Shown here one piece after another: positions 1 through 64,000 of a stretch of DNA of 64,000 nt (positions are counted from its first letter, which is position 1; the number at the start of each line of letters is the position of its first letter). Origin of the DNA: Neopusillimonas maritima (GTDB taxonomy: Bacteria > Pseudomonadota > Gammaproteobacteria > Burkholderiales > Burkholderiaceae_B); the NCBI RefSeq assembly GCF_003576595.1, contig NZ_NQOU01000002.1:558001-622000 (forward strand), read 5' to 3'. The position numbers and the translations under genes are program-made. The notes under the pieces are model-generated. The model searched no databases, had not been told where the DNA came from, and was given only the letters and a program-made list of their open reading frames with translations.

Positions 1-690
1 GGCGCCTTCCTTGGGTGAGCGGTAACCGTTTTTATCGCTAAAAGGGTCAAGCGCAGAATCAACGGAAAAAGGGTCTTTCTCATCGGTAACCGATGGGTCG
101 ATGCACTGCATCAGCAACGCACCTTGGCCCGGATGCGGCGCAACGAAAATCATGCCCTGGGCTTGCGGCATTTCCAATTCAGCTAGGCCCGTGGGTCGGC
201 CTGCCGGTGTTCCGGCGATGCGTTCCGAAGGCGGCAAGGCAGCTTGTTGAATGTAAAGACTGTAAAGACCACTTCCGCCCGAGTTGCCCAGGAACACGAC
301 ATTGCGAAAACCGGCTTCGCGCAGATAAGCCATGGAGGCCGCCACATCGAAAAGCGCAATTTCGTGCTCAAGGCGCAAGTCGTTACCCACGGAACGCGGC
401 CACTGCGACCACGCGGCATAGCCTGCCGAAACAATGTCGGGAACCAGATAATGACACGCCATGAATTCACGCGGATGCATGATGCACACCACGGTATCAG
501 CACCGTTTGGCGGGCAATACAACGCGCCGCCTGTAGCGGCTTGGTCTTGCGTGCGCAACACTACATTGCGCGTGCTTGCATCGGCAGGCAAGTCACGCGG
601 GGTCCAGTCCGTATTCAGAAACCCTGCTGTCACCTGCCCCGCCCCATGCACAGGCGCTTTTGATGCATCGCGATCTTTGTTCGAGTCCAT
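1..690 (-). CDS. Alpha/beta hydrolase-like protein, C-terminus cut by the window edge
   Basis: An open frame of 230 codons runs from ATG at 690 to the left edge without a stop, so the gene is partial. The start is preceded by a good ribosome-binding site (AAGGAG, 6 bases upstream). The protein reads MDSNKDRDASKAP and contains VVFLGNSGGSGLYS near residue 140. This fits the G-x-S-x-G nucleophile elbow of alpha/beta hydrolases, with Ser as the likely nucleophile. A histidine (CIMHPREF) lies before it. No signal peptide is visible, so it is probably cytoplasmic. It diverges from the TetR regulator at 837, which is its likely controller. The substrate cannot be read from the sequence. Family assignment rests on the elbow motif and the layout alone. 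Confidence 0.72.
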   Translation of the reverse strand, partial: MDSNKDRDASKAPVHGAGQVTAGFLNTDWTPRDLPADASTRNVVLRTQDQAATGGALYCPPNGADTVVCIMHPREFMACHYLVPDIVSAGYAAWSQWPRSVGNDLRLEHEIALFDVAASMAYLREAGFRNVVFLGNSGGSGLYSLYIQQAALPPSERIAGTPAGRPTGLAELEMPQAQGMIFVAPHPGQGALLMQCIDPSVTDEKDPFSVDSALDPFSDKNGYRSPKEGA

Positions 691-704
691 ACCTTGTCTC
701 CTTC

Positions 705-721
705 TGATTAAATTCTAATCA
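705..721. promoter_or_regulatory. Perfect palindrome, candidate operator between hydrolase and TetR gene
   Basis: TGATTA and TAATCA form a perfect inverted repeat around five bases. It begins 15 bases upstream of the hydrolase start, in the divergent intergenic region. The position suits repression of the hydrolase gene by the TetR protein encoded at 837. This is inferred from symmetry and position. Confidence 0.4.
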
Positions 722-836
722 AAAAATTTGACATATGTGTGAAATAATTGTCTTTATAGTGGAAAACACTTAGATGAAGCACTCGGCTCGACTTCTATAA
801 TCAAACTTCTTATTGATCTAAAACTGCGATTAACTT

Positions 837-1553
837 ATGCCCAAACCCCCTCGTGTCAGTGCAAAATCCTCCCGCAGGGAGCTGTTGCAAGAGTCGATAC
901 TGGAAGCCGCATCTACGTTGTTTATTCAACGTGGTTTCCAAGGCACCAGCATGGGTGATATTGCGGAAGCAATGGGGGTCACACGCACAGCCATTTATTA
1001 CTACTTTCGTAACAAAGGCGATATTCTTCGCGCGCTTACCTCGGAAATCACGGAAATGGCGGGAAAAATTGCCGCCAACACACTTGAACAGCAACGCGAC
1101 CCCAGCGACGCATTGGCTGAACTGGTTCGTGGCCACGCCAGGCTGGTGCTGAGCCACCCTTTACAGTTTCGGGTTGTCGAACGCAACGAAGAACACCTAA
1201 CTCCCACGTTGCGCAAGAAGGCGGAAGCCTCGCGGCGTCTGGTACTGGACCGTTTCGTAACGGCCATTGAAGCGGGCATTAAAGCCGGACAGTTTCGCGA
1301 CGTTGAGCCCAAAGTGACCGCGTTTGCGCTTTTGGGCATGTGCAACTGGGGGGCCTGGTGGTTCAACCCGAAAGGGGCCATTTCCCTTGAGCAAGTGGTA
1401 AACGGCATTGCCAACCTGGCCCTGAACGCCGTGGTAAGGGGCGAGGAGCGACGACTGCGCAACGACAGCATCGACGAAACGATGCGTCAATTGCGCGAAG
1501 ACCTGAACTTGCTGGAAAAACGGTTAGACGTAAAAGCGGTTAAGCGGGGCTGA
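837..1553 (+). CDS. TetR/AcrR family transcriptional regulator
   Basis: This 238-residue protein has a typical TetR N-terminal DNA-binding domain at about residues 15-62. It includes ILEAASTLFIQRGFQGTSMG followed by the recognition helix segment VTRTAIYYYFRNKGDIL. The C-terminal ligand-binding half (about 80-200) contains NWGAWWFNP, as seen in regulators of acyl-CoA or lipid-type catabolism. The last 35 residues are charged and probably helical. It diverges from the hydrolase at 1-690 and most likely represses it, possibly through the palindrome at 705-721. No clear ribosome-binding site precedes ATG 837. The ligand is unknown. Confidence 0.88.
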   Translation: MPKPPRVSAKSSRRELLQESILEAASTLFIQRGFQGTSMGDIAEAMGVTRTAIYYYFRNKGDILRALTSEITEMAGKIAANTLEQQRDPSDALAELVRGHARLVLSHPLQFRVVERNEEHLTPTLRKKAEASRRLVLDRFVTAIEAGIKAGQFRDVEPKVTAFALLGMCNWGAWWFNPKGAISLEQVVNGIANLALNAVVRGEERRLRNDSIDETMRQLREDLNLLEKRLDVKAVKRG

Positions 1554-1626
1554 TTAGCCGGTTAAGCAAATCGCGAAAACGTAGCCCTTTTTCCTCACGA
1601 CACTTGCGCCCAACCGGCATGACAAC

Positions 1627-1661
1627 TATATTAGTTAAAGGTAGTACTTTTAACTAATATA
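1627..1661. promoter_or_regulatory. Near-perfect 35-bp palindrome, candidate operator of the RHH gene
   Basis: The arms TATATTAGTTAAA (1627-1639) and TTTAACTAATATA (1649-1661) are exact inverted copies. The nine central bases are symmetric apart from one pair. The element ends 8 bases before the start codon of the ribbon-helix-helix gene. Such proteins commonly autorepress by binding palindromes over their own promoter, so this is a strong operator candidate. The AT-rich right arm could also contain the -10 region. Confidence 0.65.
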
Positions 1662-1669
1662 TAAATATC

Positions 1670-1915
1670 ATGGCCACGACAGTAAAGTTGGATGACGACC
1701 TAAAGGATCGCATTCAAAATCTTGCAAAAGCACGGCATCGCTCTGCCCACTGGATCATGCGCGAGGCAATTCGACATTATGTCGATCAAGAGGAAAAACG
1801 TGAAGCCTTCAAACAAGATGCCTTGCGTGCCTGGCAAAACTATCAAGAAAATGGACAACACTTAACATCCGATGAGGCCGACGCATGGCTGGAAAAACTT
1901 GAAGCGGGTTATTAA
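1670..1915 (+). CDS. Ribbon-helix-helix (CopG/ParD-type) DNA-binding protein, orphan antitoxin-like
   Basis: The 81-residue protein begins MATTVKLDDDLKDRIQNLAK, the beta strand and first helix of a ribbon-helix-helix fold, followed by HWIMREAIRHYVDQEEKRE. The acidic, helical C-terminus (LTSDEADAWLEKLEAGY) resembles the toxin-neutralising tails of ParD/RelB-like antitoxins. No RelE or ParE toxin gene follows. The next genes are hipB and hipA, 77 bases downstream on the same strand. Either this is an antitoxin that lost its partner, or it is a third regulatory component of the hipBA locus. A 35-bp palindrome sits directly upstream. Confidence 0.85.
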   Translation: MATTVKLDDDLKDRIQNLAKARHRSAHWIMREAIRHYVDQEEKREAFKQDALRAWQNYQENGQHLTSDEADAWLEKLEAGY

Positions 1916-1942
1916 GCTGTCCAAACCAAAAAGTCTTGTATT

Positions 1943-1977
1943 TGTCACTTTTAAAGTTAATAATATGAATAAGTGAC
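1943..1977. promoter_or_regulatory. Inverted repeat upstream of hipB, candidate operator
   Basis: TGTCACTT (1943-1950) and AAGTGAC (1971-1977) form an inverted repeat across an AT-rich 20-base spacer, ending 15 bases before the hipB start. HipB proteins bind inverted repeats over their own promoter. The same octamer occurs within the operator-like palindrome before the toxin-antitoxin pair at 12588. The arms are short, so this is tentative. Confidence 0.3.
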
Positions 1978-1992
1978 TTATTTAGGACATTA

Positions 1993-2250
1993 ATGTTGGA
2001 ATTATCTGCTCATTTCGGGCGCAAGCTTAAACAAGCACGTGTGGAGCGCGCCTTAACTCAGGCGCAAGCCGCTTCGCGAGCAGGCATCAATCGAAAACTG
2101 ATCATTCGGATCGAGAAAGGCGAAAACGTCGGCATCGACGAGGTGCATAAACTCGCCCATGCCCTTGGGTTTACATTGACCTTGTCCGAAACGATACGTC
2201 CAACCTGGGAAAATGCCCGTGAAATTTTCTTGAGTGACGACGATGACTGA
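1993..2250 (+). CDS. hipB: HipB-like antitoxin, Xre-family HTH
   Basis: The 85-residue protein carries a helix-turn-helix at about residues 8-62: FGRKLKQARVERALTQAQAA, then INRKLIIRIEKGEN and the IDEVHKLAHALGFTLTL helix usual in HipB-type Xre proteins. A short acidic tail (FLSDDDD) overlaps the hipA start. HipB dimers neutralise the HipA kinase and repress the operon. The hipA reading frame begins 8 bases before this stop codon, which indicates translational coupling. Assignment as HipB depends partly on the adjacent hipA gene. Confidence 0.88.
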   Translation: MLELSAHFGRKLKQARVERALTQAQAASRAGINRKLIIRIEKGENVGIDEVHKLAHALGFTLTLSETIRPTWENAREIFLSDDDD

Positions 2251-3466
2251 GACGAGCTTCACCAAGTGGTATTCGCATGTTAGCGGCCTTATTAAGAGAC
2301 GCCCGCAATTAAATGTGTACACAACGGTTGATTACGCCGGTGTGTTGGCTAAGGAAAGCGTGTACGCGTTCACCTACGATGTAAACGCGCAGTCGAACAA
2401 AGCACGCGAAGTTTCGCTTGGACTGCCTTTTCGAACCCGCAGCTACGCCAATGGCGATCTGTTTGGGGTCTTCTCTATGAATGAGCCGGAGGGTTATTTG
2501 CGCTTGTATATCGAAGATGCCATGAGTCGCGCAGGCATTCCGAACAAGCTGCTTTTTTTGGCGCTCTCGCAGGGGCTTCAAGTCGGCCGAGTCTCGTATG
2601 AACATCCCGAACTTGATTTGGCTCCCCCCTCTCCTGAAACAATCGAACAACTATTACATGAGCAGGACCAATCGTATTTTGGCCGCCTGATGGCAAAGTA
2701 CGCCCTTCGCTCGAGCCTGTCGGGCGCGCAGCCAAAAATTATCGTTCCAACCCATATTACAACGGAACGAACGAACAAAACCTCGCTTCTCACCCCCAGC
2801 GTCATTGTCAAGGAAGCCGGAAAGGAGTTCCCCGGGTTAAGTCTTAATGAGTATTTTTGTATGTCAGTAGCCCGCGAGGCCAACCTGAATGTGCCGCGGT
2901 TTTGGCTTTCTGATGACGCCACACGCTTTATTGTTGAGCGCTTCGACCGAGACCCGTCCGGCAAACCCCTGGGCTTTGAAGATATGGCCGTACTGGCCGG
3001 TTTGAACGCAAGTCAGAAATACCTGGGCTCGTACGAATCCATCATGCGCATTGTGAACACCTATTGTGCGAATGAAGCGGCCAACCAAGCAATGTTTGAG
3101 CGAATCGCCCTTTCCGCTTTACTAAAAGACGGGGACGCGCATTTAAAGAACTTCGGCTTGGTGTATGAAGACCCGGGCAGCGAGATTTTGCCAAGCCCTG
3201 TATACGATGTGGTTTGTACCGCAATTTACCCCGATCTTGATCGCGAACTGGCGCTTAAGATGAATAAAGCCCACACATTCCCATCGACCGACAACTTGAT
3301 CAAATTTGCAGAAAAATTTGGCGTTCAACAAGAGTTTGCCTGGGAAGCAACTAATCGAATTGAACGTGCAATAGATCTCGTGAGTGAACAGCTTAGCCAG
3401 GACACGCGCTTTAAGAATGATCCTAATAAAACTTTACCCAGGATTCTTACTATTTTGCGTCCCTGA
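2243..3466 (+). CDS. hipA: HipA-family Ser/Thr kinase toxin
   Basis: From ATG 2243 the protein has 407 residues (a GTG at 2234 is also possible), close to the 440 of Escherichia coli HipA. It contains the family's SLSGAQPKIIV loop (about 155-165), IVKEAGKEFPGLSLNEYFCM (nucleotide-binding lysine region), FIVERFDRD, the catalytic loop GDAHLKNFGLVYE (Asp about 298) and the metal-binding SPVYDVV. HipA toxins phosphorylate glutamyl-tRNA synthetase and induce growth arrest; the target here is inferred from the family. The gene overlaps hipB by 8 bases. It is clearly diverged from the second HipA in this window (16302-17681): SLSGAQPK replaces SLAGAQEK, and DGDAHLKNF replaces TDGHAKNF. Confidence 0.9.
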   Translation: MTETSFTKWYSHVSGLIKRRPQLNVYTTVDYAGVLAKESVYAFTYDVNAQSNKAREVSLGLPFRTRSYANGDLFGVFSMNEPEGYLRLYIEDAMSRAGIPNKLLFLALSQGLQVGRVSYEHPELDLAPPSPETIEQLLHEQDQSYFGRLMAKYALRSSLSGAQPKIIVPTHITTERTNKTSLLTPSVIVKEAGKEFPGLSLNEYFCMSVAREANLNVPRFWLSDDATRFIVERFDRDPSGKPLGFEDMAVLAGLNASQKYLGSYESIMRIVNTYCANEAANQAMFERIALSALLKDGDAHLKNFGLVYEDPGSEILPSPVYDVVCTAIYPDLDRELALKMNKAHTFPSTDNLIKFAEKFGVQQEFAWEATNRIERAIDLVSEQLSQDTRFKNDPNKTLPRILTILRP

Positions 3467-3479
3467 GCGAGAGTTGTGG

Positions 3480-4457
3480 TTAAGCAAACCGTGCAAACGT
3501 ATCCCGTATTTCTTGCATACTCTGCCCCGCACCTAACCCCGCAGCCAACAGTATCCGAGCTTTATGCGGCGAAAGCCAGCCGGCGGGAATCACACCCCTG
3601 CGAATCAGGTCAATTTCCGATCCGGGGAAGCCATAGGTATTCTGAAAAACCGGGCCGGCGGGCACACGCGAAGCCAGCACCACGGGAACACGCTCAAGCA
3701 ACGCGTCAAGCGCATCCAGATATTGGGCCGGCAAATGCCCGGCCCCCATCGCTTCCACCACTACACCGTGATAACCCAGATCGAGCGTGGCGCGAAGCAA
3801 GGCGTCATCGCCATCCAGAACTGCTTTCACCACGGCCACACGCTCGGGCGCGACACGATTGCTGAATAGAGCGGCACGATGTTGCGGCGCCGGGTGCAGG
3901 AACCGGGGCCGACCTTCAAGGTAATACCCCACCGCGCCACCATTTATCGATTGAAACGCTTGAACCAGACCCTTGTGCATTTTTTCAACGTACAGGGCTT
4001 GATGGATTTCATCATTCAACACCACCAGCGCACCCCGATTTGCGGCCTCGGGATGGCCTGCCGTGTGAATAGCGGCAAGCAGGTTAGCCGGGCCGTCGGC
4101 ACTTAACGCCGACGCGCCCCGCATGGCGCCTGTCACCACAACCGGCGCTTGTGCGTTGTGCAATAACCCAAGAAAAAATGCGGTTTCATCGATGGTGTCG
4201 GTGCCCTGAACCACAACATGACCCTGGGCAGGATCATCTTGAATCATGGCTGCCACGTTAGATAATTCAGCAAACGTGAGCGACGCCCCCGGCTTCAGAA
4301 ACGGCGTTTTCACGACCACGTTGGCCACATCGCGCAAACCCGGCACCTGCGCCATTAGGTCTTCGCCCGAAAGCTTAGGGGCAATGCCGGTGCCGGCACC
4401 CCCCGCCATGGTAATGGTGCCGCCCAAAACATAAACGTGAACGGTGGGAAGCGTCAT
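3480..4457 (-). CDS. Asparaginase family amidohydrolase
   Basis: The 325-residue protein has both threonine motifs of the bacterial asparaginase/glutaminase family. The N-terminal VYVLGGTITMAGG carries the nucleophile threonine. VVQGTDTIDETAFFLGLL carries the Thr-Asp pair. SADGPANLLAAI and KGLVQAFQSINGG are also typical. No signal peptide is seen, so it acts in the cytoplasm, releasing ammonia from an amide. It is the last gene of the deacetylase-Liv transporter operon and starts two bases after the livF stop. The physiological substrate may therefore be an open-chain amide made from the imported compound and not free asparagine. That is inference from position. Confidence 0.9.
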   Translation of the reverse strand: MTLPTVHVYVLGGTITMAGGAGTGIAPKLSGEDLMAQVPGLRDVANVVVKTPFLKPGASLTFAELSNVAAMIQDDPAQGHVVVQGTDTIDETAFFLGLLHNAQAPVVVTGAMRGASALSADGPANLLAAIHTAGHPEAANRGALVVLNDEIHQALYVEKMHKGLVQAFQSINGGAVGYYLEGRPRFLHPAPQHRAALFSNRVAPERVAVVKAVLDGDDALLRATLDLGYHGVVVEAMGAGHLPAQYLDALDALLERVPVVLASRVPAGPVFQNTYGFPGSEIDLIRRGVIPAGWLSPHKARILLAAGLGAGQSMQEIRDTFARFA

Positions 4458-4459
4458 TT

Positions 4460-5170
4460 CTAAACACCTAAATGTCGTTGCAGAATGTCGGGACTGTTTT
4501 TCAGTTCCAACGCGGTACCGGAGTATACGAGCACGCCCGTTTCCATGATGTGTGCGCTATCAATGAGCGACAGCGCACTGCGCAGGTTTTGCTCAACCAA
4601 TAACACCGTTAAGCCTTCATCCCGAAGAACACGCACCGCAGCTTCAACGTGTTGGACCATAACAGGCGCCAGGCCTTCTGTGGGCTCATCCATTAACAAC
4701 AAGTCGGGGTTGCTCATGAGTGCACGCACAATTGCCAGCATTTGTCGCTCGCCGCCAGAGAGCTGATTGCCTCGGTGCTTGCGCCGTTCACCCAAACGCG
4801 GGAACAATTCAAATGCCCGGTCGATCGACCACGCACTGCGACCCGACGGTGCATCCCGGCGCGGACAAATTTCAAGATGTTCCATGACCGTAAGCGAAGC
4901 GAACAGGCGCCGCCCCTGCGGCACCAGCCCAATACCCAGGCCCGCCACCTGATCGGGCTCGCGCCCGACAAGCTCATGATCATGAAAACGAATGGAGCCC
5001 GAAATCACGCGCGGCGGGGTTAACCCCATGACTGAACGAATCAACGTTGTTTTACCCATGCCGTTACGGCCCAGCAAACCTGTGATCTTCCCTTCCGGAA
5101 TGGATAAATTCACGCCGCGCAATACGCTGGCTTCACCGTAGTTGCTGTGTAAGTCTTTTATTTCAAGCAT
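4460..5170 (-). CDS. livF: ABC transporter ATP-binding protein, LivF type
   Basis: This is a 236-residue ATPase of the branched-chain amino acid (HAAT) transporter family. It shows Walker A GRNGMGKTT, signature LSGGERQMLAIVRAL, Walker B LLLMDEPTEGLAP and the H-region LLVEQNLRSAL. I chose the internal ATG at 5170 (MLEIKDLHSNYGEASVLRGV), the usual LivF N-terminus, which overlaps the livG stop by 8 bases. It would pair with LivG on the LivH-LivM permease. The solute is unknown; neighbouring hydrolases point to an amide or cyclic amide. Confidence 0.92.
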   Translation of the reverse strand: MLEIKDLHSNYGEASVLRGVNLSIPEGKITGLLGRNGMGKTTLIRSVMGLTPPRVISGSIRFHDHELVGREPDQVAGLGIGLVPQGRRLFASLTVMEHLEICPRRDAPSGRSAWSIDRAFELFPRLGERRKHRGNQLSGGERQMLAIVRALMSNPDLLLMDEPTEGLAPVMVQHVEAAVRVLRDEGLTVLLVEQNLRSALSLIDSAHIMETGVLVYSGTALELKNSPDILQRHLGV

Positions 5171-5936
5171 GGTGTTCCGAGGCCCCAAAGTAAACCGCCT
5201 GCACCTTCTCGTTGCGCCTGATTTCATCGGGAGTGCCTTCGGCCAACACCTCCCCGAAATGAAGGCATGTGACCCGATCGGCCAAGCCTAGTGCCAACTC
5301 CATATCGTGTTCGATAAGCAGAACAGTTAACTCGTCGGGCAACTGACGCACGATATCGGCCATGGGGCCGCGTTCGGCCGGCGACAACCCCGCCGCCGGC
5401 TCATCGAGCAACAACACCGAGGGATCACATGCAAGCGCAATCGCCAATTCAAGCTGGCGCTGCTGACCATACGACATGGCGGATGCTTTTGTATAGCGAA
5501 ACTCGTGGATATTGCAGCGGGTCAACAACTCCTCAAGACGCGCCGCTTCGGTGGAAGTGGGTTTTGCGCTTCCAAACATGGAATACTTGATTTTCTGCTT
5601 TCCCCGCAACGCCAACAATATGTTTTGCTCAACGGTTAAGCCACCCAACACATTGGTAATTTGATACGTTCGCCCAATACCGGCCAGCGCCCGGCGTGTC
5701 GCCGACCATTTGGAAATGTCGTTACCGAACAAACTGATGGTGCCGGACGACAACGCCAGTTCACCTGAAATCAGTGCAAACAGTGTTGTTTTACCGGCCC
5801 CGTTCGGGCCGATGACCACATGTGTCGAGCCGGCCGTGACCTTTAGATTGACATCGTTAACGGCGCGCAACCCACCAAAGCTGCGCCCCACACCATCTAA
5901 CGTCAGGGCCGGCACGGAAGAAACGCCTTGCGTCAT
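5163..5936 (-). CDS. livG: ABC transporter ATP-binding protein, LivG type
   Basis: The 257-residue ATPase has Walker A GPNGAGKTTLF, the LivG-specific GRTYQITNVLGGLTVEQNIL segment, a degenerate signature (MSYGQQRQLELAIAL) as is common in LivG, and Walker B LLLDEPAAGLSPAE. HDMELALGLADRV gives the H-loop. Its ATG overlaps the stop of the binding-protein gene (ATGA). It works with LivF, LivH and LivM of the same operon. Confidence 0.93.
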   Translation of the reverse strand: MTQGVSSVPALTLDGVGRSFGGLRAVNDVNLKVTAGSTHVVIGPNGAGKTTLFALISGELALSSGTISLFGNDISKWSATRRALAGIGRTYQITNVLGGLTVEQNILLALRGKQKIKYSMFGSAKPTSTEAARLEELLTRCNIHEFRYTKASAMSYGQQRQLELAIALACDPSVLLLDEPAAGLSPAERGPMADIVRQLPDELTVLLIEHDMELALGLADRVTCLHFGEVLAEGTPDEIRRNEKVQAVYFGASEHHA

Positions 5937-7192
5937 TTGGCTACGCCCTGGAAGTCGCGACTAAAGGGTGGCTGCTTCAAATACTCTTCAGGCGACAAGT
6001 TACCAAATTGCGAAACTTCAGCATAAGAATCGATTACCGCATTCACCAACTTGCCATCGGGTCGCTCAACCACTTCCCGAATGTAGATGTTGTAAATGGG
6101 GTTGCCGTAATCATCCATATGCAGATTCTGACCAAGTGGGCTGTCGGGAATGGTGGTGCTTTTGACTGCGTCGAGGAATGCCGGAATGTCTTCCACATTA
6201 CCTTGCACCTTCTTGATGGCATCGGCAATCCACAGCCCGGCGGTAAAGCCTTCCGCCGCAAAAATAGCCGGGAGAATCTTGAATTCTTTCTCATACGCGT
6301 CAACGAACTGCTTCACTGCAGGGTCATCGGCCCCTTCGGCGTAGTGGGCCGAAGAAACAATACCCAGGGCCTCGGCCGGCAACAGATTGCGAATAATGGA
6401 TTGGTCGGTCGTGTTTTGTGATGTCACCAACGGGAACTGCTGCTTCATGCCGAAGCTGTACCATTGCTTGAGCAAACGTGCGGCGTCGGCACCGGTTTCA
6501 ATGGCCAATACAACATCGGGAGAGAACGACGGAATTTGACCGAGGTAAGGGCTGAAGTCCGCCGTATTCAAGGGATGCCAAAGCTGCCCGGCCAAGGTGC
6601 CGCCACCTTGTGTAAAGTTTTGAATAAAGCCGCCGGCTTGCTCATGCCCGAATGTGTAATCCTGGCCAATCGTCACCACCCGCTTATAACCTTGCTTCAG
6701 GCACCAATCGGCCAGCGGCCGCGTCATTTGGCTGGCCGCAAAGCCGGCCACACGCAATACGTTGGGAATACGCGTACGCTGTGTAAGATCGTCGGCCGCC
6801 ACCACCGGCATGAAATAAGGGGTTCCGGTGCCTTTGGCATATTCCGCCACCGCCAGGCCGGTGTTGGCCAGAATATCGCCCACCAGCATATGTACCTTTT
6901 GCTGCTGCACTAAGCGCCGGGCTTTCTGCAAGGCCGTATCCGGGCTGGACGCATCGTCTTCCACAATGACCTCAACCTTGCGGCCGGCCAGCTCCATCCC
7001 GGCCTGTTGCCAATACAGATTCCAGCCATCAACCAATTCCCGCCCGGCTGATGCCGCCGTACCGGTGAGCGGCGCCAGAAAGCCAATACGAATGGGGCCG
7101 GATGTTTGCGCAAGCGCCATACGCAGATTGCCGGAAACAAGAGTCAATGCGCCGGCAGCACCGGCCGTTTGAAGAAAATGACGACGATTCAT
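5933..7192 (-). CDS. Periplasmic substrate-binding protein of Liv-type ABC transporter
   Basis: From ATG 7192 the protein has 419 residues. This start is favoured over a start at 7213 because GGAGG lies 8 bases upstream. It begins MNRRHFLQTAGAAGALTLVS, a twin-arginine-type signal ending near ALAQ. The mature part starts with PIRIGFLAPLTGTAASAGRE, the hallmark of Peripla_BP_6 (LivJ-like) proteins, and contains DDASSPDTALQKARRLVQQQ. It captures the solute for LivHMFG. Ligand specificity cannot be read; the family binds amino acids, amides, urea and aromatic acids. The gene sits between livM and livG in the operon. Confidence 0.92.
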   Translation of the reverse strand: MNRRHFLQTAGAAGALTLVSGNLRMALAQTSGPIRIGFLAPLTGTAASAGRELVDGWNLYWQQAGMELAGRKVEVIVEDDASSPDTALQKARRLVQQQKVHMLVGDILANTGLAVAEYAKGTGTPYFMPVVAADDLTQRTRIPNVLRVAGFAASQMTRPLADWCLKQGYKRVVTIGQDYTFGHEQAGGFIQNFTQGGGTLAGQLWHPLNTADFSPYLGQIPSFSPDVVLAIETGADAARLLKQWYSFGMKQQFPLVTSQNTTDQSIIRNLLPAEALGIVSSAHYAEGADDPAVKQFVDAYEKEFKILPAIFAAEGFTAGLWIADAIKKVQGNVEDIPAFLDAVKSTTIPDSPLGQNLHMDDYGNPIYNIYIREVVERPDGKLVNAVIDSYAEVSQFGNLSPEEYLKQPPFSRDFQGVAK

Positions 7193-7237
7193 TATGGACC
7201 TCCGTTTGGTCATAGTAGGTAAGAGCTGCGTTTCAAA

Positions 7238-8188
7238 TCAGGATTTCGACGATTGACTTTTGAGCCAACGCCGGGACAGCGCACGCCCCTTGCCCAGAAG
7301 ACCTTCCGGTGCAAAAAGCATGGTTAAGACAAACAACAAACCTAAAATAGTCATCCAACGTTCGGTGTAGAAACTGACGACGTTCTGCAGAAGAATAATG
7401 ACGGCCGAGCCTATGAAACTGCCCCACAAAGTGCCGACCCCACCCAGGATCGCCATGAGCAAACCCTGCGTTGACAGCGCCAACGCCACACTATTCGGGC
7501 TGACAAAGTTATTCAGGTACACAATCAAGATACCGGCCACACCCGCAAAAAAACCCGACACCATGAAGCCGATGGTAAGAACGAGGGGCACGTTGTAGCC
7601 CAGTGTGCGCATGCGCGAATCGCTTTCCTTAATACCTTGCATAGCCTGGCCAAAAGGAGAGTAAACAAACCGGCGAACAATGAGCGCCATGACGGCAACG
7701 ACACCCAACACAAAGTAGTAGTAAGTATCAAGGTCAGTTAGCACCTGAGGGCGCGCCACGCCCAACAAGCCATTTTCCGCGCCGGTTACCGATGTCCATC
7801 GGTAGGCAACACCCCACACCACCATGCCGAGCGCCAGCGTAAGCAGCAAGAAATAAACCCCGCTTGTGCGCACCGCCAAGGCACCGAAGATGGCCGAAAC
7901 CAAGACAGCAGCGAGCAGACCGAACACGATGGCCAACCAGGGGTCACCATTCATGGTGGCCACGTAATAAGCCACCACGTAGCCGGCGGTGCCGAAAATA
8001 GCACCGTGGCCTAAAGAGGTGCGGCCCGCAAAACCCGCCAGAATGTCGATTGACATGGCGAACAAGCCGTAGATCAGGATCTCGGTTGCCAAGGTTTTCG
8101 GATAATCGCCAAAAATGTGAGGCACGCTTAGCAGGAACAACACCAAAACCCCAATGAGCGTATAGCGTATGGCAGGAGTCAGAATCAT
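7238..8188 (-). CDS. livM: Branched-chain amino acid-type ABC permease, LivM
   Basis: The 316-residue protein is almost wholly hydrophobic, with about eight to ten membrane segments. It contains LAGFAGRTSLGHGAIFGTAGYV, the conserved LivM motif region, and GGVGTLWGSFIGSAVIILLQ near the C-terminus. It begins three bases after the livH stop. It forms the membrane pore with LivH and couples to LivF/LivG. A gap of 45 bases separates it from the binding-protein gene downstream. Confidence 0.93.
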   Translation of the reverse strand: MILTPAIRYTLIGVLVLFLLSVPHIFGDYPKTLATEILIYGLFAMSIDILAGFAGRTSLGHGAIFGTAGYVVAYYVATMNGDPWLAIVFGLLAAVLVSAIFGALAVRTSGVYFLLLTLALGMVVWGVAYRWTSVTGAENGLLGVARPQVLTDLDTYYYFVLGVVAVMALIVRRFVYSPFGQAMQGIKESDSRMRTLGYNVPLVLTIGFMVSGFFAGVAGILIVYLNNFVSPNSVALALSTQGLLMAILGGVGTLWGSFIGSAVIILLQNVVSFYTERWMTILGLLFVLTMLFAPEGLLGKGRALSRRWLKSQSSKS

Positions 8189-8191
8189 GTT

Positions 8192-9046
8192 TTACGCCTT
8201 TCCAAAAAGACCCAAGGGGCGGAATGCCAGCAAAAGCGCCATTGGCCCGAAAATAATGAAGTACGACAATTCCGGCACCCAAACTTGACCAAAGTTGGCC
8301 AGGAAGCCCACCAGCAAACTTCCAACAGCAGCACCCACCAGGCTGCCGCGCCCCCCAATAATGACGATCGCCAGCGCAAACACCAGAATTTCAACGTCGG
8401 CACCGGGATACAAGGTAAGAAACGCACCGCCCAGCGTGCCGGCCATGCCTGCCAATGCAGAGCCCAACATAAACGTGAAAACGAACAAACGTCGAATATT
8501 GATGCCCATGGCCTGAACCATTTCGCGGTCATCGACGCCTGCCCGTATAAGCGCGCCCAGTTTGGTTCGGTTGTAAACAAACCAAAGCACCACAAAAATC
8601 GCAATACCCGCAATAATCACCAACATGCGATATTTCGGATAAAAGAAATTGCCGATTTTGATTGCCCCGACCAGAAGCTCGGGAATCGGAATGGTTCGGG
8701 TATCGCCGCCCCAGGCAACCAGCGCAAGATCATTCAAGACCATGGCTACACCAAGCGTTAACAACACTTGTTTCAGTTCCGCATCTTTCACCCTGTTCAG
8801 CAACCAGCGGTCGAGGCAGTAACCCATAACCGCAATGACCAGCGCCGAAGCGATGAATGCAAGCAGAAATGAACCGGTGGCAACCGCCACCATCATGCCA
8901 ACATACCCCCCCACCAGATACAGCGAACCATGTGACAAGTTCACCACGCGCAATAAGCCGAAAATCAGCGTAAACCCACTGGCCACGATGAACAGCAAGG
9001 CAGAAAACGACAACGCATTTGCAATCTGGATGAGGTTGCCAATCAT
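8192..9046 (-). CDS. livH: Branched-chain amino acid-type ABC permease, LivH
   Basis: I chose ATG 9046, giving 284 residues, because GGAGG lies 7 bases upstream and the start overlaps the stop of the preceding deacetylase gene (ATGA). The protein shows the LivH signature FGLLRVVNLSHGSLYLVGGY near residue 40 and GGRGSLVGAAVGSLLVGF near the C-terminus, with about eight membrane helices. Its tight coupling to the deacetylase suggests transport and hydrolysis of the same compound. Confidence 0.93.
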   Translation of the reverse strand: MIGNLIQIANALSFSALLFIVASGFTLIFGLLRVVNLSHGSLYLVGGYVGMMVAVATGSFLLAFIASALVIAVMGYCLDRWLLNRVKDAELKQVLLTLGVAMVLNDLALVAWGGDTRTIPIPELLVGAIKIGNFFYPKYRMLVIIAGIAIFVVLWFVYNRTKLGALIRAGVDDREMVQAMGINIRRLFVFTFMLGSALAGMAGTLGGAFLTLYPGADVEILVFALAIVIIGGRGSLVGAAVGSLLVGFLANFGQVWVPELSYFIIFGPMALLLAFRPLGLFGKA

Positions 9047-9933
9047 GCTTGTGCCTCCGTGCGCATTTGGCCGTCGTACCATTCCAGCAGCTGCTCGCCT
9101 GTCCAGAACAACACCCCCGGACGATTCACATAGCTGAGGGCCTCTTCAAGATATCGAATGCGATGCGGCACCCCCGACAAAAACGGATGCACCGCCATAC
9201 ACATCACCCGCGGTTGATCGGCACCTTCTTCATACAGGCGATCAAAAGTATCTTGAACCCGCTTTAAAAATACATCCGACTGGTGCTGCTGCACCGCCAT
9301 CATGGGAATGTCATTCAGTTCAACCGTATAGGGCATCGCCACCATGGGACCGGCTTGTGTTTCAAAGCGCATGGGTTGGTCATCAATAGCCCAGTCGCCG
9401 ATATAACGAATGCCGGCTTTCGCAAGATGATCGACCGTATCGAATGTTTGCGTTAGCCCTGGGCCAAGCCAGCCCACCGGCGCCTTGCCCGTGAAGTTGC
9501 GAATGGTGTCGACCGTACGCTTGATCATGGCGGGTTGGTCGTCGACCTGATGCGTGGGCATTTGAATATAGCCATGACCCATGAACTCCCAACCCGCATC
9601 GCGCGCCGCACCGGCCACCCCCGGGTAGGTTTCGCACACGCGCCCGTTAATGGATAGCGTGGCTTTGGCCCCCACGTTGTCGAGCGCATTTTTAATGCGC
9701 CAAAACCCCACCCTCATACCGTATTCATGCCAGGCCCAATTGGCAATATCGGGTAAAACAGGCGCCGCGGTAGGCGCGGGTAATACCTGTCGCGCCATGG
9801 GTCTTGAGATGTCCCAATCTTCCACGTTCACCACCGGCCAAACAACAACACGCGCGTTATCGGGCAAGGTGAGTTTGGGTCGGTCGACAATGGACTGATA
9901 GGGCAAACGCTGAGCTGGGGTGCGAGATTTCAT
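9043..9933 (-). CDS. Polysaccharide deacetylase family protein, PuuE/allantoinase-like
   Basis: The protein (296 residues from ATG 9933; TTG 9948 is an alternative) belongs to the NodB-fold group that includes the metal-independent allantoinase PuuE. Visible features are VVVWPVVNVEDWD, ATLSINGRVCETYPGVA, WEFMGHGYIQMP (histidine of the active-site region), GWLGPGLTQTFDT and MAVHPFLSGVPHRI. PuuE-like members hydrolyse cyclic amides and not sugar N-acetyl groups. As first gene of an operon with a Liv importer and an asparaginase, it may open a cyclic amide or imide ring. It is divergent from the IclR gene at 10065. No good ribosome-binding site is visible. Confidence 0.85.
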   Translation of the reverse strand: MKSRTPAQRLPYQSIVDRPKLTLPDNARVVVWPVVNVEDWDISRPMARQVLPAPTAAPVLPDIANWAWHEYGMRVGFWRIKNALDNVGAKATLSINGRVCETYPGVAGAARDAGWEFMGHGYIQMPTHQVDDQPAMIKRTVDTIRNFTGKAPVGWLGPGLTQTFDTVDHLAKAGIRYIGDWAIDDQPMRFETQAGPMVAMPYTVELNDIPMMAVQQHQSDVFLKRVQDTFDRLYEEGADQPRVMCMAVHPFLSGVPHRIRYLEEALSYVNRPGVLFWTGEQLLEWYDGQMRTEAQA

Positions 9934-10064
9934 GGCAATAAATTTCAAATAAAAGAATTTATAGAAGCACTTATTTCTGGATAAATCCTATATATCAACG
10001 TTATTAGCGTCAATGCATTAAAATTTAATTCCATTAATTGGACTTACTAAGGGTTTCAACGGAC

Positions 10065-10841
10065 ATGAGTGCCCAACCTTCTTCCCCTTCAAACGCAGGC
10101 GCGCAAACCGTGCGACGCGCCATCCAGGCATTGAAATTAATTGCTTCGAAAACCGGAGACGGCATGCGATTGGCCGACGTTGCACAGGCCCTTGACCTTG
10201 AGCGTCCGACAACGCACCGTTTGTTGAAGGCACTGGCAGCGGAAGGCATGCTGTCGCAACACCCCGGCAATCGGCGCTACTTCCTGGGCTCGTTGGTTTT
10301 TGAGTTGGGCCTGAATGCCACGCATCAATTCAACCTGATTGATTTATGTCGACCGCAGTTGCATAGCCTGGCCGAGCAAACGGGCGACACCACTTTTCTG
10401 TTTGTTCGAAGCGGCAATGATGCCATTTGCTTATCGCGGGTTCAGGGCCCGTACCCTATTCAAACGCCCGCCGTGCCGGTAGGCGCGCGGCAACCTTTGG
10501 GCGTGAATGCCGGGGGGCTGGCGTTGTTAAGCGCATTATCGGAACGCGAAGCGTATGAAATTACACAAACGGTTGCACCCCGACTGGCCGTATACGGAAA
10601 CCTGACGCCGGAACAAATTATGGAGCACTGGGCACGCGCCCAAACCTCGGGCTATGCGCTCATCGGCAACCGCGCAGTTCCCGGTGTCACTGCTGTAGGC
10701 CTGCCCGTGATCAACGAAAAGGGCGCGCCTATTGCGGCTATTACAATTGCCGCAACGTCATCACGCATGACCGAAGAACGGGTAGCGGAAATTGTGCCGT
10801 GGCTTCGTCAAACCACGGAAATCGTGACACAACGACTGTAA
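10065..10841 (+). CDS. IclR family transcriptional regulator
   Basis: The 258-residue protein starts at ATG 10065, with AAGGG about 11 bases upstream. The winged helix spans about residues 14-75 (VRRAIQALKLIASKTGDGMR, LDLERPTTHRLLKALAAEGM). The IclR effector domain follows, with LGSLVFELGL, GVNAGGLALLSALSERE and GLPVINEKGAPIAAITIAAT. It diverges from the deacetylase-Liv-asparaginase operon and is its probable regulator. A small inverted repeat (TTAAT/ATTAA, 10025-10037) lies just before it in an AT-rich stretch, but I would not rest an operator call on that. The effector is unknown. Confidence 0.92.
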   Translation: MSAQPSSPSNAGAQTVRRAIQALKLIASKTGDGMRLADVAQALDLERPTTHRLLKALAAEGMLSQHPGNRRYFLGSLVFELGLNATHQFNLIDLCRPQLHSLAEQTGDTTFLFVRSGNDAICLSRVQGPYPIQTPAVPVGARQPLGVNAGGLALLSALSEREAYEITQTVAPRLAVYGNLTPEQIMEHWARAQTSGYALIGNRAVPGVTAVGLPVINEKGAPIAAITIAATSSRMTEERVAEIVPWLRQTTEIVTQRL

Positions 10842-10844
10842 ATT

Positions 10845-11927
10845 CTAAACCTGTCCCAGCCGCTGCCTTTGGTACGAGCCATCTTGCACGTGTTCACACC
10901 ACACCCGGTTCTGCAAATACCATTGCACGGTTTTGCGCAGGCCCGTCTCAAACGTTTCCTGCGGCACCCAGCCCAGTTCGCGCTGAATCTTGCCGGCATC
11001 AATGGCATAACGCATGTCGTGCCCCGGGCGGTCGGCCACAAACGTAATCAGGCTGCGGTGCGATTGGGTTTCACCGTTATCGGTTTGCGGGCGTGTGTTG
11101 GGGCTGAGTTCATCGAGCAAGTCGCAAATGGTGTGTACAACATCCAAATTGCGCTTTTCATTGTGGCCGCCAATGTTGTAGGTTTCACCTACTTTGCCTT
11201 CAGACACCACTTTGTATAAGGCCCGTGCGTGGTCTTCCACATAAAGCCAATCGCGTATCTGTTGGCCTTGGCCGTACACGGGTAAAGGCTTGCCTTCCAG
11301 GGCATTCAGTATCACCAAAGGAATAAGCTTTTCCGGGAAGTGATACGGCCCGTAGTTGTTGGAGCAGTTGGTCACCACTACCGGCAAACCATAAGTACGC
11401 ATCCAGGCGCGCACCAAGTGGTCGGAGCTGGCTTTGCCGGCCGAATACGGCGAGCTGGGCGCATAGGGCGTGGCTTCGGTAAACAACACCGAAGGATCTT
11501 CCGGCAGGTCGCCATACACTTCGTCGGTGGAAACGTGGTGAAAGCGAAAGGTGGTGCGTTGGGTATCGTTCAGGCTCAACCAATGGGCCCGGGCCGCTTC
11601 CAGCAAGGTGTAGGTGCCCACGATATTGGTTTCAATAAACGCTGCCGGGCCGTCGATGGAGCGGTCTACATGCGATTCTGCCGCCAGGTGCATGACCGCA
11701 GCGGGCTGATGGGTTTGAAACACACGATCCAGGGCAGCGCGGTTGCAAATATCGACTTGTTCAAACGTATAACGCGGGCTGTGCGACACCGACTCCAGCG
11801 ACTCCAAGTTACCGGCGTAAGTTAGCTTATCGACATTCACCACGTGGTGTTCGGTGTGGTTGATTAAGAAGCGCACCAAAGCCGAGCCAATAAAACCGGC
11901 GCCGCCGGTAACCAGAATTGTAGACAT
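10845..11927 (-). CDS. rfbB: dTDP-glucose 4,6-dehydratase
   Basis: This 360-residue protein has the expected length for RmlB/RfbB. It shows the Rossmann motif [17 protein letters not shown], the catalytic [12 protein letters not shown] region, and the Tyr-x3-Lys motif in [35 protein letters not shown] and [17 protein letters not shown] are characteristic of the family. It converts dTDP-glucose to dTDP-4-keto-6-deoxyglucose for deoxysugar synthesis. It stands alone, with no rfbA, rfbC or rfbD nearby, and converges with the IclR gene with only three bases between them. Confidence 0.96.
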
Positions 11928-11988
11928 AGTGATCAGAACCGTTTAGATGATGAAAGTATAACGGCTCATCACAGCCTTCTCGCCTTGT

Positions 11989-12336
11989 TCAAGCCCAGCT
12001 CAGCGCGTTATGCAATGCCAGCGCGGCCGCAGACCGCGGAGCCTGTTTTGCAGGCGCCAAATTAATTTGCCCTTCATTGCCCGCCAGGCCGTCCACCATG
12101 GCCCGCAATTCGGCCGACTGCAACGAGCGCGTAATGCGCGCGCCCGGGCGCAGAAAAATGAACAGCGAGGGAATAGCGGCGGCCGGCAAGCCCACCAATA
12201 ACGCCGGCATGTAAGTGGCGTACCAAGGCGTCAGTGCCAACGCCATAATGAACAGCAGCCATAACACCGGCAGCATGATTTTGTCGGCCTGACGGTATTG
12301 CGTGTTCAGGTGCGCGCGAATGGGGGGAGTTGTCAT
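11989..12336 (-). pseudogene. Small two-to-three-helix membrane protein, likely remnant of a chemotaxis receptor
   Basis: The frame encodes 115 residues. Residues 1-70 (HLNTQYRQADKIMLPVLWLL, ALTPWYATYMPALLVGLPAA) resemble the N-terminal membrane region of multi-helix methyl-accepting chemotaxis proteins. After RPGARITR the sequence changes to RSLQSAELRAMVDGLAG, which resembles the cytoplasmic C-terminal end of such receptors. The simplest reading is an in-frame internal deletion that removed the signalling core. It could instead be a genuine small membrane protein. I read these resemblances from memory of the family, without an alignment. Confidence 0.4.
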
Positions 12337-12563
12337 TTCATCAGCTTATGTGAAGTGGCACAGGATAAACGAGGCGTTCGAATATACCAGCGGCAAGCTA
12401 CAGAAATGACGCCTGAAAACTTTAAAGCGGGACAACAATTTGCACCGCGTTCAGCCCCATTTCACGCAATATTTTTCCTATCTTGCGTTTCTACGAGTGG
12501 ACAAAAAGTGCCCTAAACAAACACTAACTATTTCAATTTAACTACATTGGATCAGTTGATATA

Positions 12564-12582
12564 TATGCCACTAAGTGACATA
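12564..12582. promoter_or_regulatory. 19-bp palindrome, candidate operator of the toxin-antitoxin pair
   Basis: TATGCCACTAAGTGACATA is symmetric about its central A with one mismatched pair. It ends 5 bases before the toxin start codon, where HTH antitoxins of this arrangement usually autorepress. The preceding 12337-12560 stretch is AT-rich and holds no gene I can support. Confidence 0.5.
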
Positions 12583-12587
12583 ATTTT

Positions 12588-12986
12588 ATGGTCCGAATAT
12601 TCAAAACCCGCCACTTTTCCCGCTGGGCGCTGAAAGCGGGTATTCACGATAAAGCGCTTACCCAGGCAATAGACGAGATGATATTGGGACTATCAGATGC
12701 GAACCTTGGCGGGAGTGTTTTCAAGAAAAGACTACCCGCCCCTGGAAGAGGAAAACGCGGTGGTTTTCGCACTCTTATCGCAACACGATCTGAACAATAT
12801 TATTTTTTTGTATTTGGTTTTGAAAAGAACAAACGAAGCAACGTCACTACGACAGAGCTTCAAGCGCTTCAAGCATTAGCTATTGAACTATTGTCTTTAA
12901 CCGAACACCAAATTATTGACGCCGTCGAAGACGGCGCTATCCAGGAGATCATGTATGACGCGGAAAACAAAAAGCGCCATTCTTGA
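12588..12986 (+). CDS. RelE/HigB-like toxin of a type II toxin-antitoxin system
   Basis: The 132-residue protein begins MVRIFKTRHFSRWALKAGIH and contains GGSVFKKRLPAPGRGKRGGF followed by YYFFVFGFEKNKRSNVTTTE. This layout matches the RelE-like toxin group whose members are followed by an Xre-type antitoxin. Basic residues in RLPAPGRGKRGGFR are consistent with ribosome or mRNA binding. The fold typically cleaves mRNA on the ribosome. The C-terminal 32 bases overlap the antitoxin gene. Toxin-first order is HigBA-like. Activity is inferred from the family and the partner gene. Confidence 0.85.
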   Translation: MVRIFKTRHFSRWALKAGIHDKALTQAIDEMILGLSDANLGGSVFKKRLPAPGRGKRGGFRTLIATRSEQYYFFVFGFEKNKRSNVTTTELQALQALAIELLSLTEHQIIDAVEDGAIQEIMYDAENKKRHS

Positions 12987-13272
12987 TGCCGTTCATGAAA
13001 CTACGTCTGACCTGCATCGCCTGGGCTTTATCGACAAACGCAAACTACAGAAGTTTCAAGCTTTGTGTTTAACGCCCGTGCCGGAATACAATAGTGAACA
13101 AATACGCGCTCTACGAGAACAACTGAAACTTTCACAAACCGTACTTGCTTCGGTTCTGAACACCAGCGCTTCAACTGTCCGGAAATGGGAAATTGGCGAA
13201 AAGCGCCCTAGCGGCCCTTCGCTTAAGCTGCTGAATCTGCTTGAGCGAAAGGGCCTGGATGCGGTGCTTTAA
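12955..13272 (+). CDS. HTH antitoxin (HigA-like)
   Basis: I chose ATG 12955 because AGGAG lies 8 bases upstream; this gives 105 residues. The C-terminal half is an Xre helix-turn-helix: IRALREQLKLSQTVLASVLN, then TSASTVRKWEIGEKRPSGPS and LKLLNLLERKGLDAVL. The N-terminal part (SAILDAVHETTSDLHRLGF) probably contacts the toxin. It overlaps the toxin gene by 32 bases, so translation is coupled. It should neutralise the toxin and repress the operon through the palindrome at 12564-12582. Confidence 0.87.
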   Translation: MTRKTKSAILDAVHETTSDLHRLGFIDKRKLQKFQALCLTPVPEYNSEQIRALREQLKLSQTVLASVLNTSASTVRKWEIGEKRPSGPSLKLLNLLERKGLDAVL

Positions 13273-13284
13273 TACGTAAAGCAC
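13264..13284. terminator. Hairpin between convergent genes, possible weak terminator
   Basis: GTGCTTTA and TAAAGCAC form an 8-bp stem with a 5-base loop. It overlaps the end of the antitoxin gene and lies 18 bases from the end of the convergent gene at 13302. There is no T-run on either side, so it is not a classic intrinsic terminator. Confidence 0.3.
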
Positions 13285-13301
13285 ACCCGCAGCCTATTAC
13301 T

Positions 13302-14360
13302 CTACTCACCGTAATACGGCCACTGCACCAACCCTGCCTCATGCAGGGCTTTCACTTCTTTCCATGCGCGGCGAATAAACTTGGCGCATTCCACGTTCTG
13401 TTCAAACAAGTTGTACTTGGCACCTAAACCGTAATCGGGCAGATTGATCATTTCGGTGGTGATATAGCGCAGCGGGCTGCTCTCATGGGTAATGTGATAG
13501 CGCATGGCCATGCGAATGGCTTCCTTGGAAGGCTCCAGCAAATAGGCATGCCATTGCGAGTGCCACTCACCGGGTGCCGGGCGTGTAATGGGGTATTGAA
13601 TGCCACGCGCGTAGGAGCCGTCTTCGTTTTTCCACCACAGGTTTTTGGGCTGATTCGGCCCCACCGTGCGCAGTTGCGTCCACTTCACCATATTCAGGTT
13701 TAACCACTCTTCCAGAAGCGAACCGGGTTCAAAGGGGTCCAGCTTCATTTTGCCGGATTCCACTGCTTCACGGCACTCAGAAATGTCCAGCTCTTCAGGG
13801 TTACCGATTTTGAAGGCTACGTGGCTGTAATCGATGTTGTAATGAAACGGTACGCCGCGCGCCTGAATAGCTTTGGCAATGGGGGTCACGCGGGCGAAGC
13901 TTTCCGTCCACATGTTCACATGCAATTCAAACACCGGCTCAACGCCCAGCCTCATGCCTTCGTCGTATACCTGCAGGTAATGATCAATAATTTCCGCGTC
14001 GGTAATCACATGGCCGTCGGCATGATGCGTGAAGGTCATGATGTTGTGCGCTTTGGCGCCAATTTCCGCGCAAATTTTCAGGTTGTCGGAAAGCAGCGCC
14101 TCGTCGCGACCCAGCATGTAGAACCAACTGGCGGTGTGCACGGGCAACTGATGCTTTTCAATGGCCTGACGGTATTCATTGATATTGCTGCGCAAGGGAA
14201 TCCGATCGAAATAATCGAAAACGCCTGATTCTTTCACCAACCGGAATTGTTCGTCGATGCTGACCTCTTCCAGCGAAACAGGGTTGTTCAGGGAAGAGGG
14301 TTGCGCGCCGCGGCCGTTACAGCCCAACAGAAAAGGAAAATCGGCATCAATCGGTTTCAT
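13302..14360 (-). CDS. TIM-barrel sugar phosphate isomerase/epimerase-like protein
   Basis: The 352-residue protein resembles AP-endonuclease-family-2 (xylose isomerase-like) TIM barrels. It has alternating strand segments with acidic and histidine residues suited to metal binding: NIMTFTHHADGHVITD, VEPVFELHVNMWTESF, FHYNIDYSHVAF. It lies 15 bases downstream of the Rieske oxygenase and is probably translated from the same message. The partnership suggests it processes the oxygenase product, for example by isomerisation or C-C bond cleavage. I do not recognise a specific enzyme. Aromatic content is high (WFYMLGRDE, NLWWKNEDGS). Confidence 0.7.
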   Translation of the reverse strand: MKPIDADFPFLLGCNGRGAQPSSLNNPVSLEEVSIDEQFRLVKESGVFDYFDRIPLRSNINEYRQAIEKHQLPVHTASWFYMLGRDEALLSDNLKICAEIGAKAHNIMTFTHHADGHVITDAEIIDHYLQVYDEGMRLGVEPVFELHVNMWTESFARVTPIAKAIQARGVPFHYNIDYSHVAFKIGNPEELDISECREAVESGKMKLDPFEPGSLLEEWLNLNMVKWTQLRTVGPNQPKNLWWKNEDGSYARGIQYPITRPAPGEWHSQWHAYLLEPSKEAIRMAMRYHITHESSPLRYITTEMINLPDYGLGAKYNLFEQNVECAKFIRRAWKEVKALHEAGLVQWPYYGE

Positions 14361-14375
14361 TCATTTGCCCTGTGT

Positions 14376-15422
14376 TTAAGCTGCTTTCACTGTCTGACGC
14401 CCGACTTTTTCTTCTTCAATCATGCTGTCTACTTTGCGGCGCATGCGTACAACCGATGCGTCCAGATTCAGCATCGTGGTTTTGAAGTCGGGGTAGGCGC
14501 GTTCGTTCTTATGAATGGCTTCCAGAATCACCTTATCTTCATTGAACGCTTCGCGGAACGATGCCGACATTTCCGCATTGGTTTTAGCGTCGGCCTTGAA
14601 GTTTTTAATGTGCATCCAATGGTCGATAGTGGTGTTTTCGTCGACCGGGGTCATGAAGTGACAGGCGTAAATTTGCACGCAGTCGTCGCGGTTACCTTCG
14701 GGCGCACCGGTGCCGGTTTTAGCGGTACCGAAATCAATGACCGCGATGCTGGGGGCGGTGTAGTGGTAGTAGTGCCAGCGGTCTACGTTGGTGGTGAAAC
14801 CGCCGAACTTCTGAAAAATAGGGATAGCCGGCGCGTCGATCACCCAGCGCCAGGTCAGCACGCCGTCTTCAGTGCGTTCGGAGTTCACCGGCACATCTTC
14901 GCTGGCGGCGTTACCCAAAGTAGTGAGGTGCACAAAGCTTACGTGCGACGGGTCGCACAGGTTGTCGCACAGATTCAGGTAGTTGCAGTCGATCTGCAAG
15001 GCGTCACCTTCCACCACATCCCATGCCGGGTCGTGATATTGCTCGAGGTTGTATACCTTCGAGGTATCAGCCTTTTCAGCATCGCCCATCCAGATCCACA
15101 CCAAACCCATATGCTCGTGCACGGGGTAGGTGGTGACCTTGGCGCCGGCGGGAATCTTTTCCTGACCCGGAATACGCACGCATTTACCGGAGCAGTCGAA
15201 CTCCATGCCATGGTATCCGCATTGAATGGCATCGCCTTTCAGGCGGCCCATGGAAAGCGGCATCATACGGTGCGGGCAGATGTCGAGTTGCGCCACCACT
15301 TTGCCGTGACTATTGCGGTACATAACCACATCTTTTTCAACAATACGGCGTTGGGTAAGGCTATTGGTAATGTCGCGTGACCATGCAATGGGATACCAGG
15401 TGTTCAATACGTATTCAGCCAT
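14376..15422 (-). CDS. Rieske-type oxygenase, VanA-like alpha subunit
   Basis: The 348-residue protein has a Rieske 2Fe-2S site with Cys49-x-His51 (CPHRMMPLSMGRL) and Cys68-x2-His71 (CGYHGMEF), 16 residues apart as in vanillate demethylase-type oxygenases. The mononuclear iron site is visible in NLCDNLCDPSHVSFVH, with two histidines and the bridging aspartate. Length and spacing match single-component-oligomer oxygenases that act on methoxylated or N-methylated aromatics. No reductase gene is nearby, so electrons must come from elsewhere; the ferredoxin at 31557 is 7Fe type and not an obvious partner. It is divergent from a TetR gene with a strong operator-like palindrome between them. Confidence 0.88.
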   Translation of the reverse strand: MAEYVLNTWYPIAWSRDITNSLTQRRIVEKDVVMYRNSHGKVVAQLDICPHRMMPLSMGRLKGDAIQCGYHGMEFDCSGKCVRIPGQEKIPAGAKVTTYPVHEHMGLVWIWMGDAEKADTSKVYNLEQYHDPAWDVVEGDALQIDCNYLNLCDNLCDPSHVSFVHLTTLGNAASEDVPVNSERTEDGVLTWRWVIDAPAIPIFQKFGGFTTNVDRWHYYHYTAPSIAVIDFGTAKTGTGAPEGNRDDCVQIYACHFMTPVDENTTIDHWMHIKNFKADAKTNAEMSASFREAFNEDKVILEAIHKNERAYPDFKTTMLNLDASVVRMRRKVDSMIEEEKVGRQTVKAA

Positions 15423-15448
15423 GATGCATCTCCGGTGAGTGCTGGTTT

Positions 15449-15474
15449 ATTTATTTAGTGTTCACTACATAAAT
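15449..15474. promoter_or_regulatory. 26-bp inverted repeat, candidate TetR operator
   Basis: ATTTATTTAGTG and CACTACATAAAT flank two bases and pair along 12 bases with one mismatch. The element lies between the Rieske oxygenase gene and the divergent TetR gene. Its half-site CACTACATAAAT is closely related to motifs in front of the paralogous TetR gene at 31411, which supports binding by this regulator family. Confidence 0.6.
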
Positions 15475-15574
15475 GAATCATATACCGAATAGCCGTAACA
15501 TGGCAAAATATTTTTTCATTACGTTGATTCACGCTGTAAACTAGGTCCTTCAGGCTTAAACTTTCAACTTATTC

Positions 15575-16291
15575 ATGACACGCAAAGACGACGACGTTAT
15601 GGCTTCAACCATTAACCTTGCGGCCAGCGCCGAAGAGGCCGGCACACCACGCAAGAAGGGGCGCACACGGTCATCTAAAACCACGCGGGAAAATATTCTG
15701 AAAGCGGCTAAAAAGATTTTTGCGCGCGACGGCTACGGCGGGGCGCGGGTGGATAAAATCTCGAAAGCGGCCAAATCGTACGACAGCCTTATTTACTATT
15801 ACTTCGGCAGCAAGGAAAAACTGTTTGTTGCGGTACTGGAAGAGGCTTATAAAGATATTTTCGAAGCGGAAAAGAATCTGGACCTGGATATGAACGACCC
15901 GGTTGAGTCGTTACGCACCATTATTCAGTTTCCGTTTCGTTACTACATTGAAAACCCCGAACTCATCGTACTGCTGAATGCAGAAAACCTGAATAAGGGA
16001 AAGCACATTGCCAAGTCGAAAAGCGCCGACCAGTACGCAGGCCCGGCCATTTCGATTTTGCGCAATGTCATTGAAGAAGGCCAAAAGAAAGGCTTGTTTC
16101 GCAACGACGTCGATTGCGAACATTTGTATATGGCCATGACGGCGCTGGGCTACTTTTATATTTCCAACCGCTACACGTTTTCGGCGTTCCTGGCGGCCGA
16201 CTTAATGGACCCGAAAGAAGTGGAACATTGGGCCAAGTACATTAGCGATTTGCTGATGCAGTCTGTGCTAAAGCCTGGCCTGAAAACGTAA
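15575..16291 (+). CDS. TetR family regulator, paralogue of the one at 30653-31411
   Basis: The 238-residue protein starts at ATG 15575 (ATG 15599 is an alternative). A basic leader (RKKGRTRSSKTTRENIL) precedes the TetR helix-turn-helix: AAKKIFARDGYGGARVDKIS, then SYDSLIYYYFGSKEKLF. The C-terminal domain has RYYIENPELIVLLNAENLNK and YFYISNRYTFSAFLAADL. The same blocks occur in the TetR protein at 30653-31411, so the two are clear paralogues. It diverges from the Rieske oxygenase operon and probably represses it. The inducer is unknown. Confidence 0.9.
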   Translation: MTRKDDDVMASTINLAASAEEAGTPRKKGRTRSSKTTRENILKAAKKIFARDGYGGARVDKISKAAKSYDSLIYYYFGSKEKLFVAVLEEAYKDIFEAEKNLDLDMNDPVESLRTIIQFPFRYYIENPELIVLLNAENLNKGKHIAKSKSADQYAGPAISILRNVIEEGQKKGLFRNDVDCEHLYMAMTALGYFYISNRYTFSAFLAADLMDPKEVEHWAKYISDLLMQSVLKPGLKT

Positions 16292-16301
16292 ATTTGAAAA
16301 T

Positions 16302-17681
16302 TTAAGTGCGATACCGGGTTACCAAATCGTGAAGTCGCACCTTGCAGGTAAGCGCAATGTTTTCAAATAAGCTCGCAGGCATGTCGGGAGCATGGTTATG
16401 AATGTCCTGCTCAACCTTGGCAATTGCAATTGACGCTTTGTCGTTTAATTCGTCTATCCACTTGTTAATTGTGTCAACGCCACCCGTTAAATGGCGCAAG
16501 CGCATGTTGAATAAGTCGTAGTGGCGTTTTTTACCTTGTGCCCATGCCATGGATAACTTCAACCGACGCAAATGGAAATCGGGAAAACCGGGCGACTGAA
16601 CCAGCGGCAACAACGAAATAACATCGTAAAGCGGCGTTAAAAAATAAGCACCACCGCGATCAAGGTACACACTGAAATTTTTCGCGTGCCCATCGGTTGC
16701 CGCTAAGGCATAAAACAACGCCTGGGCGCGGAAGAATGTGGCCAAATCCGCCTGCGCATGATGACCTTGTTCCAACAAGCGCGCTATTTGGTTAATGCCC
16801 GGACCGCCATCCCTTTCATATTTCATATGCGGGGGCAAACCAAATGCCTGACACATATCCTCTTGCGGAAGGCGCAGTAAAACGTTGCCTTGCCAATCAC
16901 GATCGAACCGCTCAACCACTAACACCTTACGATGACCCAAAACTTGTATGGCGGTGTTGGCAACAGGTATACCGAAATGATGCAATATTCGACTGCACAA
17001 CCACTCATTCTCTACAGAATGCAACGCGGTCAACGCTGCGTTTCCGCCCACCTGCCCTAATGGAAACTTGATAATGTGTGTTGTGGGCGTGGTACCGCGC
17101 GGCAACATCCACTGCTCTTTGTGCCAAAGTAATGCCGTTTTTTCCTGCGCACCGGCCAACGAAATGCGAAAATCGTCGGGGTTATCTTGATGCAATAACG
17201 GCCCGCCTGACAACACCGAGTCGAAATAATCTGCCAAGGCATATTCTGAAAGGGTTATGCCTTGCGGCGGCCCTGGCATGGCCGCTTCGTCGTCATCTTC
17301 AAGCAGTTGCAGCGCACCTATGCAATCGCGACCCACTTCACGTAACAGGGCGAAAGAGTCGCTGGGGCTTACCCCAAAACGCTGGCCGATACGACGACGA
17401 ATATTGATATTGTCGGGCAACAGGTTGTCGAAATAGGCCCTAACGTGCGGCCCATTTTGTGTCAGCATGCCGTTTACCACCGGCATTGAAAGCGACACCG
17501 GGCGAAAAGCCGGGTGATGCAGCCACGCCGAGTCATACTCGAAGGTGTCGGAGCTTGGCTGCACGCCCCGCCGGGTTTCCCACCACCCTACCCGCACGCC
17601 GTTCATCCAAACGGAAAGCCGACGACGCTGCGAAGGCCTGCCCGGCCTTGCAGTTGAAGAAGCAGACTCACCGCCTACCAT
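16302..17681 (-). CDS. hipA: HipA-family Ser/Thr kinase toxin (second copy)
   Basis: This 459-residue protein is a canonical HipA. It carries the N-terminal subdomain VWMNGVRVGWWE and FDNLLPDNINIRRRIGQRFG, the SLAGAQEKTALL loop near residue 172, THIIKFPLG, VVERFDRDW, QEDMCQAFG, the catalytic loop ATDGHAKNFSVYL near 326, and TPLYDVISL. HipA kinases arrest growth by phosphorylating glutamyl-tRNA synthetase in the studied example. It overlaps hipB by 7 bases. It converges with the TetR gene at 16291, leaving 10 bases. It is much nearer the Escherichia coli type than the HipA at 2243. Confidence 0.95.
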   Translation of the reverse strand: MVGGESASSTARPGRPSQRRRLSVWMNGVRVGWWETRRGVQPSSDTFEYDSAWLHHPAFRPVSLSMPVVNGMLTQNGPHVRAYFDNLLPDNINIRRRIGQRFGVSPSDSFALLREVGRDCIGALQLLEDDDEAAMPGPPQGITLSEYALADYFDSVLSGGPLLHQDNPDDFRISLAGAQEKTALLWHKEQWMLPRGTTPTTHIIKFPLGQVGGNAALTALHSVENEWLCSRILHHFGIPVANTAIQVLGHRKVLVVERFDRDWQGNVLLRLPQEDMCQAFGLPPHMKYERDGGPGINQIARLLEQGHHAQADLATFFRAQALFYALAATDGHAKNFSVYLDRGGAYFLTPLYDVISLLPLVQSPGFPDFHLRRLKLSMAWAQGKKRHYDLFNMRLRHLTGGVDTINKWIDELNDKASIAIAKVEQDIHNHAPDMPASLFENIALTCKVRLHDLVTRYRT

Positions 17682-17983
17682 TGCGGTTTGCTTCGCGTAA
17701 CTGAACCCCCGGACTCTTGCAAAGTAGGGTCCGCGAATACGGCATCACGCGACTGGACCTGCAATTGCATGCCCAGTATCGCCAGTATTTGCATAAATTG
17801 CTCGACCCGCATGGCGGTTGGATTAGACAATAGTTCTGACACGCGTGACTGTTGCAACCCCAGCCGCTTGCCTAGCTCTTTTTGACTAATTTTTTGTTGC
17901 TTGCGCAAGCCATTCAACAATACGCTGATTTCACGTTCGGTACGTAAAGGAACAGGTTGCAAAGAACCAGGCAGTGTATTCAT
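17675..17983 (-). CDS. hipB: HipB-like antitoxin (second copy)
   Basis: The 102-residue protein has an Xre helix-turn-helix: LRTEREISVLLNGLRKQQKI, ISQKELGKRLGLQQSRVSEL, then MRVEQFMQILAILGMQLQVQ. This arrangement is typical of HipB. The 25-residue tail (DAVFADPTLQESGGSVTRSK) is probably flexible. It lies upstream of and overlaps hipA. The 85 bases upstream (17984-18068) are AT-rich and should contain the promoter and operator, but I could not define a convincing palindrome. Confidence 0.92.
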   Translation of the reverse strand: MNTLPGSLQPVPLRTEREISVLLNGLRKQQKISQKELGKRLGLQQSRVSELLSNPTAMRVEQFMQILAILGMQLQVQSRDAVFADPTLQESGGSVTRSKPQW

Positions 17984-18068
17984 TGTTCAATCCATTTACA
18001 TCGCTATAAGCAATTTAAATGAATTAATTGGCAAAAGCAATATTTCTATTTTATTGCTAAAACCGATA

Positions 18069-19286
18069 CTAAACCGCGCCGGCCTTTTTCAACGACTCAA
18101 TCGTCTGCGCATCAATCCCTAACTCACCCAGCACCTGTTCGGTATGCTGCCCCAGCGTCGGCGGGGGCGTGGTGTATTCAATGGGGGTGCCAGAGAACTT
18201 CATGGGGCTGGCCACTAAATTCAGTGACCCATACGTTTCCGACGGCACTTCCACCCGCATATTGCGTGCCTGCACGTGGGGGTCTTCGAATACGCGGTCA
18301 ATCGTATTAATGGGCCCGCAGGGGAAACCGTTTTCAATGGCAAGCTGACACCATTGATCAATGGTTTTCAGCAACATGCGTTCTTGTAGCAAAGGTACGA
18401 GTTGGTCGCGATTCGCCACGCGCTGGGCATTGGTGCTGAAGCGTTCATCTTCAGCCAAGCCGCCGTAGCCGGCCGTTTCGCAAAAGGCTTTGAATTGGGT
18501 GTCGTTGCCAATGGCTAACATAACGTAGCCGTCGGCACATTGAAATGGCTGGTACGGCACGATAGACGGGTGCGCACTGCCCAACCGTCCCGGCACTTTG
18601 CCGCTTAACAGGTAATTGCTGGCCTGGTTCGCCAGCGAGGCCACTTGCACGTCGAGCAACGCCACGTCGATGTGCTGCCCCTGGCCGGTTTGTGTACGCG
18701 CATAAAGCGCCGCCAGAATGGCCGATGTGGCATACAGGCCCGTCAGAATATCCACCACGGCCACGCCCACTTTTTGCGGGCCGCCACCCGGTACGGTGTC
18801 GGGCTCGCCGGTAATGCTCATTAAGCCACCCATGGCCTGAATAAGAGCATCGTAACCGGGGCGTTCGGCATAAGGGCCGGTATGACCAAAACCCGTAATG
18901 GAACAGTAAATCAGCCTCGGGTTCACCTTGGCCAGGCTGTTGTAATCCAGGCCATACTTTTTCAGGCCGCCGAACTTGTAGTTTTCAACCAGAATATCGG
19001 CCTTTGCCACCAACTCGAGCAATACTTTCTTGCCCTCGGGCTGGGTGAAGTCCAACGTAATGGAACGTTTACCGCGGTTGGCGCAGAAGTAATAGGCAGC
19101 GTCGCGGGGTTCGCCTTCAGCCGTATTCACAAAGGGGGGGCCCCAGGCGCGGGTGTCGTCGCCCTTGCCCGGGCGCTCGACTTTAATAACGTCGGCCCCC
19201 AGGTCGGCCAGGTTCTGGGTTGACCACGGGCCGGCCAGAATTCTGGACAAATCAAGAACAACCACCCCGTTTAACGCGCCTGACAT
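18069..19286 (-). CDS. CaiB/BaiF family CoA transferase
   Basis: The 405-residue protein is a class III CoA transferase. It has VVVLDLSRILAGPWSTQNLA, LGADVIKVERPGKGDDTRAW, ENYKFGGLKKYGLDY and the aspartate region GYDALIQAMGGLMSITGEPD, where the family's catalytic Asp lies. It moves CoA between acids, usually from succinyl-CoA or another short acyl-CoA to a dicarboxylic or hydroxy acid. As last gene of the reductase-enamidase operon it could activate the carboxylic acid end-product, for example glutarate. That substrate is an inference from the pathway model only. Confidence 0.92.
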   Translation of the reverse strand: MSGALNGVVVLDLSRILAGPWSTQNLADLGADVIKVERPGKGDDTRAWGPPFVNTAEGEPRDAAYYFCANRGKRSITLDFTQPEGKKVLLELVAKADILVENYKFGGLKKYGLDYNSLAKVNPRLIYCSITGFGHTGPYAERPGYDALIQAMGGLMSITGEPDTVPGGGPQKVGVAVVDILTGLYATSAILAALYARTQTGQGQHIDVALLDVQVASLANQASNYLLSGKVPGRLGSAHPSIVPYQPFQCADGYVMLAIGNDTQFKAFCETAGYGGLAEDERFSTNAQRVANRDQLVPLLQERMLLKTIDQWCQLAIENGFPCGPINTIDRVFEDPHVQARNMRVEVPSETYGSLNLVASPMKFSGTPIEYTTPPPTLGQHTEQVLGELGIDAQTIESLKKAGAV

Positions 19287-19301
19287 CTACCTCACCCCTT
19301 T

Positions 19302-20492
19302 TTACTTTTCAATCACCGGCAACTCCGTGGCCGGCGGTGTGTTGCGGCTGCGCTGACAACGCACAATACCGTCGATAATAACCATGCCAATACCTGGAAT
19401 ATCACCCAACTGAACACTTTCCAGAATGTTCTCGGCCGGTGTGTGCTGGGCACGGTCCATAATTACGAAGTCGGCCGCACGCCCCACCTCGATCAAGCCG
19501 CAGTCCAGATCGCGCATGCGGGCCGTATTGCCGGTGGCAAAACAGAACGCAATTTCAGCGGGAATGTCGGCCAGGCTGGACAACTGTGCAATCATACGCA
19601 GAATCCCCAAGGGTTGCACACCCGAGCCGGCCGGGCCGTCGGTGCCCAGAATGACACGGTGCAAACAGCCCAGTTCATGGGCATGACGCGCAGTCAGAAT
19701 GGCAATGCGCTCATTACCGTTATGCACAATTTCAATGCCGCGCGTGGAACGCTCACACAATTCACACACATGTTTATAGGGCAACGCCGTATGGCCGCCA
19801 TTAATGTGGCCGATAATGTCGGCATCTGCTTCCAGCACCACGTCTTTGTCGATGAGACCCGAACCTGGAATGGACGGGCCGCCGGTGTGAATGGTGCTTT
19901 GAATGCCGTACTTGCGCGCCCATTTCACCATTTCAGCGGCTTCGTCACCCGCCTTCACGCTACCCAGGCCAATTTCACCCAACAGCTTCACACCCGCGTC
20001 GGCCAGGTCTTTGAAGTCGGACTCGACCATGCCCTTTTCAATCACCGGCGCACCGGCCAAGACTTTCACACCACCTGGGCGGGCATTTTCAAAGGCTCGT
20101 TGCGAAGTAATGGCCAACGCTTTCAAGCCCACAATATCTTTTGGGCGACCGGGATAATGCACTTCACCGGCCGAAATCATGGTGGTCACCCCACCGTTCA
20201 GGGTTGAGTCGATCCAACCGATTTGACCCTGGCGCGGTGTCCAGTCGCCCGCTACGGGGTGAACGTGCGAGTCGATTAGGCCGGGCGCCAACGCAGTACC
20301 CCGGCAATCAATCACGCGATCGGCACCTTCCACATCGCAATCTTTGTATTTACCCACCGCCGCAATGCGGCCGTCGTTCACCACAATGGTGTCGGCTTCA
20401 AGAATGGGGTTGTCGAGGTCACCCGACAAGAGCAAACCAATATTTTTAATGACTACTTTGCCGGATTTGGCTTCGGGAGCTGCTGCTGCCAT
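19302..20492 (-). CDS. Amidohydrolase, enamidase-like
   Basis: The 396-residue protein is an amidohydrolase-superfamily enzyme. It has the metal ligands GLIDSHVHPVAGDW (His-x-His), QSTIHTGG, IIGHINGG and the catalytic aspartate in LGTDGPAGSGVQPLGI. The start has AGGAGG upstream. It resembles the enamidase of nicotinate fermentation, which hydrolyses 6-oxo-1,4,5,6-tetrahydronicotinate to 2-formylglutarate and ammonia. The presence of a 6-hydroxynicotinate reductase homologue in the same operon supports that reading. Without an alignment I cannot exclude another cyclic-amide or imidazolone-type substrate. Confidence 0.8.
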   Translation of the reverse strand: MAAAAPEAKSGKVVIKNIGLLLSGDLDNPILEADTIVVNDGRIAAVGKYKDCDVEGADRVIDCRGTALAPGLIDSHVHPVAGDWTPRQGQIGWIDSTLNGGVTTMISAGEVHYPGRPKDIVGLKALAITSQRAFENARPGGVKVLAGAPVIEKGMVESDFKDLADAGVKLLGEIGLGSVKAGDEAAEMVKWARKYGIQSTIHTGGPSIPGSGLIDKDVVLEADADIIGHINGGHTALPYKHVCELCERSTRGIEIVHNGNERIAILTARHAHELGCLHRVILGTDGPAGSGVQPLGILRMIAQLSSLADIPAEIAFCFATGNTARMRDLDCGLIEVGRAADFVIMDRAQHTPAENILESVQLGDIPGIGMVIIDGIVRCQRSRNTPPATELPVIEK

Positions 20493-20547
20493 GTTGTTCC
20501 TCCTGTTGTATGCCGCGCCCTTTAATTAAGCGCGCGGTGCACATTAT

Positions 20548-21132
20548 TTAACGCAAACCGTCTTCGCCTTTGATTTCATCCTTGGTAAGCCCGCCTACGC
20601 GTGGCAAGGGGCGGCCGGAATCAGTGACGGCCACAGCCACCACAATTTCGTTGGCGCGCGGTGCGTCGGATACGCGGGCTTCTACCGCGTCGAAGTGGGT
20701 GCGCACATAGGCCGCATCTTTATGGCCCAGGGGCACGTCGATTGCAGCACCCACACCCCCCATTTTCTTGGACGACGGTACCAGCGCCGCGCCTTTTTCA
20801 ATGGCTTTGCGTAAGGGTGCGCCCAGCTTGGGGTGCAAAATCGCCGCCGCATGCTCCAGCTCGCCGGCTTCGCCCACAATGGCAGCTTTACCATAGCTTT
20901 CTGCCTGGCCGGGCTGAATACCCAATGCCTGTACGCACTTCTCGCCCAGCAAACCGCCCAATTCTTCACCCGCGGCAATCAGGTCATCCAGGCTTTCAAC
21001 ATATTTACCGGCATACGGGTTTTCAATTACCGCTACCGCCACCGCGCGACGCGTGGGTGGGTTTATTTGCTTGCCCATTTCGATACGGGTTTCGTCAACG
21101 GTGACGACGATCTTGCGAATCTTTGCTGCCAT
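20548..21132 (-). CDS. DUF1185 / 'amino acid synthesis' family protein
   Basis: The 194-residue protein begins MAAKIRKIVVTVDETRIEMG and includes PTRRAVAVAVIENPYAGKYV, YGKAAIVGEAGELEHAAAIL and HFDAVEARVSDAPRANEIVV. These blocks define the DUF1185 (PF06684) family, whose structures have a chorismate-mutase-like fold and no proven reaction. It is a paralogue of the next upstream gene (21267-21920). It lies between the reductase and the enamidase in the operon, so a role in ring opening or handling of the reduced ring is plausible but unproven. The ribosome-binding site AAGGAG is clear. Confidence 0.88.
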   Translation of the reverse strand: MAAKIRKIVVTVDETRIEMGKQINPPTRRAVAVAVIENPYAGKYVESLDDLIAAGEELGGLLGEKCVQALGIQPGQAESYGKAAIVGEAGELEHAAAILHPKLGAPLRKAIEKGAALVPSSKKMGGVGAAIDVPLGHKDAAYVRTHFDAVEARVSDAPRANEIVVAVAVTDSGRPLPRVGGLTKDEIKGEDGLR

Positions 21133-21266
21133 TTTTACTCTCCTTACGGGTCTTTTCTGACACTACTTTTTGCAGAATATCTACTCATTCTTAACCAATC
21201 GGCTTTAACGCGAAACGCTTCGGCAACACGCACGATTACTTGCGAGCGCCGTGTTATTTAACGCGC

Positions 21267-21920
21267 TTAGCGCAAACCGTCGTACTTGCTGATCTGGTCG
21301 GGTGTTAAGCCGCCCACGCGCTGGTGAATGCGCCCACCAGTTGCCATCACCAAAACAAACACAATTTCGTCGCGCGCCGGGGCGCCGGGCACCCACACTT
21401 CCATGGCATCGAAATGGCCACGCACATAGCTGGCGGTAACGTGGGTAAGGGGCACGTCTAAACGCGTACCGGGGTCGCCCACTTTCTTGGTTGAAGGCAC
21501 AATGGAAAGCGCACGCCCCATCTCTAACCCTTTTTGCCCAGAACTTTGACCTTGTTTGTAGGAAGAACGATCGCCCTTCCAGCCCAACAGTTCGCGCATG
21601 GCGTAGCCACCGGGCACATGCCAGAGCGCACCGTGTTCAAGTTCGCCGGCACTACCCACTATGGCACCCTTGCCATAGCTTTCAATATCGTCGGGCGTGA
21701 CTTCCATGGCTTTCACCAGGCGCTCGGCCATTTCCAGGCCCACGGGGTTCAAGGCTTCCATCATGGGCACAATGTCGGGCTCATAGCGCCCGGCATAGGG
21801 GTTTTTCAACACGGCCGCCACCGACCCCCGAATTAACGGCTTATCAGCCACCGGCCCGAATTCATGAAAAATCGTTTCAACCTGGGTTTGGATGTTCCGT
21901 ACTTCAATAAGGTCTGACAT
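21267..21920 (-). CDS. DUF1185 / 'amino acid synthesis' family protein, second paralogue
   Basis: The 217-residue protein shares the family blocks with its neighbour: VAAVLKNPYAGRYEPDIVPM, YGKGAIVGSAGELEHGALWH and HFDAMEVWVPGAPARDEIVF, ending RVGGLTPDQISKYDGLR versus RVGGLTKDEIKGEDGLR. It is longer by an insertion near WHVPGGYAMRELLGWKGDRS. Two different paralogues side by side suggest a hetero-oligomer or two successive steps. The 134-base gap to the next gene downstream (21133-21266) shows no other gene. The start has GGAAGG upstream. Confidence 0.88.
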   Translation of the reverse strand: MSDLIEVRNIQTQVETIFHEFGPVADKPLIRGSVAAVLKNPYAGRYEPDIVPMMEALNPVGLEMAERLVKAMEVTPDDIESYGKGAIVGSAGELEHGALWHVPGGYAMRELLGWKGDRSSYKQGQSSGQKGLEMGRALSIVPSTKKVGDPGTRLDVPLTHVTASYVRGHFDAMEVWVPGAPARDEIVFVLVMATGGRIHQRVGGLTPDQISKYDGLR

Positions 21921-21955
21921 GACGTTCCTTCCTGCTTTCCTGGAAATTTAAAGAA

Positions 21956-22915
21956 TCAGTTCAATGCGTTTTCAATAATGTTTTGCGGCAATATGAAACG
22001 GGCCTGCCCTTGCAACACCAACACTGCGCCCAAAATAGCGCCCTGTTCGAACATAACGCGGGCAGCGGTTTCACCTGCATCCAGCGCCTGCTTTATGGCA
22101 ACGGGCGGCAATGGCCCTACGGCCACTGTGACGGGCAAATCACCTAAATCTGCGTCATCTTTTAAGGTGTTGGCGGGTGCGCGCTCAATGGCATCATGCG
22201 ACACATTCACCTGGTTGGCAATGAGCGTGGCGGCCACGTCGGCCTGTGCCGCTTGCGGTGCAAATACCGTTACGCTGTCGGCAATACCCAGGCTTTGGCT
22301 GCGCCCACGCCAGCCGCTGGTGGCAATCCCGCCAATGCCCATTTCAGGGGTAATGGTGAAACGACCGTCTACCGCCAAGCCGCCGCCTTCAACATGAATC
22401 GCTTCGGGGTTACTAAGCAAGCCCACGGTGTAGTGTCGGCCGGGCGCAAGATGCAAGGCGATATCGCCACCGTTATTTACGTAAGCGCGTGGGAAGTCAG
22501 GGCGCACATCTGCCCCGGACACCATTGCACCCGGCCGCCCCAACAAAGTTTCCAGCACTTCATCGGCCACCGAACCCGCCACCGCCGCCATGGGGGTGAC
22601 GAATTGCGCTCGATGGCGCCAACAGGCGGCAAACATGCGTTGGGCAACTGCCGAATGAAAAGATGCGCGTGGTTCTAATGTATTCGGAATAGGCCGGCGC
22701 AGGGCTTTCAACTCGATCACCAGTTCAGGCAATATCTGGGAAAACCGTTCCCAGGCGCGCTCCAACCCGGCATTAACCGCGTCGGGGTCACCTTCAACCC
22801 CAATAATCAAATCAATCGGGCCATGCTGAAAATGCGTGCGGCCATCGGGCAACGTTGCACACAACGCCCCCGAAGGGGCGCTGCGCGTGCGTTCCTGAAG
22901 CGCGTGCTGCGTCAT
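21956..22915 (-). CDS. UPF0280 family protein (ApbE-like fold)
   Basis: The 319-residue protein matches the UPF0280 family: FQHGPIDLIIGVEGDPDAVN, FVTPMAAVAGSVADEVLETL, AYVNNGGDIALHLAPGRHYT and GIGGIATSGWRGRSQSLGIA. The MAAVAGSVAD and NNGGDIALHL segments resemble those of ApbE-type flavin transferases. It starts 18 bases after the reductase stop. A plausible role is flavin attachment or maturation of the neighbouring reductase, which fits a flavin/iron-sulfur enzyme, but this is inference. Confidence 0.85.
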   Translation of the reverse strand: MTQHALQERTRSAPSGALCATLPDGRTHFQHGPIDLIIGVEGDPDAVNAGLERAWERFSQILPELVIELKALRRPIPNTLEPRASFHSAVAQRMFAACWRHRAQFVTPMAAVAGSVADEVLETLLGRPGAMVSGADVRPDFPRAYVNNGGDIALHLAPGRHYTVGLLSNPEAIHVEGGGLAVDGRFTITPEMGIGGIATSGWRGRSQSLGIADSVTVFAPQAAQADVAATLIANQVNVSHDAIERAPANTLKDDADLGDLPVTVAVGPLPPVAIKQALDAGETAARVMFEQGAILGAVLVLQGQARFILPQNIIENALN

Positions 22916-22933
22916 GCCCGTAGCGCGGGCCGC

Positions 22934-24538
22934 TTAGGCCAGCATGGGTTTACGACCCAGGGGCCAGGGGCTGTTCTCGTCGTGCCATTCAATAATGCGG
23001 TGGCGATCTTTTTCCACAACGTCTTGAATCGAACGCACTGCGTCGGCATGGCCACCCAAACGGGTGTAGTCGTCCAGCTTCATGGAAAACTCGATCGGCG
23101 CCACAATGGCCGGTGTCGGCACATAACCGAATGAGTTGTCGGGCATGCGAAGCACATCGACCATCACGGTAATGCCGCCACCCGGCCAGATATACGCGGG
23201 GGCGCCGCCACACGTTACGTTCACAAGCGACGTTTTAATGGAGTTCGTTAGCCAAATGGGGTTTTCGGTGACCCCGGCACGCAAAGAGCCACCCGCACCC
23301 GCCAGGAACAGCACGCTGGCCAGCGAGGGCTCGCAATTTTCACCGATGCGCTCCACTGTTTTCTGCAATGCATCGGGCATGGGCTTACGCTGCGGTTTCA
23401 GGTCGTCGTCAAGCTCGTAGTATTCAGCATGCTCGCCGGTGGTGGACGTAATCAACATACGCAAGCCCGGCCAGGCCACGTCGGGGTTGAAGCCTTCAAT
23501 AATGGCGAGCGGGTCGGAAATGTCGGTACCGCCCCAACCGTTACCGGGGTTGGCCACCTGGAAGTAACGGCCCGGTGTGGATTTACGCCCTTTCATTTTG
23601 ATGCCGGTAGGGGGAATATCCAGACAACGCCCGGCCTGGTGCTCGCTGAGCACCCCGGTAATGTGATCGTCGACCACCACCACTTCGTCGGTGTGACCGA
23701 ACCATTGCTTGGCAAAAATGCCGATCGCCGCTGAACCGCAGCCCACCCGCATGCGCTTTTCTTCCACGCCGTCGACAATGGGGGCTTTGCCGGCCTGAAC
23801 CACCAGTTGCGCACCGCCGTCGATCGACAGCTCTACCGCTTCTTTATTACCCAGCGCCATCATCATGTCGCAGGTCATGCGGCCTTCTTTCTTGCTGCCA
23901 CCGGTTAAGTGGTGCACGCCACCCAATGACAACATTTGCGAACCATATTCCGCGGTTGTAACGTGGCCGACAATTTCGCCTTTAAAACGAATATTCGATT
24001 GCTCCGGGCCCAGATAACGATCAGTATCGATTTTGACCTTGAAGCTGCAATAACTGAAGATACCTTCGGTGACCACAGTGACCATATCCACGTCGTTCGC
24101 CTTCGACGAGACAATGAACGGTGCAGGTTTGTAATCGGGGTAGGTGGTACCTGAACCAATGCCGCTTACGAACAAATCGTTCGGGTCGGAAACGGCATTC
24201 GCCTCAACATCGCGCGTGCGGGCATTCACCAGGCCCTCGGGGGCGTCGCCCGCAACGGGTTCGTGGCGCGTGGCCAGCCCCGTATCGTCGAGCCGGCGCA
24301 TCAGGATAACGGGGTCGATACGAACCAAGTTGCCGTCTTCATTACCCCAACGATCACAGGCACCCGTGCGGCCATCCGTAATTTGGCACAGCACCGGACA
24401 GGCGTTGCACTCTACCTTGTTTGAAGCCATTTTCTCGCTTCGCGGCTTGGATTTTTCCAATACCGTTGGTCCCGAGGTACTGGACGTGGTGTCGTCCAGG
24501 TTATCCATGCTGTGATCGATTTTTGTGTGTTCAGTCAT
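22934..24538 (-). CDS. 6-hydroxynicotinate reductase-like iron-sulfur protein
   Basis: I chose ATG 24538 (AAGGAG 9 bases upstream), giving 534 residues. Cys44, Cys47, Cys51 and Cys61 (VECNACPVLC, RTGACDRWGN) form a likely 4Fe-4S site after a disordered leader. The rest includes SGIGSGTTYPDYKPAPFIVS, MRVGCGSAAIGIFAKQWFGH and CGGAPAYIWPGGGITVMVDV. The sequence fits the family named after 6-hydroxynicotinate reductase of Eubacterium barkeri, which uses reduced ferredoxin to make 6-oxotetrahydronicotinate. It is the first gene of the operon with UPF0280, two DUF1185 proteins, the enamidase and a CoA transferase. A 7Fe ferredoxin is encoded 7 kb away. The family name rests on recall, so the substrate could be another N-heterocycle. 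Confidence 0.82.
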   Translation of the reverse strand: MTEHTKIDHSMDNLDDTTSSTSGPTVLEKSKPRSEKMASNKVECNACPVLCQITDGRTGACDRWGNEDGNLVRIDPVILMRRLDDTGLATRHEPVAGDAPEGLVNARTRDVEANAVSDPNDLFVSGIGSGTTYPDYKPAPFIVSSKANDVDMVTVVTEGIFSYCSFKVKIDTDRYLGPEQSNIRFKGEIVGHVTTAEYGSQMLSLGGVHHLTGGSKKEGRMTCDMMMALGNKEAVELSIDGGAQLVVQAGKAPIVDGVEEKRMRVGCGSAAIGIFAKQWFGHTDEVVVVDDHITGVLSEHQAGRCLDIPPTGIKMKGRKSTPGRYFQVANPGNGWGGTDISDPLAIIEGFNPDVAWPGLRMLITSTTGEHAEYYELDDDLKPQRKPMPDALQKTVERIGENCEPSLASVLFLAGAGGSLRAGVTENPIWLTNSIKTSLVNVTCGGAPAYIWPGGGITVMVDVLRMPDNSFGYVPTPAIVAPIEFSMKLDDYTRLGGHADAVRSIQDVVEKDRHRIIEWHDENSPWPLGRKPMLA

Positions 24539-24583
24539 TTCTGACAACTCCTTGTGCTGTGTGCACGCCACCCACTTACCACG

Positions 24584-24660
24584 TGTTAGTTACATTTATA
24601 TTTTATAAACACTATATTTGATAATAGCTTAAAAGATTTTTGACGACAATAATTGTAGTG
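24584..24660. promoter_or_regulatory. Promoter region of the reductase operon with CACTA-type half-sites
   Basis: The AT-rich stretch between the reductase and the isochorismatase gene contains AGTTACATTTAT (24588-24599), CACTATATTTGA (24610-24621) and TTGTAGTG (24653-24660, reverse of CACTACAA). These resemble the CACTACATAAAT half-site before the two TetR genes. The matches are imperfect, so regulation by the same protein is only suggested. Confidence 0.35.
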
Positions 24661-24687
24661 TATACGTGCAAATTTCGTACGCTAACC

Positions 24688-25365
24688 CTATGGCCACAAA
24701 TGCGGTACATCGTCGGCCATCAACACGTCACCAAACAAGGTTTGTACGTTGTTCAGGGTCGCGTTGTGTTCTTCATCCGTTAACGTGGCGTTGGCGTCCG
24801 CCAGAAACACCACCTGGTAGTTCATTTGCTGTGCATCACGCGCGGTACTTTCCGAGCAGCAATTACTCATGGTGCCGGAAATAATCACGGTCTCGATACC
24901 GCGCTCTTTCAATATGCGATCCAACTCACTTGTACCGGGCGTAAAACCACTGAAACGCGTCTTGTTGACGATCAGATCGTCGTCTTGCACCTCAAGCTCG
25001 GGCCATAACTGATGACCATGCGCACCCTCCCAAAAAGCCTCGGCAGACGCTCGTTTGGATTCCGGCGACGCAATCACGTTGTACCAAACCGTCCACGGGG
25101 TCGCTTCGGTTTCATCGTAGGTAAAACGCAAGAACACATTCACGCCGCCTGCGCGGCGCACCTCGGCGCTGACCTTATTAATGTTGGGCACAATCTCGCG
25201 CGCCAGCGGAATTTCCACGGCGCCGCCCGGCTCAACAAAGCCATTCTGCATATCAATAATTAAGTGGGCAGTTTTGCTAGGGTCAATTCGATGAAAAGCC
25301 TGAACACGACCGCGATGACCACGGCTACGCTCAACCAATTCGGGGTTCAATTGAATCTTATGCAT
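24688..25365 (-). CDS. Isochorismatase-fold cysteine hydrolase
   Basis: The 225-residue protein has the Asp-Lys-Cys catalytic triad of the family: Asp38 in LIIDMQNGF, Lys in IVNKTRFSGFTPG, and Cys in GTMSNCCSESTARDA (the second cysteine aligns with the nucleophile). It is related to N-carbamoyl and amide hydrolases and not to true isochorismatases. It overlaps the livM-type permease gene by 8 bases and ends the transporter operon. It probably hydrolyses an imported or ring-opened amide, releasing ammonia. The CC pair at the active site is unusual. The exact substrate is unknown. Confidence 0.9.
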   Translation of the reverse strand: MHKIQLNPELVERSRGHRGRVQAFHRIDPSKTAHLIIDMQNGFVEPGGAVEIPLAREIVPNINKVSAEVRRAGGVNVFLRFTYDETEATPWTVWYNVIASPESKRASAEAFWEGAHGHQLWPELEVQDDDLIVNKTRFSGFTPGTSELDRILKERGIETVIISGTMSNCCSESTARDAQQMNYQVVFLADANATLTDEEHNATLNNVQTLFGDVLMADDVPHLWP

Positions 25366-26380
25366 TAGCTTTCCTTGTTATTGAACGGTCGCCGCCGCGC
25401 AACGGGTTACGCCACTTACGCGGCAACGGTGGTTTGAACAAACGCCCAAATATGCCTTCAGGCATCACGACAACCGTGACAATAAACAGCACGCCCAGCG
25501 TCAGTAGCCAGTACGCACCTAGTGCGCTGGACAAAAGGCTTTCCACCCAACGCACCAGAATCACACCCAGAAAGGCAGCCATCAGCACGCCCCGGCCTCC
25601 CACGGCCACCCAAATCAGCACTTCCGTAGACAACGCCATCCCAATAACGGCAGGCGACACAAAACCAAACTGCGCGGTGAACAAAGCCCCTGCGTAACCC
25701 GCCATGGCACCCGAGAACGTAAAGGCCAGGACTTTGAAGTCGGTTGTTTTATAGCCAAACGACGCCGTTCGCACTTCATTGTTGCGGATACCCGCCAGCA
25801 CCGCCCCTAACGGCGAGCGCTGGACAAACAAAGCCACCAAATAAATCAGCAAGGCGGAAATGAGCACCACATAGAACATCTCGTTAGTCGTCATCATGTC
25901 GCCATCACGCCAGCCTGCAAATAGAGGCGGCACACCCAACAAACCGTCGAACCCGCCAATAAACTCAATACGCTGCGCCACAATCTCAACCACCACGGCT
26001 GCGCATAAGGTCACAATAGCAAAGAACGCACCCGACAAACCCCGACCCACAAACAGCAATTTGCCGAGAATATAGGCTGCTATGGCCGGCCCTACGGTTG
26101 CCAGCAGCAAGCCCATGATTTGCGAACCGCCAAACCACGTAAATTTTTCCAATGTGGTTAAGGCCATGAGGTACGCACCCAAACCAAAGAAAATGGCCTG
26201 GCCGAAACACAAAATACCCACCTGGCCCCAAATAAAAGCCAGGCTCATGGCCAAAATGCCGTAGGTAAGATATTGGCCGAACTGACTCACCGTCCATTCG
26301 TCCAGCGCCAGCGGTGCCAAGAACAACAGCACCCACACCAGCACAGTTAAATTAACGCCTAAAAATCCTTGCTTATTCAT
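25358..26380 (-). CDS. ABC permease, LivM/UrtC type
   Basis: ATG 26380 is preferred: it follows the livH-type stop by one base and has GGAAG upstream. This gives 340 residues. The protein is highly hydrophobic, with WGQVGILCFGQAIFFGLGAY (the conserved LivM/UrtC region), NEVRTASFGYKTTDFKVLAF and GGRGVLMAAFLGVILVRWVE. It pairs with the permease at 26382-27236. The first 35 codons of the longer open frame are rejected because they are arginine-rich and lie inside the upstream gene. Confidence 0.92.
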   Translation of the reverse strand: MNKQGFLGVNLTVLVWVLLFLAPLALDEWTVSQFGQYLTYGILAMSLAFIWGQVGILCFGQAIFFGLGAYLMALTTLEKFTWFGGSQIMGLLLATVGPAIAAYILGKLLFVGRGLSGAFFAIVTLCAAVVVEIVAQRIEFIGGFDGLLGVPPLFAGWRDGDMMTTNEMFYVVLISALLIYLVALFVQRSPLGAVLAGIRNNEVRTASFGYKTTDFKVLAFTFSGAMAGYAGALFTAQFGFVSPAVIGMALSTEVLIWVAVGGRGVLMAAFLGVILVRWVESLLSSALGAYWLLTLGVLFIVTVVVMPEGIFGRLFKPPLPRKWRNPLRGGDRSITRKANA

Positions 26381-26381
26381 A

Positions 26382-27236
26382 TCAACGCTTCCGGGTAATG
26401 AGGCCTTCCGGGAAAAGGCGAATAAGGACAATAGCCAGAATGAACACAGCCACCTGCGCCGCCACCTGGGTATCAATAGAGGCAATCACCGTATTGGTGG
26501 AGCCGATTAGGCCTACACCCAGCACGACCCCCATAAGATGCGCCACCCCACCCACCATAATGGCCAGGAACGCCGGGATCAGAAAGCCGCCGCCCATTTG
26601 CGGATCAACACTCATGATGGGAGCCATAACCGCACCCGCAAAACCGGCCAACGCAGCGCCGAAAGCGAACGTCCAGCGGTCCATACTGCGCGTGTTCAAA
26701 CCCAGCGAGGCCGCCATAGGACGATTAGCAATCACACCTCGCACCGCCAGGCCCAAGTGTGTGCGATAAAACACAATGAACACGGCCAGGGTCACCAGCA
26801 AGGCCATGCCCATAATGAATAAGCGCATCGACGGATACACCACACCCAAAATATTCACAGGCTCGGGAATGGGGTTCACAATACTTTGTGACGTGGGCCC
26901 AAAACCAATCACAATGGCTTGTTTGATGACAATCGACAAACCCCACGTGGCCAAAATGGTATCGATAAAGCGGTGATAAACATGTCGGATCACAAGCTGC
27001 TCAATCACTATGCCGATGACCGCCAGAAAAAGCGGTGCCAGAATAAGTGACAACCAGTAAGGCATCTCCATCGCCTGAACGGCCAACACGGTGTAAGCAC
27101 CCAACAGAAAAAATTCACCGTGCGCCATATTAATGACATTCATCAGGCCAAAAATCACCACCAGCCCCAACGCCACCAACAGCAGGCTTAGGGAATAGCT
27201 CAGGGTGTCCAGGCCCAGTTCAATTGCAAATTCCAT
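26382..27236 (-). CDS. ABC permease, LivH/UrtB type
   Basis: The 284-residue protein contains FGLMNVINMAHGEFFLLGAY, the LivH/UrtB motif, GFGPTSQSIVNPIPEPVNIL, and MVGGVAHLMGVVLGVGLIGS near the C-terminus. It has about eight membrane helices. It lies between the LivF-type ATPase and the LivM-type permease in the operon. Features such as MAASLGLNTRSMDRWTFAFG are common in urea/amide importers of this family. Confidence 0.93.
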   Translation of the reverse strand: MEFAIELGLDTLSYSLSLLLVALGLVVIFGLMNVINMAHGEFFLLGAYTVLAVQAMEMPYWLSLILAPLFLAVIGIVIEQLVIRHVYHRFIDTILATWGLSIVIKQAIVIGFGPTSQSIVNPIPEPVNILGVVYPSMRLFIMGMALLVTLAVFIVFYRTHLGLAVRGVIANRPMAASLGLNTRSMDRWTFAFGAALAGFAGAVMAPIMSVDPQMGGGFLIPAFLAIMVGGVAHLMGVVLGVGLIGSTNTVIASIDTQVAAQVAVFILAIVLIRLFPEGLITRKR

Positions 27237-27254
27237 TTATTGCTCCATAGAAAC

Positions 27255-27962
27255 CTAGACCGCCAAGTACTTGTGAATGGGCACCGGGTCATCCCTCAGC
27301 GCCTGTACTTCGTCTGTTTCATAAACCACCTGACCGTTTTCCATGAACAGGCAACGTTGCGCCATGCCCAGTACCAGCTCCATATTTTGCTCAACCAACA
27401 AAATGGTGAGGCCTTGCTCTTTGGCAATGTCACTTAATACCCGGCCGATATCCTGCACAATCGAAGGCTGAATCCCTTCCGACGGCTCATCAAGAAGCAG
27501 CAGCTGGGGCTTGGCAATTAAGGCCCGCACAATGGCCAACTGTTGTTGTTGCCCACCGGAAAAACTACCCGCGCGCTGAGTACGGCGCTCACGCAAAATG
27601 GGGAACAGGTCAAAGGCCCAGTCGGGAATCTCCTTCGACTTACCTGGGTGCCCCAGCAAACCCATACGCAAATTTTCTTCCACGGTGAAATCGGAAAAAA
27701 TATCGCGCCCCTGAGGTACGTAACCCATTCCCATGCGCGCAATTTCATACGGTTTTTTGCCGGCCAACTCCTGACCGTCGAACAACATGGAACCTTGGGA
27801 AATGGCCACGTGGCCCATCAGGGCTTTCAAGAAAGTGGTTTTGCCCATACCGTTACGGCCCAACAATGCCACGACCTCGCCCTTTTTCATCTCCATGGAG
27901 AATCCATCGAGCACCCGACTGCCGGCCAAGTAGCCCGCAATCACGTTTTCAACCTTCAACAT
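27255..27962 (-). CDS. ABC transporter ATP-binding protein, LivF/UrtE type
   Basis: The 235-residue ATPase has Walker A GRNGMGKTTFLKALMG, QGRDIFSDFTVEENLRMGLL, signature FSGGQQQQLAIVRAL, Walker B LLLLDEPSEGIQPSIV and LLVEQNMELVLGMAQR. DEPSEGIQPSIVQDI is typical of urea-type (UrtE) ATPases and less so of amino-acid LivF. Its start overlaps the upstream ATPase stop (TAATG). It ends 18 bases before the LivH-type permease. Confidence 0.93.
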   Translation of the reverse strand: MLKVENVIAGYLAGSRVLDGFSMEMKKGEVVALLGRNGMGKTTFLKALMGHVAISQGSMLFDGQELAGKKPYEIARMGMGYVPQGRDIFSDFTVEENLRMGLLGHPGKSKEIPDWAFDLFPILRERRTQRAGSFSGGQQQQLAIVRALIAKPQLLLLDEPSEGIQPSIVQDIGRVLSDIAKEQGLTILLVEQNMELVLGMAQRCLFMENGQVVYETDEVQALRDDPVPIHKYLAV

Positions 27963-28696
27963 TACGCGCTTCCTCCAAGGTACGCCGCCACGACTTCGGG
28001 GTCATTCTGAATATCGTCCAACGACCCTTCACGCACAATCCGACCACGCAGCATCACCACCAAGCGGCAATCCAACGCCCGCACGAAGCTCATATCGTGT
28101 TCAATCACCAACACGGTTTTCCCGTACTCCGTTTGCAAGCGACGCACCAACTCCGCTGTTTTCTGCGTTTCGGGAACGGACATCCCTGCCGTGGGTTCGT
28201 CGAGCATAATGAGGTCGGCGTCGTACGCCAGCAACATGGCAATTTCCAACCACTGCTTTTCCCCATGCGCCAAGGTTTCCACTTTATCGGTGGCTTTATC
28301 GGTTAAGCCGCACAGATCAAGCAGTTCGGCCAATCGCTCGGTGGGACTGGAAAACAAGGTTGACATCACCCCCGCTTTGCCGCCCTGACCGGCCAACGGA
28401 ATCATCAGGTTTTCCACCACACTGAGTTCAGGGTAAACACCCGGAATTTGAAATTTACGTGAAATCCCGCGGCGCGCCACCAGATACGCCGGCATGCCGG
28501 TTACCTCGGTGCCGTTCAAAAACACCTGCCCCTCTTCAGGTCGCAAGTTCCCGGTAATAATGTTGAACAGCGTCGTTTTGCCACAGCCGTTCGGCCCAAT
28601 AATGCAATTAACGGTACCCGGCTGCACGGTCAACGAGAGGCCATGCAGCACGGTGATACCGCCAAAGCGCTTCACCACAGATTTAACTTCCAGCAT
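27962..28696 (-). CDS. ABC transporter ATP-binding protein, LivG/UrtD type
   Basis: The 244-residue ATPase has Walker A GPNGCGKTTLFNIITG, RRGISRKFQIPGVYPELSVV, a variant signature (LAHGEKQWLEIAMLL), Walker B LIMLDEPTAGMSVPET and IEHDMSFVRALDCRLV. The LAHGEKQWLEI signature and FQIPGVY segment are characteristic of UrtD-like subunits. It follows the binding-protein gene by 33 bases. Confidence 0.93.
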   Translation of the reverse strand: MLEVKSVVKRFGGITVLHGLSLTVQPGTVNCIIGPNGCGKTTLFNIITGNLRPEEGQVFLNGTEVTGMPAYLVARRGISRKFQIPGVYPELSVVENLMIPLAGQGGKAGVMSTLFSSPTERLAELLDLCGLTDKATDKVETLAHGEKQWLEIAMLLAYDADLIMLDEPTAGMSVPETQKTAELVRRLQTEYGKTVLVIEHDMSFVRALDCRLVVMLRGRIVREGSLDDIQNDPEVVAAYLGGSA

Positions 28697-28729
28697 GCCG
28701 CCCCCTCGTTACCCGACAACACATCACTT

Positions 28730-29938
28730 TCAGGCTGCGCATTGCTGTGAAGCTTTAATCAGCCCCATATCTTCCAGAACCTGCATCTTGCCGCCCTGCG
28801 CTTGCGCAATGAGGATGTTCAGGTCAGCATGACGATCACTTTCGCGCAGGGTGACTTTGCCATTGCCTGACATCAGAGTCTGGCCTACGATGGCATCGGT
28901 AATGGCTTCCTTGTCGGCCGAATTCGCTTTCTTGATCGCCTCAATGTAAAACTGGGTCATGGTGTAGTGCGCATCCACCGTGTTACTCACGATGGCGTCT
29001 TCACCGAAACGATCACGCACTTTCCTAACCAAGGCTTTTGCTTCCGGCTTGTCGAGTGCTTCAGTAAAGTTACATACGGTGTAAATACCTTCGGACTCAT
29101 TCGGCGTTAGGCCGGCCAAATAGTTTTCACTGAAACCGAAGAAAGCCACTTTCACTTTGTCTTGCAGACCCGCGGCGGCGAACTGTTTAATGAATGTCAC
29201 CGCGTCGGCGCCCACAATCGACATCACCACTACATCGGCACCCGAAGACTCTATTTTGCGCAAGGTGCTGGTGTAGTCTTTCACACCCCAGGGCGTGTAT
29301 TCTTCCGCCACCACTTTCGACCCCTTCTCAGCCGCCACTTTGCCAATGGCTTCGTTGATTTTGCGCGGCCATACGTAGTCGCTGCCAATCAGGAACATAT
29401 TCTTACCCACGTTCTCGGCCAGGTACGGAATGAAAGTGCTTACCCACTGGTCAGGCACCGAACTGTACAGCGTGACGTAGCGGCTGCATGTGCCTCCTTC
29501 GTAATCGGTGGCATAGAGCAAGGGCGTTTTGTAGCGTTCCACCAGTGGCTGAATCGCATCCCGTTCGGCGCTCGTCACGGGTCCGATGATGGCATTCACG
29601 CGATAACGGCGAATCAACTCATTGGTACGCTCCACCGCGGTTTTGGGGTCGGTTTTGGTATCGGCGCGAATCATCTCAAACATGCGGCCGCCCAGAATGC
29701 CGCCCGACTCATTCACTTCCTCGAGCGCCAGGCGCGTTGCCTGACCTCCTTGTGCTCCCAATGCTTCCAGGCCACCGGAAAACGGCTGCAAAATGCCAAC
29801 CTTAATGGCCTCTTCGGCACGGGACAATGTCGGCAAACCAACCAGGCCTGCGCCCATTAAACCGGCCGAGGCCAACATCATGGAACGCCGGCGAGGGCTA
29901 ACAAGGAAAGAACGGGTAAGGGTGTGTTTGTTACTCAT
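28730..29938 (-). CDS. Amide/urea-type substrate-binding protein of ABC transporter
   Basis: I chose ATG 29938 with AAGGAG six bases upstream, giving 402 residues. A signal sequence with a basic leader (SPRRRSMMLASAGLMGAGLV) precedes IKVGILQPFSGGLEALGAQG. The segments YEGGTCSRYVTLYSSVPDQW and NMFLIGSDYVWPRKINEAIG match the amide/urea-binding branch of the Liv-type proteins (AmiC/FmdD/UrtA-like). The ligand is probably a small amide or ureide, fitting the two amidohydrolase-type genes that flank the transporter. The Arg-Arg-Arg leader may be a Tat signal. Confidence 0.92.
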   Translation of the reverse strand: MSNKHTLTRSFLVSPRRRSMMLASAGLMGAGLVGLPTLSRAEEAIKVGILQPFSGGLEALGAQGGQATRLALEEVNESGGILGGRMFEMIRADTKTDPKTAVERTNELIRRYRVNAIIGPVTSAERDAIQPLVERYKTPLLYATDYEGGTCSRYVTLYSSVPDQWVSTFIPYLAENVGKNMFLIGSDYVWPRKINEAIGKVAAEKGSKVVAEEYTPWGVKDYTSTLRKIESSGADVVVMSIVGADAVTFIKQFAAAGLQDKVKVAFFGFSENYLAGLTPNESEGIYTVCNFTEALDKPEAKALVRKVRDRFGEDAIVSNTVDAHYTMTQFYIEAIKKANSADKEAITDAIVGQTLMSGNGKVTLRESDRHADLNILIAQAQGGKMQVLEDMGLIKASQQCAA

Positions 29939-29978
29939 GTGTTGCTCCTTCACTTTTGTAGATCGCGCCTGAGCGCAT

Positions 29979-30620
29979 TTATTGGCATTCCACCAAACGC
30001 AATTCACTGCCTTGCTTTAACGACTGAATAACGGAATCGGATCGCGACACAACACCGAAATGAGTGGCGATGTCATATAAAGAGGAAGCTTGTTCTCGCG
30101 GTCCGGTTGCGGCAACGCCGTCTTCAACCACGACCACGCGATACCCCAGGAAAAAAGCATCGTGAACAGTTGAACGCACGCAGATATTAGTCACTACGCC
30201 CATCACAACCAGTGTGTCGACGCCCAGATCCTTTAGCGTCAAATCCAGGTCGGTATTGAAAAAGCCCGAAAAACGGCGCTTGGTTACGTAATGGTCTTGC
30301 GGCTTTTGCTCTAGCTCATCCACGATGGCCGAACCCCATTCGCCTTCCATGCAGTGCGGAGTACGTTTCAAAAACTCACGATCGCACTTCATACCGTGAC
30401 GGTGCTTATCCTGGATATGCACCACCGGCACATCCACTTCCCGCGCGGCTCTCATCACCGCATTCTGCGGTGGATAGAGCACGTCAGCCCCGGGCAACAT
30501 CATGGCGCCGCCCGCCGTACAGAAATCATTAATCATGTCAATTACCAACACGGCCGTACGGGAGGCGTCCAGAGCAATAATTTCATCAGACTGACGATGT
30601 TCGGAAAAAGATGAAGTCAT
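29979..30620 (-). CDS. Isochorismatase-fold cysteine hydrolase, second copy
   Basis: The 213-residue protein has Asp28 in VLVIDMINDF, the catalytic Lys in VTKRRFSGFFNTDL, and Cys in VMGVVTNICVRSTVHDAFFL. The KRRFSGFFNTDLDL and TNICVRSTVHDA blocks are like those of ureidoacrylate, biuret and N-carbamoyl hydrolases, so a carbamoyl or amide substrate is likely. It lies between the TetR gene and the binding-protein gene, probably in one operon. It differs substantially from the copy at 24688, so the two may act on successive intermediates. Confidence 0.9.
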   Translation of the reverse strand: MTSSFSEHRQSDEIIALDASRTAVLVIDMINDFCTAGGAMMLPGADVLYPPQNAVMRAAREVDVPVVHIQDKHRHGMKCDREFLKRTPHCMEGEWGSAIVDELEQKPQDHYVTKRRFSGFFNTDLDLTLKDLGVDTLVVMGVVTNICVRSTVHDAFFLGYRVVVVEDGVAATGPREQASSLYDIATHFGVVSRSDSVIQSLKQGSELRLVECQ

Positions 30621-30652
30621 ACGGAAATCCTGCGCAATAACAAATGAATGAA

Positions 30653-31411
30653 TCAGAAAGAGGGGGCGCCGACTGACGCCGACTGCCCCGCATCGATAGG
30701 TGACGCCTTGCGCGCATCGGTCTGACTGGTCTGCTTAACCGACCGCAAAGTCACGTCGGTAATGAACGCTTTCCAGTGCGCCAGGTTTTCGGCCGAACGC
30801 AAATCCACATTCAGAAACGCGCTAAGCGTAAAACGGTTGGACAAATAGAAATAGCCGAGCGCCGCAATCTCGATATAAAGGTCGCGTGCACTGATGTCAT
30901 TACGAAACAAGCCTTTCTTGACCCCGGCGACCAACACCTGATCCAGCACCTGGACCGCCGGTGACGACAACTTGGACACCCGGGCGGATTTCTTAATATG
31001 CTTACCCTGCTGCAAGTTCTCGCTGTTGAGCAGCGTCATCATTTCCGGGTGATCAAGGTAGTACTGCCAAACAAAATGCACCACGGTGGTCAACGCCTTT
31101 TCCGGGTCGTTCAGGTCGAACTCCAGTTCCGCCTCTGCCTCGTTCATACGGGCGTAAGCAATTTCAAGCACCTCAACAAACAAGCGCTCTTTACTGCCGA
31201 AGTAGTAATAAATCATGCGGTCGTGCGTGCGCGACAACCTCGAGATTTGCTCGATTTTGCCGCCCGCAAAGCCGTGGCGGGAAAATACACGGGTGGCGGC
31301 GCGCAAAATGGCGTCGCGCGTTTTCTGAGCGCGCGCCTGGCCGACAACGGCAACCGGCGCCGTGGTTTTGCGCCGAGTGCGCGGGGAAGTTTTACTGCTG
31401 CTTGTTGCCAT
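30653..31411 (-). CDS. TetR family regulator, paralogue of the one at 15575-16291
   Basis: The 252-residue protein has a basic leader (TSPRTRRKTTAPVAVVGQAR), the helix-turn-helix AATRVFSRHGFAGGKIEQIS followed by THDRMIYYYFGSKERLF, and the C-terminal blocks WQYYLDHPEMMTLLNSENLQ and YFYLSNRFTLSAFLNVDL. These match the TetR paralogue beside the Rieske oxygenase. It is divergent from the ferredoxin gene and lies 32 bases upstream of the hydrolase-transporter operon, so it could control both directions. The C-terminal tail (SQTDARKASPIDAGQSASVG) is probably disordered. Confidence 0.9.
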   Translation of the reverse strand: MATSSSKTSPRTRRKTTAPVAVVGQARAQKTRDAILRAATRVFSRHGFAGGKIEQISRLSRTHDRMIYYYFGSKERLFVEVLEIAYARMNEAEAELEFDLNDPEKALTTVVHFVWQYYLDHPEMMTLLNSENLQQGKHIKKSARVSKLSSPAVQVLDQVLVAGVKKGLFRNDISARDLYIEIAALGYFYLSNRFTLSAFLNVDLRSAENLAHWKAFITDVTLRSVKQTSQTDARKASPIDAGQSASVGAPSF

Positions 31412-31458
31412 GGCGCCATTCAGAAACTATGATTGAGGCCATTCTGGGGGCATAAATA

Positions 31459-31497
31459 AATGTAGTCAATTCCGAATAATTTGGTATTTACTACATT
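31459..31497. promoter_or_regulatory. Paired inverted half-sites, candidate TetR operator
   Basis: AATGTAGT (31459-31466) and ACTACATT (31490-31497) are exact inverted copies, centred about three helical turns apart. CATAAA and TTTATG lie outside them. The region separates the TetR gene from the divergent ferredoxin gene. ACTACATT matches the half-site found before the paralogous TetR gene at 15575. Confidence 0.5.
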
Positions 31498-31556
31498 AAA
31501 TTTATGCCGTAATATGTGGAAAATTTTTGTGTTCACTCACACCATAGGTTTAAAAG

Positions 31557-31880
31557 ATGACGCACGTCGTAACCGAGTCCTGTATTAAGTGCCGCTATAC
31601 TGATTGTGTCGATGTCTGTCCGGTCGACTGTTTTCATATTGGCCCCAATTTTCTGGTAATTGATCCCGACGAGTGCATCGATTGCGCCGTCTGTGTGCCA
31701 GAGTGCCCGGTTGAAGCTATTTTTGCGGAAGAGGATCTGCCTCAGGATCAACTCGATTTCATTCGCATCAATGCCGAACTGGCACCTGAATGGGAGGTCA
31801 TTGATTCCAGTATCGGCTCGCTGCCAGACGCCGAGGAGTGGAAAGACAAACCCAATAAACGCGAGTTGCTCGAGCGCTAA
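31557..31880 (+). CDS. fdxA: 7Fe ferredoxin (FdxA type)
   Basis: The 107-residue protein has Cys9-x2-Cys12-x4-Cys17-x3-Cys21-Pro with Cys25, and Cys40-x2-Cys43-x2-Cys46-x3-Cys50-Pro. This is the pattern of ferredoxins with one 3Fe-4S and one 4Fe-4S cluster. The C-terminal extension ([20 protein letters not shown]) is standard for FdxA. Such proteins carry single electrons at low potential in the cytoplasm. Its place beside an island encoding a 6-hydroxynicotinate reductase-like enzyme, whose family uses ferredoxin, suggests it is the electron donor. The aldehyde dehydrogenase gene follows after 65 bases. Confidence 0.95.
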
Positions 31881-31945
31881 ACGTCGGCCCTGAACACCGG
31901 CGTGTCACTCGTTTCAAGTGATCGCGACGTTAAACAGGACGCACA

Positions 31946-33376
31946 ATGCATAAAAACTGGATTGCCGGCGAATGGGTCGGCTCATCAAACGTTCAAAAAA
32001 ATCTCAACCCATCGAATCTGAACGATGTGGTGGGTGAATATGTTCGCGCCTCGGCCGAGCAGGTTGAAACCGCCATCGAGGCGGCGCAACATGCGTGGCC
32101 CGCCTGGTCACTCAGCACTCCGCAACAGCGTTTCGACGCGCTCGACGCCATCGGCTCGGAAATTCTGGCACGCAAGAATGAACTGGGCGAACTGCTGGCG
32201 CGCGAAGAAGGCAAAACCTTGCCTGAAGCCATTGGCGAAGCAGCCCGCGCGGGGCAAATTTTCAAGTTTTTTGCCGGTGAAGTACTGCGCACGGGCGGCG
32301 AATCACTCCCCTCTGTGCGACCCGGCCTGCAAGTGGAAATTTCCCGTGAGCCGCTGGGCGTGGTGGGCATTATTACGCCGTGGAACTTTCCTGTTGCTAT
32401 TCCGGCCTGGAAAATCGCCCCGGCGCTGGCTTACGGCAATTGCGTTGTCTTCAAACCAGCCGATCTGGTTCCGGGTTCCGCCTGGGCGCTGGCCGAAATT
32501 ATCAGCCGCAGCGGGCTACCTGCAGGCGTATTCAATTTAGTAATGGGCCGTGGTTCGGTTGTGGGCGCCGCCATGGTGGAAGACCCCCGCATTAACGCTA
32601 TTACCTTCACCGGCTCGGTGGGTACCGGGCGCAACCTGTTGAACCAGGCGGCCGAACGGCAGAAAAAGGTACAGCTGGAATTAGGCGGCAAAAACCCGCT
32701 GGTGGTTCTGAATGACGCCGATATGGAAACCGCGCTCGACGTGGCCATTCAAGGTGCATTCTATTCAACCGGCCAGCGCTGCACCGCCAGCAGCCGCATT
32801 ATTGTGGAACAAGGCATTTACGACTCGTTCACCCAAGAACTGGCCAAACGCACAGCAGCCTTGCGCGTGGGTGATGCACTGAACCCGGACACGCAAATTG
32901 GCCCTGTGGCCGATGAGTCGCAACTGGAACAAGACCTGGATTACGTGCGCGTTGGCCAGGAGGAAGGTGCCGCCTTGCTGTGTGGCGGTGAACGTGTGGA
33001 ACGCGACACACCCGGCTATTACTTCACCCCTGCTGTATTGGCCAATGCCACCAACGATATGCGCTCGTCTCGCGAAGAGATTTTCGGGCCGGTGGCCAGC
33101 GTGATCAAAGCCGACGACTACGACCATGCGCTGGCCTTGGCCAACGACACGGAGTTCGGCTTAAGTTCGGGTATTTGCACCACCTCGCTAAAACACGCCA
33201 GCCATTTCAAACGTCATATCCAAGCAGGCATGGTCATGGTGAATGTACCCACTGCCGGGGTCGATTACCATGTGCCGTTCGGCGGCCGTAAAGGTTCCAG
33301 CTACGGGCCTCGCGAGCAAGGCCGCTACGCCCAGGAGTTTTTCACGATTGTAAAAACGGCCTATACCAAGGCCTGA
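31946..33376 (+). CDS. Aldehyde dehydrogenase, ketoglutarate-semialdehyde type
   Basis: The 476-residue enzyme has the NAD-binding GSVGTGRNLL, general-base Glu245 in QLELGGKNPLVVL, and nucleophile Cys279 in STGQRCTASSRI. WNFPVAIPAWKIAPALAYGN and EEIFGPVASVIKADDYDHAL are standard. The GQRCTASSR form is typical of alpha-ketoglutaric semialdehyde dehydrogenases. In a reductive nicotinate-type route it could oxidise formylglutarate or a related semialdehyde; that substrate is inferred. It is transcribed with the ferredoxin and ends at a strong terminator. Confidence 0.93.
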   Translation: MHKNWIAGEWVGSSNVQKNLNPSNLNDVVGEYVRASAEQVETAIEAAQHAWPAWSLSTPQQRFDALDAIGSEILARKNELGELLAREEGKTLPEAIGEAARAGQIFKFFAGEVLRTGGESLPSVRPGLQVEISREPLGVVGIITPWNFPVAIPAWKIAPALAYGNCVVFKPADLVPGSAWALAEIISRSGLPAGVFNLVMGRGSVVGAAMVEDPRINAITFTGSVGTGRNLLNQAAERQKKVQLELGGKNPLVVLNDADMETALDVAIQGAFYSTGQRCTASSRIIVEQGIYDSFTQELAKRTAALRVGDALNPDTQIGPVADESQLEQDLDYVRVGQEEGAALLCGGERVERDTPGYYFTPAVLANATNDMRSSREEIFGPVASVIKADDYDHALALANDTEFGLSSGICTTSLKHASHFKRHIQAGMVMVNVPTAGVDYHVPFGGRKGSSYGPREQGRYAQEFFTIVKTAYTKA

Positions 33377-33401
33377 AATACCGCGATGCCTCCGGTATGT
33401 T

Positions 33402-33440
33402 CGCCCGCTTCAGCCCAGGCTGGAACGGGCGATTTTTTTT
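33402..33440 (+). terminator. Rho-independent terminator after the aldehyde dehydrogenase gene
   Basis: CGCCCG with TTCAGCC pairs with GGCTGGAA and CGGGCG to form a long GC-rich stem. It is followed directly by eight T residues (33433-33440). It lies 25 bases after the stop codon and is placed to end the ferredoxin-dehydrogenase transcript. Confidence 0.85.
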
Positions 33441-34374
33441 ACCATCCGCCCGAGGCTCCGCCCCCGCCACTGCGGCCACCGCCGCCACCGAAGCCACCAC
33501 CGCCGCCGAACCCGCCGGAACGGCCGCCACGCATACCGCCTGCAGCCCAACCACCCAGGCCACCCGCCATGCCTGCACGACCCCAACGCCCACGCCGCGA
33601 CCCTCCCGAGCCGCCCCCGGGACCACCACCACCGCCACCACCGCGCGCCGCGCGAATGGCCAAACTGATGACGAACAGGGCCATGCCGCCGAGCACGGCA
33701 AATACCAGGCTGCTACTTGCCATAAATATCAGTACGCCACCAGCAACGCCGGCAATAACCGGCGGCATGGCCAACACGAAAATCAGGCCAAACAAAGCCA
33801 AATCCCACCAAGAGTCCTCATCCTGACCGTTTTGCCCCGCTGCGCCTTCAGCAGGTGCCGGTAAATCCTCGCCCTGTACCAGCCCGATGAGGCTGTTAAC
33901 GCCCGCCGTCACGCCCCCGGCAAAATCCCCTTGTTGAAACCGGGGCGCCACTTGTTCGCGAATAATGCGGCCTGCCAAAAGGTCGGGAACGGCGCCTTCC
34001 AAACCATAGCCCACTTCAATACGCATACGCCGGTCATCTTTGGCCACAACGAATAAAATGCCATCGTCCACACGGCTACGACCCAATTTCCATTGCTCGA
34101 ACGCACGCACGGCATACTGATCGATACTCTCATTACCGGTTGTGGGAATAATCAGCACCGCAATTTGTGCCCCTTTTTCAGCTTCCAGCGCGGCCAGCGA
34201 CTGAGTCAGCGATTCGATAGTTTGGGCGTCGAGCGTATCGGTCGTGTCGGTAACCCGCGCTTCTAACGGCGGAACCGGCACTTCTTCACTGGTTTGTGCA
34301 AACACCGGGCCGGCGAACATTAACGCCGACAAAGCGACAGCCCAGATTCGCAACAAAGCCGTCACCCCCATCAT
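33439..34374 (-). CDS. TPM domain membrane protein
   Basis: The 311-residue protein has a signal peptide (LRIWAVALSALMFAGPVFAQ), a TPM domain at about residues 35-165 (VTDTTDTLDAQTIESLTQSL, IAVLIIPTTGNESIDQYAVR, MRIEVGYGLEGAVPDLLAGR), membrane helices at about 190-245, and a long Gly/Arg-rich tail ending SGGGGASGGW. TPM proteins are membrane-anchored with the domain outside the cytoplasm; some help photosystem II repair in plants, but the bacterial role is uncertain. It overlaps the lemA stop by 4 bases. The TPM-LemA pair is common. Confidence 0.92.
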   Translation of the reverse strand: MMGVTALLRIWAVALSALMFAGPVFAQTSEEVPVPPLEARVTDTTDTLDAQTIESLTQSLAALEAEKGAQIAVLIIPTTGNESIDQYAVRAFEQWKLGRSRVDDGILFVVAKDDRRMRIEVGYGLEGAVPDLLAGRIIREQVAPRFQQGDFAGGVTAGVNSLIGLVQGEDLPAPAEGAAGQNGQDEDSWWDLALFGLIFVLAMPPVIAGVAGGVLIFMASSSLVFAVLGGMALFVISLAIRAARGGGGGGGPGGGSGGSRRGRWGRAGMAGGLGGWAAGGMRGGRSGGFGGGGGFGGGGGRSGGGGASGGW

Positions 34375-34985
34375 TGCGCCCCCGATTGTTGCGGCGTATC
34401 AAATCGCACCTCAGGTCGACGCATGAGCTCTTCCTGCCGGTCCATGCCGTAATTTTCTTTAACCGAATAGCCAAACAGTTTTGCCGTGATCACGGTGGGG
34501 AACTGGCGAATCGCCACGTTATATTCCTGAACCGCCCTTACATAACGCCCGCGCTCGGTGGCAATGCGGTTTTCCGTCCCTTCAAGCTGGGTCATCAAAT
34601 CGCGAAACAAACCATCGCTTTTCAGTTGCGGGTAGTTTTCCGAAACGGCAATCAAACGCGACAATGCCGACGACAACTGTGACTGCGCCTGCTCGAAGCG
34701 TTGTACCAAGGCCGGATCGTTCAGGTCGTCGACATTAATCTGCAAATTCGCCACCCTGCTGCGGGCTTCGGTCACTTCCGTTAACACGGTTCGCTCATTC
34801 ACCATATAGGCATTAACCGACGACACCAATTGCGGTACCAGGTCGGCACGCCGCTCGTACTGGTTCAGCATTTGCGACCAGGACGCTTTCACCTGCTCAT
34901 CAAGCCGTTGAATTTCGTTATAGCCGCAGCCCGACAACACAACAGCCAATAATGGCGCGAACAACCAGAACAGTATGCGTTTCAT
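34371..34985 (-). CDS. lemA: LemA family lipoprotein
   Basis: The 204-residue protein begins with a lipoprotein signal ([20 protein letters not shown]; lipobox LSGC). The LemA helical domain follows: [20 protein letters not shown], then [20 protein letters not shown] and [20 protein letters not shown]. LemA proteins are membrane-associated helical bundles of unclear function. It forms an operon with the TPM gene downstream and diverges from the helicase gene. Confidence 0.95.
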
Positions 34986-35198
34986 TTAAAGTCTTCCCGG
35001 AAAACAACAATTGAAAATAAAGATCATGTTGCCATGATACTGCGTGGGTTACACTATGCCCCGCAAGCCGAGCCAGTCAGCTTGCGCGTTGGCCTGCTTA
35101 AAAGGCCACTTCATTCAATTATGGCCTTGTTGGCCTTGTCTCGTCCGCCCAGACTGGTGCTATTTAAATTATGGCAGGCTGGCGCCGGAGCACAACTT

Positions 35199-36524
35199 TT
35201 GTCTCATTCCGTTTCTTTTGCCGACCTCGGGTTGGCTGAACCCCTTTTGCGTGCTGTTTCCGATACCGGCTACACCACGCCCACCCCTATTCAGGTCCAG
35301 GCCATCCCCCTGGTCATGCAAGGCGGCGACCTGCTTGCGGCCGCCCAAACCGGCACCGGCAAAACCGCAGGCTTCACTTTGCCCATTTTGCATCGCTTGC
35401 TGGCCTCGCCGGCCAAGCGCGCTGCCGGGCGCCCGCGCTGCCTGATTCTTACCCCCACGCGCGAACTCACCGCCCAGGTCGAAGCTTCAGTGAAAGAGTA
35501 TGGCCGCCACACCGCGTTACGTTCGCTGGTTATTTTCGGTGGCGTCAACATCAACCCGCAAATCAGCGCCTTGAAAAAGCCGGTTGATATTTTGGTGGCC
35601 ACACCCGGACGCCTGCTGGATCACGCCGGCCAGAAAACAATCGACCTTTCCGGCGTTGAAATTCTCGTGCTTGATGAAGCCGACCGTATGCTCGACATGG
35701 GCTTTATCCACGATATCCGCCGCATACTGGCTTTGCTGCCCAAGCAACGCCAAAACCTGCTGTTCTCGGCCACCTTCTCGGAAGAAATTCGCGGGCTGGC
35801 GCATAAAGTACTGAACAACCCGAAGGAAGTATCCGTCACCCCACGCAATACGGCCTCGGAACTGGTGAACCAGCGTGTCGTGTTAACCGACCAAACCCAG
35901 AAACGCGATTTGCTCAGCCACGTGATTCGCGAAAGCGGCTGGCATCAGGTCTTGGTTTTTACGCGCACCAAGCACGGCGCCAATCGCCTGGCTGAAAAGC
36001 TTAGCAAAGACGGCCTGAGCGCGGCGGCCATTCACGGCAACAAAAGCCAGAACGCACGCACACGCGCCCTGGACGGCTTTAAAACCGGCAAAGTCACCGT
36101 GTTGGTCGCCACCGATATCGCCGCCCGTGGCATTGATATCGACGAACTGCCCCATGTGGTGAACTTCGAGCTTCCGAACATCCCGGAAGATTATGTTCAC
36201 CGTATTGGCCGCACCGGCCGCGCAGGTAGCGCAGGGTCGGCCTTGTCGCTCGTGGACAAAAGCGAAATCAAATACCTGAGCGCCATTGAAAAAATGATGC
36301 GCCGCCCCATTGAGCGTACGGAAATTGAAGGCTGGGTGCCCAAACCTGTCGCACCGGGCTCGGCCACAGAAGAAGTGCGCTCCGCGCGCGGGCCCCGCCC
36401 CCAGGGCCGCCGCCCAGGGCATCAACCCCGCGGCGCACAAGGGCAACCAAGCCGATCCGGTAATCGGCCAGGCCGACCAAGTGGGCGTCCCGCCTCGCAT
36501 CAGGCGGCACGACGTCCGGCGTAA
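35199..36524 (+). CDS. rhlE: DEAD-box RNA helicase, RhlE type
   Basis: I prefer TTG 35199: GGAG lies 8 bases upstream, and the result, [20 protein letters not shown], is the expected RhlE N-terminus. Upstream in-frame ATGs (35034, 35121) lack a ribosome-binding site and would add a non-conserved leader. The 441-residue protein has the Q motif [11 protein letters not shown], motif [14 protein letters not shown], motif [15 protein letters not shown], motif [12 protein letters not shown], and motif [15 protein letters not shown]. The tail is rich in Arg, Gly, Pro and Gln. RhlE helicases remodel ribosomal and messenger RNA. It is divergent from lemA. Confidence 0.93.
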
Positions 36525-36636
36525 TCCGCTTCACGCTCTCCCCATGTCGCTCACCGGCGCCATGGGGAACATGCTGATGTGACAGTTGTAAGGCCGGTGA
36601 TAGAATCATTTCACTGTTATCACTCTCGGTGCCGCT

Positions 36637-39600
36637 ATGCATGACGAACTGGGTTTTTTCTTCGAAAACCACCCTGATGCCATGTTTGTTTACGACCCCA
36701 AAACACTGAAGTTTTTGGCGGTGAATCGCACAGCACTAGAAGTATACGGTTATAGCCGCGAAGAATTCCTCGAGATGACGCTCGCGGCCCTGCGGCCGGC
36801 CGAAGACGTACCCCGGTTGCTGGAAGCCATTAAACGCATCGATGGCCGACGCGTTGGGGGCTATATCTGGCGCCATTTAACCCGGGCCGGCAAAACCCTG
36901 CTGGTGGATATTGTGTCGCAAGCCATTCAATACCACGGGCGGGACGCCCGTTTAGTAGTGGCGCGCAATATTACCGCGACAGCGCAACTGCAAACCTTTT
37001 TTGAAGCCCTACCCGGCAAGTTTCTCGTCGTCGACGCCGAAAACTTCTCCATTGTGGCTGCCAGCGACGACTACCTTAAGGTCACGCAACGCAGGCGCGA
37101 CGAACTGAAAGGCCGACCCCTGTTCGAGGCTTTTCCCGAAGACCCCAACGACCCCTCCAGTGACGACGGCGTCTCGACCTTGCGACGCTCCCTAACCCGC
37201 GTACTGGAAACCGGCCTGACGGATACCATGGGCGTTCAGCGTTACCCCATACCGGTTGAAGGGGCCCATGGCATCGAATTCGAAGAGCGGTTCTGGAGCG
37301 TGGTGAACAGCCCGATAAAAGGGGGCGATGAACACGTTACCTATATTATTCACCGCGTGGAAGACGTAACCGATTTCGTCAAAATGGCCGGATCGAACAG
37401 CAGCTTGTCTCCACTAGCGCAAGAAAGTCGAGAAGCCCAGTTAGCTACGGAAATTTTGTTACGTGCCCAAGAGCTGAAAGACACCAACCAACGGCTGCAA
37501 GCACAAGAGGCCCATTTGCGCCTGGCACAGCGACTGCTTTCTTTGGCCGTGTGGAACATTAATTTACGCAGCGGGCAAATGTACTGGTCCGACAACCTTT
37601 ACACCCTGTGTGGCGTATCGCCCGCCGAAATCGACCATTCTGTAGATTATTTAATCAATGAACTGATCCATCCGGACGACCGGGCGCGCACCCGGCAATT
37701 ACTGGAAGACTATCAGCGCAATCCCGAAGGACCCATGGCGTTCGCCCACCGCTTTGTTCGGCCACGTGACCAATCCGTTGTCCATTTCCGCGGGTTGGCG
37801 GAAATCCAAACCGGCGAAAGCGGCAACCCCATTCTCACCGGCATTATTCTCGACGTCACACAAGAAGTGGAAACTCAACTGCGCCTGGACGCCGCCGCCG
37901 GCATGCAACGCATCGCCGACAAGGCGGCCAAGCTGGGCGGCTGGCGCGTGAATTTGCATGAAAACTTTGTGCGCTGGTCGGAGCAAACCGCCCGCATTCA
38001 CGAGCGCCCTGAAACCCTGCGTCCGTCACTGGAAGAGGCCATGTCCTTTTATACACCGGAGTATCGGGCGCGTATTCAGAAAGTGTTTTCAGCCTGCATC
38101 ACAGAAGGGCGGCCATTCGATGAGGTATTGCAGATTATCAAGGCCGTTAGCGGCGAGCGGGCGTGGGTTCGTGCGATTGGTGAACCCCTGCGAAACGAAC
38201 AAGGCGACATTGTGGGTGCCCAAGGCGCTTTTCAAGACATCACCGACCAAGTCAAAATCCAGGAAGAATCCTCGGCATTGGCCCAACGTTTGGCCCAAAC
38301 CCTGGACAACATGAGCGACGCCTTTTACCTGCTCGACAAAGACCTGATTTTTGTTTACCTGAATCCGCAGGCAGAAAAACTGCTGCGCTGCTCGCGCGAT
38401 GCCGTTGTGGGCCAGTTTTTATTCGATGCTTTCCCGCGTACAAAACACGCCGAGATCGCCCGCCAAATCGACAAAGCCCTGGTTGAACAAAAGTCGATGG
38501 AATTCACGCACTATTCCGAACAATTCGAATGCTGGTTTGAAACCAATATTTATCCCACCTACGACAGTATCGCCGTTTATTTTCGCGACGTAACCGAGCG
38601 GCGCGAAATGGCGGAGCGCCTGAATCAATCGCAGAAAATGGAAGCCGTCGGGCAACTCACGGGCGGCGTGGCACACGATTTCAACAATCTGCTTACCGTG
38701 ATTATGGGTAATGCAGAGCTGCTAAAAGAAAGCCTGGACGACCACCCAAACCTGCGCATCTATGCCGAGATGACTGCCAACGCCGCAGAGCGGGGTGCCG
38801 AGCTCACCAACCGCCTGCTGGCATTCGCGCGCCGACAAGCGCTGGAACCCAAGCTCACCGACATTAACCGCCTGGTGAGCGACATGGAACACCTTCTGCG
38901 CCGCACACTGAGCGAAGACATTGACATTGAGCTGGTGCGTGGCGGTGGCCTATGGAATGCGGAAGTCGACCCCAGCCAATTGGAGTCAGCCCTACTGAAC
39001 ATGGCGATTAACGCGCGCGATGCGATGCCGGAAGGTGGCAAGCTCACAATTGAAACCGCCAACGCACGCCTGGACGACGCCTACGCCGACACCCATCCCG
39101 GTGTCGATGCAGGACAATACGTCATGATTTCCGTGTCCGATACAGGCAGCGGCATGACTGAAGCGGTTAAACGCCGGGTTTTCGAGCCTTTTTTCACCAC
39201 CAAGCCAGTGGGCAAAGGCAACGGGCTTGGTCTACCCATGGTGTATGGGTTTGTTAAACAATCGGGCGGTCACATAAAAGTTTATTCCGAAGTCAGTGAA
39301 GGCACCACCATACGTTTATATTTCCCCCGCGCGTTCAAGGAAGGGCAAGTCGATATGGAGCAACCCGCACCCAAAAAGCTGCAAACCGGTCACGAACACA
39401 TTCTGGTTGTGGAAGACGACGACATGGTACGCGAACACGTTACCAACCTGCTGATGGGCATGGGCTATCGTGTTTCAAGCGCTTCATCGGGTATCGAGGC
39501 GCTGGCCTCATTGCAGGCCCGTAATGATTTCGACCTGCTTTTTACCGACATTATTATGCCGGGCGGCATGAACGGGCGCCAACTGGCCGACGAAGCCTTG

Positions 39601-39759
39601 AAATCCTTACCCAACCTGAAAGTATTGTTCACCTCGGGCTATACCGAGAACGCCATTGTGCATCACGGTCGCCTGGATGCGGGGGTGCACTTGCTGGGTA
39701 AACCTTATCGACGCCATGAGCTGGCCACAAAAATACGGAAAGTGCTGGACGAAACATAA
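36637..39759 (+). CDS. Hybrid PAS sensor histidine kinase with C-terminal receiver
   Basis: The 1040-residue protein has no membrane helix. About five PAS-like segments span residues 5-665 (FFENHPDAMFVYDPKTLKFL; FFEALPGKFLVVDAENFSIV; WNINLRSGQMYWSDNLYTLC; a fourth near 430; LDNMSDAFYLLDKDLIFVYL). A HisKA domain follows with His680 in GGVAHDFNNLL, then the ATPase (NMAINARDAMPEGG, DTGSGM, GKGNGLGLPMVYG) and a receiver with Asp971 in LLFTDIIMPGG. It should sense a cytoplasmic cue and pass phosphate from His to Asp. No output regulator is adjacent. It lies just upstream of the adhesin-secretion operon, but separated by 147 bases, so joint regulation is uncertain. Confidence 0.93.
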   Translation: MHDELGFFFENHPDAMFVYDPKTLKFLAVNRTALEVYGYSREEFLEMTLAALRPAEDVPRLLEAIKRIDGRRVGGYIWRHLTRAGKTLLVDIVSQAIQYHGRDARLVVARNITATAQLQTFFEALPGKFLVVDAENFSIVAASDDYLKVTQRRRDELKGRPLFEAFPEDPNDPSSDDGVSTLRRSLTRVLETGLTDTMGVQRYPIPVEGAHGIEFEERFWSVVNSPIKGGDEHVTYIIHRVEDVTDFVKMAGSNSSLSPLAQESREAQLATEILLRAQELKDTNQRLQAQEAHLRLAQRLLSLAVWNINLRSGQMYWSDNLYTLCGVSPAEIDHSVDYLINELIHPDDRARTRQLLEDYQRNPEGPMAFAHRFVRPRDQSVVHFRGLAEIQTGESGNPILTGIILDVTQEVETQLRLDAAAGMQRIADKAAKLGGWRVNLHENFVRWSEQTARIHERPETLRPSLEEAMSFYTPEYRARIQKVFSACITEGRPFDEVLQIIKAVSGERAWVRAIGEPLRNEQGDIVGAQGAFQDITDQVKIQEESSALAQRLAQTLDNMSDAFYLLDKDLIFVYLNPQAEKLLRCSRDAVVGQFLFDAFPRTKHAEIARQIDKALVEQKSMEFTHYSEQFECWFETNIYPTYDSIAVYFRDVTERREMAERLNQSQKMEAVGQLTGGVAHDFNNLLTVIMGNAELLKESLDDHPNLRIYAEMTANAAERGAELTNRLLAFARRQALEPKLTDINRLVSDMEHLLRRTLSEDIDIELVRGGGLWNAEVDPSQLESALLNMAINARDAMPEGGKLTIETANARLDDAYADTHPGVDAGQYVMISVSDTGSGMTEAVKRRVFEPFFTTKPVGKGNGLGLPMVYGFVKQSGGHIKVYSEVSEGTTIRLYFPRAFKEGQVDMEQPAPKKLQTGHEHILVVEDDDMVREHVTNLLMGMGYRVSSASSGIEALASLQARNDFDLLFTDIIMPGGMNGRQLADEALKSLPNLKVLFTSGYTENAIVHHGRLDAGVHLLGKPYRRHELATKIRKVLDET

Positions 39760-39791
39760 GTTTTTGATTGGAAAAGTCACCGACAGTTTCA

Positions 39792-39821
39792 TTGTTGCAA
39801 CAAAAACGTAAAAAATATAAG
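39792..39821 (+). promoter_or_regulatory. Possible promoter of the type I secretion/adhesin operon
   Basis: The AT-rich stretch before the TolC-like gene contains TTGTTG and TATAAG separated by 18 bases. They lie about 85 bases before the start codon. This is the best sigma-70-like match I could find by eye in 39760-39906, but such matches are common in AT-rich DNA. Confidence 0.25.
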
Positions 39822-39906
39822 AATTTTATTGTGCGCAGAGATAAAAATAAGAACAATAAACCCCTTTATCAAACTAGCCTCTCCAGCCTGCGCCGGGCCC
39901 AAAATA

Positions 39907-41265
39907 ATGAAAACTGTCTGCAAACGTGCCCGTTTTTGGGCCACCGCTTTTACTGCTCCTCTTCTCTGCATCAGTTTCGGCTCTATCAGCCAAAACTTAC
40001 CCGATGAGATTGATAGAGTCCTAAAGGAACACCAACTCATTCAAATGGTTGACGCAGATGTCGCCACGGCCAAAGAACAAGTAAAAGTCGAGAAATCAGG
40101 GTATTACCCGAAATTGACTTTGCGGGGGGCCATAGGCAGGCAACACCTGGAGCGTGAAGAAGGCGCCAATGGCAACTATGACCCATCGGAAATGAGTGCG
40201 GGAATCAGCCAACTGATTACCGACTTCGGCTATACGCCGGCGCGTGTCGAGGCGGCTCAAACCGTCGTCACAAAGGAAGAAGCTGAACGCGAACTACAGC
40301 GCCAGAACCTGACACTGGCAGCCATTGAGGCTCAACTTCAACTCATTCAGGCCTGGCAGGCACTTAGTTTCGCTCAGGCATCCGAAAACCGGATTAAAGA
40401 ACAAACCTCTCTGGAGAATGCACGCATGGATGCAGGCCGCGGATACGCGACGGATGTATTGCAGGCTAAAGCACAATTGGCGGGAGCTGAAGCACGGCGT
40501 GTTGCAAGTGAGCGCATGCTCAGCGTTGCCCTTAATCGATATGAAACCGTTTTTGGCACCGCACCCAAAAGCCTGAGTGACATGCAAGGTATCCATATCC
40601 CCATTGCCCTCATGCCTTCCTCGCCAAACCAAATTATTGAAAGCATCGCCTCCCAGAATCCCGATGTGGTGGCGGCCATCCAGCGAACCAATGTCGTCTT
40701 GGCGGAAAGCAATGTCTCGAGCAAGAATGAGTGGATGCCGCGGGTCACACTTGATTTGCGTCGTTCGCGTCATCACGATTACGACGGTTCCTACGGTCGT
40801 CGCGACGACTCGAAGGCAATGATCAATCTCGAATGGCAGTTCGATTTCGGCCTGCGTGCAGTGCACGTCGACCGGGCCGCCGCTCAGGCTATTGTGTCGG
40901 CCAAGCAGAAAACCGATTACGTCCGTGTTCAGGCGCGTGAGGAAGCTTTGAATGCCTGGTCTGAGTGGCGTACCTCACAGGCCCGCTCTGAATACCTGAT
41001 CAGCCAGGCTACGATTGCGAGCCGCTTCCTGGAGCTTGCCGGTCAAGAACGGGAAATGGGCCGTCGCTCCCTGCTCGACATCCTGAATGGCGAGGTTTCA
41101 TTAATCAACGCACAAAGCGATGCATCAATCGCCCGAATCGACGAAGTGATTGCCGCCTATCGGCTTTTACGCGCCGTGGGCCGTTTATCACCCTCAATTT
41201 TGCGCGAACCGGGCATTGTTGTGCCTGCCGAGTCACTCTTAAGCACTGCATTACCCAATGGCTGA
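39907..41265 (+). CDS. TolC/LapE-like outer-membrane channel of a type I secretion system
   Basis: I chose ATG 39907, giving 452 residues with a signal peptide (FWATAFTAPLLCISFGSISQ). An earlier TTG would add an unlikely leader. The protein shows TolC-family helices and strands: YYPKLTLRGAIGRQHLEREE, ISQLITDFGYTPARVEAAQT, LENARMDAGRGYATDVLQAK, and EREMGRRSLLDILNGEVSLI. These correspond to the duplicated outer-membrane-efflux halves. It forms the exit duct for the adhesin encoded next; the two genes overlap by 8 bases. No canonical ribosome-binding site is obvious. Confidence 0.92.
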   Translation: MKTVCKRARFWATAFTAPLLCISFGSISQNLPDEIDRVLKEHQLIQMVDADVATAKEQVKVEKSGYYPKLTLRGAIGRQHLEREEGANGNYDPSEMSAGISQLITDFGYTPARVEAAQTVVTKEEAERELQRQNLTLAAIEAQLQLIQAWQALSFAQASENRIKEQTSLENARMDAGRGYATDVLQAKAQLAGAEARRVASERMLSVALNRYETVFGTAPKSLSDMQGIHIPIALMPSSPNQIIESIASQNPDVVAAIQRTNVVLAESNVSSKNEWMPRVTLDLRRSRHHDYDGSYGRRDDSKAMINLEWQFDFGLRAVHVDRAAAQAIVSAKQKTDYVRVQAREEALNAWSEWRTSQARSEYLISQATIASRFLELAGQEREMGRRSLLDILNGEVSLINAQSDASIARIDEVIAAYRLLRAVGRLSPSILREPGIVVPAESLLSTALPNG

Positions 41266-44200
41266 ACTTACTCCCGCCCAGGCCGACGCAGTTACGCGCG
41301 CCGCACAAGCAATTAACGACTTCCTCAACGGTAACGCGCCCACCAACATAACCACCCAAAGCCAGGCCCTGGATCTGGCGCAAACAATTCTGACAGAGGC
41401 GGGGATTAGTACCGAACTGGCGCAGAACGCATTAACGCAAATCAGCACTCTGCTTGCGCAGAACGCGTTCAGCACTGCATCATTGATGCAATTGCTCAAT
41501 AATGATCTGCCGGAGAACACTCCTTCGGACAACACCGAGTCTGCAAGTAATAACTTGGCGACTCGGAATGACAACGTTCTTGCCAATGCAGATGCTGATG
41601 CGAGTGACGAAGGCGACATACAGTCAATTAGTCCCAACACACCGTCAGCGGCGCCGACTACGCCACTCACTGCGATCCCTGTACCCACTACTTCGTTCGA
41701 CGGAAACAATACCTTATCCGCCCAACAGGGGTCAGTACTAACCGGCCCTGCCCCGTTCAACTCAACCATTCGCCCCGAGCTCACCGGGTTAACGGGTGAA
41801 GTCGCGCGCAATACGCAACGGGGCAGCGCGCCGCCGGAAAGCACGGCGTTAACAGGGGATGCAACCGGAAGCGGCATTATTCCGCCCGGCACGCCGCCTG
41901 AACTGGCTTTTCTATCGACAGACGCCGCTAACGACTCATTGATTTCCGGCGTTAACCAGGGCGTTACCCTGAACCCGCCCAGCCCCGGCATCAGCGGCAT
42001 CAATACGCTGCCGCCCGCAGCGCCCCCACCGGCTGCCACACCGCCCGCATCGAATCCGCAACCCGTTCCGCCTGCTGTGCCACCCGCACCGGTCATTTCG
42101 GTTGCGCCGGTTCAAAGCACCATCGTCGAAACCGATACCAGCCGCGCCACGCTCAGCTTCATCATTACGCGCACCCGCGCCGACGGCAGTGCCCAGGTCA
42201 ATTGGAGCCTGACGGGCAGCGATACCTCGCTGCTGGAAAACAGTGTGACGCAAGGAACGGCACAATTTGCCGACGGGCAGCTTTCAACCACGGTTGTCGT
42301 TACCATCGCCGGCAACACACGTGTCAATGGCGACCAAACCCTCACGGTTACATTAAGCAGCCCCACTAATGGCCATACGCTAGGCACTGCCCAGGCGGCC
42401 ACAACGGTGTACGACAACGACGGCACACTGCAGATTCAAGCAGCAGGCGTGTCGGTGCTTGAAGGCACCACCGATGAAGTCACCTATGCGGAGTTCGTGG
42501 TCACCCGCACGAATGGACGCAGCAATGCCTCCGTTGACTGGACAGCCCAGGGACTCGATGAAACCGACTTCGAAGGCCCCATTCCATCAGGCACCCTCAA
42601 TTTCAGCGCAGGCGAACTGAGCAAGACCATTCGCATTCCGATCCGCGGCGATCAAACGGTAGAGCCCGATGAAATCCTGACCGTCACGCTGGGCAACCCC
42701 AGCCCGAATATCACCATTACCCAGGGCACAGCCACCACCACAATTCTCAACGACGACGGCTGGGTCTCGATTAATGCCAACCAAACCCAGGTTGCCGAGG
42801 GCGATACCGGAAAAATATCGCTGATCAGCTTCACGGTTTCCCGCACCAACGGAAATGGGTCGAGTTCAGTGGATTGGTCCATTAGCGGCATCGACCTTGA
42901 CGATCTTGCCAACGGCGCATTGCAAGGCACCATTGAATTCGCACCAGGGCAAACCAGCCGGGATATCGTGTTGCAAATCCGTGGCGATCGAACCATCGAG
43001 GCAAATGAAACCGCCGTCGTCACGCTAAGCAACCCCCAGGGCAATGCACGAATTGATGCGGCCCAGGCCAGCACCACCATTACAAACGATGACTTCGGTG
43101 TCACCCTTTCCGGGATTCAAACCGAGGTTGCAGAAGGTGCAGAAAACACGCAAACCGCCATTACATTCGTGATTAGCCGCTCGGCCGACATGACGCAGGC
43201 CGGCGAAGTGCAATGGCGCCTGGTTCGATGGGGCACCCATGCTGCCGATAGCACCGACTTCGTCGTTAGCCAGAATGGCCTGAATCTTAGCGACGGCATG
43301 CCCAGCGGCACGGTTACGTTCGTCGAAAATGGCACCAACCAGCATACTGTTACCGTTTACGTTAAAGGCGACAACATCGCCGAAATCGACGAGACCTACG
43401 GTGTCATTCTGATGAACCCCTCTACGGGCATGCAGATTATCAATGGCGAGGCCTATGGTGTCATTGAAACCGACGAGTCCGTATACAGCGTGCAAGCCGT
43501 TGAAAACACAACCCTCGAGGGCAACGGCTCGGACGGCATTCAGACGTTTATTGTTTCGCGTACCGGAAATACCACGGTCGCCGGCAGTATCGATTTTGTC
43601 ATCGAAGGCTATGGCGAACTGCCCGCCGACGCCATCGATTTTGCAACCGGCCAGCCTTTGAACGGCACGCTTGACTTTGCAGCCGGACAAACCGAGCGTA
43701 TCGTTCAGGTGCAACTTAGCGGCGACAATGTCATCGAAGGTGAAGAAACCTGGTCGTTTACTTTGCAACCCGTAAGCGACAACGCCCAAGTTGATGTGGG
43801 TGCCGCCTATGTTTCCATTGTGAACGACGATCAGTCGATCAGCTTGGCGGCAACCAATGCGATCATTCGCGAAGGTAACGACACCTCGCAACCGCTGCAA
43901 TTCACCATTACCAGAACAGGCGAACTCTCCATTCCCGCAACCGTGCAATGGCAGGTGACGGGTCGGGGCATCAACCCCGTCGACGGCACCGATTTCGGCG
44001 GCATGCTGCCGTCGGGCGTCATTCAGTTTGAAGCAGGGCAATCGGAAGCTGTGATCAGCTTCAGCCCCTTGCCAGACAGCATCCGCGAACAGGACGAAGG
44101 CCTGCAGGTTGTCATTACCTCGACCACGCCGGGCCTGACCATTACGCAAGACACGGCCAACGGGGTGATCCGCAATGATGACGTCACACTGACAGTAGAC

Positions 44201-47200
44201 GCCGTTGCACTGAGCGGCCCGGAAGGAGACCCGGGCGCACCGGGCACGCTGACCCTTGCCGTTGAACGCGCAAGGGATCTTTTAACCAGCACAACCGTCA
44301 ACTGGCAGATTGTGTTCGAAGGCAACAACCCGGCAACTGCGGCAGACTTCGCCGACGGAACAGTCTTCAGCGGCACGCTGACGTTCACGCGCGGCGTACA
44401 AAGCCAGGCAGTGGTACTGAACCTTAATCCGAACAGCCTGCTCGAGGCCGACAAAGACTTTCGCGTTGTTCTCAGCAACCCAAGCGCCGGCACCCAGATT
44501 GTGACCGTCAGCACCAACGGCAAGATCACAAACGACGATGTCACCTTCAACCTGGTGCCTGGCGCCCACATTGCAGAAGGCAGTGCTGAAACGCACTTTA
44601 TTGAATACACCGTTGAACGCGCCGGCGACCTTTCAGGTACCGACGTCATTGGCTGGAGCCTATTGCCCGGCAACACGAACCCCGTCGACATTCACGATTT
44701 TGGCGGTACGTGGCCCAACGGTTCGCTTACGTTCAACCCAGGCCAAAGTACGCAGACCATTCGAATCCCCATTACGCCAGACTCGACACTGGAAGCCGAT
44801 GAAAGCTTCATTATCCAGTTAGGCAGCCCCAACCCCGGTGCCACGATCGAAACAGGCCAGGCCGGCGGAGTGATCCTGAACGACGATCACACGTTCTCGG
44901 TTACGGTCGACACCGCCAGCGTCGCCGAAGGCGCGGCGGGTCAATCATCCGAGATTCGTTTTCTTGTGAGCCGCACCGGCGACACCACAGGCGCCGGCCA
45001 GGTTTCCTGGCGGATCGTCACAACCAGCGGCGATACGGTCAGCGGCGCCGATTTCGCGGGCGGCGTGTTGCCCAGCGGCATATTGAATTTCACTGCCGGC
45101 CAAACCGAACAGTTTGTCACCCTTGATATTGCGGGCGACTACGCAATGGAACAGGACGAAAACCTGCGTATCGAGCTGTACGACCCGGCCACAGGCTCAT
45201 CAGTGGCCAATGGCACGGCCGAGGCCACCATTGTGAATGACGATGTCGGCCTGGCGATTATGACCACTTCCAGTCATCTGGCCGAACAAGACAGCGGCAC
45301 CGTCATTCATCGCTTCACCGTGACCCGCAGCGGTGTGCTGAGCCAAACCACCACTGTCGACTGGGCCATTAGCGGCGACGTCGACGCCGCTGATTTTGGC
45401 GGCATACTTCCTTCCGGAACATTGACCTTCGCGCCGGGCGTTGAAACACAAGTGATTGAAATTGCGGTCTCGGGCGATACCCAGATCGAGACAACAGAAG
45501 CTTTCACGGTCACCTTGTCCAATGCCAGCAACCACGGCGACATCACCACAAACAGTGCACAGGCAAGCATTATTGCCGATGACATCAGCTTTGCGATTGC
45601 CGCCGAACAGACCGAGTTGGCCGAAGGCGCCGATGGCACGCAAGTACTGCGATTCACCATTACCCGCAGCGGCGATACAACCACCCCGGCAATCATCCAC
45701 TGGGAAGCGTCCGGTCTGCAGGCCAGCGATTTTATCGATGCAACCGCATTCAACGGTGACCTCCAGTTCGATGCCAATGAGCTGACCAAAACGCTTGAGT
45801 TCACGCTCAAGGCAGACGCACAGGTGGAAAGCAACGAAACACTCACGGTCACGATTACCAATCCAGGCAACAACCCGGCGCAAGACAGCACGTACATTGA
45901 ACAGGCATCCGCCGGCACGCTCGTTCGCAACGACGATACCGGCCTGGCGCTCAATGCCGGACCGGTTCAGAACAGCGAAGGTCAGGAAAACACAACCACC
46001 GAATTCACGTTCACGATTACGCGCACCGGCGTGCTGGGAGCCAGCACCATCGATTGGAAAGTGATGCTGCCTGAAACGGGCAGCCCGGCCAGTCTGGCCG
46101 ACTTTGCCAGTGATCAGGACATCCTGAACAACAACGATGGCTTTCCTTCAGGCCAGGTGACCTTCATTGAAGGGCAGGAAACGGCCAATATCGCCGTCCG
46201 GATACAGGGCGATCGAAGCATCGAACTGGATGAAGCCTTCCAGGTTGTACTGGTTAACCCGCCTGCCAATACCGAGCTCATCAACGGCACGGCACAAGGC
46301 ATTATTACCAACGATGACCTGGGCTTTTCTATTGCCGCAGTGTCAACCAGCCAGGCGGAAGGCCAGGCTGGCACGACGGCATTTACATTTACGGTCACGC
46401 GCGCCGGCAATCTTGACGCCGTCGCGTTTGTCGATTGGTCTATCCCACTTTCGGGTAACCTGAGCACGGCCGATTTTTCAGCCCTTGGCGACACCCTGAC
46501 GTTTGCACCGCAAGAGGCCAGCAAAACACTGACGATTTACGTCAATGGCGACCTCGATGTCGAAAACGATGAGACCTTCTCGGTTGAAATCTCGAACGCC
46601 CGATTGGAAAACAACACCGCACTGGACATTATCGACGCAACCGCCAGTGCCACCATACTGAACGACGACCAGCAATTCCAGGTTTCATCGCCGGAATCCA
46701 TTATCGAGGGCAATTCCGGTACCAAAACCTTAACCTTCACCATTACCCGCACCGGCAATACATCTGCTGAAGCCAGTGTCGCCTATGCGGTCAGCGCAAC
46801 CGCGGGAATCAACGCCAGCGACACATTGAACGGATTACCCTCCGGGACCTTGATGTTCGAGGCAGGCCAAACCGAGAAAACGGTTACGGTCACGATCGTT
46901 GGCGACACCATCGCGGAAGACAACGAAGGCCTGACACTGACGCTGGACAACCCCAGCGCCGGCACCATCAGCCCCTCGCAGGGCCAGGCAACCACTGTCA
47001 TCACCAACGATGATACCTATTACAGCCTTAGTGCGCCGGTCGCGGCGTATGAAGGAAGCAGCGGTGAATACACCGATTACGTGTTCACCATAACACGCAC
47101 TGGCGTCGACACCAACGGCTCTGTGCAATGGAAGCTGACCAATCCCAGCGGCAACCTGAGCACCTCGGATTTCGATACCAGCGATCAACTGGGCAGCAAT

Positions 47201-50200
47201 AACAATTTCCCCAGCGGCACCGTCAACTTCACCGCAAACGGACCCGACACGCAAACCTTCACGGTACGCGTCAAAGGCGACGTTAGTCTGGAAGGCGATG
47301 AGCCATTCGAGATTGTTCTCTCGAACCCCAGCGGCGGGTTGGTCAACCCCGAGGCAGCCAGCGCGACCACCACCATTCTGAATGATGACGCCGTGTTCAG
47401 CATCAGCGCCGACACCGTCACCGCTTGGGAAAGCAACGATGGCGGGCAAACCACCGTTACCTTTACCGTTACACGAAACGGCGCCCTGCACAACGACCAG
47501 ACGGTTGATTGGTCGCTGCAGAACCACCCGTCATTCAGCGCACTTGACCTGGTCGACGGCCAGCCCACCAGTGGTACGCTCAGCTTTACCAACGGGCAAA
47601 CCACGCAAACCATCACGATACAAGTCAAAGGCGACAACCAGGTAGAAGACGACGCCGTACTCACCGTTTCGCTTGCCAGCCCGTCGGCCAATAGCGCCAT
47701 TGCCAGTGGGCAAGGCAGTGCCACGACGACCGTCAACAACGACGATGCCGCCTTCTCGATTGCCGCGCTGTCTGCCGACAAAGCGGAAGGTGACGCCAGC
47801 TACACGGCTTTCACGTTTACCGTTACGCGATCCGACTACACCAGCCAGACCAATACGATTAACTGGCGTGTTGACCCCAGTGTCGCCACTTCAGTCTCGG
47901 CTGACGATTTTTATTTCAGCCAGCCCAGCGGGGTGAGTTTCGATAACGACGGGTATCCCGGCGGCACCTTGACTTTCGCCAACGGGGTCTCCAGCCAAAC
48001 CATTACCGTCTATGTGAGGTCCGATAGCAAACTGGAGTCCAACGAAAACCTGAAAATCATGCTGACCAATGCGTCAGCCGGTTCGGAAATCGATACCAGC
48101 AGCGCAACCGGTATCGTGCGTAACGACGACGCCCAATACAACATCACCTCGGGCACCTTGTCGCAAGTCGAAGGCGATAGCGGACTCAGTGGCCCCACTT
48201 TTACCTATACTGTCACGCGCACCGGCAACACCGACCGCGCATCCACCGTGGAGTGGTATGTTCCGGGTGGTTCCGGCAGCAATCCGGCCAATGCCTATGA
48301 CTTTGTCGTGGGCAGCACGCGTCAGCTACCTTCGGGCACGTTGTCGTTTGCCGCCGGTGAAACGTCCAAGACCTTTACCGTGCGCGCCTATGGCGATACC
48401 GGACTCGATAATTACCAGGGCATTAACCGGGGCAGTGTCGAAGCCAACGAGACTTTTCAGGTTGTCTTGCGCAACCCAAGCAGCGGTAGCGAAGTGGGCA
48501 GCAACAGCCAGTTCGAAAGCACCATAACAAACGACGACACGCTGGTGACCATTGAATGGACACAGGCACGGCAGGCGGAAAAAATAGCGGGGGAATCCAC
48601 CACTTACACCATTACACTGACCCGTTCCGGCGATACCGCCAAAACCTCAACAGTGAATTGGTCTGTTACCGGCTTCTCGCTATACGACTACAACAGTGGG
48701 CAATGGGAATACGGCACCGACGCCGCCGACTTTTCCGGCATCACAAGCAACAGCGTGGTTTTTGCCAGTGGCGAAACATCGAAAACCATTACCTTCACCG
48801 TGGCCGGCGACAACACCATTGAAGACGACGAATGGTTCCGCGTTGATTTCACAAACGGTGGCGGCATCGATGAGCTTTACACTTCCAACAATGGAAGCAG
48901 CAACACTTATTTGTATGGTCAACAGCTCAACAGTCATGACACCAGCACCATTACGCTCATTGGGGAAGTGCAGCGTGATGAGTCCATTTTCAACCTGGAT
49001 AGCACGCCCGTTACCGGAAACCAGCGTGCAGAGGGTGATACGCCGGCCGACCAGGGCGCGGGTGACTATATTGAACACACTTTCACCATTCATCGCACTA
49101 TTTCCACTTCAGGCTCGGCCTGGGTGGAATGGAAAGTGCAAACCGCTGCAGGCATTAACTACGCCACCGACCTCGACGATTTTTACCCCGGCCAGGATGC
49201 GCTGAACACAAACAGCGGCCTGCCCTCCGGCAGGGTCGAGTTCAACGACGGCGAAACCTCAAAAACCATCACGATTCGCACAGCAACCGACAACCTCGGC
49301 GAGTTCAACGAAAGCTTTCGCGTGTATTTGTCGGATGTCAGCCCCGGCAGCAGCATCGACGAGTCCGATGCCGCGTCGGTCGTCGGCACCAACAACTACG
49401 TTACCTTAACCAACGACGACACCCGTTTCGATGTGTACAACGAAACTGCAGAGGAAGCGGGTGACTTGGTATTTAGCGTTGAGCGAAGCGGCGATGTACG
49501 TGGTATCGACTCTGTTGATTGGGTAATCACGGTTCCCGGTACCGAAACCGGCAACGAAACCAACAATGACACCGGCACTTGGTACAAGCTTGATCCGTCC
49601 GACCTGGACATTGACTGGATTCTGGAAAACAATGGCCACATTGCCAACCTGCAATGGAACGCAACGGAACGCACTTTCTCCGGCACGTTCACCTTCACCG
49701 ACGGGCAAACCAGCCACACCATTACGCTGCGTACCTTAAGCGATACGCTGACTGAGACATGGCGTGAATCGCTTTCCATGTCTTTGAGCAACCCACAGAA
49801 CCTTGATGACGGCGAAGTTGAGCACGAAGACATTGAAACGCCTACCGTCGGCAGCGGCGGGGCCGTGGGCACCGTATACGACAATGAGCCTGACCCGCTC
49901 ATTTCCGTTACTTCGGATACCGCACAGTTTTACGAAGGTACCAGTACCAGCAAAACCATCACGTTCACCCTGACCCGAACAGACCTGAATGATCACGATG
50001 GCGCACTGAACTACCCCACGACGGTGGTCTGGAAACTGACCGGCACCAATCTCAATGAAGTTTATGGCCTGGTCAACCTCGACGCCGAAGTCTTTTCATA
50101 TGGCGGCGACGCTACTAATGTCTCGAAACCCAATAATGGCCTGACGTACGGCGAAGTGTCCTTTGCCGCCGGCGAAACCCAGAAAACCGTAACCGTCACA

Positions 50201-53200
50201 TTTACGGGCGACACTGCGGTTGAAACACAGATCAACAACCTGAACTTCAGCGTACTCAGCGCCGCCGAGGCTTACAACGTTGTGGGCAACAGCGATGGTT
50301 ATGGCCCCGCCAATGCCGACCCTGCAGCAAACAACGTTTCAGTTACCTACAACAACGACGACGTACAGCTCTGGATTAATGGTTTCAACAGCAATCCGCT
50401 ACCCACGATCGAAGCGTATGAAGGCAAACCATTGTCGTTCTCGATGGTTCGCAATGGGCGGCTGGATCACGACATCACGATCCAATACACGATCGTCAAT
50501 GTTTCCACCGCCAATGCCGACTTTGCTAGCGGCACAATGACGGGTAGTTTCGTACTGGCCGGCGGGCAAAGCTACTACAACATTTCCCTAAGCGATGTTC
50601 TGGCGCAAGACGGTATCGACGCCTCGTCGATCGAGAGCTTCAAGCTGCAACTTAACGCACCCAGCGACGTTACCGGCTCAACTGTGCGGTTCGGCTCCAC
50701 CGGTTATGTTGCCAGCTCGCAAACACAACTGGAACTCAACGGGCGCATTCTTGAAGCAAGCACAAATTATTCACTGAGCCCCGTCGCAACCAGCCAGAAC
50801 GAAGGCGACGACGGGCAATATCCCACCTACACCCTAAATGTTTCCCGCAATGGGTACACAGGCGAGACACGGTTGTACTGGCGCATTGAAGGCATTGGTA
50901 CAGACGCCGCCACGGCCGATGATTTCGGCGGTACTTTCCCAAGTGGTGTTCTACGGTTTGAGCCAGGCGTTACAGCCGGCCAGATCTCCTTCCAGATTGC
51001 GGGCGACCGCACGGTGGAAAAAAACGAGAACTTCCGCGTTGTCCTGTACGAGGAGGTTTTAGTCAATGCCGGCATCACCCGAGAGATTGAATACAACAGC
51101 ACCAACCTGACGATCGTTAACGACGACACCGGGATTCAAATTTATGGTGCTGCCCTGACGGAGTCCGATGCCGACCAAACCATCACATTCACGGTTCAGC
51201 GTTCGGGCGTCACGACCGGCCAGTCGACGATGAATTGGATTTTGGTGAACGACAGCACCAGTGCAGCTGATTTTGTTGGACCCACCAGCGGCACGATTAC
51301 GTTCAATGCCAACGACACCATCAAAACAATCAGCGTTACCCTGAAAGGCGACGTAACGCCGGAGGATATGGAGCGGTTTTACATTAACCTAACCAATATC
51401 AGCTCCGACGTAACCGACTTGATTGAAACCTCGGCCACCGGTGTCGTCAAGAACGACGACAGCAGCTTTGCAATTGCAGCGCTCGCCGCCGAAGGCCAGG
51501 AAAACGGCGTACATACCTTTGCAATTACCCGCTCGCACGACACGGATCAATACCAGACCGTGCGCTGGACGCTGGTTTTCAATGGCAGCGCCAACGCCGA
51601 TGACTTTGCTGGACAATTACTAACCGGAACGGTCACATTCGAACCGGGCCAGCTTAGCAAAACCATTACCATCACGCCCAATAATGACAGTCAGGCAGAG
51701 CAGAACGAAGATTACACGGTTCAGATCTCGCTGGAAGGCGGCACAAGCGGTGATGTCATTACCACCGATTCGGCACAAGGCCTGATCGTCAACGACGATG
51801 CCGGCTACCGGATCAGCGCCAACCAAACAGAAGCGGCCGAAGGCCACGCCGGCTCAACCGCCTTCACCTTCACGGTTACCCGTACCGGCAATATCAGTGC
51901 CGGGGGGAGCGTTGACTGGGTCCTGTCGTCAGATGCAGCCAATGCGCTCGATTTCCTGACCGCAGACTCGCTGGGCAATGGCGGGCTGCCAAGCGGCACA
52001 CTGACATTCGACGCAGGGCAACCGAGCCAGACCATTACCATTCTTGTCGCCGGTGACAACGTCCAGGAAAATGACGAGACCTTTACCGTTACGCTGCGTA
52101 ACCCCAGCGCGGGCCAGATTGTGGAAAATGAAGGCGCGGCAGACAGCATTATCCTGAATGACGATGCCACCATCTCGATTGCGGCTGCCTCGGCAACCAA
52201 GGCCGAAGGCGACAGCAATCAAACTGCCTTTACCTTCACCATTACACGCACCGGGTCATTAAGCGACACGCGCACCGTTGACTGGGCCGTGACCGGCTCA
52301 GGCGCCAATGCGGCCAACGAACTCGATTTCGGTGGCGCACTGCCCTCGGGCACGTTAACACTGCCGGCCGGGCAAGACTCCGTGACACTCACGGTATATG
52401 TATCGGGAGACCTGCAAGGCGAACCCGACGAAAACTTTACCGTTACCCTGAGCAACCCGTCTGAAGGCACCAGCATAGACAACGCCAGCGCAACCGCAAC
52501 GATCGAGGCCGACGACATTGTTTTCTCGATTGCCGCCCCCGAAAATGCAAGCGAAGGCGCCGACGGCGACACCACGTATTTTGATTTTGTTGTTACGCGC
52601 AGCGGTAACCTTACGGGTGCACAGACTTTGAACTGGGCCATTACCGGCATCGGGGCACACCCCATTGATTCAAACGACTTTGTCGACACCAGCGGCACCG
52701 TTTCGTTCGCTGCAGGCGAAACGCAGGCTATCGTGCGCGTTGCGGTTACCGGCGACTACCGGGCTGAAAACGACGAAGGCTTCCGTGTCACGCTGTCAAG
52801 CAATGACGATGTTGTTTTCGATACCGCAAGCGCCGATGCCGTCATACTCAATGACGACGTAGCTGTTGCCATTGCCGCGACCGACGCACAACACATTGAA
52901 GGACACGACGGCGCTCAGACCGTTTACACCTTCACGGTCACCCGTAGTGGCAACGTCGACCTTCCAGGCACAATCGACTGGTCGGTCGACCTGGCTGCCG
53001 GCTCTGTTAATGCCGACGATTTTCTTGACGGCGTCCTGCCCTCAGGAACCCTCAGCTTTGAGGCCGGGCAGCTTAGCCAGACCATCAGCGTTACCGTGAT
53101 CGGCGATCGCAGCGTTGAAGCAGACGAGACCCTGGTTATCCGTCTGGCCAATCCTTCAGCCGGCACCGACATCGTCACCCCCACGGCAACCGGCACCGTA

Positions 53201-56200
53201 GTCAGTGACGACATTGAATGGACACTTGCCGCCCTTTCCACACCCACTGAGGGAGATAGCGGTGCCATTGCCTACACGTTCACTGTCTCGCGCACGGGCA
53301 GCCTGAGCGCCACCTCGCTGGACTGGCAGGTCACCGGTACAGGCGATGTCCCGGCAGACGTCAGCGACTTCTTCGACGGCGCATTCCCCAATGGCACAAT
53401 TCATTTCGAACGAGGCGTCAGTTCACAAACCCTGACCGTCTGGGTCGCCGGTGATGCAATACTGGAGAGCGACAAGTCATTCACACTCACGCTAACGCCG
53501 CCAGACGATAGCCAGACACATACTTTTGCGAATGACACGCTGGACGTCGTCATCCGCAATGACGACGACGTCATGGCAATCAGCGCAACAAGCAACGAGG
53601 GCCCTGAGGGTTCGGGTGACACAGGCACACTGACTTTTACCATTACACGAACAGGCAGCCTGGAAGGCACATCCACCGTAGGGTGGCGGATTGCCCATGG
53701 CGACACAACCGATGCCGATTTCGTCCAGTCCGTTGGCACCATCACTTTTGCCGACGGTCAGGCCGAATACATTCTTACGGTGCCTGTTTCCGGTGACCGC
53801 AGCGTGGAAATCGATGAGGCCTTTACTGTTGAATTATTCAACCCCGGCGCCGGCAGTACCATCGATCCAGAGTCATCGTCGGCCAATGGCATTATCCGCA
53901 ACGACGATATCGACCTGACCGTCAATGCCGTTGTGGCCGAGGTCATCGAGGGCGACGGCGACAACGGCGGGCGTCTTCACTATACGGTGACCCGCACAGG
54001 CGATCTCAGCGCGGCGACCACGTTCAACTGGGCGGTTCTGGCGGGCTCGGCCCAGGCCGACGACTTCGCAGGGGGTGTACTGCCATCAGGCACGATTACA
54101 TTCGCTGCCGGAGAAACCAGCAAGGATATCTATATTGATATCAACGGCGATGGCGCTGCCGAGTCGACAGAGCAATTCACCTTGCACCTGTCTGATGTCG
54201 ACGCCGCCGTCGATATCGTGAACAACAACCTTACCGGCAATATCGGCGACGACGATGACATCCTCACCTTGTCTGCCGTTAACGCGATGGTGGCCGAAGG
54301 CGATGAGGGAATCACCCTTTTCACTTTCCGTATCGACCGCAGCGGTACATCGATCGGTGAAGCATCGGTTCAGTGGAATGCCGCGGGCATCGGTACGCAC
54401 CCCCTTGCCGGCGACGAGTTTTCGGCCACTTCGGGCATCGTTACCTTTGCCGATGGTGAGACATTCAAAACGTTCACCGTTTCGGTTAAAGCCGACGAAC
54501 TCGGTGAATACGATGAGTCATTCGAAGTCTGGCTCAGTGATGCCAGTTTCGGCTCGACCATCAATACAAGCGTCAACGACGGCAAGGTAGGTGCAACCGT
54601 CATTAATGATGACCCCGTATTGTTCATCGCGGCAGACGCCTCGGCAACACTGGAAGGCCAGGCTGGAGACGAAACCGCCTTTACGTTCACAGTGACACGT
54701 AGCGGTGACCTCAGCGGAACGTCCAGCGCGCTGTGGCAGGTCGTTCCCTTCGGGGCCATCAGCGCCAACGCGGAAGACTTTGGCGGCTACTATCCCAGCG
54801 GCGTTGTTGCATTCGGCGTTGGCGAAACCAGCAAAACCATTACGGTTTACATCACTGGCGATGCCCAGGGCGAGCGCGACGAAACCTTCTCCGTTGTACT
54901 GTCGGAGCCGGAAGGCGCATCAATCCTTGAGCCAAGCGCGCACACTGCCATCACCAACGACGATACCGGCCTGGTGGTCTCGGCTGTGGGAGAAGCTGCA
55001 CGCTACGAAGGCCAGGCCGGAGACCTCGTCACGTTCACCTACCGCATCGAACGACTGGGTGATAGCACGGGGACCGTATCGGTTGACTGGCATGTGGAAG
55101 GTACCGGCAGCTACCCGGGCCAGGCCACCGACTTTGCCGGCGGTAATTTCCCAGGCGGGACCGTCACTTTCAATGAAGGTGAAACGTTCAAGGACGTCAT
55201 CGTGCAGATTGCCGGTGACAACACCTTGGGGCCGGACCAAACCTTCGATGTCGTCCTGTCTTCACCACAAGGCATCGGAATCATCAATGACCGCGCAAGC
55301 GGAACCATATTGAACGACGACAGCCAATTTTCGGTTAACGCCCTTGATGCCACATTGAACGAGGGCAATAACGGCAGCACAACCGTCTTCCGGTTCACTG
55401 TCACCCGCTCGGGTGAAACTGAATTGGCGGCCAGTATTGATTGGTCGGTATTGGGCACCGGAGCCGAACCCGTTGACGCCGACGATTTCGTGGGCGGTAC
55501 TTTCCCATCAGGCACGCTGAATTTCGCCGAAGGCGAAACCAGCAAGACGATTGAAATTGAAGTCTACGGCGACGACATCGGTGAAGCCGATGAACAGTTC
55601 CTGGTGCAGTTGTCCGGCAACTCGGGCGGCACCAGCATCAATCCGTTGCAAGGCTCGGCCCGCGCGACCGTTCGCGGCGACGATGTTGCCTTGACCATTA
55701 TCGCACTTGACAGTCAACGTCCTGAAGGACAGCCGGGCGACGCCGAAGCACTGAGCTATCGTATTTTGCGCGCCGGGCCCGACGATCAGGCCATTGTCAT
55801 TCAATATGCGATTACCGGCGGCGTGAACAGCGACGACTTCGAAACGCCGCTCACCGGAACGGTGACATTGGCTGCAGGTGTTTCCGAGATGGTCTTTACC
55901 TTGCCCATTGCCGGCGATACGCTGCGCGAAGGGAATGAGTCTTTCAACATCACCTTTACGCATCCCACCTTGACCGGTGGCAATACCGTCTTGTCGGGCA
56001 CCATTACCGACGATGACCTGGGTCTGGCCCTGGCCGGGCCGGATAGCGTGGTTGAAGGCAACGAAGGTACAGCGCAAACGCTCAGCTACGACCTCACCCG
56101 CAACCCCTCGGCGGAAATCGAAACCTTCTACTGGAAAGTCATTAGCGGCAACGGCCAGGGCATCGACGAAAGCGATCTGGTGGGCGGCTTTGCCTCCGGC

Positions 56201-57001
56201 ATGGTGACATTCGCGGCAAACGCTACGTCGACCAGCTTCAGCTTTGACGTAGACGGTGACGCCTGGGTGGAAGCCAATGAGAGCTTCCGGATTATCATCA
56301 GCCGGACTCCCGATCACGCAAACCCCATTCTGAGCAAAACAGGAACCATCGTAAACGACGATAACGCCGATGCGAACGCCAACGTGCTGCAAGGAACGGC
56401 CGTCGAAGATACCCTGCAAGGCTTGGGCGGCGATGACTTCCTGTTTGGATACAACGGGTCCGACTCTCTTTCCGGAGGAGCCGGAGACGACCTGCTGGCA
56501 GGCGGAAGTGGTGCCGATGTGTTGTCGGGCGGCAGCGGGGCCGATCGCTTCTATTACGATGCGCCCACAGAGGGGATGGACTCCATTCTCGATTTCCAGC
56601 CGGGAACAGACCTGTTCACGTTCAATTCCGCCCAGTTCGGTAACCTGGGCACGTTGAGCGTCGTATCGCAAGCATCGACAGGCGACGTCTTCTCGACGTT
56701 AACGGCGCTGGCGGGCCAGGCAGACGCCGACCTGTACAAAATCAGTTTCAACCCCGGGCAGTTCCGGTTCGACACCGGCGACAATGGTGAACTCGATGAA
56801 CTCGAGGCGGCCATTAGCGACGGCGATCATTCCGGCGCGGCCTTCTTCCTGATTTCCGATGGCGATGTGACACGTTTGTATTACGATGCCGACACCGGGT
56901 CGGGGGAAGACGGTTCGCAAATGGTGGCGCTGGCCGAAGTGGCCAACCAGTCTGATGCCACCGCTTTACCCGACGATGTCGTTCAGCCTCAAGGTACGTA
57001 A
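41258..57001 (+). CDS. Giant Calx-beta repeat RTX adhesin exported by type I secretion
   Basis: One uninterrupted frame encodes 5247 residues. Residues 1-95 form a helical region (AQAINDFLNG, LAQTILTEAGISTELAQNAL), followed by a Ser/Thr/Pro-rich linker to about 277. About 39 Calx-beta-like repeats fill residues 278-5035, each ending in ILNDD-type motifs. RTX nonapeptides follow near 5054-5095 (GGDDFLFGYNGSDSLSGGAG), then a C-terminal secretion region (DSILDFQPGTDLFTFNSAQF). I noticed no cysteines on reading. No Sec signal is present, as expected for type I export. Calx-beta folds bind calcium, so rigidity and adhesion are probably calcium-dependent. It overlaps the TolC-like gene by 8 bases. 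I see no LapA-type N-terminal retention module. Confidence 0.95.
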   Translation: MAELTPAQADAVTRAAQAINDFLNGNAPTNITTQSQALDLAQTILTEAGISTELAQNALTQISTLLAQNAFSTASLMQLLNNDLPENTPSDNTESASNNLATRNDNVLANADADASDEGDIQSISPNTPSAAPTTPLTAIPVPTTSFDGNNTLSAQQGSVLTGPAPFNSTIRPELTGLTGEVARNTQRGSAPPESTALTGDATGSGIIPPGTPPELAFLSTDAANDSLISGVNQGVTLNPPSPGISGINTLPPAAPPPAATPPASNPQPVPPAVPPAPVISVAPVQSTIVETDTSRATLSFIITRTRADGSAQVNWSLTGSDTSLLENSVTQGTAQFADGQLSTTVVVTIAGNTRVNGDQTLTVTLSSPTNGHTLGTAQAATTVYDNDGTLQIQAAGVSVLEGTTDEVTYAEFVVTRTNGRSNASVDWTAQGLDETDFEGPIPSGTLNFSAGELSKTIRIPIRGDQTVEPDEILTVTLGNPSPNITITQGTATTTILNDDGWVSINANQTQVAEGDTGKISLISFTVSRTNGNGSSSVDWSISGIDLDDLANGALQGTIEFAPGQTSRDIVLQIRGDRTIEANETAVVTLSNPQGNARIDAAQASTTITNDDFGVTLSGIQTEVAEGAENTQTAITFVISRSADMTQAGEVQWRLVRWGTHAADSTDFVVSQNGLNLSDGMPSGTVTFVENGTNQHTVTVYVKGDNIAEIDETYGVILMNPSTGMQIINGEAYGVIETDESVYSVQAVENTTLEGNGSDGIQTFIVSRTGNTTVAGSIDFVIEGYGELPADAIDFATGQPLNGTLDFAAGQTERIVQVQLSGDNVIEGEETWSFTLQPVSDNAQVDVGAAYVSIVNDDQSISLAATNAIIREGNDTSQPLQFTITRTGELSIPATVQWQVTGRGINPVDGTDFGGMLPSGVIQFEAGQSEAVISFSPLPDSIREQDEGLQVVITSTTPGLTITQDTANGVIRNDDVTLTVDAVALSGPEGDPGAPGTLTLAVERARDLLTSTTVNWQIVFEGNNPATAADFADGTVFSGTLTFTRGVQSQAVVLNLNPNSLLEADKDFRVVLSNPSAGTQIVTVSTNGKITNDDVTFNLVPGAHIAEGSAETHFIEYTVERAGDLSGTDVIGWSLLPGNTNPVDIHDFGGTWPNGSLTFNPGQSTQTIRIPITPDSTLEADESFIIQLGSPNPGATIETGQAGGVILNDDHTFSVTVDTASVAEGAAGQSSEIRFLVSRTGDTTGAGQVSWRIVTTSGDTVSGADFAGGVLPSGILNFTAGQTEQFVTLDIAGDYAMEQDENLRIELYDPATGSSVANGTAEATIVNDDVGLAIMTTSSHLAEQDSGTVIHRFTVTRSGVLSQTTTVDWAISGDVDAADFGGILPSGTLTFAPGVETQVIEIAVSGDTQIETTEAFTVTLSNASNHGDITTNSAQASIIADDISFAIAAEQTELAEGADGTQVLRFTITRSGDTTTPAIIHWEASGLQASDFIDATAFNGDLQFDANELTKTLEFTLKADAQVESNETLTVTITNPGNNPAQDSTYIEQASAGTLVRNDDTGLALNAGPVQNSEGQENTTTEFTFTITRTGVLGASTIDWKVMLPETGSPASLADFASDQDILNNNDGFPSGQVTFIEGQETANIAVRIQGDRSIELDEAFQVVLVNPPANTELINGTAQGIITNDDLGFSIAAVSTSQAEGQAGTTAFTFTVTRAGNLDAVAFVDWSIPLSGNLSTADFSALGDTLTFAPQEASKTLTIYVNGDLDVENDETFSVEISNARLENNTALDIIDATASATILNDDQQFQVSSPESIIEGNSGTKTLTFTITRTGNTSAEASVAYAVSATAGINASDTLNGLPSGTLMFEAGQTEKTVTVTIVGDTIAEDNEGLTLTLDNPSAGTISPSQGQATTVITNDDTYYSLSAPVAAYEGSSGEYTDYVFTITRTGVDTNGSVQWKLTNPSGNLSTSDFDTSDQLGSNNNFPSGTVNFTANGPDTQTFTVRVKGDVSLEGDEPFEIVLSNPSGGLVNPEAASATTTILNDDAVFSISADTVTAWESNDGGQTTVTFTVTRNGALHNDQTVDWSLQNHPSFSALDLVDGQPTSGTLSFTNGQTTQTITIQVKGDNQVEDDAVLTVSLASPSANSAIASGQGSATTTVNNDDAAFSIAALSADKAEGDASYTAFTFTVTRSDYTSQTNTINWRVDPSVATSVSADDFYFSQPSGVSFDNDGYPGGTLTFANGVSSQTITVYVRSDSKLESNENLKIMLTNASAGSEIDTSSATGIVRNDDAQYNITSGTLSQVEGDSGLSGPTFTYTVTRTGNTDRASTVEWYVPGGSGSNPANAYDFVVGSTRQLPSGTLSFAAGETSKTFTVRAYGDTGLDNYQGINRGSVEANETFQVVLRNPSSGSEVGSNSQFESTITNDDTLVTIEWTQARQAEKIAGESTTYTITLTRSGDTAKTSTVNWSVTGFSLYDYNSGQWEYGTDAADFSGITSNSVVFASGETSKTITFTVAGDNTIEDDEWFRVDFTNGGGIDELYTSNNGSSNTYLYGQQLNSHDTSTITLIGEVQRDESIFNLDSTPVTGNQRAEGDTPADQGAGDYIEHTFTIHRTISTSGSAWVEWKVQTAAGINYATDLDDFYPGQDALNTNSGLPSGRVEFNDGETSKTITIRTATDNLGEFNESFRVYLSDVSPGSSIDESDAASVVGTNNYVTLTNDDTRFDVYNETAEEAGDLVFSVERSGDVRGIDSVDWVITVPGTETGNETNNDTGTWYKLDPSDLDIDWILENNGHIANLQWNATERTFSGTFTFTDGQTSHTITLRTLSDTLTETWRESLSMSLSNPQNLDDGEVEHEDIETPTVGSGGAVGTVYDNEPDPLISVTSDTAQFYEGTSTSKTITFTLTRTDLNDHDGALNYPTTVVWKLTGTNLNEVYGLVNLDAEVFSYGGDATNVSKPNNGLTYGEVSFAAGETQKTVTVTFTGDTAVETQINNLNFSVLSAAEAYNVVGNSDGYGPANADPAANNVSVTYNNDDVQLWINGFNSNPLPTIEAYEGKPLSFSMVRNGRLDHDITIQYTIVNVSTANADFASGTMTGSFVLAGGQSYYNISLSDVLAQDGIDASSIESFKLQLNAPSDVTGSTVRFGSTGYVASSQTQLELNGRILEASTNYSLSPVATSQNEGDDGQYPTYTLNVSRNGYTGETRLYWRIEGIGTDAATADDFGGTFPSGVLRFEPGVTAGQISFQIAGDRTVEKNENFRVVLYEEVLVNAGITREIEYNSTNLTIVNDDTGIQIYGAALTESDADQTITFTVQRSGVTTGQSTMNWILVNDSTSAADFVGPTSGTITFNANDTIKTISVTLKGDVTPEDMERFYINLTNISSDVTDLIETSATGVVKNDDSSFAIAALAAEGQENGVHTFAITRSHDTDQYQTVRWTLVFNGSANADDFAGQLLTGTVTFEPGQLSKTITITPNNDSQAEQNEDYTVQISLEGGTSGDVITTDSAQGLIVNDDAGYRISANQTEAAEGHAGSTAFTFTVTRTGNISAGGSVDWVLSSDAANALDFLTADSLGNGGLPSGTLTFDAGQPSQTITILVAGDNVQENDETFTVTLRNPSAGQIVENEGAADSIILNDDATISIAAASATKAEGDSNQTAFTFTITRTGSLSDTRTVDWAVTGSGANAANELDFGGALPSGTLTLPAGQDSVTLTVYVSGDLQGEPDENFTVTLSNPSEGTSIDNASATATIEADDIVFSIAAPENASEGADGDTTYFDFVVTRSGNLTGAQTLNWAITGIGAHPIDSNDFVDTSGTVSFAAGETQAIVRVAVTGDYRAENDEGFRVTLSSNDDVVFDTASADAVILNDDVAVAIAATDAQHIEGHDGAQTVYTFTVTRSGNVDLPGTIDWSVDLAAGSVNADDFLDGVLPSGTLSFEAGQLSQTISVTVIGDRSVEADETLVIRLANPSAGTDIVTPTATGTVVSDDIEWTLAALSTPTEGDSGAIAYTFTVSRTGSLSATSLDWQVTGTGDVPADVSDFFDGAFPNGTIHFERGVSSQTLTVWVAGDAILESDKSFTLTLTPPDDSQTHTFANDTLDVVIRNDDDVMAISATSNEGPEGSGDTGTLTFTITRTGSLEGTSTVGWRIAHGDTTDADFVQSVGTITFADGQAEYILTVPVSGDRSVEIDEAFTVELFNPGAGSTIDPESSSANGIIRNDDIDLTVNAVVAEVIEGDGDNGGRLHYTVTRTGDLSAATTFNWAVLAGSAQADDFAGGVLPSGTITFAAGETSKDIYIDINGDGAAESTEQFTLHLSDVDAAVDIVNNNLTGNIGDDDDILTLSAVNAMVAEGDEGITLFTFRIDRSGTSIGEASVQWNAAGIGTHPLAGDEFSATSGIVTFADGETFKTFTVSVKADELGEYDESFEVWLSDASFGSTINTSVNDGKVGATVINDDPVLFIAADASATLEGQAGDETAFTFTVTRSGDLSGTSSALWQVVPFGAISANAEDFGGYYPSGVVAFGVGETSKTITVYITGDAQGERDETFSVVLSEPEGASILEPSAHTAITNDDTGLVVSAVGEAARYEGQAGDLVTFTYRIERLGDSTGTVSVDWHVEGTGSYPGQATDFAGGNFPGGTVTFNEGETFKDVIVQIAGDNTLGPDQTFDVVLSSPQGIGIINDRASGTILNDDSQFSVNALDATLNEGNNGSTTVFRFTVTRSGETELAASIDWSVLGTGAEPVDADDFVGGTFPSGTLNFAEGETSKTIEIEVYGDDIGEADEQFLVQLSGNSGGTSINPLQGSARATVRGDDVALTIIALDSQRPEGQPGDAEALSYRILRAGPDDQAIVIQYAITGGVNSDDFETPLTGTVTLAAGVSEMVFTLPIAGDTLREGNESFNITFTHPTLTGGNTVLSGTITDDDLGLALAGPDSVVEGNEGTAQTLSYDLTRNPSAEIETFYWKVISGNGQGIDESDLVGGFASGMVTFAANATSTSFSFDVDGDAWVEANESFRIIISRTPDHANPILSKTGTIVNDDNADANANVLQGTAVEDTLQGLGGDDFLFGYNGSDSLSGGAGDDLLAGGSGADVLSGGSGADRFYYDAPTEGMDSILDFQPGTDLFTFNSAQFGNLGTLSVVSQASTGDVFSTLTALAGQADADLYKISFNPGQFRFDTGDNGELDELEAAISDGDHSGAAFFLISDGDVTRLYYDADTGSGEDGSQMVALAEVANQSDATALPDDVVQPQGT
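42091..56361 (+). repeat. About 39 tandem Calx-beta-like coding repeats
   Basis: Each unit is about 110-160 codons. The common order is: entry strand with AEG or EGD, FTFTVTRTG, VDW, a DF (A/D-rich) turn, PSGTLTF, AGQTSKTITV, GD(R/N)xxExDE, TVTLSNPS, and a closing ILNDD. By counting closing motifs by eye I reach 39 units. They differ markedly in sequence, so recent exact duplications are not evident. Units 18-23 (roughly 48.1-50.8 kb) are longer and irregular. Confidence 0.85.
56391..56556 (+). repeat. RTX nonapeptide block
   Basis: The coding sequence gives repeated G-G-x-G-x-D-x-L-x units: GLGGDDFLF, GYNGSDSLSG, GGAGDDLLAG, GGSGADVLSG, GGSGADRFYY. These bind calcium in beta rolls and help folding after type I export. 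The block is short, about five units, compared with the large repeat region before it. Confidence 0.88.
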
Positions 57002-57007
57002 CAAGCA

Positions 57008-58675
57008 ATGAAAGAGTTTCTAGCGCGTTTTTCGTTGCACAAATCGTTACGTACCGAGTTGCTGGTTTCATCACTGTTAATCAACCTGCTGGGGCTGGCG
57101 AGCTCGCTTTACAGCATTCAGGTACTGAACCGCTATCTGGCGCTGGGGGTCGACGCAACCCTGATCAGCCTGACCATTGGCGCCCTCATTGCCGTTGGTT
57201 TTGAAATTTTCCTGCGAGGCGCCCGTCTCAAGTTGGCACAATGGCTCTGCATGCAGGCCGACCAACGTTTGTCGGGCGACATTTTCGATGCAACCGCACG
57301 GGGCCAGTTTTCCTTGCTGGAACAGCTCCCTGCACCGGCCAGGAGGGAAATCATTGGCGGGCAAACAACGGTACAGCAATGTTTCAGCGCACCGAACCTG
57401 GTGACCATGCTCGACGCCCCTTTTGCGTTGGTGTTTTTGTGTGTCTTGTTTCTGATCAGCCCCTTTTTGGCCTTTTTTGCATTACTGCTCATGCTGTTCA
57501 TTGCCGCCGTTTCGCTGTTGGCCCAACAGAAACTGCGTATGCCGATGCAGGCGCAAAGCAAGGCCAACATTCAATTGGCGGGCCATCAGCAGACCTTGAC
57601 CGCCGGCGGGGAAATGGTTCGGGTGTTCGGTGTCGCCGAACCGCTCAAACTGAAGTGGCAGGCGCAGATTGAACAATTGGCATTGTTACGCGCCGATACC
57701 AATCGACTGCAAAGCGTCATACAGAATGCCAGCTATGCGGGCACGATTCTCATGAGTATCCTGATCATGGGGCTTGGCGCCCGCCAGGTCATGACAGGCA
57801 ACCTGGACGTCGGCACGCTCATTGGCGCCAACATCCTGGCAAGCCGTGCGCTGGCCGCCATGACCCGGGCACTGGGCCTGAGTGAACAAATCGGCCGGGG
57901 CGACAGAGCACTGGAATTACTGCAGCAACTGTGCAGCATCCCCAAAGAACGCAGTGAAGGCATGAAGCTTCAAACGTATCGGGGCGGTGTCACGCTGGAG
58001 GACCTGGGCTTTGCCTACAAAGGTCAGCCGGTGCCCACCATGGAACATTTTTTTTGCGACATTCAACCCGGTCAGGTTGTGGTCGTCAGCGGAGCCAATG
58101 GCAGCGGGAAAACCACGTTTGCAAGACTGCTGGCGGGACTACTGGAGCCGGCCCGCGGCAGAATCAAAATCGACGGCATGGATTTACGCCAGGCAGATCC
58201 GACATGGTGGCGTCAGCAAATCGTTTACCTGCCGCAGGAGCCGCTGTTCTTCGACGGCACGCTAAGAGAGAACCTGACCGTCCTGAAACCGGAAACCACC
58301 GATGAGCACCTTCTGGCCCTTTGCCAGGAAACCGCTGTTGCACGATACGTTGAGTCGGGTTCCGAGGGGCTGGACATGAAAATTCGCGGGGGAGGCCATG
58401 CCATCCCGGTTGGAATTAAACGACGACTTGCTCTGGTAAGGGCATTGGTCAGCGAGGGCCCATTGGTTATTCTGGACGATCCGTCGGAGGGCGTGGATGC
58501 CGAAGGCTGCCAGGCCATCGCCGCGATCTTGAACCGGCTTTCACGTGAAGGACGCACCCTGATCGTGATGAGCAATGAGCGTTTCATTCAATCAGCGGCC
58601 GACACACGTATCGACCTGAACAGCAAACCCACCCCGCACATCGTGACGTCTGTCGCCGCCGGAGACGATGCATGA
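57008..58675 (+). CDS. Type I secretion ABC permease/ATPase (LapB-like) with unusual NBD motifs
   Basis: The 555-residue protein has membrane segments at about 20-310 (LLVSSLLINLLGLASSLYSI, LMLFIAAVSLLAQQKLRMPM) and a nucleotide-binding domain with Walker A SGANGSGKTTFARLLAGLL. The usual LSGGQ signature is replaced by AIPVGIKRRLALVRAL, Walker B reads LVILDDPSEGVD (Asp where the catalytic Glu is expected), and the H-loop reads LIVMSNERF with Asn in place of His. There is no N-terminal C39-like domain. Its position between the adhesin and the fusion protein makes it the export ATPase. It starts six bases after the adhesin stop. Confidence 0.9.
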   Translation: MKEFLARFSLHKSLRTELLVSSLLINLLGLASSLYSIQVLNRYLALGVDATLISLTIGALIAVGFEIFLRGARLKLAQWLCMQADQRLSGDIFDATARGQFSLLEQLPAPARREIIGGQTTVQQCFSAPNLVTMLDAPFALVFLCVLFLISPFLAFFALLLMLFIAAVSLLAQQKLRMPMQAQSKANIQLAGHQQTLTAGGEMVRVFGVAEPLKLKWQAQIEQLALLRADTNRLQSVIQNASYAGTILMSILIMGLGARQVMTGNLDVGTLIGANILASRALAAMTRALGLSEQIGRGDRALELLQQLCSIPKERSEGMKLQTYRGGVTLEDLGFAYKGQPVPTMEHFFCDIQPGQVVVVSGANGSGKTTFARLLAGLLEPARGRIKIDGMDLRQADPTWWRQQIVYLPQEPLFFDGTLRENLTVLKPETTDEHLLALCQETAVARYVESGSEGLDMKIRGGGHAIPVGIKRRLALVRALVSEGPLVILDDPSEGVDAEGCQAIAAILNRLSREGRTLIVMSNERFIQSAADTRIDLNSKPTPHIVTSVAAGDDA

Positions 58676-60093
58676 GTGATCCAATTGAAAACCTGAAAAA
58701 GCTGCAGGAAAACAATGACGATGCCGCCGCAGTTCACCCGCTTATTGCCCGGCTGGAGCGGCACAAGCTAACGCGTTACTTAATCCGCCTGCTGGTGCCC
58801 GATAATCGTCACGACCCGGCCCTTCCCGGCGACGACATCCTGACCAGTCGCCTGAGCATCAGAATCACCGGACTGCTGATGCTGGTTTTGCTTGTATGGT
58901 CGATGCTTTTCACCGTCGATATTGCCAGCCACTCCACCGGCGAAGTGATTAATGCCGGGCAAACAAAAATGGTTCAGCACCTGGAGGGAGGCATTGTTCG
59001 CAAGATCATGGTGCGTGAAGGCCAGCGAGTCGAAAAGGATCAGCCACTGGTCGAAATCGAGCGTGTTGCCACAGAATCGGAAATGCGCGAACTTGAAGCG
59101 GCCATGGGCGCGCTGCGTATTCGCAGCCTACGCATCAACGCCCAGCTAAACAAACAAGACAGCTTTTCCGTACCCGAAGCACTGGCAACGCAGTTTCCAG
59201 ACCAGGTCTCAATTGCGCAAGCCTTATTCCAGGCTCAACGCAGCCGGCTAAGCTCGTCTTATGAGGAACAGAACCAGAAAATCGAACAAAGACTGGCCGA
59301 ACAAACAGAACTGGGCAGCCGTCGTGCCAGCACACAAAAGCGCCTGAAACTGCTACAGGAACAAATCGGCATCAGTAACCGCCTGATGAAACAAGGCCTG
59401 GCCAATCGCTACGAGCACCTGAATCTGCTGAAAGAAGAGGAACAGGCCCGCGGCTCCCTGCTTGAAATCGAGGCGTCGCAACAGCGTGTCGAGGCTGCCC
59501 TTCAACAGGAACGTGCAGCATTGGAGGCCTTGGGCTCGGGCGACACGGAAGGCTTGCAAAATGAACTGGCGGAAATTCAGCGCCAACTGGCCGAACTGCA
59601 AGAGCGCCAGCGCAAATTCACAGACAGCCAGGCGCGCTCTGTTGTACGAGCGCCCATCGAAGGCATCGTGCTGACATTGAATATCGTTACTGAGGGAGGT
59701 GTCTTGCAGCCCGGGGGCACGTTATTGACCCTGGTGCCCGCCGACGAACCCGTTCTGATCGAGGCACGCCTACCGGTTGGGGATGTGGGCATGGTCCATA
59801 GCGAACAACCCGCCCGCATTCAATTGATGTCGATCGTTGCGCGGGGTTACCGGCCGATCGAAGGGCAGGTCGTCGAAATCAGCCCGGACTCTGTCCTGGA
59901 TGAACAAAAAACGCCTTACTATCGCGTCCGTATCCGGCCCGACACACTGGCGTTTGAACACCGCAATCTGCGCTACCCCTTGCTGCCCGGCGTGCCGGTC
60001 AGCGTCGCCATTCTTACCGGCGAGCGATCATTGTTTTCCTATCTGGCCAGCCCGATACTCGACGGCATGCGCATGGCATTCACGGAACCCTAA
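58672..60093 (+). CDS. HlyD/LapC-type membrane fusion protein
   Basis: The 473-residue protein has one membrane helix near residue 65 (ITGLLMLVLLVWSMLFTVDI). A lipoyl-like half-site follows (VQHLEGGIVRKIMVREGQRV), then long coiled-coil arms (about 135-320; EEQNQKIEQRLAEQTELGSR, LQNELAEIQRQLAELQERQR), the second half-site VRAPIEGIVLTLNIVTEGGV, and a beta-barrel domain ending with VSVAILTGERSLFSYLASPI. It bridges the ABC protein and the TolC-like channel. It overlaps the ABC gene by 4 bases. It converges with the oxidoreductase gene at 60108, with 14 bases between. Confidence 0.95.
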   Translation: MSDPIENLKKLQENNDDAAAVHPLIARLERHKLTRYLIRLLVPDNRHDPALPGDDILTSRLSIRITGLLMLVLLVWSMLFTVDIASHSTGEVINAGQTKMVQHLEGGIVRKIMVREGQRVEKDQPLVEIERVATESEMRELEAAMGALRIRSLRINAQLNKQDSFSVPEALATQFPDQVSIAQALFQAQRSRLSSSYEEQNQKIEQRLAEQTELGSRRASTQKRLKLLQEQIGISNRLMKQGLANRYEHLNLLKEEEQARGSLLEIEASQQRVEAALQQERAALEALGSGDTEGLQNELAEIQRQLAELQERQRKFTDSQARSVVRAPIEGIVLTLNIVTEGGVLQPGGTLLTLVPADEPVLIEARLPVGDVGMVHSEQPARIQLMSIVARGYRPIEGQVVEISPDSVLDEQKTPYYRVRIRPDTLAFEHRNLRYPLLPGVPVSVAILTGERSLFSYLASPILDGMRMAFTEP

Positions 60094-60107
60094 ACCGTTT
60101 GTCGAAA

Positions 60108-62264
60108 TTACGAACGACGCAACCGCCAGGCGTGATACTTTTCCAGCAGGCGCAACACGCCTTGCGGCGCATGCGCCTTTTTCCATTCGCCGGCCGCGTA
60201 TTTGTTCGCCTCGGTCCAGCCGGGGTAGGCATGAATCGTACCCAGAATTTTATTCAGCCCCAGCCCCTGTTTCATGGCCAACACAAACTCGGCCAGTAAA
60301 TCACCTGCGTGGTCGCCCACAATGGTCACGCCCAGTATCCGATCCTTTCCCGGCACGGTTAACACTTTCACGAACCCGCCCGTTGCACCATCCACAATGG
60401 CACGATCCAGTTCCGCCATGGGAAAATGCGTCACTTCGTAGGACACACCTTGCGCGTTGGCATCTTGCTCACTTAAACCCAAACGCGCCACCTCGGGGTC
60501 GGTGTAGGTTGTCCAGGGCATGAATCGGTAATCGACCTTGAAGCGCTTAAAATGCCCGAACAACGCGTTCACGGCGGCATACCATGCCTGGTGCGCGGCG
60601 GCATGGGTAAACTGAAATGGGCCGGCCACATCGCCGACGGCATAAATATTGGGGTGCAAGGTTTCCAGGTATTCGTTCGTAGCAATCACCCGGTGGGTTT
60701 CAATGCCCAGGGCTTCCAAGCCATAGCCTTCCAGTCGGGCCTGGCGGCCCACCGCGCACAACAGCGCATCGAACGGCACAGCTTCTTCGTTGCCGTTGCG
60801 CTGCACCACCAGTACTTTTTGTTCGCCCTGCTTTTCACAACGCACGGCTTTGGTGTTCGTCATCAGCAGCACGCCTTCATTCTGCAACGCAGCACCAATG
60901 TGTTGCGCCACATCGGTATCTTCGCGCGTCAAAAGCCGTTGGCCCATCTCCACAACGGTAACGGTTGAACCCAAACGGGCAAAGCTTTGTGCCAACTCGC
61001 AGCCAATCGGCCCACCGCCTAAAATCACCAACCGCGACGGCGGCGTATCCATTTCGGCAAACGCCGACCACAACGTATCGCTGGTAACGTAACCGGTGTC
61101 TTCAATGCCCGGCAGAGGCGGCACAATGGGCCGGGCGCCCGTAGCCAGAATCACCGACCGGGTGGTGAGGGTTTGGGTGCTGCCATCGCGGTATTCAACT
61201 TCAACTGTCCAAGGGTCGCGCAGGCGCCCATAGCCCTGTATCACTTCCACACCCAGCCCGGTATAACGCTCGATGCTGTCGTGTGGTGCCACGGCTTGAA
61301 TGACCTGATGAACCCGCTGCATGACCTTGCGAAACGAGAACTCGGGTGACGCAGGTTCCAACCCGAACTGATCGGCGTGTCGCATTTGATGTGCGACTTT
61401 CGCACTTTTGATCAACGCTTTGCTGGGAACACAACCATAGTTCAGGCAATCGCCGCCCATTTCATGGGCCTCAATGAGTGTGACTTTTGCCTTCACGGCT
61501 GCCGCGATATAAGCCGAGACCAAGCCACCCGCACCGGCGCCAATAACAATTAGACTCCGGTCATAATGCTTGGGCGGTGTGTACTGGACACGCTGCTTAC
61601 GCCGCCTTATCCAGGCAAGCATTTTCTTCGTTACCAAAGGAAAGACACCCAGCAACGCAAATGACCCCAACAACGAAGGCGACATAATGTCGCCCAGCGC
61701 ATTTACTTGCGCCAGTTGCGTGCCTGCATTCACGTACACCAACGTGCCGGCCAGCATCCCCACCTGACTCACCCAATAAAAGGTGCGGGCACGCATAGGC
61801 GTTAACCCCATGAGCAAGTTAATAACAAAGAAGGGAAAGACGGGAACCAACCGCAGGGTAAACAGATAAAACGCACCTTCCTTTTCAACCCCTTTGTTCA
61901 AGGCCTGTAAGCGCCGGCCAAAACGCTGCTGAACCGCGTCGCGAAGCAAATAACGCGCCACCAGGAAAGCTAACGTGGCCCCGATTGTGCTGGCAAACGA
62001 GACCAGCACCACACCCCAGAACAAACCAAATAACGCGCCACCGGCCAGCGTCATGATGACGGCACCAGGCAACGACAATGCGGTGACCACCACGTAAACG
62101 GCGAAATAAATGGCTCCGACCAAAACGGGTTGATCGGCACGCCACGCCTCAAACTGCGCCATCCCTGCTTTCAGGTTGCTCAACGTAAGCAGTTGCTGCA
62201 GATCGAATGCAAAAAACGCAACAACCAACACCACAAGCAAAAGGGCCAACGAGATCTTTTTCAT
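60108..62264 (-). CDS. Fusion of a DedA/TVP38-type membrane domain and a pyridine nucleotide-disulfide oxidoreductase
   Basis: The 718-residue protein has two parts. Residues 1-220 form a TVP38/VTT membrane domain (AVYVVVTALSLPGAVIMTLA, GALFGLFWGVVLVSFASTIG, LVPVFPFFVINLLMGLTPMR). Residues 235-718 form a flavoprotein like mercuric reductase or dihydrolipoamide dehydrogenase: FAD motif LIVIGAGAGGLVSAYIAAAV, redox pair GGDCLNYGCVPSKALI, NAD(P) motif VILGGGPIGCELAQSFARLG, AVGDVAGPFQFTHAAAHQAW and dimer region HAYPGWTEANKYAAGEWKKA. It lacks the mercury-binding N-terminal domain and C-terminal Cys pair. It lies next to arsS, a frequent partner as I recall. Substrate unknown. Confidence 0.93.
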   Translation of the reverse strand: MKKISLALLLVVLVVAFFAFDLQQLLTLSNLKAGMAQFEAWRADQPVLVGAIYFAVYVVVTALSLPGAVIMTLAGGALFGLFWGVVLVSFASTIGATLAFLVARYLLRDAVQQRFGRRLQALNKGVEKEGAFYLFTLRLVPVFPFFVINLLMGLTPMRARTFYWVSQVGMLAGTLVYVNAGTQLAQVNALGDIMSPSLLGSFALLGVFPLVTKKMLAWIRRRKQRVQYTPPKHYDRSLIVIGAGAGGLVSAYIAAAVKAKVTLIEAHEMGGDCLNYGCVPSKALIKSAKVAHQMRHADQFGLEPASPEFSFRKVMQRVHQVIQAVAPHDSIERYTGLGVEVIQGYGRLRDPWTVEVEYRDGSTQTLTTRSVILATGARPIVPPLPGIEDTGYVTSDTLWSAFAEMDTPPSRLVILGGGPIGCELAQSFARLGSTVTVVEMGQRLLTREDTDVAQHIGAALQNEGVLLMTNTKAVRCEKQGEQKVLVVQRNGNEEAVPFDALLCAVGRQARLEGYGLEALGIETHRVIATNEYLETLHPNIYAVGDVAGPFQFTHAAAHQAWYAAVNALFGHFKRFKVDYRFMPWTTYTDPEVARLGLSEQDANAQGVSYEVTHFPMAELDRAIVDGATGGFVKVLTVPGKDRILGVTIVGDHAGDLLAEFVLAMKQGLGLNKILGTIHAYPGWTEANKYAAGEWKKAHAPQGVLRLLEKYHAWRLRRS

Positions 62265-62370
62265 TTATACGGCCTTTTATGTCCGGAGCGCCGCACGCGC
62301 TGCACGTCACTTGTATAACTGGCACACCCTATACCAAAGCAGCTTTTAAAGTGTTTTCTTTTGTTCGTTT

Positions 62371-63321
62371 CTATAACGCGCCGCCGCAGCTACTTCCCTG
62401 GCCCGCCGTACACCCGTAACAATGATCGGCCACACAAATAGCGTTGCCGTTCAAATCGGTTTCAAGCATGTCGCGTAAATGGCGCTGCGCCCCCGGCACA
62501 GGCAGCGACAATTGCTGATTGAAATCGCAGTCGTACAAAAAGCCTTGCCAATCCACGCTGACCGTTGAGCGGCACATAACGCTTTCCAGGTTCTGCGCCT
62601 GGTAATTATCTTTCAGCAATTGCATGTAATTGCGAAAAGTGCCTTTTGAGATCAACATGGATCCAAATCGTTTAATGGGCATGTTGGCTAATGTGAAGAG
62701 GCTGTTAAACACAATACCGAAATGCGCATTCAGTTCGCGCTTGTAGTCGGCTTCCAACGCTTGCTGACTCGGCGGTAGTTGCGGCCCCTGCGGGTTATAT
62801 ACCAGGTTCAGCACCTTGCCACTATCGGGGCGCCCGTAACCCAAAGCATTCAGTTTTTGCAAAGCGGCAATGCTTTTTTCAAACACGCCATCGCCCCGTT
62901 GCTTGTCGACATTTTCAAGCGAGTAACAGGGCAGCGAGGCTACGATTTCTACATTATGTTCGGCCAAAAACGCGGCCAAATCTTCCTGCCCGGGCTCGAA
63001 CAAAATGGTGAGATTACAGCGATCAATCACTTTTACGCCTATGCGTGAAGCCGCACGCACCAGACGCCGAAACTGCGTGTGCAGTTCCGGTGCGCCGCCG
63101 GTTAAATCCAGCGTTTTAATACCCCGTGCAGACAGCACCAGTGGAATTAAATCCAGGGTCTGCTCATCCATCATCTCCCAACGGTTCGGCCCTGCGTTCA
63201 CATGGCAATGTACGCAACTTTGATTGCATTTGTAGCCCAGGTTCACCTGCAGGGTCTCAACGGTTTGCCGTTCAATAGCGGGGAAATCGGTGGCCTTCAA
63301 TAACGTGATGGTTTCATGCAT
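62371..63321 (-). CDS. arsS: Radical SAM protein ArsS (arsenosugar biosynthesis family)
   Basis: I chose ATG 63321 (GGAGAG upstream), giving 316 residues starting MHETITLLKATDFPAIERQT. The radical SAM cluster motif is C-x3-C-x2-C in YKCNQSCVHCHVNAGP. GIKTLDLTGGAPELHTQFRR is the SAM-binding strand. The C-terminal cysteine-rich end VADHCYGCTAGQGSSCGGAL is the hallmark of the ArsS family, which is linked to making dimethylarsenoribosides. The start overlaps the upstream anti-sigma-like gene by 8 bases. No arsM methyltransferase is visible in the window. Confidence 0.93.
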   Translation of the reverse strand: MHETITLLKATDFPAIERQTVETLQVNLGYKCNQSCVHCHVNAGPNRWEMMDEQTLDLIPLVLSARGIKTLDLTGGAPELHTQFRRLVRAASRIGVKVIDRCNLTILFEPGQEDLAAFLAEHNVEIVASLPCYSLENVDKQRGDGVFEKSIAALQKLNALGYGRPDSGKVLNLVYNPQGPQLPPSQQALEADYKRELNAHFGIVFNSLFTLANMPIKRFGSMLISKGTFRNYMQLLKDNYQAQNLESVMCRSTVSVDWQGFLYDCDFNQQLSLPVPGAQRHLRDMLETDLNGNAICVADHCYGCTAGQGSSCGGAL

Positions 63322-63535
63322 TGCGCTCTCCGTTACTGCTTTGTTCTTCCTGGGTGGGCACTTCGCCGTCGGCATAGCGACTCGAGGCCTCGCGTAATAC
63401 TTTCATTTGCCGGCCAAAATTTCGGCGCCCGGAACACATCATGACATGAATCTTCAAATTCATACGATCAGACAATGATAGTTCCCGATCCAATGACTCC
63501 GATAGCAATTGGGTCACCCCCCGACAATTCAACAT
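63314..63535 (-). CDS. Small anti-sigma-like zinc-finger protein, zinc ligand apparently lost
   Basis: The 73-residue protein resembles short zf-HC2 anti-sigma proteins: MLNCRGVTQLLSESLDRELS, then DRMNLKIHVMMCSGRRNFGR. These usually bind zinc through His-x3-Cys-x2-Cys. Here His30-x3-Cys34 is present but the next ligand position is Arg37 instead of Cys, so zinc binding may be impaired. It overlaps arsS downstream and a short ECF sigma-like fragment upstream, suggesting an ancestral sigma/anti-sigma/arsS operon. Confidence 0.7.
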   Translation of the reverse strand: MLNCRGVTQLLSESLDRELSLSDRMNLKIHVMMCSGRRNFGRQMKVLREASSRYADGEVPTQEEQSSNGERNA

Positions 63536-63663
63536 GGCTTTTCACCTTCCAAAAACCAAGTGTTCTCCAAACACTCGCGCATGGTAAATACGCGCGCCTG
63601 CTGATCGGGCAGGCCGCGTAAAAAAACCGGGTCGGCTAGGTCGGCTCGGGAGTCTGAGTTCAT
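63529..63663 (-). pseudogene. 44-codon remnant of an ECF sigma factor
   Basis: The frame from ATG 63663 reads MNSDSRADLADPVFLRGLPD, then QQARVFTMRECLENTWFLEG and EKPC. The first part resembles the start of sigma region 4 (LPxxQARVFxMRE). The second resembles the extreme C-terminus of the same proteins (RECLExxWF...GEKPC). The helix-turn-helix between them is missing, as if removed by an in-frame deletion. The stop overlaps the start of the anti-sigma-like gene (ATGTTGA). A TAA lies in frame shortly upstream, so regions 2-3 are gone as well. Confidence 0.55.
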
Positions 63664-63733
63664 TGGTTTGGCGTGCGTATGTATTTATTCATTTTGGTTA
63701 GTCGACGCTACGCCCCCAATTCTTACAGTCTGG

Positions 63734-64000
63734 CTAATGCTCAACGCTTTCCGGCTCATACACCGTGACACGGTCGCGGCCTGCAGATTTCGACTCGTAG
63801 GCGGCCTGATCTGCCTGTCGCATGAGCAAGTCGCCGTCCTGTGGACGATCAGGCTCAAAATAGGCAACGCCCAAACTACCACTTACGCAGGCCTGACCCT
63901 GCGCCAAAACAATCGGCTCACGCACAGCATCAAGGATGCGATCAAAAATCGATTCGTCTTCGGAGTGGCAAATAACCAGCGCGTACTCGTCGCCCCCCAG
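63734..64000 (-). CDS. GGDEF-domain protein, N-terminal part outside the window
   Basis: The open frame continues through the right edge; 88 codons are visible before the TAG stop at 63734. It begins LGGDEYALVICHSEDESIFD, matching the GGDEF active-site loop with Tyr at the fifth position, and continues with GSLGVAYFEPDRPQDGDLLM and RQADQAAYESKSAGRDRVTV, the usual end of a diguanylate cyclase domain. It may make cyclic di-GMP, though activity with GGDEY is uncertain. No RxxD inhibitory site can be judged because the preceding part is cut off. Confidence 0.88.
   Translation of the reverse strand: MGGDEYALVICHSEDESIFDRILDAVREPIVLAQGQACVSGSLGVAYFEPDRPQDGDLLMRQADQAAYESKSAGRDRVTVYEPESVEH

Follow-up and report, generated by a model that had tools for sequence, protein, structure and literature searches.

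A gene island of Neopusillimonas maritima with a probable role in reductive nicotinate degradation

Neopusillimonas maritima carries a gene island that, judged from homology and gene context, probably encodes the lower half of a reductive nicotinate pathway, leading from 6-hydroxynicotinate to glutaryl-CoA. The island lies within a 64,000-nucleotide stretch of contig NZ_NQOU01000002.1, hereafter called the window. To our knowledge, the only biochemistry on reductases of the type at its centre comes from one fermenting clostridium and is otherwise complemented by older Azorhizobium physiology. The reductive route in aerobic Azorhizobium and a homologous cluster in Bradyrhizobiaceae are already known (PMC3511419, excerpted text), and hundreds of bacterial genomes hold relatives of the reductase, 582 of which were confirmed in one scan. 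New features are the ferredoxin and glutarate genes inside the island and its coexistence with NicC genes; a linked Rieske oxygenase, likewise new, suggests entry of methylated pyridines.

Gene content and layout

The island consists of a minus-strand run of 14 co-directional genes in one block (gaps of -104 to +134 bp) and a divergent plus-strand pair. The run starts with a TetR-type regulator (30653..31411, TetR_C_29 profile match) and continues with the isochorismatase-fold cysteine hydrolase A (29979..30620; PF00857 1.2e-46, RutB-like below cut-off). By best match, the importer that follows (25358-30007) is of the Urt (urea) type, with all five subunits missing the curated equivalog cut-offs: a UrtA-like substrate-binding protein (28730..30007; TIGR03407, 241 bits, cut-off 493), UrtD-like (27962..28696; TIGR03411, 266 bits, cut-off 304) and UrtE-like ATPases (27255..27962; TIGR03410, 284.1 bits, cut-off 285.8), and UrtB-like (26382..27236; TIGR03409, 241.5 bits, cut-off 250) and UrtC-like permeases (25358..26485; TIGR03408, 210 bits, cut-off 296). 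Downstream lie the amide/ureide-type isochorismatase-fold cysteine hydrolase B (24688..25365; PF00857 1.3e-38, RutB/BiuH-like below cut-offs), the 6-hydroxynicotinate reductase homologue HnR (22934..24571), a UPF0280 (COG2122) protein (21956..22915; NF003322 above cut-off), DUF1185/PF06684 proteins 1 (21267..21920; PF06684 2.5e-66, solved relative 3byq 5.5e-50) and 2 (20548..21132; PF06684 7.6e-73), an enamidase homologue (19302..20492) and a CaiB/family III CoA transferase (18069..19286; PF02515 1e-133). The 7Fe ferredoxin FdxA (31557..31880; NF045490, 158 bits, cut-off 135) and a semialdehyde dehydrogenase (31946..33376; PF00171 1.2e-163) are encoded on the plus strand, 145 bp from the TetR gene. 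Since this gene set is kept in near relatives, the grouping is not due to chance.

The gene types named in the original prediction (HnR, enamidase, CoA transferase, importer, 7Fe ferredoxin and semialdehyde dehydrogenase) were confirmed at their stated positions. Its gene list overlooked UPF0280 and the two DUF1185/PF06684 genes, and its "two amidohydrolase-type enzymes" (24688-25365 and 29979-30620) turned out to be the RutB/BiuH-like isochorismatase-fold hydrolases.

Proposed route from ring reduction to glutaryl-CoA

From gene content, homology, synteny and co-occurrence we infer every reaction and the electron path as follows. The starting 6-hydroxynicotinate would be supplied either by import of an amide or by a nicotinate dehydrogenase whose genes lie on contig C20. 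HnR would reduce it to 1,4,5,6-tetrahydro-6-oxonicotinate with electrons from FdxA, and the enamidase would open the ring to 2-formylglutarate with release of ammonia. Loss of CO2, possibly spontaneous, would yield glutarate semialdehyde; no candidate enzyme was identified for this decarboxylation. The aldehyde dehydrogenase may then form glutarate, the CoA transferase glutaryl-CoA and a glutaryl-CoA dehydrogenase encoded on contig C11 crotonyl-CoA. UPF0280 and both DUF1185 proteins may serve the reductase, in maturation or as partners.

The ring-opening step is backed by 184 identical residues among 380 aligned (48%, E=1e-114) between the enamidase homologue and the Eubacterium barkeri enamidase (2VUN). 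The candidate metal ligands H76, H78, E173, H202, H229 and D285, which we take to bind metal, are identical in both, and the protein groups with this proven enzyme rather than with a family of other function. For the CoA transferase, the best NCBIfam match is succinate--glutarate CoA-transferase (NF052585), which leads other families by about 200 bits but at 517 bits fails the equivalog cut-off of 750; a succinyl-CoA:glutarate CoA-transferase is thus probable. Its gene adjoins that of the enamidase in six of seven near-relative regions (L152-L156, L158), and no CoA transferase match occurs in the stretch examined of the seventh (L157, genome G029). The aldehyde dehydrogenase, for which glutarate semialdehyde is the proposed substrate, best matches alpha-ketoglutaric semialdehyde dehydrogenase below cut-off (NF042993, 542 bits, cut-off 770). 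The glutaryl-CoA dehydrogenase sought elsewhere in the genome is present on contig C11 (3eom, E=5e-224). Homology and context support the predicted steps, in which the ring is reduced and then opened by the enamidase, the aldehyde is oxidised and the acid is activated with CoA, probably as glutaryl-CoA. With HnR, the ring hydrolase, the glutarate CoA-transferase (below its equivalog cut-off) and glutaryl-CoA dehydrogenase the genome holds an Azorhizobium-type set. The nicotinate fermentation cluster of E. barkeri reportedly comprises Hnr and enamidase (Alhapel 2006). The island shares these ring-reduction and ring-opening enzyme types; E. barkeri continues to 2-methyleneglutarate and propionate, whereas the aldehyde dehydrogenase and CoA transferase of the island suggest glutarate and glutaryl-CoA.

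Support for ferredoxin-driven reduction extends as far as gene context. FdxA and the aldehyde dehydrogenase could instead be housekeeping neighbours outside the pathway, which we consider unlikely. FdxA is a common proteobacterial ferredoxin with a second copy (72%) on contig C11, and this copy is followed by a ferredoxin-NADP reductase (FNR)-like gene (33%); profile searches revealed no FNR among the island genes. Among 54 fully flanked HnR loci surveyed (genome_contigs), 43 are devoid of an FdxA-like match at E<=1e-10. On the other hand, 11 of these loci do have FdxA-like genes near HnR and 37 have FNR, and FdxA and the aldehyde dehydrogenase flank the island in seven of the eight genomes of the window's HnR clade, with a gene content between the pair and HnR that varies. 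The island FdxA was not found in the 440-contig draft of G004, and the sole FdxA match of G029 is on a different contig from HnR.

The reductase homologue and its conserved companions

Neither Pfam nor NCBIfam has a family that matches HnR at E<=1e-3. Many plasmid records name the related protein '6-hydroxynicotinate reductase' or hnr, and the alphaproteobacterial relatives, some annotated hnr, are 59-61% identical. The start kept in near relatives, MTEHTK, lies 11 codons inside the listed open reading frame. The Hnr of E. barkeri reduces 6-hydroxynicotinate and contains one [2Fe-2S] and two [4Fe-4S] clusters and a covalent flavin. An alignment of 95 HnR sequences retains Cys 62, 72, 175, 278 and 413 in all, Cys 55 and 58 in 92 (three gaps) and Cys 316 and 454 in 84, that is at most nine cysteines, whereas three all-Cys clusters would take twelve. 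ApbE-type flavinylation occurs at the motif [ST]GA[ST], which is present in none of the 95 sequences. A Bradyrhizobiaceae homologue was reported at 42% to E. barkeri Hnr (PMC3511419, excerpted text).

The genes overlooked at first are constant companions of HnR. UPF0280 occurs in all 54 flanked loci, as do at least one DUF1185 gene (both copies in 48) and branched-chain-type ABC importer genes; enamidase is found in 52 and a molybdenum hydroxylase in 53 (51 of the NicB type, two of the XDH type). Matches to the CoA transferase, the aldehyde dehydrogenase and the isochorismatases were obtained in none of the 54 loci, and UrtB or UrtC was the best match at no importer place, so that the arrangement in the window is local to one clade.

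The AlphaFold model of UPF0280 (pLDDT 90.5) has an ApbE fold at the superfamily level. Foldseek returned DVU1097 (7.8e-10), followed by ApbE-family flavin transferases from 2.4e-4, with ApbE/FmnB/Ftp chains filling ranks 3-39 (E 2.4e-4 to 1e-2) at TM-scores of only 0.26-0.45. In an hhalign comparison with ApbE (E=0.0074, probability 5%), the GGD, ATSG and ADAxxT segments are retained and the HTLDPRTG segment has no counterpart. UPF0280 thus has an incomplete set of the active-site motifs of ApbE flavin transferases. We propose it as an HnR maturation factor. In homocysteine synthesis, another COG2122 protein works alongside DUF39 and NIL/ferredoxin proteins (PMC5764234, excerpted text). That system is alike in the UPF0280 family, the ferredoxin-domain partner and the reductive conversion but differs in partner enzyme and pathway. 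With the linkage described here, a part for the orphans UPF0280 and DUF1185 in the ferredoxin-linked reduction of rings by respiring bacteria becomes testable.

Entry substrate and relation to known pathways

Unlike the E. barkeri cluster, the island is devoid of a nicotinate dehydrogenase. This had been noted and taken to suggest 6-hydroxynicotinate or another ring as entry substrate. Nicotinate is nonetheless a candidate, with such an enzyme encoded elsewhere in the genome: by homology, the locus on contig C20 with a NicB-like protein of 757 aa, a NicA-like protein, a cytochrome c subunit and its own ABC importer is a nicotinate dehydrogenase. Of the 37 genomes of the family (f1), 13 encode a nicotinate dehydrogenase at an identity of 54% or more, namely all nine with HnR and four of the 28 without (Fisher p 5.7e-6 by genome and 5.3e-4 by genus, shared ancestry uncorrected). 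The same nine have an enamidase orthologue, a fragment in G004. On Neorhizobium and Paracoccaceae plasmids, genes annotated hnr lie at most about 9 kb from annotated nicA/nicB.

The C20 dehydrogenase is adjoined by NicC (5eow, E=1e-156), and nicF, nicX and nicD reside on contig C21. A second outlet for 6-hydroxynicotinate thus exists, and the ring handled by the island could be a different one. HnR might then reduce a different hydroxylated N-heterocycle, its homology to nicotinate enzymes marking the reaction type only, a reading we regard as improbable. In its favour, HnR relatives elsewhere pair with differing hydroxylases, of the NicB or the XDH/FAD type, and with differing ring openers (enamidase or HyuA/HyuB), so that members of the family may act on more than one substrate. 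The closest sisters of the window's clade (L012, L013, L026) carry the XDH type; the nine HnR genomes of f1 gave no XDH-type match at E<=1e-100 in a search without positive control. The enamidase identity of 48% and the co-occurrence with nicotinate dehydrogenase argue for nicotinate. Moreover, four HnR genomes without close NicC (G004, G010, G020, G029; NicC-like proteins of 36-44% in G010 and G020) retain the dehydrogenase, which leaves HnR as the obvious sink there. The oxidative (maleamate) nic pathway, as in Paraburkholderia (L166), shares nicotinate dehydrogenase and 6-hydroxynicotinate, and its NicC, NicX, NicD and NicF are encoded in this genome; it needs oxygen to hydroxylate the ring and a dioxygenase to open it, and the island has none of these genes. 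One genome thereby permits direct comparison of oxygen-dependent and oxygen-independent branches.

The original prediction deemed a ferredoxin-driven version in a respiring bacterium notable. It is not a first: according to the excerpted text of PMC3511419, a homologue of E. barkeri Hnr is part of a cluster conserved between Bradyrhizobiaceae SG-6C and Azorhizobium caulinodans, the latter an aerobe that degrades nicotinate through glutarate. HnR homologue, tetrahydro-oxonicotinate/glutarate route, ABC importer and conserved proteins without assigned function are shared. As far as that excerpt goes, the SG-6C cluster unites the genes for the first three steps with the importer, whereas here nicotinate dehydrogenase and its importer lie on another contig, and this island itself holds ferredoxin, aldehyde dehydrogenase and CoA transferase.

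Finally, the natural input could be a methylated or amidated pyridine such as trigonelline or N-methyl-2-pyridone-5-carboxamide, the latter a human NAD end product; we give this about the same small chance as the housekeeping origin of FdxA. The Urt-type importer and both isochorismatase-fold amidases would import and deamidate the compound and a Rieske oxygenase would strip the N-methyl group before HnR acts; a pyridone would need no molybdenum hydroxylase. A dicamba O-demethylase/NdmA-like Rieske gene (14376..15422, minus strand; PF19112, PF00355; 3gb4 6.5e-45), putatively part of the island, indeed lies 7.5 kb from HnR, beside a second TetR gene (15575..16291, plus strand) whose product is 48% identical to the island regulator. 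Its orthologues (at least 68%) occur in seven of nine HnR genomes and in none of the 28 other f1 genomes (p 3.5e-6 by genome, 1.2e-4 by genus, shared ancestry uncorrected), although the HnR genera may form one clade and weaker relatives (38-44%) exist in HnR-free f1 genomes too. Homologues lie within 8 kb of HnR, several in the same gene run, in Pseudosulfitobacter (two records), Sagittula, Sulfitobacter pontiacus, L062, L068 and G038, part of these records being scored against the L096 Rieske protein, itself 50% identical to that of the window. However, the gene is on a separate contig from HnR in G010 and G021, and G004 and G029 gave no match at E<=1e-60. Urt and both isochorismatases are gained or lost as a unit (in G000, G001, G003 and G020; missing from G002, G010 and G021), but the isochorismatases are absent from the 54 flanked loci. 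The Rieske substrate is putative; dicamba-type relatives O-demethylate and others hydroxylate.

More speculatively, and with odds slightly lower still, the island together with the Rieske oxygenase might convert an N-methylated pyridine (trigonelline or N-methyl-2-pyridone-5-carboxamide) to glutaryl-CoA along a path not yet on record, by import, deamidation, N-demethylation and ferredoxin-driven ring reduction. UPF0280 would be a dedicated HnR maturase, perhaps attaching the flavin by non-ApbE-like chemistry, and DUF1185 an obligate reductase partner. Jointly with this scheme, and within the same slim odds, the genome would run two branches at 6-hydroxynicotinate, an oxygen-needing one (NicC) and an oxygen-free one (HnR). 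Next to the Rieske gene, a 352-aa protein (13302..14360, minus strand), which matched neither a Pfam family at 1e-5 nor a solved structure at 0.01, is conserved in this position also in G001, G002, G003, G020 and L062.

An island of known kind in a local version

The island (window 18069-33376) is of a kind already known, and its version in the window is a variant. PMC3511419 already describes a conserved cluster containing a homologue of E. barkeri Hnr and, for the aerobic Azorhizobium, a route by way of glutarate, so that the occurrence of such a module in a respiring bacterium, which the original prediction considered notable, has a published precedent. Among the papers listed by searches on the reductase and its products, in a library lacking most subscription papers, none was seen to study the module experimentally in a betaproteobacterium, leaving aside PMC12472160, where the reductase is mentioned once; a further search of that library showed no study joining the module to a Rieske demethylase. 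On these grounds the island is counted as a variant rather than as new in kind.

Fourteen minus-strand genes with intergenic gaps of -104 to +134 bp form a run (18069-31411) in the order TetR regulator, isochorismatase-fold hydrolase A, five Urt-type importer genes, isochorismatase-fold hydrolase B, the 6-hydroxynicotinate reductase homologue (HnR; 22934-24571), UPF0280, two DUF1185 genes, enamidase and family III CoA transferase. A 7Fe ferredoxin and an aldehyde dehydrogenase (ALDH) diverge from this run, with 145 bp between. Family searches bore out the gene types first proposed, except for the two supposed amidohydrolases besides the enamidase, which belong among the isochorismatase-fold hydrolases. 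The listed HnR reading frame opens with GTG, and an internal MTEHTK is the start common to near relatives.

Two HipA-type genes also lie in the window, at 16302-17681 (HTH partner 17675-17983) and 2234-3466. The first pair separates the CoA transferase from a second TetR gene and looks inserted, since it is also found in the related genome G003 yet no HipA match occurs between the same flanking genes in G002 and G020. A further catabolic-looking run (3480-9948) comprises an asparaginase-type enzyme, a branched-chain-type ABC importer and a polysaccharide-deacetylase-fold protein, accompanied by an IclR regulator (10038-10841).

Conserved core, variable surroundings and orphan proteins

HnR relatives were found in 11 of the 61 genomes of the relatives set, the own genome included, in 26 plasmid records and in the genome_contigs collection, where at least 582 of at least 594 pattern matches were confirmed. 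The best 80 of these at least 582 loci, whose record titles are mostly Burkholderiales or Betaproteobacteria, included 54 in which HnR is flanked on each side by 9 kb or more. Among these 54, UPF0280 and DUF1185 were each present in 54, a molybdenum hydroxylase in 53, enamidase in 52, a ferredoxin-NADP reductase (FNR) in 37 and the ferredoxin FdxA in 11. CoA transferase, ALDH and isochorismatases were detected in 0/54 and UrtB/C was nowhere the best match, which makes the arrangement in the window a local variant. It was seen in the own genus and in G010, G020 and G021. The FdxA-ALDH pair and the block from HnR to the CoA transferase are kept in 7/8 of the window's clade (the G004 contig is short, with no FdxA on it), and the Urt-isochorismatase unit is present in the island of G000 (the own genome), G001, G003 and G020 and absent from the island of G002, G010 and G021. 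Nine annotated alphaproteobacterial plasmid loci carry, within the stretch extracted, HyuA/HyuB-type genes in seven cases and an amidohydrolase gene in two.

In a tree of 47 HnR rows (30 of the best 80 of at least 582 loci, 10 near loci, 6 plasmid loci and the window), the window groups with its near relatives, Herminiimonas locus L012 and loci L013/L026 (100/99). The L012 and L013/L026 clusters have a hydroxylase of XDH type; a search without positive control found no match to this type at E<=1e-100 in the nine HnR genomes of the window's family (f1). Another type of HnR cluster, with an XDH-type hydroxylase, was observed in L091, a MAG record whose title, Bordetella parapertussis, may be a mislabel.

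The island's amidohydrolase matches E. barkeri enamidase (E=1e-114, 48% identity) with identical candidate metal ligands, residues which we take to bind the metal. For HnR, no solved relative was found by sequence at E<=1, the best by fold had an E of 0.23 from a poor model (pLDDT 65.1) and the Pfam search assigned no family; at a relaxed threshold, GCV_T_C was matched in 8/8 HnR members (best E 0.0031; window protein 0.16). In plasmid records, the name '6-hydroxynicotinate reductase' is given to many HnR relatives. The top-ranked families were succinate-glutarate CoA-transferase for the CoA transferase, alpha-ketoglutaric semialdehyde dehydrogenase for the ALDH and urea transporters for the Urt proteins; all scored under curated cut-offs, and the substrates are therefore predicted ones.

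E. barkeri Hnr carries a covalent flavin. From this and the strict linkage of UPF0280 to HnR, we infer that UPF0280 is a maturation factor of HnR. Its predicted model (pLDDT 90.5) is nearest to DVU1097 and then to ApbE-family flavin transferases, with low TM-scores, and a profile alignment with ApbE keeps three motif segments and misses one, with weak statistics. No ApbE match at E<=0.001 was found in G029, which has HnR and UPF0280. Flavin transfer of the ApbE kind is disfavoured by the lack of the [ST]GA[ST] motif in HnR sequences (0/95) and by the link of the UPF0280 family to homocysteine synthesis in PMC5764234, according to which homology also seems to miss the flavin-binding region. The name of DUF1185 implies a role in amino-acid synthesis, which was rejected; the structure paper, PMC2954203, bases that role on the fold and on a genomic context with transporters of BCAA type.

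Pathway genes elsewhere in the genome

The remaining predicted pathway genes are located in the same genome. Contig C20 encodes NicC together with NicB-like (molybdenum), NicA-like (2Fe-2S) and cytochrome c subunits, and also a branched-chain-type ABC importer. The original prediction had doubted nicotinate as the entry substrate because the window encodes no molybdenum hydroxylase for it; that this excludes nicotinate is rejected, as a predicted nicotinate dehydrogenase is present at the C20 locus. A glutaryl-CoA dehydrogenase, likewise to be sought outside the window, is predicted on C11; six acyl-CoA dehydrogenases were found, one of which was compared with solved structures. C11 also carries a second FdxA (72% identical); the gene after it shares 33% identity with a ferredoxin-NADP reductase. 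At the C20 locus (L148 7741-14759), the NicB-like enzyme is in two pieces, a 757-aa molybdenum subunit and a 932-aa cytochrome c-domain protein, encoded on opposite strands with NicC and NicA between them.

The oxidative-branch genes nicF, nicX and nicD are on C21, where a Rieske dioxygenase pair and an Amidohydro_2 protein adjoin them (L181 9773-15027). No NicC match was found in the L181 stretch, and its layout suggests that 2,5-dihydroxypyridine may also arise from another pyridine. In L185 4052-16124 (G000:C19:718001-735000), possibly a second ring-degradation locus, a gene resembling NicX (35%) has as neighbours a branched-chain-type importer with weak matches, a CaiB-like CoA transferase (35%) and a gene resembling NicF (32%).

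Co-occurrence and a linked Rieske oxygenase

Within f1 (37 genomes), HnR occurs in 9, nicotinate dehydrogenase in 13, including all 9 with HnR (matches of 35-40% identity, in G030, G033 and G036, dropped), and close NicC in 9 (matches <69% dropped). Every dehydrogenase-bearing genome has HnR, NicC or both. HnR is associated with the dehydrogenase (Fisher p 5.7e-6 by genome, 5.3e-4 by genus) and weakly with NicC (p 0.023 and 0.22, respectively), by a test that ignores ancestry. That the island is redundant given the oxidative genes was rejected because a close NicC is missing from four genomes that carry both the dehydrogenase and HnR: G004 (a 90% complete draft), G010, G020 and G029.

Outside the island as originally delimited, a Rieske oxygenase (14376-15422) shows homology to dicamba O-demethylase and, less strongly, to the methylxanthine N-demethylase NdmA; the TetR gene beside it is 48% identical to the island TetR. 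Close orthologues (matches <68% dropped) occur in 7/9 HnR genomes of f1 versus 0/28 others, those of G010 and G021 on other contigs than HnR, and distant bacteria too have homologues in the neighbourhood of HnR. The linkage of this gene to HnR, the tracking of HnR genomes by its orthologues and its distant homologues together suggest a methylated pyridine as another input to the pathway.
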